From contig DWXO01000081.1 of assembly GCA_019119165.1 (NCBI GenBank), forward strand, positions 1 through 32,972: a DNA stretch of 32,972 nucleotides. The letters are read 5' to 3'. Below the pieces are notes generated by a model that did no database searches, was not told the origin of the DNA, and was given only the letters and a program-made list of their open reading frames with translations. Made by a program: the position numbers and the translations under genes. This DNA comes from Candidatus Flavonifractor intestinigallinarum (GTDB lineage: Bacteria; Bacillota; Clostridia; Oscillospirales; Oscillospiraceae). Shown here piece by piece: positions 1 through 32,972 of the stretch (its first letter is position 1; every line of letters begins with the position of its first letter).

Positions 1-128
1 TTCGCGTGCTCTGTAGTGTGCCTGTTTCTCAAGCCCATTCTAACAAATTTCGATTTACTGCGTTAGAGGCACTGTGTTTCATTTCCCTTTGGTGCCTTGG
101 AGCGCAGCGGAAAGGAATGGTCATAACT

Positions 129-764
129 ATGAAACAACGCATCATTATTCCCCTGTCCTGTTTTGCCGTTGTTGTGATTTTGCTTCTTCTCCTTTTTCAA
201 GTATATAGCCTGCGCTCTGAGGTGGGTACGCTGCGCCAGCAGTTGGACCAAGCGGAAGCCAGCATCCAAAGCAACGGGGACCAGATCCGCCTGGCCTCAG
301 AAAACCTGGAAGATCTGCGCAATGAGCTGGTCCCCGCACCGGTCTCCCTGACCAAGGGTATCCACGGCACCTCTTCCTGGCAACACGGCTCCTACTGGCC
401 CGACCTGCCTGACGGGCAGGTGCTCATTCACCTCTATCTGATACCGGAGGAGAACGCCCCGGTATCACAGCCCGGTGATATCGCCTCCCTGGCCCTCCGA
501 CTTACCGACAGCTCCGGCGCACAGCTGGCGTTGTTGGATATGACCCGGGATGAGGCCGCACAGGAGGACGGCTCTTTCCACTATACCGCTGACATTACTT
601 CATATACCCAGGGAGAGAACTACGCGCTGGACTGCTGGCCCATCCTCACCACCGAAGGAGGCGTAATTCTAACCAGCGAAAACCCCGCCGTATCCATTGA
701 AATGGTGGATGGCGATCCCACCGGCAACTGCGGCAGCGTATTTTTGGTACCGGAAACGGAATAA
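129..764 (+). CDS. Membrane-anchored hypothetical protein with coiled coil
   Basis: I do not recognise the family. The protein is 211 aa from the ATG at 129 (MKQRIII...). An in-frame ATG at 117 is possible, but the purine-rich AAAGGAA at 111-117 fits as ribosome binding site for the 129 start. Residues about 5-26 form one hydrophobic segment, so this is probably a single-pass membrane protein with its C-terminal part outside. Residues about 27-65 are rich in Glu, Gln, Leu and Asn in a heptad-like pattern (SLRSEVGTLRQQLDQAE), a likely short coiled coil. The remaining 145 residues look like a soluble beta-rich domain, acidic and without cysteine pairs or recognisable catalytic motifs. It ends four bases before a strong promoter that serves the hisS leader, so it is probably not co-transcribed with hisS. 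No function is assigned. Confidence 0.75.
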   Translation: MKQRIIIPLSCFAVVVILLLLLFQVYSLRSEVGTLRQQLDQAEASIQSNGDQIRLASENLEDLRNELVPAPVSLTKGIHGTSSWQHGSYWPDLPDGQVLIHLYLIPEENAPVSQPGDIASLALRLTDSSGAQLALLDMTRDEAAQEDGSFHYTADITSYTQGENYALDCWPILTTEGGVILTSENPAVSIEMVDGDPTGNCGSVFLVPETE

Positions 765-767
765 GGA

Positions 768-796
768 TTGACTTTTCCCCCTTTTCGGGATAATAT
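768..796 (+). promoter_or_regulatory. Sigma-A promoter of the hisS T-box leader
   Basis: TTGACT at 768-773 and TATA-type TAATAT at 791-796 are separated by exactly 17 bases, a near-consensus housekeeping promoter. Transcription would start near 803, just before the T-box stem I. Confidence 0.8.
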
Positions 797-802
797 CGTA
801 GG

Positions 803-1037
803 AGCTGAAACCGCTCTGACGGAGCAAGTACCGTTCACACCGCCGCACCAGAGAAGGGCCCCCTGGCTGGAAGGACCCGCGGCAGGCGGCCGGGAGACGG
901 CTCCACCAGCGGGCCCGGAGACGGGCGCGGTCCCCTTCCCGCAACAGAAGGCCAGAGGGCGCTTTTTGCGCCGAACATGGGTGGCACCACGAAAGCAGGC
1001 GCTTTCGTCCCGTGACAAGGGACGAGAGCGCCTTTTT
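803..1037 (+). promoter_or_regulatory. T-box riboswitch upstream of hisS (specifier reads GAC, Asp)
   Basis: The leader has the landmarks of a T-box. The AGTA S-turn motif is at 827-830, an AGAGA bulge motif at 850-854 and a GCTGGAA distal loop at about 865-871. The conserved antiterminator sequence TGGGTGGCACCACG is at 978-991. A long terminator hairpin (GGCGCTTTCGTCCC pairing with GGGACGAGAGCGCC) spans 998-1037 and ends in five T. Around the specifier loop, GGAGC (821-825) pairs with GCTCC (900-904) and CCG (831-833) with CGG (891-893). That leaves GAGACG (894-899) on the 3' side, and the codon in the specifier position is then GAC (896-898), aspartate, not a His codon. The family binds uncharged tRNA to prevent termination. 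The assignment of the T-box is firm; the Asp specifier is inferred from my hand-drawn pairing. Confidence 0.9.
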
Positions 1038-1098
1038 GCGGTGAAACGGACACCACCCCGAGAACCCCATATCTCCTATCTTCTATCTCCTAACTTCT

Positions 1099-1230
1099 AA
1101 CTCTACACAAAGGAGCATCACTATGGCCCAGATCAAACCCCGTACCCTGTCCGGTTTTATGGAGCTGCTGACCCCAGCGGGTCGGCGACCCGCCGGGGGC
1201 CCCGGATTTGATTCAAATAGGCCGAACTGA
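1099..1230 (+). pseudogene. Orphan copy of the hisS 5' end, with its own start and ribosome binding site
   Basis: Bases 1099-1170 repeat the hisS start region at 1308-1377: the AAAGGAG ribosome binding site, the ATG and the first 16 codons. The coding part is identical; the upstream part differs by a 2-base indel and one substitution. Translation from the ATG at 1123 gives the HisRS N-terminus MAQIKPRTLSGFMELL, then runs into the inserted element and stops at TGA 1228-1230 after 35 codons. It lies directly downstream of the T-box and so probably marks the native position of the hisS start before the insertion. It may still be translated, as a short decoy ORF ahead of hisS. Confidence 0.8.
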
Positions 1231-1307
1231 ATTCGGCCTATTTCAAGGTTTTGCTGCGCAAAACGCTTGACGCCGCATTTGCGGCGTTGGCAGGCAGCAG
1301 CCTCTAT
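1171..1307 (+). mobile_element. Structured gene-terminus insertion element, copy 1 (hisS 5' end)
   Basis: This insertion lies between the two copies of the hisS 5' end. It reads as a series of hairpins. Hairpin A is at 1172-1198 (GCGGGTC/GACCCGC inside CCCC/GGGG). Hairpin B is at 1215-1243, a perfect 12-bp stem with loop CTGAA. Hairpin C is at 1244-1269 (CAAG-GTTTTGC...GCAAAAC-G-CTTG) and hairpin D at 1270-1287. At 1289-1301 is a 13-base perfect reverse complement of hisS 1371-1383, which spans the inner boundary of the duplication. The same order of parts is found at 5769-5923 and 20416-20574. There is no open reading frame for a transposase, so any mobility would have to be supplied in trans. 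The family is not one I can name. Confidence 0.75.
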
Positions 1308-1329
1308 TACTCTACAAAGGAGCATTACT

Positions 1330-2679
1330 ATGGCCCAGATCAAACCCCGTACCCTGTCCGGTTTTATGGAGCTGCTGCCTGCCCGTCAGGTGCAGTTCGA
1401 CCGGATGGTGGACATCCTCCGCAAAAGCTATTCCCTCTACGGCTTCACCCCCCTGGACACCCCGGCCATCGAGGCCAGCGAGGTGCTGCTGGCCAAGGGC
1501 GGCGGCGAGACGGAGAAGCAGATCTACCGCTTCACCAAGGGGGACAGCGACCTGTCCCTCCGCTTTGACCTGACCGTCCCCCTGGCCAAGTATGTGGCCC
1601 TCCACCAGAACGAGCTTACCTTCCCCTTCCGCCGGTTCCAGATCGGCAAGGTGTACCGGGGTGAGCGGGCCCAGAAGGGCCGCTACCGGGAGTTCTATCA
1701 GGCCGACATCGACGTGATTGGCGACGGTTCCCTGGATATCACCAACGAGGCCGAGATTCCCTCCATCATCTACAAGACCTTTACCGCCCTGGGTCTGAAA
1801 CGCTTCAAGATTCGGGTGAACAACCGGAAGGTCCTCAACGGCCTCTTCGCCCTGCTGGGCCTGGAGGAGCAGGCCGGGGACGTGATGCGTACCATCGACA
1901 AGCTGGAGAAGATCGGCCCCGAGAAGGTGAAGGCCATCCTGACGGACGACTTTGCCGTGGCCGCCGACACCGCCGACACCCTGCTGGGCCTGCTGGCGGC
2001 TGAGGACCCCATGGCCGCTCTGGAGCCCTTCAAGGGCAAGAACGAGCTGTTCGACCTGGGTGTGTCCGAGCTGGAGACCGTGGTCAAGTATATGTCCGCC
2101 TACGGCGTGCCGGAGGACCACTTCATGGTGGACCTGACCATCGCCCGTGGCCTGGACTACTACACCGGCACCGTGTATGAGACCGTCATGCTGGACCACC
2201 CGGAGGTGGGCTCCATCTGCTCCGGCGGCCGGTACGACAACCTGGCGGAATATTACACCGACAAGCAGCTGCCCGGCGTGGGCATCTCCATCGGCCTGAC
2301 CCGGCTGTTCTCCGTGCTGGAGGCCCAGGGCTACCTGAACGAGGAGATGAACACCGCCCCCGCCGACGTGCTCATCCTGCCCATGACCGAGGACCTGTCC
2401 GCCGCCATCTCCTTCGCCACCGCCCTGCGGGACGCGGGGGTGCGGGCCCAGCTCCACTGCGAGAAGAAGAAATTCAAGCAGAAGCTGTCCTACGCCGACA
2501 AGCTGTCCATCCCCTACGCCGCCTTCCTGGGCGAGGATGAGATCGCTCAGGGCAAGGTGACGGTGAAGGACCTGACCTCCGGTGAGCAGCAGACCGTGAC
2601 CCCCGCTGAGGCGGTGGCCCTGGTCCAGGCCGGTCTGGCCGCCCGGTCCGGCGGCGCTCCCATCCGGGACAAGGACTGA
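1330..2679 (+). CDS. hisS: Histidine--tRNA ligase
   Basis: This class II aminoacyl-tRNA synthetase charges tRNA-His in the cytoplasm. The protein is 449 aa, slightly longer than the usual 420-430. Visible signatures are motif 2 around RGERAQKGRYREFYQADID, the histidine-binding ARGLDYYTGTVYE segment and the SGGRYDNL loop near motif 3. A C-terminal anticodon-binding domain begins near DVLILPM. The start is ATG 1330, with AAAGGAG at 1316-1322; a longer in-frame ORF from 1267 would begin inside the inserted element. The gene lies 290 bases downstream of the T-box terminator because an element and a duplicated 5' end have been inserted. The original start region is the orphan copy at 1123. The gene itself appears intact. 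Confidence 0.97.
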   Translation: MAQIKPRTLSGFMELLPARQVQFDRMVDILRKSYSLYGFTPLDTPAIEASEVLLAKGGGETEKQIYRFTKGDSDLSLRFDLTVPLAKYVALHQNELTFPFRRFQIGKVYRGERAQKGRYREFYQADIDVIGDGSLDITNEAEIPSIIYKTFTALGLKRFKIRVNNRKVLNGLFALLGLEEQAGDVMRTIDKLEKIGPEKVKAILTDDFAVAADTADTLLGLLAAEDPMAALEPFKGKNELFDLGVSELETVVKYMSAYGVPEDHFMVDLTIARGLDYYTGTVYETVMLDHPEVGSICSGGRYDNLAEYYTDKQLPGVGISIGLTRLFSVLEAQGYLNEEMNTAPADVLILPMTEDLSAAISFATALRDAGVRAQLHCEKKKFKQKLSYADKLSIPYAAFLGEDEIAQGKVTVKDLTSGEQQTVTPAEAVALVQAGLAARSGGAPIRDKD

Positions 2680-2712
2680 ATGGAACTTTCCCCCTCCCCC
2701 ATCGTCTATAGG

Positions 2713-2816
2713 AAAAAGACCTTCCCCCCTCAGGGGGGTCGGACTGTCCGGGGGACAGTCCGATCAAAGAAGGTCTTCCTTACCCCGTGGTGGCCCGTAG
2801 GGCCGGATGAGGGGAT
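2713..2816. repeat. Palindromic repeat interrupted by a second hairpin
   Basis: Bases from about 2722 carry the left arm of the window's common palindrome (CCTTCCCCCCTCAGGGGGG). Its usual right end (AAGGT, then GGCCC..AGGGCCGGATGAGGGG) appears only after about 30 inserted bases. The inserted bases form a perfect stem, TCGGACTGTCC/GGACAGTCCGA, at about 2740-2764. The flanks AAGACCTTC and GAAGGTCTT still pair around it. So one small hairpin appears to have gone into another. The stretch between hisS and the next gene contains nothing else I can identify. Confidence 0.6.
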
Positions 2817-2852
2817 CTGCCCCTTTTGGATCTAATTAGGAGGAATGTTTCC

Positions 2853-3782
2853 ATGAAAAAGCTTGCCGCTCTGATTCTGTCCGCCGCCCTGCTGGCGGGC
2901 TCCGCCGCCGCCATCTCCCCTGAGGAGGCCTTCCCCAAGGTTAACGAGTACCCCGGCTTCATTGATGTGGAGGCCGGTTCCTGGTACGAAGATCCCGCCC
3001 GCATCTGCGCCGAGGTGGGACTGATGCAGGGCACGGGCCACGCCTTTGCCCCCTACCAGATCCTCACCGTGGGCGAGGTGGCCACCATCGCCGCCCGCAT
3101 GAACGAGGCCATCACCGGGGACCCCATCCCCATGGCCACTCCCAAGCCCGGCGAGACCCTGCCCTGGTACTTCTCCTATGTAAAGTACCTGGAGGACCTG
3201 GGCATCGACGTGCCCGACCCGGAAAAACAGGCCACCCGTCAGGAGTTTGTGTCCATCCTGGCCGCCGTGGTGCCCGAGGATATGCTCGCCCCCATCAACA
3301 CCATCACCACCCTGCCCGACACCCAGGATGAGGCGGTGCTGCGCTTCTACAACGCGGGCATCCTCACCGGCGTGGACGACTGGGGCACCTTCGCCCCGGG
3401 CAACAGCCTGACCCGTGCCGAGACCGCCGCCATGGTGGCCCGTGTGGCCCGCACCGACCTGCGCCAGACCTTCACCCCGGCGGACTACACCCCCTTTACC
3501 GCCGCCGGGCTCAAGCCCTCCGACGTGCTGTTCACCAACGGCACCACCGCCGGGGCCTACCTGCCCTATGTGCAGGAGCTGATTGACGGCCTGGAGGCCG
3601 ACTGCGCCGCCCAGGGCATGGAGTTCAACTGGTTCAACACCGTGGACTCTGTCACCTTCCTGGACTACGTGAAGAACACCGCCCTCGCCCACTTCGGCGT
3701 CACCGCAAAGGATGGCACCCAGCTGTACAAGAACTTCGACGTGCAGGTGTACTACAGCCGGTATCTCGACCTGCGCACCTGA
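2853..3782 (+). CDS. Exported S-layer homology (SLH) domain protein
   Basis: The protein is 309 aa from ATG 2853, preceded by TAGGAGGAA at 2838-2846. Residues 1-20 (MKKLAALILSAALLAGSAAA) are a clear signal peptide. At least two SLH-like modules follow. One starts at FIDVEAGSWYEDPARICAEVGLMQGTG with TVGEVATIAARM. Another runs through FYNAGILTGVDDWGTFAPGNSLTRAETAAMVARV. SLH domains normally bind secondary cell-wall polymers, so this is probably a wall-associated surface protein. The C-terminal 100 residues have no motif I recognise. It sits between hisS and aspS and is flanked on both sides by palindromic repeats, so co-transcription with either synthetase gene is uncertain. Confidence 0.85.
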   Translation: MKKLAALILSAALLAGSAAAISPEEAFPKVNEYPGFIDVEAGSWYEDPARICAEVGLMQGTGHAFAPYQILTVGEVATIAARMNEAITGDPIPMATPKPGETLPWYFSYVKYLEDLGIDVPDPEKQATRQEFVSILAAVVPEDMLAPINTITTLPDTQDEAVLRFYNAGILTGVDDWGTFAPGNSLTRAETAAMVARVARTDLRQTFTPADYTPFTAAGLKPSDVLFTNGTTAGAYLPYVQELIDGLEADCAAQGMEFNWFNTVDSVTFLDYVKNTALAHFGVTAKDGTQLYKNFDVQVYYSRYLDLRT

Positions 3783-3783
3783 C

Positions 3784-3899
3784 CTTCCCCCCACAGGGGG
3801 GAAGGTGGCCCGCAGGGCCGGATGAGGGGATGCGGGACAACAAAGGCCCCCTCATCAGTCAGCCTGCGGCTGACAGCTTCCCCCCTAAGGGGGGAAGCT
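3784..3899. repeat. Two palindromic repeat units, head to head
   Basis: 3784-3825 is CCTTCCCCCC..GGGGGGAAGG followed by GGCCCGCAGGGCC and GATGAGGGG. 3850-3899 is the reverse form, CCCCTCATCAGTCAGCC..GGCTGACAGC followed by CTTCCCCCC..GGGGGGAAG. The same two unit types occur upstream of glyS. No T-run follows, so a terminator role is not evident. Confidence 0.75.
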
Positions 3900-3930
3900 A
3901 GTGCTATCTGCCCCTTCTTCTATTTCCCAT

Positions 3931-3958
3931 TTGTATTTTTATAATTATATATTACAAT
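3931..3958 (+). promoter_or_regulatory. AT-rich candidate promoter region of aspS
   Basis: The 3920-3958 stretch is far more AT-rich than its surroundings. It contains TATAAT at 3940-3945 and TTGTAT(16)TACAAT at 3931-3958. The second pair would place the start so close to ATG 3975 that the ribosome binding site (GGAG 3961-3964) would be excluded. TATAAT with a poor -35 is therefore the better candidate. Confidence 0.4.
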
Positions 3959-3974
3959 CTGGAGTTGATTTCAC

Positions 3975-5768
3975 ATGGCTAATGTCAAAACCGCCTACCG
4001 CACCCACACCTGTGGGGAGCTCCGCATGGAGCAGGTGGGCCAGACCGTCACCCTGGCGGGCTTCCTGGAGAACTTCCGTGAGGTGGGCGCCAGCCTGGGC
4101 TTCGCCGTCCTGCGGGATTTCTACGGCACCACCCAGGTGGTGGCCGAGACCGAGGAGATGGTCAAGACCATCAAGGCTCTGAACAAGGAGTCCACCATCG
4201 CCGTCACCGGCGTGGTGCGGGAGCGGGATTCCAAGAACCCCAAGCTGCCTACCGGCGACATCGAGGTGGTGCCCGAGAAGATCGAGGTGCTGGGCCGCTG
4301 CCGCCACAACGAGCTGCCCTTCCAGATCAACCGCAGCCGTGAGGCCGACGAGACTCAGCGGCTCAAGTACCGCTATCTGGACCTGCGCAACCCCGCCGTC
4401 AAGAACAACATCATCCTCCGCTCCCAGGTGGTGGCCGCCCTGCGGCAGGCCATGACCGCCCAGGGCTTTATGGAGATCACCACTCCCATCCTCACCGCTT
4501 CTTCTCCGGAAGGCGCAAGAGACTATTTGGTACCCAGTAGAAAACACCCCGGCAAGTTCTACGCCCTGCCTCAGGCTCCCCAGCAGTTCAAGCAGCTGCT
4601 GATGGCCTCCGGCTTCGACAAGTACTTCCAGATCGCCCCCTGCTTCCGGGACGAGGACGCCCGGGGCGACCGCTCCCCCGGCGAGTTCTACCAGCTGGAC
4701 ATGGAGATGGCCTTTGCCGGTCAGGAGGACGTGTTTGCCGTCCTGGAGCAGGTGCTCCCCCCCATCTTCGCCCAGTACGGCACCTACAACGTGGCCTCTG
4801 AGGCCCCCTTTAAGCGGATCTCCTACCTGGAGGCCATGGACAAGTACGGCTCCGACAAGCCCGACCTGCGGATCGACCTGACCGTCACCGACGCCACCGA
4901 GGTACTGGGTTCCTGCGGCTTCGGTCCCTTCGAGGGCAACACCGTCAAGGCCATCGTGGTGTCCGGCTTTGAGGGCACCCGCAAGCAGATCGACGGCATC
5001 TGCAACGAGGTGGAGGTCCAGTCGGGCAACAAGGCCTACTGGTTCCGCCTGGATGAGAAGGGTGAGATCGTGGGCGGCATCGCCAAGTTCGTCCAGCCCA
5101 TCAAGGACGCCGTGGTGTCCGCTCTGGGCCTGGAGCCCGGCTGCTTCGTGGGCCTCACCGCCGGCAAGCTGCTGACCGCTCAGAAAACCGCCGGTGTGCT
5201 CCGCTCCAAGCTGGGCGCTTTCTGCCCCAACCACATGGACAAGGAGCGCTATGAGTTCTGCTGGATCGTGGACTTCCCCATGTACGAGATCGGCGAGGAG
5301 TCCGGCGAGCTGGAGTTCTGCCACAACCCCTTCTCCATGCCCAACGGCGGCCTGGAGATCCTGAAGAAGGCGGCTGCCGGCGAGGTGGACCCCCTCAGCA
5401 TCACCGCCTTCCAGTACGATCTGGTGTGCAACGGCGTGGAGCTGTCCTCCGGCGCGGTGCGGAACCACGACCCCGAGATCATGATCGAGGCCTTCCAGCT
5501 GGTGCGGCTGGGCGAGGAGGACGTAAAGGCCAAGTTCCCCGCCATGTACAACGCCTTCACCTACGGCGCGCCCCCCCATGCGGGCATCGCCCCCGGCGTG
5601 GACCGTATGGTCATGCTGCTGGCCGGCGAGGACTCCATCCGTGAGATCATCCCCTTCCCCATGAACAAGAACGCCCAGGACCTGATGATGGGCGCTCCCT
5701 CTTTTGTCACCGACGCCCAGCTCAACGAGCTGAACATCGTGTGCACCAAAAAGGAAGAGGACGAGTAA
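3975..5768 (+). CDS. aspS: Aspartate--tRNA ligase
   Basis: This class II synthetase charges tRNA-Asp. The protein is 597 aa, normal for the bacterial type. In order, an N-terminal OB-fold anticodon domain (about residues 15-105) is followed by the catalytic domain with PEGARDYLVPSR and motif 2 FRDEDARGDRSPGEFYQLD. A GAD insertion domain lies at about residues 310-410. Motif 3 (APGVDRMVMLLAGEDSIREI) is near the C-terminus. The start ATG 3975 has GGAG 11 bases upstream. The last 26 codons are duplicated downstream (5924-6002) around an inserted element; the gene-attached copy differs from the orphan copy almost only at synonymous sites. Codons 173-191 (about 4491-4547) use AGA, TTG, GTA and AGT, which are rare elsewhere in the gene. 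The gene is intact. Confidence 0.97.
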   Translation: MANVKTAYRTHTCGELRMEQVGQTVTLAGFLENFREVGASLGFAVLRDFYGTTQVVAETEEMVKTIKALNKESTIAVTGVVRERDSKNPKLPTGDIEVVPEKIEVLGRCRHNELPFQINRSREADETQRLKYRYLDLRNPAVKNNIILRSQVVAALRQAMTAQGFMEITTPILTASSPEGARDYLVPSRKHPGKFYALPQAPQQFKQLLMASGFDKYFQIAPCFRDEDARGDRSPGEFYQLDMEMAFAGQEDVFAVLEQVLPPIFAQYGTYNVASEAPFKRISYLEAMDKYGSDKPDLRIDLTVTDATEVLGSCGFGPFEGNTVKAIVVSGFEGTRKQIDGICNEVEVQSGNKAYWFRLDEKGEIVGGIAKFVQPIKDAVVSALGLEPGCFVGLTAGKLLTAQKTAGVLRSKLGAFCPNHMDKERYEFCWIVDFPMYEIGEESGELEFCHNPFSMPNGGLEILKKAAAGEVDPLSITAFQYDLVCNGVELSSGAVRNHDPEIMIEAFQLVRLGEEDVKAKFPAMYNAFTYGAPPHAGIAPGVDRMVMLLAGEDSIREIIPFPMNKNAQDLMMGAPSFVTDAQLNELNIVCTKKEEDE

Positions 5769-5923
5769 AGCGCCCATCATCAGGGGCCCCGCACAGCGGG
5801 GCGCGCTTTGCGCGTACAAGCGTTTTCGCCTGTGGCGAAAACCTTGGCGCAGGCGGAATTCACTTCCGCCGAGCAAGTAAAATCATCCCTGGGTCCCCGG
5901 ACAACCCAGGCTGTCCGGGATCT
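5769..5923 (-). mobile_element. Structured gene-terminus insertion element, copy 2 (aspS 3' end)
   Basis: This starts directly after the aspS stop codon. 5769-5784 is a perfect 16-base reverse complement of aspS 5681-5696, which spans the start of the duplicated terminus. On the plus strand there follow hairpin E (5787-5801, CCCCGC/GCGGGG) and hairpin D (5801-5815, sharing one base with E). Hairpin C is at 5817-5846 (CAAG..CTTG with GTTTT/AAAAC). Hairpin B is at 5852-5870 (GGCGGAA/TTCCGCC, loop GTGAA on the minus strand). Hairpin A is at 5895-5919 (CCCGGACA/TGTCCGGG). The orphan copy of the aspS end begins at 5924. Order and loop motifs match copies 1 and 3. The element is read A to E on the minus strand, antisense to aspS, and encodes no protein. 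Confidence 0.75.
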
Positions 5924-6002
5924 GGGCGCTCCCTCCTTCGTCACCGACGCCCAGCTCAACGAGCTGAACATCGTGTGTACCAAGAAAGAGGACGAGGAAT
6001 AA
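5924..6002 (+). pseudogene. Orphan copy of the aspS 3' end
   Basis: Repeats aspS 5690-5768, from GGGCGCTCCC to the stop codon. The first 21 codons encode the identical peptide, with five synonymous differences (Ser, Phe, Cys, Lys, Lys codons). The tail is EDEE instead of EEDE. The orphan is followed by the aspS-type terminator at 6014, so it is probably the native end of the gene, displaced by the insertion. Confidence 0.8.
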
Positions 6003-6013
6003 GACAACAGAGA

Positions 6014-6053
6014 ACGGCTCCCATCGGATATGCTCCGATGGGGGCCGTTTTTG
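6014..6053 (+). terminator. Rho-independent terminator of the aspS locus
   Basis: ACGGCTCCCATCGGA and TCCGATGGGGGCCGT pair around TATGC and are followed by TTTTT. Confidence 0.85.
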
Positions 6054-6068
6054 ATGGAATCGATTTTG

Positions 6069-6122
6069 ACCACCCGCAGGGGCCGACACCCCAGGGTGGC
6101 CTCTCTTGCCCCTTTGGGGCAA
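6069..6122. repeat. Two short GC-rich hairpins before the minus-strand operon end
   Basis: CCACCC..GGGTGG encloses AGGGG..CACCCC at 6069-6099, and TGCCCC/GGGGCA pairs at 6108-6122. Neither is followed by a T-run on either strand. Confidence 0.35.
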
Positions 6123-6151
6123 TTCACCTTCTGCCCACATCGGCCCGCAGG

Positions 6152-7060
6152 TCATCCCCTGCCCAGCAGCTCCATGCCCACCTGGCGGCCCAGCTCCTCG
6201 GCCTGGGCGGTGACGGTGTCCACGATCTCATGGACGTAGTCGCAGTTGCCGCACAGGGAGGCCCAGCCCGGCAGCTTCCCCCCCAGCCCCGCCAGCAGCT
6301 CCCGCTCGGGGATGAGGCCCAGGGCGGTTATGAGGGTGTCGCAGGCCACCTGCTCCTCCTTGCCGCTGTCCAGATGGTGCAGCGTGACGCCGGTAAGCCG
6401 CCCCTCCCCGTGGAGCTGGGTGACGGTGGTCCGGGTCATCAGGGGAATGCGGTGCTCCAGCAGACAGGACCGGTAGTTGCGCACCATGCCGCCGCAGCTC
6501 CCCTTCTGCTCCACCACCCCCAGCACCTGGCAGCCCTCCAGCACGAACCGGCGGGCCATGATGAGGCCCAAATCCCCGCTGCCCAGCACCAGCACCTTTT
6601 TCCCCGGCCGCCAGTGGCGGAGGTTGATCATCCGCTGGGCCTCCCCGGCGGTAAATACACCGGCGGGGCGGGTACCGGCGACGGGGAGAGAACCGATGGT
6701 CTTTTCCCGGCAGCCGGTGGCCAGAATGAGCCGCCGGAAGGCCACCGGCTCATATCCGCCGGGGCCGGACAGCTCCGCCGTCCGCCGCTGGGACAGGGAG
6801 AGCACGGTGGTGTTGAGGCGCACGCTCACCGCCGCCCCCTCCATCTGGGCCACAATGCGAGCGGCGTACTCCGGCCCGGTGAGGTTGCGCTGGAAGTAGC
6901 CCAGGCCGAAGCCCTGGTGGATGCACTGGGGCAAAATGCCCCCCAGCCGCTCCTCCCGGTCCACCAGCAACACCGAAACCGGCCCCGCGCCCGCGGCGGC
7001 CAGGGCGGCGGACATCCCCGCCGCGCCGCCCCCCACCACCAACAGATCAACCTTCTCCAT
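6152..7060 (-). CDS. FAD-dependent pyridine nucleotide-type oxidoreductase
   Basis: 302 aa. The N-terminal Rossmann FAD motif is VVGGGAAGMSAALAAA (residues 8-23). A second dinucleotide-binding motif, VLVLGSGDLGLIMARRF, sits near the middle. An ATG (Ala-Thr-Gly) segment (LILATGCREKT) and a C-terminal TALGLIPERELL segment match the two-domain pyridine nucleotide-disulfide oxidoreductase fold. No CxxxxC redox disulfide is present in the active-site helix, so it is not a thioredoxin reductase. The start codon overlaps the end of the upstream oxidoreductase gene by 14 bases, which indicates translational coupling. Such pairs occur in anaerobes next to GlpA-like dehydrogenases and pass electrons between a substrate dehydrogenase and NAD(P)H. 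The substrate is unknown. Confidence 0.85.
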   Translation of the reverse strand: MEKVDLLVVGGGAAGMSAALAAAGAGPVSVLLVDREERLGGILPQCIHQGFGLGYFQRNLTGPEYAARIVAQMEGAAVSVRLNTTVLSLSQRRTAELSGPGGYEPVAFRRLILATGCREKTIGSLPVAGTRPAGVFTAGEAQRMINLRHWRPGKKVLVLGSGDLGLIMARRFVLEGCQVLGVVEQKGSCGGMVRNYRSCLLEHRIPLMTRTTVTQLHGEGRLTGVTLHHLDSGKEEQVACDTLITALGLIPERELLAGLGGKLPGWASLCGNCDYVHEIVDTVTAQAEELGRQVGMELLGRG

Positions 7061-8498
7061 GCCGTCCTCCTGTCAGCAGCCGGGAACCCGGCCCGTCCTT
7101 TTGCAGATCCTCCGGGGGTACCCCCAGCATCCGGGCCATGAGGGCCATGATCCGGTCCCCGCAGAAGGCCCCCTGGCACCGGCCCAGGCCGGTGCCTGTC
7201 CGCCGCTTTACCCCGTCCAGGGTAACCGCACCCCGACGGATGGCGTCCCGCACCTCCCCTTCGGTGATCCCGCCGCACCGGCACAGGATGCGGCCATAGG
7301 CCGGGTCCCGGGCCGCCAGGGCCGCCCGCGCCTCCCGGGTCAGCTCCCGGGGACGTACCGGCGCTTTTTGCTCCGGCCGGAAGGTGGGGTCGGGCTCCCC
7401 CTTCCCCAGCTGGTCCGCCACCTGGGGGGCCAGCCAGGCCCCCAGGGCCTGGGCGCAGGTGAGGCCGGGGGTCTTGATGCCGATGAGGCTCCACAGCCCT
7501 CTGGCCGGATTGGTGACGGTGAAATCGTGGATGCTCTGGGCCCGCACCACGTTGTAGGGCTTGGGCCGCACCCCGGCGAAGGAGCGGATGGTCAGCTCCA
7601 GATCCAGCTCGGGGGCCACCTGGGCCGCCAGCTGACGCAGCCGGTCCAGCCCCGCCCGGGTGGTGGCGGACAGAGGTCCCACTCCCGGCTGCTCCGACGG
7701 CCCCAGCAGCAGCTTGCCGTCCAGGGTGGGCACCATGGTCAGGCCCTTGCCCTTCTCCTCCGGCTCATGGAAAATGACATGATTGACATAGTGGCCCGCC
7801 CCCTGGTCCAGGATCAGATAGTCCGCCTTCTCCGGGGTAATGCGTACCGTGGGCGGGGCGGCCAGCTCCTGGACCTGGTCGGCGTGGAGGCCGCAGCAGT
7901 TGACCACCGCCGCCGCCCACAGCTCCCCCCGTAGGGTGACCACCCGCCAGCCTCCGTGTTCCGGCAGCAGGTCGGTGACCGGGGCGTTGAGCCAGGGGGT
8001 GACGCCGTTGGCCAGGGCGTTCTCCCAGGCGGCGTAGCACAGGGCCCAGGGGTCGGTCACCCCGGTGTCGGGGGCATAGAGGGCGGAGGACACGCCGGGG
8101 GCCAGCCCCGGCTCCCACTCCAGGGCCGCCCGGCCCGACATGAGCTTGAGGCCCTCCACCCCGTTCTCCAGGCCCTGGATCATCTTCCGCTGGAGAGTCT
8201 GGTCGGCGTTGGGCCCGTAGCTCACCATCAAAGACCCCCGCCGGGCAAAGGGCACCCCCAGCTCCCGGCACAGGTCCCCGAAGCCCTTGCAGGCCGCCAC
8301 GCACAGCCGGGTCTTGAGGGTGCCCGGCTTGGTGTCGCAGCCGGTATACACAATGGCGGTGTTTGCCCGGGAAATGCCGGTACACACGTCCTCCCGGGCC
8401 TCCACCAGGGCCACCTTCAGGGGGTGGCGGCGCAGCTCCCGGGCCATAAAGCAGCCCAGCAGCCCGCCCCCCAGTACCGCCACATCATAGCGCTCCAT
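7047..8498 (-). CDS. FAD-dependent oxidoreductase with BFD-like [2Fe-2S] domain
   Basis: 483 aa. The N-terminus carries the FAD motif VLGGGLLGCFMARELRR. The DAO-type fold extends to about residue 370, with IGIKTPGLTCAQALG near its end. The C-terminal region has CRCGGITEGEVRDAIRRG followed by GRCQGAFC, the cysteine pattern of a BFD-like [2Fe-2S] domain. This is the arrangement of anaerobic glycerol-3-phosphate dehydrogenase GlpA-like and L-2-hydroxyglutarate oxidase-like enzymes of Firmicutes. The substrate cannot be read from the sequence. With the overlapping downstream gene it likely forms a two-subunit flavin dehydrogenase. It ends a minus-strand series that begins with lysR and two moeA genes. 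A 60-base gap separates it from the moeA fusion, and AGGAGAG precedes its ATG. Confidence 0.85.
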   Translation of the reverse strand: MERYDVAVLGGGLLGCFMARELRRHPLKVALVEAREDVCTGISRANTAIVYTGCDTKPGTLKTRLCVAACKGFGDLCRELGVPFARRGSLMVSYGPNADQTLQRKMIQGLENGVEGLKLMSGRAALEWEPGLAPGVSSALYAPDTGVTDPWALCYAAWENALANGVTPWLNAPVTDLLPEHGGWRVVTLRGELWAAAVVNCCGLHADQVQELAAPPTVRITPEKADYLILDQGAGHYVNHVIFHEPEEKGKGLTMVPTLDGKLLLGPSEQPGVGPLSATTRAGLDRLRQLAAQVAPELDLELTIRSFAGVRPKPYNVVRAQSIHDFTVTNPARGLWSLIGIKTPGLTCAQALGAWLAPQVADQLGKGEPDPTFRPEQKAPVRPRELTREARAALAARDPAYGRILCRCGGITEGEVRDAIRRGAVTLDGVKRRTGTGLGRCQGAFCGDRIMALMARMLGVPPEDLQKDGPGSRLLTGGRHGEG

Positions 8499-8527
8499 GG
8501 AAGGTCCTCCTCTCTTGATCGGCCCGC

Positions 8528-8557
8528 TATCTCCTATCTTCTATCTTCTAACTCCTC
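8528..8557. repeat. Pyrimidine-rich TATCTCCTATCTTCTATC repeat, copy 2
   Basis: The gap between two genes holds TATCTCCTATCTTCTATC followed by TTCTAACTCC. The same string, with minor changes, occurs at 1070-1104 between the T-box terminator and the orphan hisS start. It consists of a degenerate TATCTYC unit repeated three or four times. No role is visible. Confidence 0.5.
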
Positions 8558-8558
8558 A

Positions 8559-10463
8559 CTATTGGAAATGCCGCCGCACCCGGCCGGGCCGGTCCAGGGT
8601 GTAGCCCCCTAGCTGTTCCAGCCGCTCCCGGAAGGCGGGACTTTGCAGCACCTCCAGCAAGGCCCGCACCGCCGGGGTGTCCCAGGCGTAGTCGGGGATA
8701 AGCAGGTCGTACTGCTCCACGCACACCGGCAGAAAGTCCAGGTCATACAGCCGGGCGGCGGACAGGATGCCCATACCGGCATCGGCAGTGCCGGAAGCGA
8801 TCTGGGCGGCCACCGAGGTGTGGGTCAGCTCCTCCCGGTCGTAGCCATACACAGTGGCGGGGTCAATGCCCTCCTTCCGGCACAGGTAGTCGGCCAGAAT
8901 ACGGGTGCCCGAGCCCTTCTGCCGGTTGACGTACCGCAGATTGGCGATATCCCCAAAGCCCTTGATACCCAGGGGATTGCCCTTGGCCACCATCAGGCCC
9001 TGGGTGCGGCCCACGCACTCCACCTGATACACGCCCCCGTTGGGGAAATACTTCTCCAGATAGGAGGTGTTGTAGCTGCCGTCGGCCTCGTCCAGCAGGT
9101 GGCACCCCGCCCCGTGGGCCTCCCCCCGGCGGAGGGCCATAATACCCCCCATGGAGCCCACATGGGTGGAACTCATGTACAGATGGGGGTGGGTCTGGTG
9201 GAGCAGGTCGGCCACCTCGTCCAGCAGGGGGTCGTGGCTGCCCATCATCACCAGGGTGTGCTCCAGCTCCTCCCGGGGCCGCAGGAGAGAGACGGTGACC
9301 CTCTCCCCCGCCTCCAGGCCCTCCTTGCCCTGGGGGATATCCAGGATGCCGTCGGCCTTCAGGAAGGAGGACACCACTCCCGCTCCCCTAGCCAGGGGGG
9401 AGGCCACCAGCTTATCCCCCACCTGGCCCAGCCGCACCCGGACAAACTCCCGGTATTTCAGCCCCGACACCACCCGCCGGGCCAGCACCGCCTCCGCCTG
9501 TTCCCGGGCGGGGGCCTTTTTTCCGGTCCAGCTTTCAATCAAAGGACGGAGCAGGTGCTCCAGCACCAGAATCCCGCTGACCGGATAGCCGGGCACCCCC
9601 AGTACGGGCACCGGGCCGCTCCGGCCCAGAATGGCGGGCTTGCCCGGGCGGATGGCCAGCCCGTGGCACAGCACCTCCCCCACCGTACCAATGACGGCGG
9701 CGGAGTAGTCCTCCCGGCCCGCCGACGACCCGGCGTTGAGGATCACCAGGTCGCACTCCTCCGTGGCCTTGGTGAGGGCGGCGGTGAGGTCGGCTTTGTT
9801 GTCCTTTACAATGGGATAGGTCTTGGCCGTACCGCCCCACTCCACGATCATGGCGGAGAAGATGGAGGAGTTGAACTCCAGCACGTCCCCCGGCTGGGGG
9901 TGGTCGGTGGGGGGCACCACCTCGTCCCCGGTGGGGATGATCCCCACCACCGGGCGGGTAAACACCTCCACCGCCAGCACACCCCCGGCGATCATGGCCC
10001 CGATGGCGGCGGGAGTGATCGTGGTATGGGCGGGGAGGAGCATCTCCCCGGCGCACACGTCCTCCCCGATCTGCCGGATGTGCTGCCAGGGGGCGGCGGC
10101 CTCATGGAGGACGGCCTTCTCCCCCTCCCACAGCACGTCCTCGATCATCACCACCGCGTCCTTCCCCTCGGGCAGGGGGTCGCCGGTATCCACCACCGTG
10201 AACTGAGTGGGCGCCAGGGCCACCGGCGTGGTCTCAGTGGCCCCGAAGGTGTCCGCCGCCGCCACGGCGATGCCGTCCATGGCACAGGCGGGATAGTGGG
10301 GGGCGCACAGGGCGGCGTAGACCGCCCGGGCAGTCACCCGGCCCGCCGATTGCGCCGCCGGCACCGTCTCGGTTTTGGGCTGAAAGCCCCCCTCCGCCAG
10401 CCAGGCGGGATAGCGCTCCTCCGCCTGCTCCAAAGGGAGGTTGGTCAGATAGGTAAAGGGCAT
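8559..10463 (-). CDS. MoeA-type molybdopterin molybdenumtransferase fused to a molybdate/tungstate-binding (PBP-like) domain
   Basis: 634 aa from ATG 10463, with AGGAGG directly upstream. Residues about 1-400 are MoeA: ACAMDGIAV near the N-terminus, IPTGDEVVPP, LNAGSSAGREDYS and VLGVPGYPVSGI. MoeA inserts molybdate or tungstate into adenylylated molybdopterin. From about residue 410 (MMGSHDPLLDEVADLL) to the end is a type-2 periplasmic-binding-like domain, as found fused to MoeA in several anaerobes and in COG1910 proteins. Features are YMSSTHVGSMGGIMAL, NRQKGSGTRILADYL and SGTADAGMGI. It has no signal peptide, so it would bind the oxyanion in the cytoplasm, as a donor or sensor. It lies 22 bases after the other moeA. 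Two MoeA copies next to an AOR operon fit a role in tungsten cofactor assembly; that is inference. Confidence 0.9.
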   Translation of the reverse strand: MPFTYLTNLPLEQAEERYPAWLAEGGFQPKTETVPAAQSAGRVTARAVYAALCAPHYPACAMDGIAVAAADTFGATETTPVALAPTQFTVVDTGDPLPEGKDAVVMIEDVLWEGEKAVLHEAAAPWQHIRQIGEDVCAGEMLLPAHTTITPAAIGAMIAGGVLAVEVFTRPVVGIIPTGDEVVPPTDHPQPGDVLEFNSSIFSAMIVEWGGTAKTYPIVKDNKADLTAALTKATEECDLVILNAGSSAGREDYSAAVIGTVGEVLCHGLAIRPGKPAILGRSGPVPVLGVPGYPVSGILVLEHLLRPLIESWTGKKAPAREQAEAVLARRVVSGLKYREFVRVRLGQVGDKLVASPLARGAGVVSSFLKADGILDIPQGKEGLEAGERVTVSLLRPREELEHTLVMMGSHDPLLDEVADLLHQTHPHLYMSSTHVGSMGGIMALRRGEAHGAGCHLLDEADGSYNTSYLEKYFPNGGVYQVECVGRTQGLMVAKGNPLGIKGFGDIANLRYVNRQKGSGTRILADYLCRKEGIDPATVYGYDREELTHTSVAAQIASGTADAGMGILSAARLYDLDFLPVCVEQYDLLIPDYAWDTPAVRALLEVLQSPAFRERLEQLGGYTLDRPGRVRRHFQ

Positions 10464-10485
10464 AGTAACGCCTCCTGATACAAAA

Positions 10486-11704
10486 CTACCCGAAGAGGGA
10501 CACCTCCACAAGTTCCCCCGCCGGGATGCCCTCCCGGTCCCGGGGGACGCAGAAGAAGCCGTCCGCTCCGGCCAGGGTGGTGATGAGCCCCGACTTGCCC
10601 CAGATGGGCTGGGCCCATAGCCCGTCGGGCTTCTCCTCCAGGGTGACGCCGGTGTACTGGGCCCTGCCGTGGTTGGCGGGGACGGTCTGGGCCAGCTTGG
10701 CGGACACCGTCCGCCCCTTCCAGGTCCGCCCCTCCAGCCGGGCCAGCAGGGGGATGAGAAAGAGTTTTGCGGTAAACAGGGGCGGCCACCGGATGGCCTG
10801 GCAGGCCCAGGATGGGCTTGCCCCCCGCCCTGCCCAGCAGGGTGGGCTTGCCCGGTTTCATGGCCACCCCGTGGCACAGCACCTCACCCAGCGAGGCCAT
10901 GATCCGGTAGGCGGCGTCCTTCTCCCCCACCGAGCTGCCTCCCGACAGCACCACGCAGTCACAGGCGGCCAGAGCCTCCTCCACCGCCTCTCTCAGCAGT
11001 TCCTCCCGGTCAGGGACGATGCCCAGGGGCACCGCTTCCGCCCCCGCCTGGGCCAGCAGAGCGGCCACCAGGGGGCCGTTTACGTCCCGCACCTGTCCGG
11101 GGCCGGGGTCCTGCTCCGGGGGCACCAGCTCGTCCCCGGTGGAGATGATCCCCACCCGCAGTCTGGGGACCACCGGTACCTGAGTCACACCCAGGGCCGC
11201 CAAAGCCCCGATGTCCTGGGGCTCCAGCCTGCGGCCCTTCCGCAGCACCAGGTCCCCCGGCTTTACGTCGTCCCCCTTGAAAATCAGGTTGGCCCCCGGG
11301 GGGACGCTCTTCACAATGCCGATCTCCCCGCCGCCGTAGTCCTCGGTGTGCTCCACCATCTGGACGGCGTCGGCCCCCTTCGGCAGGGCCCCGCCGGTGG
11401 GGATGGCGGCGCACTGGCCGGGGCCCACGGCAAAGGCGGGTTCCTTTCCCATCTCCACCGCCCCCGTACAGATGAGCAGGGCGGGAATGGACTCGCTGCA
11501 CCCGAAGGTGTCCGCTCCCCGCAGGGCGTAGCCGTCCACGGTGGAGCGGTCAAACCCTGGGACAAATTGGGCGGCCCGGATCTCCCGGGCCAGCACCCGC
11601 CCCAGGGCACGGTCCAGCCCCACGGTTTCCGGAGGCCGGTCCAGGGGGGCGAAGGTATTTGCAATCAGGGTCAAAAGTTCCTCAGGGGTCATGACGGTGA
11701 GCAT
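10486..11704 (-). pseudogene. moeA: MoeA molybdopterin molybdenumtransferase, frameshifted as given
   Basis: From ATG 11704 (AAAGGAGG upstream) the frame encodes a good MoeA: FDRSTVDGYALRGADTFG, IPTGGALPKGADAVQMVEHTE, IISTGDELVPPEQ, LSGGSSVGEKD and PILGLPGHPVAA. At the four-G run on the plus strand at 10779-10782 the reading shifts. Removing one G gives VAALFTAKLFLIPLLARLEG and continues into the domain IV segment ending AGELVEVSLFG, stop at 10486. Without the correction the frame runs on into nonsense. The intact rest of the gene suggests a sequencing or assembly error, or a recent mutation at a G-run, rather than an old pseudogene. The gene overlaps the end of lysR by 23 bases, so both are co-transcribed. 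Confidence 0.85.
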
Positions 11705-12593
11705 GGTCCCCCTCCTTTCCCACCCCGAAAAAGTCCAGGGCGAAGGCCTGAAATTCCAGCCCCACGGGGCTGAGATGCTTTTCCCGCTTGAAGCACAGCA
11801 TGAGAGGCCGGGCAAACCGGCCGCTGGCCAGCCGGACCAGGGCGATGCGGGAGTCGGCCCGGTAGGGGGCGGCGGCTCCCTCGGGCACAAAGCCCAGGGC
11901 CAGCCCGGCGGCCACCACCTGCCGGTGGCCCTCCCGGTCGTTGACCAGACAGCGGGTGGCCGGATGGAGGTTGAGCCCGGCGCACAGGTAGTAGGGCTCC
12001 TCCAGCCAGTGGCCGGGGCTGCTGAGAAAGACCATGCTCTGGCCCTCCAGGGCCTTCAAATCCACCGGCTCCCGGCGGGCCAAGGGGTGGTGGGCGGGCA
12101 GGGCCAGCAGATAGCGCTCGCTGCCCAGGGGGTAGCCCCGGAACTTCTCATACCGGCTGTCGTCGGGGCAGAGCAGCATATCATACTTGTTGATGTCGGG
12201 GACCTCCAGCTCCTCAATGCGGCAGTCCAGCTGGAACTCCACCCCCGGCCGGGTATCGGCAAAGGCGGCCAGACAGGCGGCCACCCTCTCCTCCCCGCCG
12301 CAGCACCCCACCGACAGCCGCTTCACCGGCCCGGCGGACAGCTCCCCCAGCTCCAGCAGGGTATCGTCCAGGTCCCGGAGCATGGTCCGGGCGCTCTCCA
12401 GAAACCGGCGGCCCGGCTCGTTGAGCAGAATACGCTTGCCCGAGCGGGTGAACAGCGGGGTGCCCAGCTCCTCCTCCAGCCGGGCAATGCTGCGGGACAG
12501 GGAGGGCTGGCTGAGGTGGAGGGCCTCCGCCGCTTTGGAGAGGTTTTGCAGCTGGGCTGCGGTAACGAAATATCGGATCTGGGCGATCTGCAA
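11682..12593 (-). CDS. LysR-family transcriptional regulator
   Basis: 303 aa. The N-terminal winged helix-turn-helix is typical: IRYFVTAAQLQNLSKAAEALHLSQPSLSRSIARLEEELG, in residues 6-44. It is followed by TPLFTRSGKRILLNEPGRRFLE and a linker helix. The C-terminal effector domain runs from about residue 92 (RLSVGCCGGEE) to the end. LysR proteins usually control a divergent operon and their own gene. Here the divergent operon encodes the aldehyde oxidoreductase complex, and the downstream genes are moeA. A role in adjusting the enzyme and its cofactor supply is therefore likely; the effector is unknown. The start ATG 12593 is preceded by AAGGAGGGAGC. Confidence 0.92.
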   Translation of the reverse strand: MQIAQIRYFVTAAQLQNLSKAAEALHLSQPSLSRSIARLEEELGTPLFTRSGKRILLNEPGRRFLESARTMLRDLDDTLLELGELSAGPVKRLSVGCCGGEERVAACLAAFADTRPGVEFQLDCRIEELEVPDINKYDMLLCPDDSRYEKFRGYPLGSERYLLALPAHHPLARREPVDLKALEGQSMVFLSSPGHWLEEPYYLCAGLNLHPATRCLVNDREGHRQVVAAGLALGFVPEGAAAPYRADSRIALVRLASGRFARPLMLCFKREKHLSPVGLEFQAFALDFFGVGKEGDHAHRHDP

Positions 12594-12703
12594 GCTGCTC
12601 CCTCCTTATAGCCAAAAGGTATATGCCCTCAGGCCGGGAATCTCCGGCGTCCCCCGGTTTCCACCCCGGTTTCTGTGGCAGAACGTACAGTTTAGACGTC
12701 CTT

Positions 12704-12732
12704 ATTATAAGGCCCTTTATGCACAAAAGCAA
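12704..12732 (-). promoter_or_regulatory. Promoter of the lysR-moeA operon
   Basis: On the minus strand, TTGCTT (12732-12727) and TATAAT (12709-12704) are separated by 17 bases. It lies within 50 bases of the divergent operon promoter, the usual place for a LysR operator. Confidence 0.7.
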
Positions 12733-12753
12733 TATGAATTACCAGTCCTTCCC

Positions 12754-12782
12754 TTTACTTCCCAGCCCTGTGCTCCTACACT
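12754..12782 (+). promoter_or_regulatory. Candidate promoter of the aldehyde oxidoreductase operon
   Basis: TTTACT at 12754-12759 and TACACT at 12777-12782 have a 17-base spacer. The -10 is weak, consistent with an activated promoter. Confidence 0.5.
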
Positions 12783-12812
12783 AAAATCAGGAGTTCAAAT
12801 TCTGTCTCAAAA

Positions 12813-12847
12813 GGAGGTGTGCCTCCGTTCCCGCCGGGAATGGGAGG
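12813..12847 (+). promoter_or_regulatory. Mutually exclusive leader hairpins over the ribosome binding site
   Basis: GGAGG (12813-12817) can pair with CCTCC (12822-12826) across TGTG. The same CCTCC can instead pair with GGAGG (12843-12847), extended by TTCCC/GGGAA (12828-12832 with 12836-12840). The second GGAGG is the Shine-Dalgarno of the ferredoxin gene at 12854. The leader can therefore be open or closed for translation. Pairings are visible; regulatory use is inference. Confidence 0.5.
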
Positions 12848-12853
12848 AAAGGG

Positions 12854-13324
12854 ATGAAACAACTCGTTGTCAAGCCGGAGAAGTGTATCGGCTGCCGCAC
12901 CTGCGAGCTGGTGTGCTCCTTCGGCCACTACCAGCAGTTCAACCCCCGCCTGGCCAACATCACCGTGCTGGAGTATGAGGCCGCCACCCTGGCGGTGCCG
13001 GTGGTGTGCCAGCAGTGCGAGGACGCCAGCTGTATGAAGGTGTGCCCGGTAAAGGCCATCCGCCGGGACGAAAACGGGGCCTGCGTCATCAACTACGACA
13101 AGTGCATCGGCTGCAAGATGTGCCGCAGCGCCTGCCCTCTGGGCAATATGTCCTATTCCACCATCGTGAAGAAGGTATTCAAGTGCGACCTGTGCGGCGG
13201 GGACCCCAAGTGCGTCAAATACTGCCCCGGCGGGGCCCTGAGCTTTGAGGACCCGGACCTGCGGGACGTACGGAAAAAATGGACGGCGGACAAGATTGTG
13301 GCCGCCATGGGAACGGAGGGGTGA
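12854..13324 (+). CDS. 4Fe-4S ferredoxin-type electron transfer subunit of the aldehyde oxidoreductase
   Basis: 156 aa, with at least three iron-sulfur cluster motifs: CIGCRTCELVC (residues 12-22), CQQCEDASCMKVCP (near 54-67) and CIGCKMCRSACP. A further cysteine group is CDLCGGDPKCVKYCP. This HycB/AorA-like polyferredoxin accompanies tungsten-containing aldehyde oxidoreductases and carries electrons between the catalytic subunit and partner proteins. It is the first gene of a tight six-gene operon, three bases before the AOR gene. Its Shine-Dalgarno lies in one of two competing hairpins. Confidence 0.92.
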   Translation: MKQLVVKPEKCIGCRTCELVCSFGHYQQFNPRLANITVLEYEAATLAVPVVCQQCEDASCMKVCPVKAIRRDENGACVINYDKCIGCKMCRSACPLGNMSYSTIVKKVFKCDLCGGDPKCVKYCPGGALSFEDPDLRDVRKKWTADKIVAAMGTEG

Positions 13325-13327
13325 GCC

Positions 13328-15130
13328 ATGGGAAACGGATATACCGGCACGATTTTACGCATTGATCTGGCGGCGGGGTCCATCCGCAGGGAGCCCCTGA
13401 ACCAGAAGAACGCCCAGGAGTATGTGGGGGCCCGTGGTCTGGGCACCAAGTATTACTGCGACGAGTGCGACCCCAACTGCGACCCCCTGGGTCCGGACAA
13501 CAAACTGATCTTCATGACCGGCCCTCTGACAGGCACCTGCGCCACCTCCTCCGGCCGGTACAACGCGGTGGCCAAGTCCCCCCTGACGGGCACCATCGGG
13601 GCGGCCAACTCCGGCGGCCACTTTGGCCCCGAGCTGAAATACGCCGGGTACGACGGCATCATCTTTGAGCATTGCTCGGAGATGCCGGTGTACCTCTACA
13701 TCAACGACGGCACGGTGGAGCTGCGGGACGCCGCCCACCTGTGGGGCAAGGACGTGTTTGAGACCACCGACCTGCTGCGGGAGGAGCTGGGGGACGAGTT
13801 CCGCATCGCCTGCATCGCCCCCGCCGGGGAGACCGGCTGCCTCTTCTCCGCCATCATGAACGACAAGCACCGGGCGGCGGGCCGGGGCGGCATGGGCACG
13901 GTGATGGGCTCCAAGAAGCTGAAAGCCATTGCCGTCCGGGGCACCGGCTCGGTGACAGTGGCCCGGCCCGAGGCCTTCTTTGAGGCCTGCGTGGACGCCC
14001 GGGCCAAGCTGAAGGCCCACCCGGTCACCGGAGCCGGCCTGTCGGCCTACGGCACTCAAATTCTGGTGAACATCGTCAACGCCACCGGCGGCCTGCCCCT
14101 GCGCAACGGCCGGGACGGCTCGGTGTATGATCTGGCCGACGACATCTCCGGCGAGACTCTGGCCGCCAAATACCTGCTGCGGAACAAGGGTTGCTTCGGC
14201 TGCTCCATCGGCTGCGGCCGGGCGGTGGAGATCAAGGAGGGCCCCTTTGCCTCCAAGGGCGAGGGCCCCGAGTACGAGGCGGGCTGGTCCTTCGGCGCCG
14301 ACTGCGGCATCAACGACCTGGCGGCGGTGTGCGACGCCAACTTCCTGTGCAACCAGTACGGCATCGACCCCATCACCATGGGAGCCACCGTGGCCTGCGC
14401 CATGGAGCTCTTTGAGCTGGGGGCCATCCCCGAGTCCGACATCGGCTTCCCCCTCCGCTTCGGCGACGCGGCGGCCATGGTGAAGGCGGTGGAGATGACC
14501 TGCAAGGGGGAGGGCTTCGGCAAAATCATGGGCCTGGGCTCCTACCGCATGGCGGAAAAATACGGCCACCCGGAGCTGTCCATGTCGGTGAAGAAGCAGG
14601 AGATGCCCGCCTATGACGGCCGGGCCATCCAGGGCATCGGCCTGGAGTACGCCACCTCCAACCGGGGCGGCTGCCACGTCCGGGGCTACATGATCTCCCC
14701 CGAGGTGCTGGGCATCCCCATGAAGATGGACCCCCTGGTCACCGAGGGCAAGGCGGGGCTGCTGAAAACCTTCCAGGATCTCACCGCCCTGGTGGACGCC
14801 ACCGGCATCTGCCTGTTCACCACCTTCGGCATCGGCCTGCCCGAGGTGGCCGCCCAGTACCGGGAGGCGGTGGGCAGCGACGAGAGCGACGAGGAGATCC
14901 TGCTGAAAGGTGAGCGGATCTGGAACCTGGAGAAGCAGTTCAACATTGCCGCCGGGGTGGAGAAGGACACCCTGCCTCCCCGGCTGCTGCGGGAGAAGCT
15001 GCCTGAGGGCCCGGCGGCGGGCAAGGTCAACGACCTGTACACCATGCTGGCGGAGTATTACGCCGCCCGTGGCTGGACGGCGGAGGGCGTTCCCACCCCG
15101 GAGAAGCTGGCCTCCCTCAACCTGAAATAA
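13328..15130 (+). CDS. Tungsten-containing aldehyde ferredoxin oxidoreductase family catalytic subunit
   Basis: 600 aa, the usual AOR length. The N-terminal domain begins GYTGTILRIDLAAGSI. Family segments include SGRYNAVAKSPLTGTIG, SGGHFGPELKYAGYDGI and RAAGRGGMGTVMGSKKLKAIAV. The [4Fe-4S] ligands are CFGCSIGC (residues about 289-296) with a fourth cysteine in DATGICLF. The enzyme binds a tungsten (or molybdenum) bis-pyranopterin and oxidises aldehydes to acids, or runs in reverse. The specific substrate cannot be read. Neighbouring ferredoxin, NuoE-, NuoF- and NuoG-N-like genes show that electrons go to or from NAD and ferredoxin. Tungsten-dependent aldehyde oxidoreductases linked to such modules are known from gut anaerobes. 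There is no signal peptide, so it is cytoplasmic. Confidence 0.95.
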   Translation: MGNGYTGTILRIDLAAGSIRREPLNQKNAQEYVGARGLGTKYYCDECDPNCDPLGPDNKLIFMTGPLTGTCATSSGRYNAVAKSPLTGTIGAANSGGHFGPELKYAGYDGIIFEHCSEMPVYLYINDGTVELRDAAHLWGKDVFETTDLLREELGDEFRIACIAPAGETGCLFSAIMNDKHRAAGRGGMGTVMGSKKLKAIAVRGTGSVTVARPEAFFEACVDARAKLKAHPVTGAGLSAYGTQILVNIVNATGGLPLRNGRDGSVYDLADDISGETLAAKYLLRNKGCFGCSIGCGRAVEIKEGPFASKGEGPEYEAGWSFGADCGINDLAAVCDANFLCNQYGIDPITMGATVACAMELFELGAIPESDIGFPLRFGDAAAMVKAVEMTCKGEGFGKIMGLGSYRMAEKYGHPELSMSVKKQEMPAYDGRAIQGIGLEYATSNRGGCHVRGYMISPEVLGIPMKMDPLVTEGKAGLLKTFQDLTALVDATGICLFTTFGIGLPEVAAQYREAVGSDESDEEILLKGERIWNLEKQFNIAAGVEKDTLPPRLLREKLPEGPAAGKVNDLYTMLAEYYAARGWTAEGVPTPEKLASLNLK

Positions 15131-15134
15131 GCCC

Positions 15135-15416
15135 ATGACGGTCAAATTCTTTGCCTATCTGCGGGAAAAGGAGTTTGCCGGGACCAAGGAGCTGGTCCTC
15201 CCCCCGCCCCCCACCGTGGGGGCGCTGGGGGAGGACCTGTCCCGGCGTTTTGGCCCCCGGTTCCGGGGGGAGTTCTTCTCCCCCGCCGGGGACGCACTGG
15301 GGGAGAAAATCATCGTGCTGGTCAACGGCCGCCGGGTGGAGTTCCTCTCCGGCCTGGACACCCCGCTGAAAGACAGCGACACGGTGCAGATCTTCCCGGT
15401 GGTGGCCGGGGGCTGA
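15135..15416 (+). CDS. MoaD/ThiS-family sulfur carrier protein
   Basis: 93 aa, beta-grasp fold. It begins MTVKFFAYLREKEFAGTKEL and ends VQIFPVVAGG, with the C-terminal Gly-Gly that is adenylated and thiocarboxylated in molybdopterin synthase. Genes of this type are regular companions of AOR genes. It probably supplies dithiolene sulfur for the tungstopterin, or is a dedicated variant. It starts four bases after the AOR stop codon. No MoaE or MoeB partner is in the window. Confidence 0.9.
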   Translation: MTVKFFAYLREKEFAGTKELVLPPPPTVGALGEDLSRRFGPRFRGEFFSPAGDALGEKIIVLVNGRRVEFLSGLDTPLKDSDTVQIFPVVAGG

Positions 15417-15460
15417 GCCCCCGCTCCCCCGCCAAACCCAACAAAGGCGGTGAAACCCAT

Positions 15461-15937
15461 ATGGATATCCCCATGGAGGACATTCAGACCATCTTACAGG
15501 CCTATCCCCCGGAGCAGCGGTTCAGCCTGGCCATGCTCCAGGATATGCAGCACAAGTTCAACTACATCCCCCGGGCGGGCATGGAGGCCCTGGCGGCCTA
15601 CCTGGGCTGTCCCCTGTCCTCCCTGTACGCCATGGCCACCTTCTACAAGGCCCTGAGCCTCAAGCCCAAGGGCAGGCACATCATCAAGCTGTGCGACGGC
15701 ACCGCCTGCCACATCCGGGGCTCCACCACCCTGCTGGACGGGGTGCGGCGGCTGCTGGGCATTAACGCCGGGGAGACCTCGGAGGACGGGCTCTTCTCCC
15801 TGGAGCTGGTGAACTGCCTGGGCTCCTGCGCTCTGGCCCCGGTGATGGTGGTGGACGGCACCTACTACGGGCGGGTGACCCTGGAGAAGCTGCCCAAAAT
15901 TCTGGACCAGTACCGGGAGGTGGAAGGCCATGAATAA
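15461..15937 (+). CDS. NuoE-like NAD-module subunit, thioredoxin-like [2Fe-2S] protein
   Basis: 158 aa. The N-terminal helical part (RFSLAMLQDMQHKFNYIPRAGMEALAAYLG) and the thioredoxin-like part are typical of the 24-kDa subunit. The [2Fe-2S] ligands are in CDGTACHIRG (C-x4-C) and CLGSC (C-x3-C). The family pairs with the flavoprotein NuoF/HndC/HydB and assists NAD(H) reactions in bifurcating hydrogenases and dehydrogenases. The next gene starts inside its end (8-base overlap, 15930-15937), which fits a fixed stoichiometry. Co-occurrence with AOR suggests an aldehyde:NAD/ferredoxin complex. Confidence 0.93.
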   Translation: MDIPMEDIQTILQAYPPEQRFSLAMLQDMQHKFNYIPRAGMEALAAYLGCPLSSLYAMATFYKALSLKPKGRHIIKLCDGTACHIRGSTTLLDGVRRLLGINAGETSEDGLFSLELVNCLGSCALAPVMVVDGTYYGRVTLEKLPKILDQYREVEGHE

Positions 15938-17723
15938 AACGGTATTGGTGTGCTGCGGCACCGGCTGCCTGGCCAACGGCAGCGCCAAGGTGGCCGAGGC
16001 CTTCCGCACTCTGCTGGCGGGCACCGGCCATCAGGTGGAGTGTTTCGTCAAGGAGACCGGCTGCCAGGGGTTCTGCGAAAACGGCCCCATGGTGCGGATA
16101 CTCCCCGACGACATCACCTACTACAAAGTCAAGCCCGCCGACGCCGCCGAGATCGTGGCCCAGACGGTGGAACAGGGCCTGCCCGTCACCCGGCTGCTGG
16201 CCAAAAACGACGCCGGCCAGCCGGTCACCCGCCGGGAGGACAATCCCTTCTTCGCCCCCCAGGTGAAGGTGGCCCTGCGGAACGTGGGCATCATCTCCCC
16301 CGCCAGCGTTGAAGATTATGTCAACCGAGGCGGATACAGCGCCCTGAAAAAGGCCCTGACCATGACCCCCGACGAGATCATCACCCAAGTGGAGCTGTCC
16401 GGCCTCCGGGGCCGGGGCGGCGCGGGCTTCCCCACCGGCCGGAAGTGGCGCACCGCCGCCGGGTATGACAACTTCCCCAAGTATGTGGTGTGCAACGGCG
16501 ACGAGGGCGACCCCGGCGCCTTCATGGACGGCTCCATTCTGGAGGGGGACCCCCACAGTGTGCTGGAGGGCATGGCCATCTGCGCCCTGGCCATCGGGGC
16601 GGAGACCGGCTTCCTCTACATCCGGGACGAGTACGCCCTGGCGGTGGCCCACATCCGGGAGGCCATCGCCAACGCCGAGGCGGCGGGCATTTTAGGTGAT
16701 CACATTTTGGGATCTGACAAGAAATTAAAACTCTCCGTTGTCAGGGGCGGCGGCGCTTTCGTGTGCGGCGAGTCCACGGCGCTGATGGCGTCGGTGGCCG
16801 GCCGGGTGGGCGAACCCCGGGCCAAGTACATCCGCTCGGTGCAGCGGGGCCTGTGGGACCAGCCCACGGTGCTCAACAACGTGGAGACCTTCGCCAACAT
16901 TTCGGTGATTTTGGACCGGGGCGGGGCGGAATTTGCCAAGCTGGGCACCGAGGGGTCCAAGGGAACCAAGGTGTTCTCCATGGTGGGCAAGGTGAAGCGC
17001 ACCGGCCTGGTGGAGGTACCCATGGGGGCCACCCTCCGCCACCTGATCTTCGACATCGGCGGCGGCATCCAGGGGGATCGCCCCTTCAAGGCGGTGCAGA
17101 CCGGCGGCCCCTCCGGCGGGTGCATCCCCGAGGAACTGCTGGACCTGCCGGTGGACTTCGACACCCTGAAAAGCCACGGGGCCATGATGGGCTCCGGCGG
17201 CATGATCGTCATGGACGACCGCAGCTGCATGGTGGAGGTGGCCCGGTATTATGTAAAGTTCCTCTCGGAGGAGTCCTGCGGCAAGTGTACCCCCTGCCGG
17301 GAGGGTTTGAGGCACATTCTGACCATCCTCACCGACATCTGTCAGGGCAAGGGGCAGCTCAGCGACCTGGACCTGCTGGAGGAGCTGTGCCACACCCTGG
17401 CGGACAGCTCCCTGTGCGCCCTGGGCAAGTCGGCTCCCAACCCGGTGCTCACCACTCTGAAGTATTTCCGGCAGGAGTACGAGGCCCACATTCTGGAGCA
17501 CCGCTGTCCGGCGGGGGTGTGTACCGCCCTCACCAGCTTTGCCATTGACCCGGACAAGTGTGTGGGCTGCGGGGCCTGTAGCCGGGCCTGCCCCGCCGGG
17601 GCCATCTCCGGCGGCGTGAAGGAGCCCCATGTCATTGATCCCGCCCGGTGCATCGCCTGCGGCTCCTGCCGGGAGGCCTGCAAGTTCGGCGCGGTGGAGA
17701 CGAAAGGCAAGGTGGCGGGATGA
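15930..17723 (+). CDS. NuoF-like NADH-binding flavoprotein with extra iron-sulfur domains
   Basis: 597 aa. Domains in order are an N-terminal thioredoxin-like [2Fe-2S] domain (VCCGTGC..., CQGFC; residues about 1-95) and the FMN/NADH-binding core (GRGGAGFPTGRKW, GDEGDPGAFMDGS). An SLBB domain and the [4Fe-4S] helical domain (SCGKCTPCREG with a later Cys) follow. The C-terminus is a 2x[4Fe-4S] ferredoxin domain (CVGCGACSRACP, CIACGSCREAC). This layout matches HydB/HndC/BfuB-type flavoproteins, in which bifurcation of electrons between NAD and ferredoxin has been described. Whether this enzyme bifurcates is inference. A short stretch near 16690-16740 has unusually AT-rich codons (TTA, GGT, GAT, ATT, AAA) with no loss of frame. 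Confidence 0.94.
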   Translation: MNKTVLVCCGTGCLANGSAKVAEAFRTLLAGTGHQVECFVKETGCQGFCENGPMVRILPDDITYYKVKPADAAEIVAQTVEQGLPVTRLLAKNDAGQPVTRREDNPFFAPQVKVALRNVGIISPASVEDYVNRGGYSALKKALTMTPDEIITQVELSGLRGRGGAGFPTGRKWRTAAGYDNFPKYVVCNGDEGDPGAFMDGSILEGDPHSVLEGMAICALAIGAETGFLYIRDEYALAVAHIREAIANAEAAGILGDHILGSDKKLKLSVVRGGGAFVCGESTALMASVAGRVGEPRAKYIRSVQRGLWDQPTVLNNVETFANISVILDRGGAEFAKLGTEGSKGTKVFSMVGKVKRTGLVEVPMGATLRHLIFDIGGGIQGDRPFKAVQTGGPSGGCIPEELLDLPVDFDTLKSHGAMMGSGGMIVMDDRSCMVEVARYYVKFLSEESCGKCTPCREGLRHILTILTDICQGKGQLSDLDLLEELCHTLADSSLCALGKSAPNPVLTTLKYFRQEYEAHILEHRCPAGVCTALTSFAIDPDKCVGCGACSRACPAGAISGGVKEPHVIDPARCIACGSCREACKFGAVETKGKVAG

Positions 17724-18463
17724 TCATTACCATTGACGGAAAGCAGTGCAGCTGTGAGAAGGGGGAATTTCTCCTCCAGGTGGCCCGGCGCAACGGCATC
17801 TACATCCCTACCCTGTGCCACCACGAGGCCCTGCCTGGGCAGGGCTGCTGCCGGGTGTGTATTGTGGAGGTAGACGAGGGCAAGGGCCCCAAGATCGTGG
17901 TGTCCTGCGTCTACCCGGTGGAGCGGGAATGTACCGTATCCACCGACAGCGACAAGGTCCGCAGTCAGCGGGGGATGATTCTGTCCCTCCTCTACAAGCG
18001 GGCCCCGGACAGCGAACTGATTGCCCAGATGTGTACCCACTACGGCGCGCCCCCGCTGGAGCGCCTCAAGCCGGTGGACAGCGGAAAGTGCATCCTGTGC
18101 GGGCTGTGTACCCGGGCCTGCGCCGAGCTGAGCGTGGGGGCCATCTCCACCGTCAACCGGGGGGTCACCAAGGAGGTGGCCACCCCCTACCACGACGAGA
18201 GCCCGGTGTGCGTGGGCTGCGGCTCCTGCGCCAGCGTGTGCCCCACCGACGCCATCCCCCTTACCGAGACGGCGGATACCCGCACCATCTGGGGCAAAAC
18301 CTTCCGCCTGGTGCGGTGTGCCCATTGCGGCGCGGTCATCGGCACGGCGGAGGAGCTGGCCCTGGCCGCCCAAAAGACGGGCGAGGAGCCGGAGAAGCTG
18401 TGTGAGCGCTGCCGGAAGGCCGCCCTGGCCCAGGTGCTGGCCCACACCTACGGGGACCAATAA
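17720..18463 (+). CDS. NuoG N-terminal-like iron-sulfur subunit
   Basis: 247 aa. Start ATG 17720 overlaps the preceding stop by four bases (ATGA); a longer frame from 17648 lies inside the flavoprotein gene. The N-terminal plant-type [2Fe-2S] domain has CHHEALPGQGCCRVC and a further Cys in VVSCVYP. A NuoG-type segment follows, then two [4Fe-4S] motifs: CILCGLCTRAC and CVGCGSCASVCP. The C-terminus has CAHCG and CERC pairs, resembling a small zinc ribbon or another cluster site. It lacks the molybdopterin or H-cluster domain of NuoG or hydrogenase, so it is a pure electron-transfer subunit. It is the last gene of the operon, followed by a strong terminator. Confidence 0.9.
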   Translation: MIITIDGKQCSCEKGEFLLQVARRNGIYIPTLCHHEALPGQGCCRVCIVEVDEGKGPKIVVSCVYPVERECTVSTDSDKVRSQRGMILSLLYKRAPDSELIAQMCTHYGAPPLERLKPVDSGKCILCGLCTRACAELSVGAISTVNRGVTKEVATPYHDESPVCVGCGSCASVCPTDAIPLTETADTRTIWGKTFRLVRCAHCGAVIGTAEELALAAQKTGEEPEKLCERCRKAALAQVLAHTYGDQ

Positions 18464-18471
18464 CAGAACGA

Positions 18472-18507
18472 AAAAGCCCGGCGCGTCATGTGACGCGCCG
18501 GGCTTTT
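18472..18507. terminator. Bidirectional terminator between the AOR operon and the M23 peptidase gene
   Basis: AAAAGCCCGGCGCGTCA pairs with TGACGCGCCGGGCTTTT around TG. A-runs and T-runs on both sides let it serve both converging transcripts. Confidence 0.92.
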
Positions 18508-18522
18508 GTATGCTTGATACTC

Positions 18523-20010
18523 TTACCCCAGGTAGGCCAGGGGGTTGACGGCGGTGCCGTTGATCTGCACCTCAAAGTGGCAGTGGTTGCCGGTGGACCG
18601 GCCGGTGGAACCTACGCGGGCAATGGGCTGGCCCTGGTACACCTTGTCGCCGGTGGAGACCAGCAGGCTGGAACAGTGGGCGTACAGGGTACGCACGCCG
18701 TTGCCGTGGTCGATAACCACATAGTTGCCGTAGCTCCAGTAGCTGCCGGTACCGGTGCCCGACCACACCACGGTGCCGCCGTCGGAGGCCTTGATGGTGG
18801 TGCCGTAGGAGGTAGCGATATCCAGACCGCTGTGGTAGCTGTAGGAGCCGAAGATGGAGCGGTAGCCAAAGCTGGAGGTGATGTTGCCGTACACCGGCCA
18901 GATGTAGGTGCCGGTGGGCAGCCAGGAGGGCCGCACCTTGGTGCCTACGGCGATGACCTTGTTGGTGGCCTCACGGGTGACCTCGGTGGAGAGCACCGTG
19001 CGCTCCTGCTCCACGCCGTTGAGGTAGGCCACGTCGGCGGTGACCACCTGCTCGCCGGGGGTACCGGCGTCCAGCACCCTGGACTCGCCCTGATACATGG
19101 AGTCGTCCTCCACTTCCACCACGGGGCAGGCAATCTCCTCGGTGTAGGTCACATGGTCCACGGTCTTGACGGACAGGAAGGGGATCTCTTCCTTAACATT
19201 GACGATCTGGCCGATGTAGATGCGGCTGCTGTCCACATCGGGGTTGAGGGCCTCCAGCTCGGACAGGGTCATGCCGTTGGCCACGGCGATGTCCACAAAG
19301 GTATCGCCCTGCTGCACCTCATAGGTGGTCTGGCCGTTCTGGTTGGCGGTGAGGGCGGCCAGCATGGCGTCGGTGTCCTGGTTGACGTCGGAGGCAGTGT
19401 ACTCATGGGTGATGTACACGCCGGAGGTGAACTCGGCGGAGATGGTGTTCTCGTTGACATAGGGGGCCTTCACCTGCTCCAGCACCGCGTTGAGGGTCTC
19501 CTGGTCCTGGGCGGCGCCGATGAACTGGCTGTTGACGGTGAGCACATAGTTCTTCATCACGTCGCCGATCTGATCAAAGAGGTAGGTCTCAAACTCGGCG
19601 GTGGGGGTGATGTTCTCCGGCTCGGTGAGGGCGAAGGAGTAGGAAATCTCTCCGTCCAGGGTGTAGTCGTAGCCCAGGATCTTGGTCGCCCGGGCCTCCA
19701 CCCGATCCACCGCGTCCTCAAAGACCTGGGGAGAGGTGACGGTGCCCAGAGCCACGCCGTTCATCTCCACCACATAGGCGGGGGTGTAAACGGAGGTGAC
19801 CACCGCGGCCACGCCCACAACAGCGGCTACAGCCAGGAAGTGGAACGGGCTGACGATGCGGCAGCCGCCGGCGGTGGCGGCATCGGACCAGTGCTGGAAC
19901 CGCACGACGCCGGCACGCAGAGCGGTGCTGGCAGCCTGGGCTTTGGCCCGCAGCCGGGCGGGCAGGCTCTCAGTCTCCCGTTCCTGTGGAATATGAAGGA
20001 TCTCGTCCAT
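18523..20010 (-). CDS. M23 family cell-wall peptidase with LysM and G5 domains
   Basis: 495 aa. There is a cytoplasmic N-terminus, then one transmembrane or signal-anchor segment at about residues 56-78 (FHFLAVAAVVGVAAVVTSV). A LysM domain (YEVQQGDTFVDIAVANGMTL...IYIGQIVNV) lies at about 228-272. A G5 domain spans about 275-355 and the C-terminal M23 (LytM) domain follows. Zinc ligands are visible in YHSGLDIA (H-x3-D) and NHCHFEV (H-x-H). The enzyme would bind peptidoglycan and cut peptide cross-links outside the membrane, in growth or sporulation. ATG 20010 is preceded by AGGAGGGGA. It has its own promoter and a 100-base leader with short direct repeats. Confidence 0.93.
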   Translation of the reverse strand: MDEILHIPQERETESLPARLRAKAQAASTALRAGVVRFQHWSDAATAGGCRIVSPFHFLAVAAVVGVAAVVTSVYTPAYVVEMNGVALGTVTSPQVFEDAVDRVEARATKILGYDYTLDGEISYSFALTEPENITPTAEFETYLFDQIGDVMKNYVLTVNSQFIGAAQDQETLNAVLEQVKAPYVNENTISAEFTSGVYITHEYTASDVNQDTDAMLAALTANQNGQTTYEVQQGDTFVDIAVANGMTLSELEALNPDVDSSRIYIGQIVNVKEEIPFLSVKTVDHVTYTEEIACPVVEVEDDSMYQGESRVLDAGTPGEQVVTADVAYLNGVEQERTVLSTEVTREATNKVIAVGTKVRPSWLPTGTYIWPVYGNITSSFGYRSIFGSYSYHSGLDIATSYGTTIKASDGGTVVWSGTGTGSYWSYGNYVVIDHGNGVRTLYAHCSSLLVSTGDKVYQGQPIARVGSTGRSTGNHCHFEVQINGTAVNPLAYLG

Positions 20011-20049
20011 GGGGAGATTCCCCTCCTATATCATGGAATATCAATCAGT

Positions 20050-20110
20050 CTGTATCCGGTCTGTATCCGATCGGTAACAGCCGGAAACGAAAAGGTTACA
20101 AATGGTTACA
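20050..20110 (-). promoter_or_regulatory. Direct repeats in the leader of the M23 peptidase gene
   Basis: Two pairs of direct repeats lie between promoter and gene. CTGTATCCG occurs at 20050-20058 and 20060-20068. GTTACA occurs at 20095-20100 and 20105-20110, reading as two TGTAAC boxes with a 4-base gap on the minus strand. They may be operator sites; the regulator is not known. Confidence 0.35.
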
Positions 20111-20116
20111 GTTGTA

Positions 20117-20145
20117 ATCATACACGCATTTTGGTAAAAAGTCAA
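20117..20145 (-). promoter_or_regulatory. Sigma-A promoter of the M23 peptidase gene
   Basis: On the minus strand, TTGACT (20145-20140) and TATGAT (20122-20117) are separated by 17 bases. Confidence 0.8.
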
Positions 20146-20230
20146 GGCTTTCCGGAAAAAGTAAACGTTTTTTCTCTCAGTAAAGAAAGAAATTTTCATG
20201 CCACAACATCTGGTAGCCCATGGGAAAAAG

Positions 20231-20275
20231 GGACCGCCCCACCCCCAAGACCGGTGGTCCGGGGGCGGACGGTCC
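20231..20275. other. Long GC-rich inverted repeat
   Basis: GGACCG and CGGTCC at the ends enclose C-rich and G-rich arms that can pair. There is no T-run, so it is not an obvious terminator. The rest of 20146-20322 shows nothing I can assign. Confidence 0.35.
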
Positions 20276-20322
20276 ACAAAATATTTCGTCACATCGCCGG
20301 ATGGGCATTGCCATATTACGAC

Positions 20323-20415
20323 AAAAAACCGGAGCGCCCATAAGAGCGCTCCGGTTTGATGTACCTTTTACCTTTTTGTTACGCCAGGGCCGCGGTGATG
20401 ATGGCCATAGAGTAG
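20323..20415 (-). pseudogene. Orphan copy of the pta 3' end and its terminator
   Basis: Repeats 20575-20661. On the minus strand it encodes YSMAIITAALA and the stop (TTA at 20379-20381), followed by the pta terminator hairpin. One coding difference is seen and it is synonymous (TCT for TCC). The terminator stem differs by a compensating pair (GGAGCG/CGCTCC here, GGAGCA/TGCTCC at the gene). A 7-base extra segment lies before the hairpin. It is probably the native end of pta, displaced by the insertion. Confidence 0.8.
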
Positions 20416-20574
20416 GCCCCACAGGCCCAAGGCCTGCGGGGACCCCAATTTTGATATCTGCTCGGGGCAAATGAATTGCCCCGGCATCAAGGTTTTGTGC
20501 CCTTGGCACAAAACGCTTGGCGGCCCAGGCGCCGGTCCCGCCATGGGCGGGTCGGAGGTCTCCTCCATGGCCAT
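20416..20574 (+). mobile_element. Structured gene-terminus insertion element, copy 3 (pta 3' end)
   Basis: On the plus strand: hairpin A at 20417-20441 (CCCC-A-CAGGCC/GGCCTG-C-GGGG) and hairpin B at 20462-20484 (CGGGGCAA/TTGCCCCG, loop ATGAA). Hairpin C is at 20488-20519 (CAAG-GTTTTGTGCC...GGCACAAAAC-G-CTTG). A GGCG/CGCC stem follows, and hairpin E pairs CCCGCC with GGCGGG. Bases 20554-20574 are the reverse complement of 20647-20667 in pta with one mismatch in 21, spanning the inner boundary of the duplicated terminus. Order and motifs match copies 1 and 2. It is antisense to pta and non-coding. Confidence 0.75.
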
Positions 20575-20608
20575 AAAAAGACCGGAGCACCCCTGAGAGT
20601 GCTCCGGT
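20575..20608 (-). terminator. Terminator of pta (gene-attached copy)
   Basis: On the minus strand, ACCGGAGCACTCTC and GGGTGCTCCGGT form the hairpin and five T follow. It is part of the duplicated terminus, so the insertion left the gene with a complete terminator. Confidence 0.85.
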
Positions 20609-20624
20609 TTGATGTACCTTTTTG

Positions 20625-21608
20625 TTACGCCAGGGCCGCGGTGATGATGGCCATGGAGTAGACCTCCTGGGCGTTGCAGCCGCGGGACAGGTCGTTGATG
20701 GGGGCGTTGAGGCCCAGCAGCACGGGGCCGTAGGCGTCAAAGCCGCCCAGACGCTGGGCAATCTTGTAGCCGATGTTGCCGGCGTTGATGTTGGGGAAAA
20801 TAAAGGTGTTGGCGTAGCCGGCCACAGGGGAGCCGGGGCACTTGAGCTGGCCCACCTTGGGGGACACGGCGGCGTCGAACTGGAGCTCGCCGTCCACGGC
20901 GAAGTCGGGGTTGGTGGCCAGCACCTTCTCATAGGCGTGGCGCATCTTGTCCACGGTGTCGCCCTTGCCGGAGCCCTTGGTGGAGTAGCTCAGCATGGCC
21001 ACCTTGGGGTCGATGCCGAAGGTGCGGGCACAGTGGGCCACCTCGGTGGTGATCTCCACCAGCTCGTCCTCGGTGGGGTCGATGTTGATGGCGCAGTCGC
21101 CCATGGCCAACACGGTGTTCCCGCCCACGCCCTCACGGACCAGGATAAAGCAGGAGGACACGATCTTGTTGCCGGGCTTGGTCTTGATCAGCTGCAGGGC
21201 GGGACGGACGGTGTCGGCGGTGGAATAGGTGGCGCCGCCCAGCAGGCAGTCGGCCACGCCCACCTTCACCAGCATGGTGCCGAAGTAGTTGCCCTTCTGC
21301 AGGGCGGCACGGCACTCGTCGGCGGTCATCTTGCCCTTACGCAGCTCCACCATGGCCTCCACCAGCTTGTCCATCTCGGGGTAGGTCTTGGGATCAATGA
21401 TCTCGGCGCCCCGGATGTTGTAGCCGGCCTCCTCAGCGGCGGCCTTGACCTCCTCCTCGTTGCCGATGAGCACGGGAGTCAGGAAGGTACCGGCCAGCAG
21501 ACGGGCGCTGGCCTCCAGGATGCGGGGGTCGGTGCCCTCGGTGAACACGATGCGCTTGGGGCTCTTTTTCAGGGTATCGATCAGGGTCTGGAACATATGA
21601 ATAGCCAT
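20625..21608 (-). CDS. pta: Phosphate acetyltransferase
   Basis: 327 aa from ATG 21608 (GGAGGAG upstream); the longer ORF from 21689 adds a non-conserved N-terminus that overlaps the promoter. The enzyme interconverts acetyl-CoA and acetyl phosphate in the cytoplasm, for ATP formation through acetate kinase. Family segments are RIVFTEGTDPRILEASARLL near the N-terminus, EVAHCARTFGIDPKVAMLSYSTKGSG and LQFDAAVSPKVG. The C-terminal part has FIFPNINAGNIGYKIAQRLGG and GPVLLGLNAPINDLSRGC. Length and signatures are those of the short class I Pta. No ackA is in the window. The 3' end is duplicated beyond an inserted element. Some phosphotransbutyrylases are related, but the C-terminal motifs fit Pta. 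Confidence 0.95.
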   Translation of the reverse strand: MAIHMFQTLIDTLKKSPKRIVFTEGTDPRILEASARLLAGTFLTPVLIGNEEEVKAAAEEAGYNIRGAEIIDPKTYPEMDKLVEAMVELRKGKMTADECRAALQKGNYFGTMLVKVGVADCLLGGATYSTADTVRPALQLIKTKPGNKIVSSCFILVREGVGGNTVLAMGDCAINIDPTEDELVEITTEVAHCARTFGIDPKVAMLSYSTKGSGKGDTVDKMRHAYEKVLATNPDFAVDGELQFDAAVSPKVGQLKCPGSPVAGYANTFIFPNINAGNIGYKIAQRLGGFDAYGPVLLGLNAPINDLSRGCNAQEVYSMAIITAALA

Positions 21609-21665
21609 GGGAATCTCCTCCATTTCAAAGATCCGAACTTTTGCCAAATACTTGGCGGTATAGCT

Positions 21666-21695
21666 ATTATACACCTGATCTGAGGACAATCACAA
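21666..21695 (-). promoter_or_regulatory. Promoter of pta
   Basis: On the minus strand, TTGTGA (21695-21690) and TATAAT (21671-21666) have an 18-base spacer. Confidence 0.65.
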
Positions 21696-21730
21696 GGACC
21701 AGTACGAAAAAATATTGTGGAAAAATCCGC

Positions 21731-21759
21731 TTTACTTTTGGTATTTTTGCAATTATACT
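21731..21759 (+). promoter_or_regulatory. Promoter of the XRE regulator gene
   Basis: TTTACT (21731-21736) and TATACT (21754-21759) have a 17-base spacer. The ribosome binding site AGGAGAGG at 21777-21784 precedes ATG 21790. Confidence 0.7.
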
Positions 21760-21789
21760 ATACACACTGTTTTTTAGGAGAGGTGTGCT

Positions 21790-22485
21790 ATGACTTCAGA
21801 TTTTTCCCGCTGCCTGTCTCTGCTGCGGCAGGAGAAGGGGGCGTCCCAGCGGGCGGTGGCCAAGGACCTGGGCATCAGCCAGGCGCTGCTGTCCCACTAT
21901 GAAAACGGCGTCCGGGAGCCCGGCCTGGCCTTTGTCATCAAAGCCTGCAACTACTACAATGTGTCCGCCGACTTCCTGCTGGGCCGGACCCTGAGCCGGG
22001 ACGGCACCACCATCGCCGCCGAGGAGCTGTACGACTACTCCACCGAGAAGGACAACGTGCTCCACGGCTCCATCCTGGCCACCCTGAACAAGAAGCTGCT
22101 GGTCAACTCCACCGGCGTGCTCTTCGACCTGCTGGGCAAGACCGGCAAGAAGGAGGCCATCAACGCCGCCGCCGACTATCTGGGCACCGCCATCTACAAG
22201 CTGTTCCGCCACCTCTATCGGGCGGACGGCACCCAGAACGAGGACTTTTTCTCCGTGTCCGCCCGGCAGTTTATCGCCGGGGTGCCCTTTGCCGACATGA
22301 TCTGCGCCGAGGCCGATTACACCGAGGCCCTGGCCGCCCACGCCAAGGACAAGGGGACCTTCCCCCCCATGAACAACGACGCTCTCATGGAGAACTATCC
22401 CGGCCTGTACCAGTCCCTGCTCCAGATCATCCATAACACCGGCGAGCGCATCAACCGCCGGACGGCGGAGCGCCGGGAGAAATAA
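21790..22485 (+). CDS. XRE-family (Cro/C1-type HTH) transcriptional regulator
   Basis: 231 aa. Residues 8-66 form the helix-turn-helix: LSLLRQEKGASQRAVAKDLGISQALLSHYENGVREPGLAFVIKACNYYNVSADFLLG. The remaining 160 residues are helical and resemble the C-terminal part of Clostridia regulators of this size; no ligand-binding motif is recognisable. It lies alone between pta (divergent) and lepA, 45 bases before lepA, so read-through into lepA is possible. The target is unknown; pta, across a 180-base divergent promoter region, is a candidate by position only. Confidence 0.88.
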   Translation: MTSDFSRCLSLLRQEKGASQRAVAKDLGISQALLSHYENGVREPGLAFVIKACNYYNVSADFLLGRTLSRDGTTIAAEELYDYSTEKDNVLHGSILATLNKKLLVNSTGVLFDLLGKTGKKEAINAAADYLGTAIYKLFRHLYRADGTQNEDFFSVSARQFIAGVPFADMICAEADYTEALAAHAKDKGTFPPMNNDALMENYPGLYQSLLQIIHNTGERINRRTAERREK

Positions 22486-22530
22486 GGGCGGACTCCAGCC
22501 CACTACTAAAATGACATCATTACGGGAGGT

Positions 22531-24345
22531 ATGACCTTGACCGACCAATCCAAAATCCGTAACTTTTCGATTATTGCCCATATTGATCATGGTAAGAGTA
22601 CCCTGTCCGACCGGCTGATTGAGCAGTGCAACGCCGTTACCGCCCGGGAAATGGAGTCCCAGCTGCTGGACAACATGGACCTGGAGAAGGAGCGGGGCAT
22701 TACCATCAAGGCCCGGGCCGTCAAGCTCAACTACGCCGCCGAGGACGGCAACACCTACGAGCTCAACCTCATTGACACCCCCGGCCATGTGGACTTCAAC
22801 TACGAGGTGTCCCGGTCCCTGGCCGCCTGCGAGGGCGCCATTCTGGTGGTGGACGCCGCCCAGGGCATTGAGGCCCAGACCCTGGCCAACACCTACCTGG
22901 CCATGGAGCACGACCTGGAGATCCTGCCGGTGGTCAACAAGATCGACCTGCCCGCCGCTGATCCCCAGCGGGTCAAGGACGAGATCGAGAACGTCATCGG
23001 CATCCCCGCCCAGGACGCCCCCGAGATCTCCGCCAAGGTGGGCATCAACATCCCCGCCGTGCTGGAGGACATTGTGAAGCACGTCCCCGCCCCCAAGGGG
23101 GACCCCAACGCCCCTCTGAAGGCCCTCATCTTCGACAGCCAGTACGACGCCTACCGGGGGGTCATCGTCTATTTTCGCGTCATGGAGGGCACCATCAAAA
23201 CCGGTATGAACGTGAAGCTGATGGCCTCCGGCGCCACCTATCAGGTGCTGGAGTGCGGCCACCTGCTGCCCCTGGGCATGGAGAGCTGCAAAGAGCTGAT
23301 CGCCGGCGAGGTGGGCTACTTCACCGCCTCCATCAAGAACGTGAAGGACACCCAGGTGGGCGACACCATCACCGGCGCCGATGCCCCCGCCAACCAGCCT
23401 CTGCCCGGCTACCGCCCCGCCCGGGCCATGGTGTACTGCGGTATCTACACCGAGGACGGCAGTAAGTACCCCGATCTGCGGGACGCTCTGGAGAAGCTCC
23501 AGCTCAACGACGCCTCCCTGTCCTTTGAGCCGGAGTCCTCCGTGGCCCTGGGCTTCGGCTTCCGCTGCGGCTTTTTGGGGATGCTCCACATGGAGATCAT
23601 CCAGGAGCGGCTGGAGCGGGAGTTCGACCTGGACCTGATCACCACCCTGCCCTCGGTGATCTACCGCATCACCAAGACCGACGGCACCGTGGTCATGGTG
23701 GATAACCCCCACAACTACCCCGATCCCGCCGTCATTGAGATGGCGGAGGAACCCTACGCCAAAGTATCCATCGTCTCGCCCCCCGACTATGTGGGCAACA
23801 TCATGCCCATGTGCCAGGAGCGCCGGGGCGAGTATAAGGATATGCAGTATCTGGACACCAATCTGGTGGAGCTGCACTACTCTATGCCTCTGGGAGAGAT
23901 CATCTACGATTTCTTTGACACTCTGAAGGCCCGCACCAAGGGCTATGCCTCCCTGGACTACGAGATGGACCGGTACGAGCCCTCCGAGCTGGTGAAGGTG
24001 GATATGCTGCTCAACGGCGACCAGGTGGACGCCCTCTCCTTCATCGCCCACAAGGACAAGGCCTATCCCCGGGCCAGAAGGCTGTGCGAGAAGCTGAAGG
24101 AGAACATCCCCCGTCAGCTCTTTGAGATCCCGGTCCAGGCCGCCATCGGCGGCAAGGTCATTGCCCGGGAAACCGTCAAGGCCATGCGGAAGGACGTGCT
24201 GGCCAAGTGCTACGGCGGCGATATTACCCGAAAGAAGAAGCTGCTGGAGAAGCAGAAAGAGGGCAAGAAGAAGATGCGCTCTTTGGGAACCGTTCAGATT
24301 CCCACAGAGGCGTTCATGGCTGTATTAAAACTGGACGAGGAGTAA
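22531..24345 (+). CDS. lepA: Elongation factor 4 (LepA), ribosome back-translocase GTPase
   Basis: 604 aa, usual length. The GTPase motifs are [10 protein letters not shown] (G1), RGITIKA (G2), DTPGHVDF (G3) and NKIDLP (G4). The EF-G-like domains follow, and the LepA-specific C-terminal domain ends in [33 protein letters not shown]. The annotated ATG 22531 is only one base from GGGAGG. TTG at 22537 has a seven-base spacing and may be the real start, giving LTDQSKIRN. The P-loop region (22555-22600) uses more AT-rich codons than the rest. The last nine codons are duplicated at 24433-24459 after an 87-base insertion, with only synonymous differences. Confidence 0.96.
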
Positions 24346-24432
24346 GCATCCGCAAGGTTCCCTCCTCGCGGCATAGCCGCTGCGGCCTACGCTACAAACG
24401 TGCCACCGGCACGTTTGCTTAACGCTGCGGTG
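24346..24432. mobile_element. Short palindromic insertion after lepA (different sequence family)
   Basis: 87 bases separate the lepA stop from a second copy of its last nine codons. Two hairpins are visible: GCGGC..GCCGC near 24370-24382, and AAACGTGCC/GGCACGTTT with a 3-base loop near 24397-24417. The A to E hairpin series of the other insertions is absent, and I see no long reverse complement of the lepA boundary. The effect on the gene is the same: a duplicated terminus and an intact ORF. Confidence 0.55.
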
Positions 24433-24459
24433 GCTGTGCTTAAGCTGGACGAGGAGTAA
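24433..24459 (+). pseudogene. Orphan copy of the lepA 3' end
   Basis: Encodes AVLKLDEE and the stop, as lepA 24319-24345 does. GTG CTT AAG here stand for GTA TTA AAA at the gene, so all differences are synonymous. The orphan uses codons closer to the genome's habit. Confidence 0.75.
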
Positions 24460-24643
24460 ACTCAGAACGTTTTACACCCATTTTTCTAACTATGTGTGGG
24501 GGGTTGACGCTTGACAAGAGACGATCTGATCATAACCAGTCTGGGAAAAAGGTGCATAAAGGTGCATTGTTCGTTCCAACCAGAATCAATTTCTCTTTCA
24601 GGGCAGTATCACCGAATTCAACGGTGATCAACAGCAGCTTGAG

Positions 24644-25186
24644 TTGGCCTGGAACCAGTCCAGCCCTCCTCCCTGGGGCAGCATCGTGCCCGACCGGAAG
24701 CTGAAGCTGATCATAGGCAACAGCGGGAGCAACGGTCAGCTGACCGTGGTGGAGGGCTGCGTGGCCCGGGTTATGAAGGACCATCTGCTGGTGGATGTGG
24801 AAACGGCCATTTCCAAGCAGGAGGATCGGGTCAGCTTCCGCCAGCCGGTGATGAAAAGCGCCGTCATCCGGCTGTCTGGGGATGAAGGCCCCGGCGATAC
24901 CTGCACCATTGTGGATATCAGCGCCAGCGGCATTGGTCTGATTTCCCGGCAGGCCTATGAGATCGGCACAAAACTGGAGATCAAAAACCTGCAGCTGCGG
25001 GACGGCGGACCGATCCACTCGGTTTTCTGCGAGTTGAGGCGCAGCCGGGAGCAGTCTGAGAAGGGCTACTTTTACGGCTGCCAGTTTTGCGACCTGACCA
25101 CGGATCAGGAGGACGCGCTGTACGGCGACCTTTTCACCATGCAGGCGCAGGAGCTACGCCGCAGGCGGGAACAAACCAATTTTTAA
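24644..25186 (+). CDS. PilZ-domain protein, likely c-di-GMP receptor
   Basis: 180 aa from TTG 24644. The frame is open back to 24560 and the extra residues (QFLFQGSITEFNGDQQQLEL) look like coding sequence. The true start may therefore be upstream, at a rare codon such as ATT 24566 behind AAAAAGGTG. There is no ATG, GTG or TTG with a good ribosome binding site, so the start is unresolved. The N-terminal half resembles a YcgR-N-type beta domain. The PilZ domain has the two c-di-GMP motifs: RxxxR in EDRVSFRQPV and DxSxxG in DISASGIGL. Both are intact, so nucleotide binding is likely. It would respond to c-di-GMP in motility or surface functions. No partner gene is adjacent, but a possible c-di-GMP riboswitch lies at the right edge of the window. 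Confidence 0.85.
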   Translation: MAWNQSSPPPWGSIVPDRKLKLIIGNSGSNGQLTVVEGCVARVMKDHLLVDVETAISKQEDRVSFRQPVMKSAVIRLSGDEGPGDTCTIVDISASGIGLISRQAYEIGTKLEIKNLQLRDGGPIHSVFCELRRSREQSEKGYFYGCQFCDLTTDQEDALYGDLFTMQAQELRRRREQTNF

Positions 25187-25207
25187 TGACAAATTCATCC
25201 TCTGAAC

Positions 25208-25243
25208 AGACGGGCCTGCCGGGATTTTGCGGCAGGCCCGTCT
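25208..25243. terminator. Terminator between the PilZ gene and gpr
   Basis: AGACGGGCCTGCCG pairs with CGGCAGGCCCGTCT across an 8-base loop, followed by GCTTTTC. It lies between converging genes. Confidence 0.75.
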
Positions 25244-25257
25244 GCTTTTCCGGTTTC

Positions 25258-26160
25258 CTAGCTGAGAAACAGCTCCACATCCTCCACCGTCAACCCGGTC
25301 TGGAGGGCCAGATTGATGCCGAACCCCACCACCTTGGCCAGGTCGGTGACCCGGGCGTCAATGTCCCTGGGGGTGACCATCAGCCCCTCCCCCGCCCCCT
25401 GGAGGGCCTGGGGGTCCAGATGGGCCTGGCCCGCCTCGGTCAGCAGGTCGGCGGCCAGGGTGGCCCCATCCACCACCGTGGGCACCCCCACAGCGATGAC
25501 GGGCACCCCCAGGCTGGCCCGGTCCAGGGCCGCCCGGGCGTTGCCCACCCCGGAGCCGGGGGTGATACCGGTATCGGAGAGCTGAACGGTGGTACACACC
25601 CGGCTCAGGCTGCGGGAGGCCAGGGCGTCCACGGCAATGACGCAGGAGGGGCGGATCTTCTCGGTCACCGCCCGCACCAGCTCCCCGCTCTCCACCCCGG
25701 TGGTGCCCAGCACCCCCGCCGCCAGAGCGGCCACCGGCCGGAAGGAGCCGAAGTGCTCGGGCACCTGCTCCACCAGATGGCGGGTGACCATGGTGTGGTC
25801 GGCGGCGGCGGGTCCGATGTTGTCCGGGGTGATGGCCCGGTTGCCCAGCCCCACCACCAGGGCGGGCGCTCCTTCCGGCAGCTTGAGCAGGGCGTTCAGC
25901 TCCGCCGCCACCGCCCGGGCCGCCCGGCCGAAGGCGTCCTCCTCCCGGCGGACCAGGGCGGACAGGTCCACCGTCACATAGGTGCCCACCGGCTTGCCGA
26001 TGGCCTTTGCCCCCCGGTCGTCCAGCACTTTGACCGTGGTCACCGGGTAGCCCTCCCGGGTGGATTCCTCCTGGGTCACGCCGGGCAGCTCCCCGGTATT
26101 GCCTCCCTCCCGCCACAGCTGGGCGGCCTCCAAGGCCAGATCGGTCCGTCTTTGTTCCAT
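25258..26160 (-). CDS. gpr: Spore germination protease GPR
   Basis: 300 aa from ATG 26160 (CAGGAGG upstream). GPR is an aspartic-type protease, made as a zymogen in the forespore, that degrades small acid-soluble proteins during germination. The propeptide-type N-terminus begins MEQRRTDLALEA. Family segments include ALVVGLGNRAITPDNIGPAA, VLGTTGVESGELVRAV, CVIAVDALASRSLSRVCTTVQLSDTGITPGSGVGNAR and VIAVGVPTVVDG. All these match GPR, and the length is close to normal. It shows that the organism has the genes of endospore formation. A forespore sigma factor (G or F) promoter is expected upstream, but I could not place one with confidence. Confidence 0.95.
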   Translation of the reverse strand: MEQRRTDLALEAAQLWREGGNTGELPGVTQEESTREGYPVTTVKVLDDRGAKAIGKPVGTYVTVDLSALVRREEDAFGRAARAVAAELNALLKLPEGAPALVVGLGNRAITPDNIGPAAADHTMVTRHLVEQVPEHFGSFRPVAALAAGVLGTTGVESGELVRAVTEKIRPSCVIAVDALASRSLSRVCTTVQLSDTGITPGSGVGNARAALDRASLGVPVIAVGVPTVVDGATLAADLLTEAGQAHLDPQALQGAGEGLMVTPRDIDARVTDLAKVVGFGINLALQTGLTVEDVELFLS

Positions 26161-26271
26161 ATACGTCCTCCTGTACACCCCAAGATATGGTGTTTTGTAT
26201 GCTGCTTGCCTCTATTTTTTGCGGAGAGCGGCCCCATATACAAAAAAAGTGAAAAAACCTAAAAAAAACTG

Positions 26272-26300
26272 TTGCAATTTCTCTTGCTTCCTGCTAGAAT
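26272..26300 (+). promoter_or_regulatory. Promoter of rpsT
   Basis: TTGCAA (26272-26277) and TAGAAT (26295-26300) with a 17-base spacer. Confidence 0.75.
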
Positions 26301-26358
26301 GTAAAAATGCACAGGCAAACTATGTGTATTACTATCGTCATCGGAGGAGGTGTTTGGT

Positions 26359-26622
26359 TTGCCGAATATTAAATCTGCCAAGAAGCGTGTCCTGGTGAAC
26401 GAGACCAAGGCCATGCAGAACAAGGCCGCGAAGTCCGCTCTCAAGACCGACATCAAGAAGTTTGAGGCTGCGCTGGCTGAAGGCAACCGCAGCGAGGCCG
26501 AGGGCGCTTACAAGGTGGCCGTTAAGGCGGTCGACAAGGCCGTGGTTCATGGTCTGCTGCACCGGAACAACGCTGCGCACAAGAAGAGCGCCATGACCAT
26601 CAAGCTGAACAAGCTGGCCTGA
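26359..26622 (+). CDS. rpsT: 30S ribosomal protein S20
   Basis: 87 aa from TTG 26359, eight bases after GGAGGAGG (26343-26350). The open frame from GTG 26350 would add MFG, but S20 proteins begin MPNIKSAKKR, so the TTG is preferred. The protein is Lys/Ala-rich and helical, ending HRNNAAHKKSAMTIKLNKLA. It binds 16S rRNA in the small subunit. It is monocistronic, with its own promoter and terminator, as usual for rpsT beside gpr and lepA in Clostridia. Confidence 0.96.
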   Translation: MPNIKSAKKRVLVNETKAMQNKAAKSALKTDIKKFEAALAEGNRSEAEGAYKVAVKAVDKAVVHGLLHRNNAAHKKSAMTIKLNKLA

Positions 26623-26636
26623 TTGTGGTCAACATG

Positions 26637-26664
26637 AAACCGCCTGCCAAGCAGGCGGTTTTTT
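26637..26664 (+). terminator. Terminator of rpsT
   Basis: AAACCGCCTGC and GCAGGCGGTTT pair around CAA, followed by a T-run. Confidence 0.9.
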
Positions 26665-26684
26665 GCTGCCCAAACGGGGGCGTC

Positions 26685-26708
26685 CGGGCGGTCAAGGCCC
26701 GCCCCTAC
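26685..26708 (-). repeat. GTAGGGGCGG palindrome, copy 1
   Basis: On the minus strand it reads GTAGGGGCGGG...CCGCCCG. The same outer sequence with a different centre is found at 29321-29346. It abuts the -35 box of the next promoter. Confidence 0.55.
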
Positions 26709-26737
26709 TTGCATTGCTTTCCATTTTATGGTATATT
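26709..26737 (+). promoter_or_regulatory. Promoter of the YihY-family gene
   Basis: TTGCAT (26709-26714) and TATATT (26732-26737) with a 17-base spacer. Confidence 0.7.
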
Positions 26738-26768
26738 TAGAAGGAACCTTTATCCGGGAGGTGGACCC

Positions 26769-27638
26769 ATGCCCAAGGCGCTGCTGAACAAAAAGCCGGT
26801 TAAATTTGTGCTGGAGATGGTGGACCTCTATTTCTCCAAGCACATCTCCCGCTCGGCGGCGGAGCTGGCCTACTTTCTGATTTTGTCCTTCTTCCCCCTG
26901 CTCATCTGCATCAACGCCTTTATCGCCCTGCTGCCGGTGGATTTGGAGGCGGTGCTGACCGCCGCCGCCCCCCTGCTGCCCCGGGCCATCCATGACATTC
27001 TGGCGGAGTATGTGGGCTACATCACCACCAACCAGTCCCCCGGCCTGCTGATCGCGGGGGTTTTCATGACGGTGTTCTTCGCCTCGGCGGCCTTCCGGGC
27101 CCTGATGAACATTATGGAGGAGATTTACGGCCGCAAGGGCTACCGGGGCCTGCGGCAGGTGATCGCCAGCGTCCTCTTCGCCCTGCTGCTGCTGGTCACC
27201 ATCTTTCTCTCGCTGGTGGTGCTGCTCACCGGCGGCTGGCTCTTCCAGGCGGCGGAGCGGCTGCTCCAGCTGGACACCAACAGCCTGCCCTGGGACTGGC
27301 AGTGGATGCGCTTTCTGCTCCTCTTTCTGCTGGTGTTCCTCTTTGTGATGCTGGTGTACCGGGTGGCCGCCCCGGTTGGCAAACCCCGGCCTCCCGTGCT
27401 CACCGGCGCCTTTCTGGCCTCGGTGGCCCTGTCCGCCTTCTCCATCCTGTTCTCCCTGTTCATCGGCCTGTCCTCCCGGTACTCCCTGGTGTACGGGTCG
27501 TTGGCCTCCATCATCATTATGCTGGTGTGGCTCTACTTGTGCGGCAACATCCTCATTCTGGGCAATGTGTTCAACTGCGTGTGGTACCGCCACAAAAAGC
27601 TAAAACTGCTCAAAGAGCTGAAAAAAGAGGAGCGATAA
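26769..27638 (+). CDS. YihY/BrkB-family integral membrane protein
   Basis: 289 aa from ATG 26769, with GGGAGGTGG upstream. Five or six transmembrane segments are seen: AELAYFLILSFFPLLICINAFIALL, LLIAGVFMTVFFASAAFRAL, VLFALLLLVTIFLSLVVLL, FLLLFLLVFLFVMLVYRVA, LTGAFLASVALSAFSILFSLFI and SIIIMLVWLYLCGNILILG. The pattern SAAELAYF.L.SFFPLL near the N-terminus and the end segment LVWLYLCGNILILGNVFN are hallmarks of the YihY (formerly called RNase BN) family. Its function is unsettled; it is not an RNase. It is an isolated transcription unit between two terminators. Confidence 0.92.
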   Translation: MPKALLNKKPVKFVLEMVDLYFSKHISRSAAELAYFLILSFFPLLICINAFIALLPVDLEAVLTAAAPLLPRAIHDILAEYVGYITTNQSPGLLIAGVFMTVFFASAAFRALMNIMEEIYGRKGYRGLRQVIASVLFALLLLVTIFLSLVVLLTGGWLFQAAERLLQLDTNSLPWDWQWMRFLLLFLLVFLFVMLVYRVAAPVGKPRPPVLTGAFLASVALSAFSILFSLFIGLSSRYSLVYGSLASIIIMLVWLYLCGNILILGNVFNCVWYRHKKLKLLKELKKEER

Positions 27639-27642
27639 AAGA

Positions 27643-27674
27643 AAAAGCACGCTGCTGATGCAGCGTGCTTTTTT
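27643..27674. terminator. Bidirectional terminator between the YihY-family gene and coaX
   Basis: AAAAGCACGCTGC and GCAGCGTGCTTTT pair around TGAT, with A- and T-runs on both sides. Confidence 0.9.
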
Positions 27675-27675
27675 A

Positions 27676-28413
27676 TCAGTTATTTCCCTTCCAGATCTCC
27701 CCCAGCCCCAGGAAGGTCAGATGGGGCTCCCAGGCCGTGGGGATACCCAGCAGGGGACGCACCAAAGTGCTGTTGCCGCCGGTGAGCACCACCGTCAGCC
27801 CTCCCAGCTCCTCCTCCAGCCGCCTCACAATGCCCTCGATGGCCCCGGCGGCCCCGTACAGGGCGCCGTACTTCATACAGGACACCGTATCCGTCCCCAG
27901 CAGCCCCTCCGGCTGGGACAGGGTGATGGGGGGCAGCTGGGCGGCCCGGGCGGACAGGGCCTCCAGCCCCAGGGCAAGGCCTGGCAGGATCATGCCGCCC
28001 CGGAAGAGCCCTCCCCGGTCCACCACCGACAGGGTGGTGGCGGTGCCCATGTCAAAGACGGCCACCGGGGTGGTGTACATGGCCAGGGCGGCCACGCAGT
28101 CCACCACCCGGTCCATGCCCAGGTTGGCGGTGTCGTAGCCGCTAAGATCCAGGCCGGTGGGAGTGGTTTTATCCACCACCAGGACGGGCTTTCCGGTGAT
28201 GGCTTTGAGCCCCTCCCCCACCGGACCGGTGAGGGCGGGCACCACCGAGGAGAGGACGGCCCCCTGGGCCTCCACCCCCTCCAGCAGCTGCCGGAGGGCG
28301 GCGGGCCAGTTCAGGCCTGGGTCGCTGGGCAGCTTTTTCACAAAGGCCACCCGCTCCCCCTCCAGGCCGGCGATGGCAACGGTGGTGTTGCCGATGTCAA
28401 CCGTGAACAGCAT
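27676..28413 (-). CDS. coaX: Type III pantothenate kinase
   Basis: 245 aa. It phosphorylates pantothenate, the first step of CoA synthesis. ASKHA-type motifs are visible: MLFTVDIGNTTVAIAGLEG at the N-terminus (phosphate 1), GMDRVVDCVAAL in the middle, and VFDMGTATTLSVVDRGGLFRGGMILPGL (phosphate 2). VVLTGGNSTLV is near the end. The start ATG 28413 lies one base after the stop of panT, so translation is probably coupled. With panT and the divergent coaBC it makes a compact pantothenate-to-CoA locus. Confidence 0.95.
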   Translation of the reverse strand: MLFTVDIGNTTVAIAGLEGERVAFVKKLPSDPGLNWPAALRQLLEGVEAQGAVLSSVVPALTGPVGEGLKAITGKPVLVVDKTTPTGLDLSGYDTANLGMDRVVDCVAALAMYTTPVAVFDMGTATTLSVVDRGGLFRGGMILPGLALGLEALSARAAQLPPITLSQPEGLLGTDTVSCMKYGALYGAAGAIEGIVRRLEEELGGLTVVLTGGNSTLVRPLLGIPTAWEPHLTFLGLGEIWKGNN

Positions 28414-28414
28414 C

Positions 28415-29104
28415 TCAGGCGGGCTGAGCGGCGGCGGGGGCCTTCTTCTCCAGCTTGAGGGCCCGCACCATGGGCACGCATACCGCGGGGGTGATGACGG
28501 CGGCCACAATGGCCTCGGGGACGCCGTTGGCGGCCACAATGCCCAGGATGAAGCCCAGCACCGCGTCGGCGGGGATGCCCTGGGCGGCGGCATAGGCCTC
28601 GGTGAAGATGACGCCGATGGAGCCCATGACCAGGGCGGTGTTGGTGAGCGCGCCCACAATACCGGCGATCACCATGCCAACCGTCTGGATACCGGCGTTG
28701 GACTTGCGGAAGAGGGTTTTAATGAGGGTGTACACCAGCCAGGGGGTGACGCCCACCAGGATACGGGGCACAAAGCAGATGAACAGGGCCCAGGGGCTGC
28801 CCCGGTCCAGGCCAGGCACGGGGATGAAGGGGGAAAACACAAAGGAGGAAAGACCGGGCACCAGCGTGTTTTTGATCATGCTGGACAGACCGAACATTCC
28901 TCCCAGGAACGCGCCCTTCTTGGGCCCCAGCAGAATGGAGCCGATGATGACCGGTACATGGAGAATGGTGGCCTTGATGACAGGCAGGTCGATCAGACCC
29001 AGGGGTGTAAAGGTGAGCAAAAAGATGATGCCAGTAAACATGGCCAGAATGGCCATACCCTGCACCTGTTTGCTCCGCTGAGACCGGGTGAGCGCTTTTT
29101 TCAT
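28415..29104 (-). CDS. panT: ECF transporter S component, probably pantothenate-specific
   Basis: 229 aa, with six hydrophobic segments; examples are MAILAMFTGIIFLLTFTPLGLI, ATILHVPVIIGSILLGPKKGAFLGGMFGLSSM and VGMVIAGIVGALTNTALVMGSIGVIF. The N-terminus has basic residues (MKKALTRSQRSKQ), and the small-residue-rich TM1 is where S components contact EcfT. The ECF A/A'/T module is not in the window and must be encoded elsewhere. The pantothenate assignment rests on the neighbours coaX and coaBC and on similarity to PanT-type S components. ATG 29104 has GGAGG nine bases upstream; a TTG at 29110 is too close to it. Confidence 0.85.
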   Translation of the reverse strand: MKKALTRSQRSKQVQGMAILAMFTGIIFLLTFTPLGLIDLPVIKATILHVPVIIGSILLGPKKGAFLGGMFGLSSMIKNTLVPGLSSFVFSPFIPVPGLDRGSPWALFICFVPRILVGVTPWLVYTLIKTLFRKSNAGIQTVGMVIAGIVGALTNTALVMGSIGVIFTEAYAAAQGIPADAVLGFILGIVAANGVPEAIVAAVITPAVCVPMVRALKLEKKAPAAAQPA

Positions 29105-29110
29105 ATTCAA

Positions 29111-29232
29111 TTACCTCCAGCTGCCGTTCCTCTCGTCAGGATACAGCGCGTAGTTTGGGTGACTGACCTCCGATGGGCTGGGACCTGCCGTCTCCTGAGA
29201 GTACAGCGGCCCCGAACGGGGACAGCCGCAGA
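29111..29232 (-). promoter_or_regulatory. Structured leader of panT-coaX, possible riboswitch
   Basis: The 120-base leader starts with a GC hairpin (CCCC/GGGG) near 29210-29228. Further on, CTCTCAGGA pairs with TCCTGACGAGAG (3-base bulge) on the minus strand and closes about 60 bases of mostly C- and G-rich sequence. The ribosome binding site follows. I cannot match it to a riboswitch class I know. Confidence 0.4.
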
Positions 29233-29233
29233 T

Positions 29234-29262
29234 ATTATAGCGGTTTTATCCCAAAAATGCAA
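29234..29262 (-). promoter_or_regulatory. Promoter of panT-coaX
   Basis: On the minus strand, TTGCAT (29262-29257) and TATAAT (29239-29234) with a 17-base spacer. Confidence 0.8.
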
Positions 29263-29290
29263 TGGGAATGTGGAAAACCATCTTCCGGTT

Positions 29291-29299
29291 TGCTATAAT
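29291..29299 (+). promoter_or_regulatory. Extended -10 promoter of coaBC
   Basis: TGCTATAAT is an extended -10. The -35 position (around 29271) is poor. It lies about 30 bases from the divergent panT -35. Confidence 0.65.
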
Positions 29300-29320
29300 T
29301 GGATGGCTATATACAGATAG

Positions 29321-29346
29321 TAGGGGCGGATGCCCACATCCGCCCG
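29321..29346 (+). repeat. GTAGGGGCGG palindrome, copy 2, in the coaBC leader
   Basis: GGGCGGATG and CATCCGCCC pair across CCCA at 29324-29345, just before the coaBC ribosome binding site AAAGGAG. It has the same outer bases as 26685-26708. Confidence 0.6.
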
Positions 29347-29366
29347 CCTGCAAAGGAGAGAACTGT

Positions 29367-30563
29367 ATGCTGAAAGGAAAAACCGTGCTGCTGGGGGTCA
29401 CCGGCGGCATTGCCTGTTACAAATCCGCCAACCTGGCCTCCGCCCTGGTGAAGCAGGGGGCCAACGTCCAGGTGCTCATGACCAAAAACGCCACCGAGTT
29501 CATTGGGCCCCACACCTTTGAGTCCCTCACCGGCAACCGGGTGAGCGTGGACACCTTCGACCGCAACTATCAGTTCCAGGTGGAGCACATCGCCCTGGCC
29601 GACCAGGCCGATCTGGTGCTGGTGGCCCCCGCCACCGCCAACGTACTGGCCAAGCTGGCCCACGGCCTGGCCGACGATATGCTGACCACCACCATTCTGG
29701 CCTGCAACTGCCCCAAGATCGCCGCCCCCGCCATGAACACCAAAATGTACGAGAACCCCGTCACCCAGGACAACCTGGACATTTTGAGAAAATACGGCTG
29801 GGAGATCGTGGAGCCCGCCAGCGGCCGGCTGGCCTGCGGCGCGGTGGGCAAGGGCAAGATGCCCGAGCCGGAGGACCTGCTGGAGACTGTTCTCCACGCC
29901 CTCAGCCACGAGAAGGACATGACCGGCCTCAAGGTGTTGGTCACCGCCGGTCCCACCCGGGAGGCTCTGGACCCGGTGCGCTACCTCACCAACCACTCCA
30001 CCGGCAAGATGGGGTACGCCATCGCCAAAGCCGCCGCCGCCCGAGGGGCCTCTGTCACCCTGGTGTCCGGGCCGGTGAACCTGAAAAAGCCCCCCTACAT
30101 GGAGGTGGTGGACATCGTCTCCGCCCAGGATATGTTTGACGCGGTGACCAGCCGTGCCCCCGACCAGGATATCATCATCAAAGCCGCCGCCGTGGCCGAC
30201 TACCGCCCCGCCACCGTGGCGGAGGACAAGATCAAGAAGAGCGGCACCGACGCCGACCTCTCCCTCCCTCTGGCCCGCACCAGCGACATCCTGGCCTGGC
30301 TGGGGGAGCACCGGGCGCCCGGTCAGTTCCTGTGCGGCTTCTCCATGGAGACGAGAGACATGGTGGAGAACTCCAGGAAGAAGCTGGAGAAAAAGCACAT
30401 CGACCTCATTGCCGCCAACAACCTGAAGCAGGAAGGGGCTGGCTTCGGGGTGGACACCAACCTACTCACCCTCATTGCCGCCGACGGGGCCAAGGAACTG
30501 CCCCTCATGAGCAAGGAGGAGGCCGCCCACGCCCTGCTGGACGAAATTATGAGCCGCCGGTGA
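29367..30563 (+). CDS. coaBC: Bifunctional phosphopantothenoylcysteine decarboxylase / phosphopantothenate--cysteine ligase
   Basis: 398 aa from ATG 29367. The N-terminal CoaC half is an FMN-dependent decarboxylase: GVTGGIACYKSANLASALVKQGA, the His-containing FQVEHIALA segment, and PAMNTKMYENP with its Asn. The substrate-clamp Cys is in GRLACGAVGKGKMPEP. The C-terminal CoaB ligase half begins at VLVTAGPTREALDPVRYLTNHSTGKMG and ends with IAANNLKQEGAGFGVDTN. The two activities convert 4'-phosphopantothenate to 4'-phosphopantetheine. It is divergent from panT-coaX, so pantothenate uptake, its phosphorylation and the next steps are grouped. The gene is complete. Confidence 0.97.
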   Translation: MLKGKTVLLGVTGGIACYKSANLASALVKQGANVQVLMTKNATEFIGPHTFESLTGNRVSVDTFDRNYQFQVEHIALADQADLVLVAPATANVLAKLAHGLADDMLTTTILACNCPKIAAPAMNTKMYENPVTQDNLDILRKYGWEIVEPASGRLACGAVGKGKMPEPEDLLETVLHALSHEKDMTGLKVLVTAGPTREALDPVRYLTNHSTGKMGYAIAKAAAARGASVTLVSGPVNLKKPPYMEVVDIVSAQDMFDAVTSRAPDQDIIIKAAAVADYRPATVAEDKIKKSGTDADLSLPLARTSDILAWLGEHRAPGQFLCGFSMETRDMVENSRKKLEKKHIDLIAANNLKQEGAGFGVDTNLLTLIAADGAKELPLMSKEEAAHALLDEIMSRR

Positions 30564-30582
30564 GCTTTCCCCCCTTTTCTCC

Positions 30583-30611
30583 TTGACGGTGGGTGGAAAA
30601 AATGATAGAAT
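30583..30611 (+). promoter_or_regulatory. Promoter of the glyS T-box leader
   Basis: TTGACG (30583-30588) and TAGAAT (30606-30611) with a 17-base spacer. Confidence 0.8.
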
Positions 30612-30617
30612 AGCCCG

Positions 30618-30850
30618 CGATAAGGCAGTGATCGGGAGGAGTACCCCCATTTTCCGCACCAGAGAGGAGCCGGACGGTGCAAGGCTCCGGCGGAGGTGGA
30701 GGGAAGGCGCCCGTAAGCCGCGGGGAGGCAATGCCCCGCCGGTCCCCCGCCGTTACCGGGAATGAAGCGCGTACCAGCCAGGTACGAATTCAGGTGGAAC
30801 CACGGACATTTTGTTCGCCCTGAGCCGAAAACCGGCTCAGGGCGTTTTTT
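30618..30850 (+). promoter_or_regulatory. T-box riboswitch upstream of glyS (specifier GGC, Gly)
   Basis: AGTA is at 30640-30643, AGAGAG at 30661-30666 and the distal loop GGTGCAA at 30676-30682. The specifier-loop 3' strand GAA-GGC has the glycine codon GGC at 30706-30708. The T-box sequence AGGTGGAACCACGG is at 30792-30805. The terminator is at 30816-30850 (CGCCCTGAGCCG with CGGCTCAGGGCG and six T). The specifier agrees with the downstream glycyl-tRNA synthetase. Confidence 0.93.
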
Positions 30851-30869
30851 ATGCTCTGGGCCAAGCAAA

Positions 30870-31121
30870 AGCTTCCCCCCTGTGGGGGGAAGCTGGCAGC
30901 CGAAGGCTGACTGATGAGGGGTTCCTTCTATCCCGCGCCCCCTCATCCGGCCCTCTGGGCCACCTTCCCCCCTCAGGGGGGAAGGTTTGAACGGAGTGCG
31001 GCATGAGCTTCCCCCCTGCGGGGGGAAGCTGGCAGCCGAAGGCTGACTGATGAGGGGTTCCCTCTCTCCCACGCCCCCTCATCCGGCCCTCTGGGCCACC
31101 TTCCCCCCTCAGGGGCGAAGG
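30870..31121. repeat. Two tandem composite palindromic repeat units in the glyS leader
   Basis: Each unit of about 115 bases contains an AGCTTCCCCCC..GGGGGGAAGCT palindrome, then GGCAGCCGAAGGCTGACTGATGAGGGG. The reverse of the second unit type follows: CCCCTCATCCGGCCCTCTGGGCC and CCTTCCCCCC..GGGGGGAAGG. Units are at 30870-30985 and 31006-31121 and are nearly identical, with one G-to-C change in the last arm. They separate the T-box terminator from the glyS start, so every glyS mRNA would carry four strong hairpins. The same unit types flank the SLH gene at 2722-2816 and 3784-3899. Confidence 0.8.
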
Positions 31122-31152
31122 TAACCACAAACAAAAGGAGTTTGATTGTACC

Positions 31153-32589
31153 ATGAAAAACACCGAAAAGACCATGGAGCAGATCGTCACCCTGTGCAAG
31201 GGCCGCGGCTTCATCTTCTCCGGCTCCGAGATCTACGGCGGCCTGGCCAACACCTGGGACTACGGCCCCCTGGGTGTGGAGCTGAAGAACAACGTCAAGA
31301 AGGCCTGGTGGAAGAAGTTCGTCCAGGAGAACCCCTACAACGTGGGTCTGGACGCCGCCATCCTGATGAACCCCCAGACCTGGGTGGCCTCCGGCCATCT
31401 GGGCGGCTTCTCCGATCCTCTGATGGACTGTAAGGAGTGTAAGGAGCGCTTCCGCGCCGACAAGCTCATCGAGGACTGGTGCGCCGAGAGCGGCGTGGAG
31501 CTCAGCAAGCCCATCGACGCCTTCTCTCAGGAGGAGATGAAGAACTTCATCGAGGAGCACAACATCCCCTGCCCCACCTGCGGCAAGCACAACTTTACCG
31601 ACATCCGTCAGTTCAACCTGATGTTCAAGACCTTCCAGGGCGTCACCGAGGACGCCAAGAACACCGTTTACCTGCGGCCCGAGACCGCCCAGGGCATCTT
31701 TGTCAACTTCCAGAACATCCAGCGCACCACCCGCAAGAAGCTGCCCTTCGGCGTGTGCCAGGTGGGCAAGTCCTTCCGCAACGAGATCACCCCCGGCAAC
31801 TTCACCTTCCGCACCCGTGAGTTTGAGCAGATGGAGCTGGAGTTCTTCTGCAAGCCGGGCACCGACATGGAGTGGTTCCAGTACTGGCGCTCCTTCTGCA
31901 AGGAGTGGCTGCTGAGCCTGGGGATGCAGGAGGAGAACCTGCGGCTGCGTGACCACAGCCCCGAGGAGCTGTGCTTCTACTCCAAGGGCACCACCGACTT
32001 CGAGTTCCTCTTCCCCTTCGGCTGGGGCGAGCTGTGGGGCGTGGCCGACCGTACCGACTACGACCTGACCCAGCATCAGAACGTCTCCGGCAAGGATATG
32101 ACCTACTTCGACCAGGAGACCGGCGAGCACTATATCCCCTATGTGGTGGAGCCCTCTCTGGGCGCCGACCGCGTGACCCTGGCCTTCCTGGTGGACGCCT
32201 TCGATCAGGAGGTGGTGGGCCAGGACAAGAAGGGCAACGACGACATCCGCACCGTACTGCGCCTCCACCCCGCTCTGGCCCCCTTCAAGTGCGCCGTGCT
32301 GCCCCTGAGCAAGAAGGAGGTCCTGTCCGGCCCCGCCCAGCAGCTGCGGGACGAGCTGGCCCGCGACTTCATGGTGGACTACGACGACGCCGGCTCCATC
32401 GGTAAGCGTTACCGCCGCCAGGACGAGATCGGCACTCCCTTCTGCATCACCCTGGACTTCCAGACCGTGGGCGACGAGAACACCCCCGCTGACAATTGCG
32501 TTACCATCCGTGAGCGGGACACCATGGAGCAGGTGCGTATCCCCATGGATCAGGTCAAGGCCTATATCGCCGAGCGCGTCAAGTTCTGA
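31153..32589 (+). CDS. glyS: Glycine--tRNA ligase (single-chain, dimeric type)
   Basis: 478 aa, cytoplasmic class II synthetase charging tRNA-Gly. It is the alpha2 (archaeal/eukaryotic-like) type found in many Firmicutes, not the GlyQ/GlyS two-subunit type. Segments include [22 protein letters not shown] near the N-terminus, [35 protein letters not shown] (a CxxC zinc-like pair) and [12 protein letters not shown]. Motif 2 is [28 protein letters not shown] and motif 3 is [15 protein letters not shown]. The C-terminal anticodon domain follows. ATG 31153 is preceded by AAAGGAG at 31134-31140. Expression is governed by the Gly T-box, and a long run of palindromic repeats lies in the leader. Confidence 0.97.
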
Positions 32590-32620
32590 TTCCCTTCCTC
32601 TTTCTTATATAGTCTGTTTA

Positions 32621-32658
32621 AAGGCGCCTGCCGCAGGTTTGCGGCAGGCGCCTTTTTT
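32621..32658 (+). terminator. Terminator of glyS
   Basis: AAGGCGCCTGCCGCA and TGCGGCAGGCGCCTT pair, followed by a T-run. Confidence 0.92.
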
Positions 32659-32757
32659 GACGCCCGGCCCGTTTTATGATGTAAGTATTTTTTACACGAT
32701 GTATATTTGTCTAAAGCGCACAATTTTTTTATCACAGTTTGATTTATTATTACATGA

Positions 32758-32786
32758 TTGACATTTCAGTGATGTGGTGTTAGTAT
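32758..32786 (+). promoter_or_regulatory. Strong sigma-A promoter at the right edge
   Basis: TTGACA (32758-32763) and TAGTAT (32781-32786) with a 17-base spacer, in an AT-rich region that begins after the glyS terminator. The downstream gene lies outside the window. Confidence 0.75.
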
Positions 32787-32844
32787 TTGTTACACAAGGA
32801 GAAAAAACAAAACACAATACATCAATTTTTAAAGGAGTGTCAAG

Positions 32845-32972
32845 GTTGAAACATTGTAATTTAAGTACCGTTCCGAAAAAGGACGCACAAAGCCAAGCCC
32901 CCTAAAAGCGGGCGAAGATTGAAGTTGAGCTTAAAATCTAAGTGGGCGGTGGATCTGTTACCAGATAGCCCT
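32845..32972 (+). promoter_or_regulatory. Possible c-di-GMP-I (GEMM) riboswitch, cut by the window end
   Basis: Downstream of the promoter, a hairpin with a GAAA-type loop (TTCCGAAAAAGGA) runs directly into GACGCACAAAGCC (32882-32894). The motif GACGCAAAGCC follows the GNRA-capped stem in the GEMM-I class. GTTACC (32957-32962) near the end resembles the GEMM 3' strand (GGTTACCG). Spacing and the CA insertion are not ideal. An alternative reading is a 19-codon leader peptide from TTG 32846, behind AAAGGAG. Confidence 0.4.

Follow-up and report, generated by a model that had tools for sequence, protein, structure and literature searches.

Group I introns and IStrons lie in conserved genes with patchy occupancy and carry a guide ordered 5'-(3' exon complement)(5' exon complement)-3', and the OMEGA RNAs (IscB/TnpB) and IS110 bridge RNAs are structured RNAs whose insertion-site guide is a direct flank or a fixed loop, the protein being encoded in cis. 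In the description available for IS608, the target is chosen in single-stranded DNA by DNA-DNA pairing with a guide 5' of a hairpin; this natural guide is a fixed 4 nt, tnpA is encoded by the element, and engineered versions reach 12/17-nt targets (PMC5934647). In the account given in PMC2817692, the IS200/IS605 family does not make a larger duplication, and REP/BIMEs are high-copy, small, palindromic noncoding elements tied to a transposase, RAYT (TnpA_REP), whose genes are said to be flanked by their REPs in every case. In ODIRA-type template switching, the inverted arms at which fold-back occurs are reported to be separated mostly by 40-80 bp (PMC10766183).

We analysed a window of 32,972 nt, the whole stretch of DNA considered here (Candidatus Flavonifractor intestinigallinarum, GCA_019119165.1, DWXO01000081.1, positions 1 to 32,972), which holds three members of an element family, at hisS, aspS, and pta (table 1). 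None of the described families that we tested fits these elements. IS608 differs in that the arm found here is 11-25 nt long, varies between sites, and is accompanied by a long duplication, whereas no protein is encoded. In place of the fixed short target tetranucleotide and fixed guide of IS200/IS605 elements, the target logo is weak (at most 0.46 bits at every position, 42 representative sites), and in place of their lack of a larger target-site duplication, or of the short constant one of MITEs, 77 of the 125 elements with enough flank lie between direct repeats of 28-164 nt (these 77 are hereafter the elements with a detached copy). The arm has the same guide order as the internal guide sequence of a group I intron (P1/P10), but the profiled core is only about 100 nt and a cmscan of the window up to E 5 gave no Rfam intron match, with just sub-threshold sraL matches over the pta element; moreover, at gene starts the element is antisense and splicing would not restore the gene. 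Splicing is not needed by the element because the gene end is duplicated. Searches of the open-licence literature with broad terms met no description of such elements, which is weak evidence of absence, and the arms of these inserts look like a means, hitherto undescribed, by which a mobile element recognises its site.

Anatomy and distribution of the element family

The elements are noncoding and made of several hairpins, the core and a hairpin termed E together spanning about 140 nt, and 24 of the 38 pairs of the core structure show covariation. Their insertion sites are the ends of conserved genes, and their hosts are gut bacteria. A typical member is found close to a gene end, flanked on either side by the terminus of that gene (B...T, mostly 30-125 nt), in the order gene with a/B...T (the attached copy), arm g (the reverse complement of a/B), hairpin core, and B...T again (the detached copy), the slash marking the inner boundary of the duplication. 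Elements located at gene starts are oriented opposite to the gene, with the same architecture on the other strand. The family was found in all 20 genus genomes searched, that of the window included, and tandem units occur at 29 of 257 loci, which are partly redundant. A recent-looking copy on a viral contig terminates a terminase gene and has an arm matching at 19/19 bases.

Table 1. Positions of the three elements, their arms, and the duplicated gene termini within the window.
Feature	Positions	Strand	Observation
hisS start region, detached copy (outer repeat)	1107..1177	+	98% vs gene-attached copy over 64 bases; direct repeat 69-71 nt
hisS element: hairpin E (~1178-1215) and hairpin core (profile match 1279-1220)	1178..1288	-	profile HMM 37.7 bits
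hisS element, inverted arm g	1289..1301	-	13/13 to 1371-1383; loop 69 nt; co-varies with hisS across species
hisS 5' region, gene-attached copy (ribosome-binding site, start codon, first codons)	1309..1377	+	direct repeat
hisS target segment a/B, paired by g	1371..1383	+	13/13 match to g
aspS target segment a/B (boundary 5688/5689)	5681..5696	+	16/16 match to g
aspS 3' end, gene-attached copy including stop codon	5689..5768	+	direct repeat 80 nt, 90%
aspS element, inverted arm g	5769..5784	+	16/16; loop 72 nt
aspS element: hairpin core (profile match 5787-5883) and hairpin E	5785..5922	+	89.2 bits; covarying structure
aspS 3' end, detached copy	5923..6002	+	direct repeat 80 nt
pta 3' end and terminator, detached copy	20325..20418	-	direct repeat of attached copy
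pta element: hairpin core (profile match 20545-20454) and hairpin E	20419..20553	-	54.9 bits
pta element, inverted arm g	20554..20574	-	20/21; loop 72 nt; co-varies across species
pta 3' end with intrinsic terminator, gene-attached copy	20576..20664	-	direct repeat 89-96 nt, 85%
pta target segment a/B	20647..20667	-	20/21 match to g

Occupancy is patchy: the orthologous site is occupied in 8 of 16 genus genomes at hisS and 7 of 14 at pta (own genome included in both), and 26 of the 44 alleles at aspS, pta, and hisS are empty. The aspS element has relatives at the same site with 99% (G004) and 94% (G002) identity. Differences between attached and detached copies are mainly synonymous (147 vs 46 codons), and the final 24 nt of the aspS detached copy equal the empty allele of G005, the attached copy differing there; both observations are expected if element and gene end arrive together.

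The inverted arm and its loop

The original prediction held that each of the three elements contains the reverse complement of its own target boundary. The three matches proved exact as described (aspS 16/16, pta 20/21, hisS 13/13), each straddles the inner edge of the duplication, and the inverted repeat does differ from site to site. The same holds elsewhere in the genome, which has at least 21 copies: an arm specific to its site and 11 nt or longer was present in each of the ten examined. Among the 77 elements with a detached copy, the local match score of g to its own boundary reached 18 or more in 67 and 24 or more in 54, against 5.3% and 0.9% of pairings when targets were swapped between elements, and 3.9% and 0.7% when the windows were displaced upstream by 60 or 120 nt within that gene. 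When the duplication was ignored, a stem score of at least 22 was obtained for 77 of 121 elements versus 2.1% for dinucleotide-shuffled upstream sequence. A clear arm is missing in 10 of the 77; in an enlarged set, 133 of 236 elements have a stem of at least 22 and 168 of at least 18, the 103 below 22 including 10 of 11 checked members of a tRNA-/terminator-adjacent subfamily, and these counts imply that a sizeable minority of elements has no clear arm.

Pairing with g extends across the boundary, mostly from -3..-9 to +5..+21, and the template of g was therefore uninterrupted target; the a/B sequence matched by g is contiguous only there or in the attached copy. Among the orthologous alleles of aspS, pta, and hisS, all 18 that are occupied (the window's three included) carry the arm, against none of the 26 that are empty.

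The arm had also been placed no more than 8 bases from the distal end of the attached copy, which is accurate for the three window sites and fails as a rule: at infB (L058, L076), the recognisable repeat stops at 46 nt and the arm starts at 78. The near-constant feature is a loop of about 70 nt between target and g, rather than this distance. The loop measures 66-75 nt at 44 of 74 distinct sites (p ~5e-36 vs a uniform 180-nt range; 38 of 60 after merging homologous genes), with a minor class of 29-39 nt at 8 of 74, and it varies less than the duplication length. Nine longer loops (76-101 nt) were found, and seven of them contain a terminator-like hairpin, which in one case (L360) lies inside coding sequence; put otherwise, loops exceed 75 nt at 7 of 9 sites with such a hairpin versus 2 of 59 without (p 1.3e-6). 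The presence of a hairpin inside most long loops suggests that it is probably a single strand that is measured, with an imperfect terminator correction, as pta sites measure 70-72 nt with the hairpin included and two long loops have none. This fixed single-strand loop length is supported as what a fold-back step would leave.

In cross-species comparisons, g follows the changes of its own gene at 309 of 405 variable positions (111 of 168 when collapsed), a count that uses only stems of at least 18 in both partners and thereby favours agreement, and tracking is not the majority in 8 of 24 sites. At pta and hisS, the junction between T and g stays the same by eye while g and gene change together. 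Such joint change indicates that complementarity is maintained after the founding insertion and that g is no mere fossil. Imperfect stems contain no excess of wobble pairs (11 vs 12), hence no sign of selection on RNA pairing.

These data bear on two alternatives. In the first, g is the scar of a fold-back or template switch with no later role, its match being kept by block transfer, in which gene end and element pass together between strains, and by correction between the arms on folding of the strand. The fixed loop and the terminator effect concern how g is made and not its function, wobble enrichment is absent, the synonymous divergence of the two copies suggests block transfer, and yeast template switching likewise favours inverted repeats 40-80 bp apart in the data reported (PMC10766183). 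Block transfer alone, however, does not make g follow the gene, and the collapsed tracking would require active correction. We know of no precedent for such correction over a 70-nt loop with arms of ~12-20 bp, and we regard a pure scar as unlikely, if still a serious competitor. The second alternative, that the stem acts in messenger RNA, or as a terminator or decay barrier, and is kept for gene expression, is very improbable in our view: the stem is maintained, often lies just past the stop codon or encloses the start region, and core hairpins are stable, but gene ends and, on the other strand, gene starts share one architecture, the site is often empty at the three loci, G-U pairs are not in excess, and the stem also occurs at the viral terminase gene. 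Junctions between T and g that lie 1-12 nt past terminator stems (17 in one doubtful case) had separately suggested an mRNA 3' end; this was rejected on the shared anatomy of the antisense gene-start sites.

Candidate mobilising proteins

Reverse transcriptases, Y1/RAYT transposases, IscB, and IS110 were considered as partners and set aside, as none was detected in every copy-rich genome. RRXRR (IscB) gave no match in 12 genomes, the control genomes being silent too. The DEDD transposase expected with an IS110 bridge RNA was present in 9 of 12 genomes and was not detected in the copy-rich G013, G030, and G044.

RVT_1 was found in 13 of 39 genomes, with none in the copy-rich G006 (99% complete) and G030 (98%) and none in the genome of the window itself (G000; 86%); supply in trans by a phage or plasmid is possible. 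This distribution speaks against RNA-guided retrotransposition, in which an RNA 5'-g-core-3' would pair with the a/B strand, the nicked other strand would prime reverse transcription from the 3' end of the element, and a second nick about 75 nt away would yield the duplication. The geometry fits, since the 3' end of the core joins B exactly where g covers the site, and the long duplications and the structured core with a 5' guide-like arm are also in its favour. The model leaves the origin of g at a new site unexplained, though, the loop is steadier than the duplication length, and the wobble signal is absent; we consider it improbable.

The family shares with REP/BIMEs its high copy number, small size, and palindromic, noncoding nature, and to our knowledge no REP has a site-specific inverted arm or a terminus duplication. 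If it were a similar element moved by a Y1 (HUH) transposase, the hairpin of a/B with g would be just another end hairpin. The all-hairpin anatomy is in agreement with this, as is a comparison of eight same-genus genomes given as 99% complete: RAYT-like matches occur in the copy-rich G006, G013, G015, and G017 (29-53 copies), and none in G002, G014, and G018 (8-17). The pattern is broken by two copy-rich genomes, G004 (99%, 29 copies), with an IS200-like match only, and G030 (98%, at least 53 copies), with none; more generally, in several copy-rich genomes the search revealed neither Y1 nor RAYT-like genes, and the RAYT cut-off was not reached by any match. Furthermore, no core was found at the six RAYT-like loci fetched among 41 listed, one of the six being from a genus without cores, in contrast to a cognate transposase flanked by its repeat. 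RAYT was rejected as partner on these loci and on G030 and G004, and a REP/BIME-like origin seems equally, or slightly more, improbable than retrotransposition.

Proposed founding insertion and same-site pairing

The original prediction had offered g either as a guide renewed at each insertion or as the trace of a snap-back or template-switch step. Its absence from empty alleles at three loci, its site specificity, and the fixed loop of ~70 or ~35 nt agree with this proposal, whereas renewal during a recent jump was not seen and bodies are faithful to their sites. Putative guide and putative snap-back are probably two stages of one story. Our preferred reading, a tentative one to which we give slightly less than even weight, has two steps: single-strand fold-back at the founding insertion makes g as a copy of target sequence, and g is subsequently retained as an arm that can base-pair with this site. 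In the first step, a single-stranded stretch of target would fold its free end back at a fixed length and copy a/B. By comparison of lengths only, the ruler might be about one SSB tetramer, whose modes occlude about 35 or 65 nt. Fold-back would leave g beside the incoming core and duplicate B...T, so that the gene end stays intact. ODIRA relies on pre-existing inverted repeats, whereas the tested empty alleles have none.

Less firmly, the retained g may direct homing-like re-insertion by locating its site in empty alleles, or produce tandem arrays when acting in cis, perhaps in the manner of the IS608 DNA guide, but over 11-25 nt. The occupied allele keeps an intact a/B, however, and a cutting guide would therefore attack its own host site, which counts against the proposal. 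The fuller scenario of protein-free, single-stranded-DNA-guided homing elements, with a self-written 11-25-nt guide made by a 70- or 35-nt fold-back and the gene spared by end duplication, not splicing, is doubtful, although worth entertaining. If it were true, a mobile element would record its own address at each founding insertion, in a guide readable directly from the genome, the 70/35-nt loop would be a quantitative trace of a single-strand step, and duplicated gene termini, otherwise noise-like, would be explained. It would also make the family a naturally reprogrammable small insertion system of common gut bacteria, harmless to the gene, one that reprogrammes itself and parallels in nature the IS608 versions engineered for extended target pairing. 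Even if the arms were fossils, they would form a large natural record of bacterial fold-back synthesis.

Comparison of body identities showed no recent jump of an arm-bearing body to a new site with a renewed arm, the top identity between different sites being 0.876 for arm-bearing, site-assigned elements. Three pairs are more similar: L114/L125 (0.951; different flanks, different genomes), L108/L109 (0.984), and L017/L032 (0.967), the last two each within one genome and with partly similar flanks. Since, among their scorable members, L114, L108, and L017 have no stem of at least 18 and L125 has a marginal one (loop 126), these pairs are uninformative on arm renewal. For 83 of 125 bodies the most similar body occupies the same site, compared with a shuffled mean of 3.3 of 162, and such fidelity, together with patchy occupancy, would fit homing-like behaviour, as far as sequence comparison can tell. 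Among the 23 copies of one complete genome, a replication-strand bias appears weak by eye.

Arms complementary to the target boundary

In the direction of the element, all three loci of the window (aspS, pta, and hisS) show the same order: gene interior, gene-attached copy of the duplicated terminus, arm, hairpin core, variable hairpin E, and second copy of the terminus. The aspS and pta elements lie at the 3' end of their gene, in the same direction as it; the hisS element lies at the 5' end, in the opposite direction, and there the duplication takes in the ribosome-binding site and start. Gene identities were backed by Pfam (class II [D, K, N] tRNA synthetase, histidyl tRNA synthetase, and phosphate acetyl/butyryl transferase). 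The original prediction, that each element carries the reverse complement of its own target boundary, proved exact at 16/16 (aspS), 20/21 (pta), and 13/13 (hisS) bases, and it extended to other members in this genome, an arm of 11–21 nt being present in 10/10 copies examined (those at aspS, hisS, pta, infB, fusA, and uvrC, at a phosphoglycerate-mutase-like gene, and at three further places; several of these gene names are our own reading of the sequence).

The arm is a real, family-wide feature. Among 129 distinct elements, 125 had enough flank and 77 of these had a clear detached copy; the sequence preceding the core, compared in reverse complement with its own boundary, scored at least 18 in 67/77 and at least 24 in 54/77, and swapping targets lowered these rates to 5.3% and 0.9%, respectively. 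In a wider set, stems scored at least 18 in 168/236 and at least 22 in 133/236, and some copies are therefore without a clear arm. The arm covers both sides of the boundary, mostly from −3 to −9 and +5 to +21, bases that adjoin one another only where the target is uninterrupted or in the attached copy.

Orthologous alleles were occupied in 3/14 cases at aspS, 7/14 at pta, and 8/16 at hisS (the window's own included; one aspS empty allele, L151, is from another family of the order). The inverted repeat had been expected to be absent from empty sites, and indeed the arm was found in 18/18 occupied and 0/26 empty alleles, with scores of 21–32 and 9–14, respectively. By eye, one pta end counted as empty (L166, genome G005) has a different, unrelated insert after the stop codon, and this gene end has thus been hit repeatedly.

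Co-change of arm and gene, and the fixed loop

Across species, the hisS gene reads GGGCAGGCAGCAGC, GGGCGGGCAGCAGC, or GCGCGGGCAGCAGC, and the arm alters in step, while by eye the junction between terminus and arm stays recognizably unchanged. At 24 sites, we followed positions that differ between two species and fall in a stem that one of them defines: in 309/405 comparisons the arm of the other species matched its own gene, in 65 it retained the base of the first, and in 31 it was otherwise unpaired (111, 39, and 18 of 168 after collapsing), a count biased toward agreement by the stem score of at least 18 required in both partners. Tracking fell short of a majority at 8/24 sites. In imperfect stems, G-U changes were not in excess over A-C (11 vs. 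12), so that pairing in RNA is not indicated.

The loop, that is, the distance between the two arms, was measured independently of the duplication at 74 distinct sites with a stem score of at least 22. It spanned 66–75 nt in 44 sites (mode 69), 29–39 in 8, 40–65 in 7, and 76–112 in 9, with 6 outside these ranges; merging homologous-gene sites reduced the 68 sites at 25–112 nt to 60 clusters, 38 of them at 66–75 nt. Loops in shuffled controls were broadly scattered. Loops above 75 nt occurred in 7/9 cases with a terminator-like hairpin inside versus 2/59 without (P = 1.3e-6), although in one of the seven (L360) the hairpin lies within coding sequence, and pta is an exception, with a terminator present yet a loop of 70–72 nt. 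Most simply, the arm would have been made while a foldable single strand was kept at a constant length. Bacterial SSB has two modes, which occlude about 35 and about 65 nt, respectively (PMC3168475); this similarity of lengths is no more than suggestive.

Site fidelity and possible routes of insertion

The nearest core came from the same site at another locus in 83/125 cases, against an average of 3.3/162 with shuffled labels. Core identity between different assigned sites reached at most 87.6%; three core pairs at unassigned places were 95–98% identical, and their scorable members were without the usual arm. In 56 elements, attached and detached terminus copies differed mainly at synonymous positions (147 vs. 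46 codons; a script set the reading frames, perhaps wrongly at some antisense sites), despite the detached copy being untranslated. At aspS, the detached copy ends in 24 nt identical to the empty allele of another species, from which the attached copy differs. Both observations fit an element that arrived together with the donor's gene end, leaving the recipient's own end behind.

What the sequences show is the duplicated terminus, the arm, its loop of fixed length, its absence from empty alleles, its co-change with the gene, and site fidelity. At the founding insertion, a single strand probably folded back, the arm being copied from the target. The arm might then be reused, in cis or on an empty allele, to locate that site again. 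Against a guide that cuts, the main argument is the intact boundary that persists in the occupied allele; this would be avoided if insertion were single-stranded, without double-strand cutting, as in IS608, engineered versions of which reach 12/17-nt targets via added DNA–DNA pairing (PMC5934647).

No mobilizing protein was found in the genomes searched. Reverse transcriptase (RVT_1) was not detected in the window's own genome (G000), G006, or G030, nor IS110 in three copy-rich genomes; RRXRR (IscB) was found in 0/12 genomes, where the control was likewise silent. Several copy-rich genomes have many Y1 transposases and RAYT-like genes, which were not detected in others, and none of 6 RAYT-like genes inspected (of 41 listed) had an adjoining core. 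The G-run/C-run palindromes of the window, by eye a separate family, could be the substrate of RAYT-like genes.

Distribution of the family and neighboring features

As a DNA query, the aspS core matched 21/40 genomes, including all 20 searched from the window's genus (its own included). A covariance model built on 26 diverse cores was positive in 25/60 genomes (five outside the genus and 20/20 within it). The window's genome has at least 21 copies, and several genomes have 49 to at least 53. In a pattern scan, 70/80 named-genome loci among the matches listed fitted the core profile; hosts among these matches include Flavonifractor plautii, Pseudoflavonifractor, and Intestinimonas, scores being weaker (25–27 bits) in Oscillibacter and Dysosmobacter, and 9/10 listed loci without a profile match came from unrelated groups. 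The core is strongly structured: in 24/38 consensus pairs, both bases vary with pairing preserved. It exists in two body forms, one with an additional first hairpin, the other with the arm immediately before the second hairpin; tandem units occur at 29/257 partly overlapping loci. Rfam returned only sub-threshold matches over the window's elements, at the pta terminator. We found no description of such elements in a broad search of the open-licence literature, and no known family clearly passed the membership test applied to it.

Among viral contigs matching the pattern, 6/30 contained the core profile. One copy, at the end of a terminase gene, has a 95-nt repeat with two mismatches, an arm of 19/19, and a loop of 84 nt; the process therefore also reaches phage DNA. 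Four other viral contigs examined showed no clear arm (stems of only 16–20). A tRNA- or terminator-adjacent subfamily (L114, L125, L108, L017, L045, L053, L060, L071, L022, L023, and L043) includes several members in which hairpin E is of the GGGTGGAGCCGCCC type or a terminator hairpin lies downstream; 10/11 had no inverted arm scoring at least 18, and L125 has a marginal arm with a loop of 126.

Other features in the window and in compared sequences
Feature	Location	Remarks
T-box leader	window 807-1015	upstream of hisS; Rfam, below cut-off
T-box leader	window 30619-30825	upstream of a glycyl-tRNA synthetase-looking gene; Rfam, above cut-off
G-run/C-run palindromes	window 2727-2790, 3783-3900, 30560-31110	CTTCCCCCC..GGGGGGAAG; REP-like look, by eye
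lepA-type element	window 24346-24459	lepA 3' end; GGCATAGCCG..CGGCCTACGC..TTAACGCTGCG; different element, short terminus duplication
Second pta (L179)	G000:C86:81750-82017	same assembly, 88% identical; paralogue or bin contamination
RAYT-like transposase gene	L136 1441-2019	between smc- and ftsY-looking genes, apparently one operon

By eye, a site-specific inverted arm was not evident in the lepA-type element. At infB in locus L006, an element of this type follows one of the arm-bearing family.
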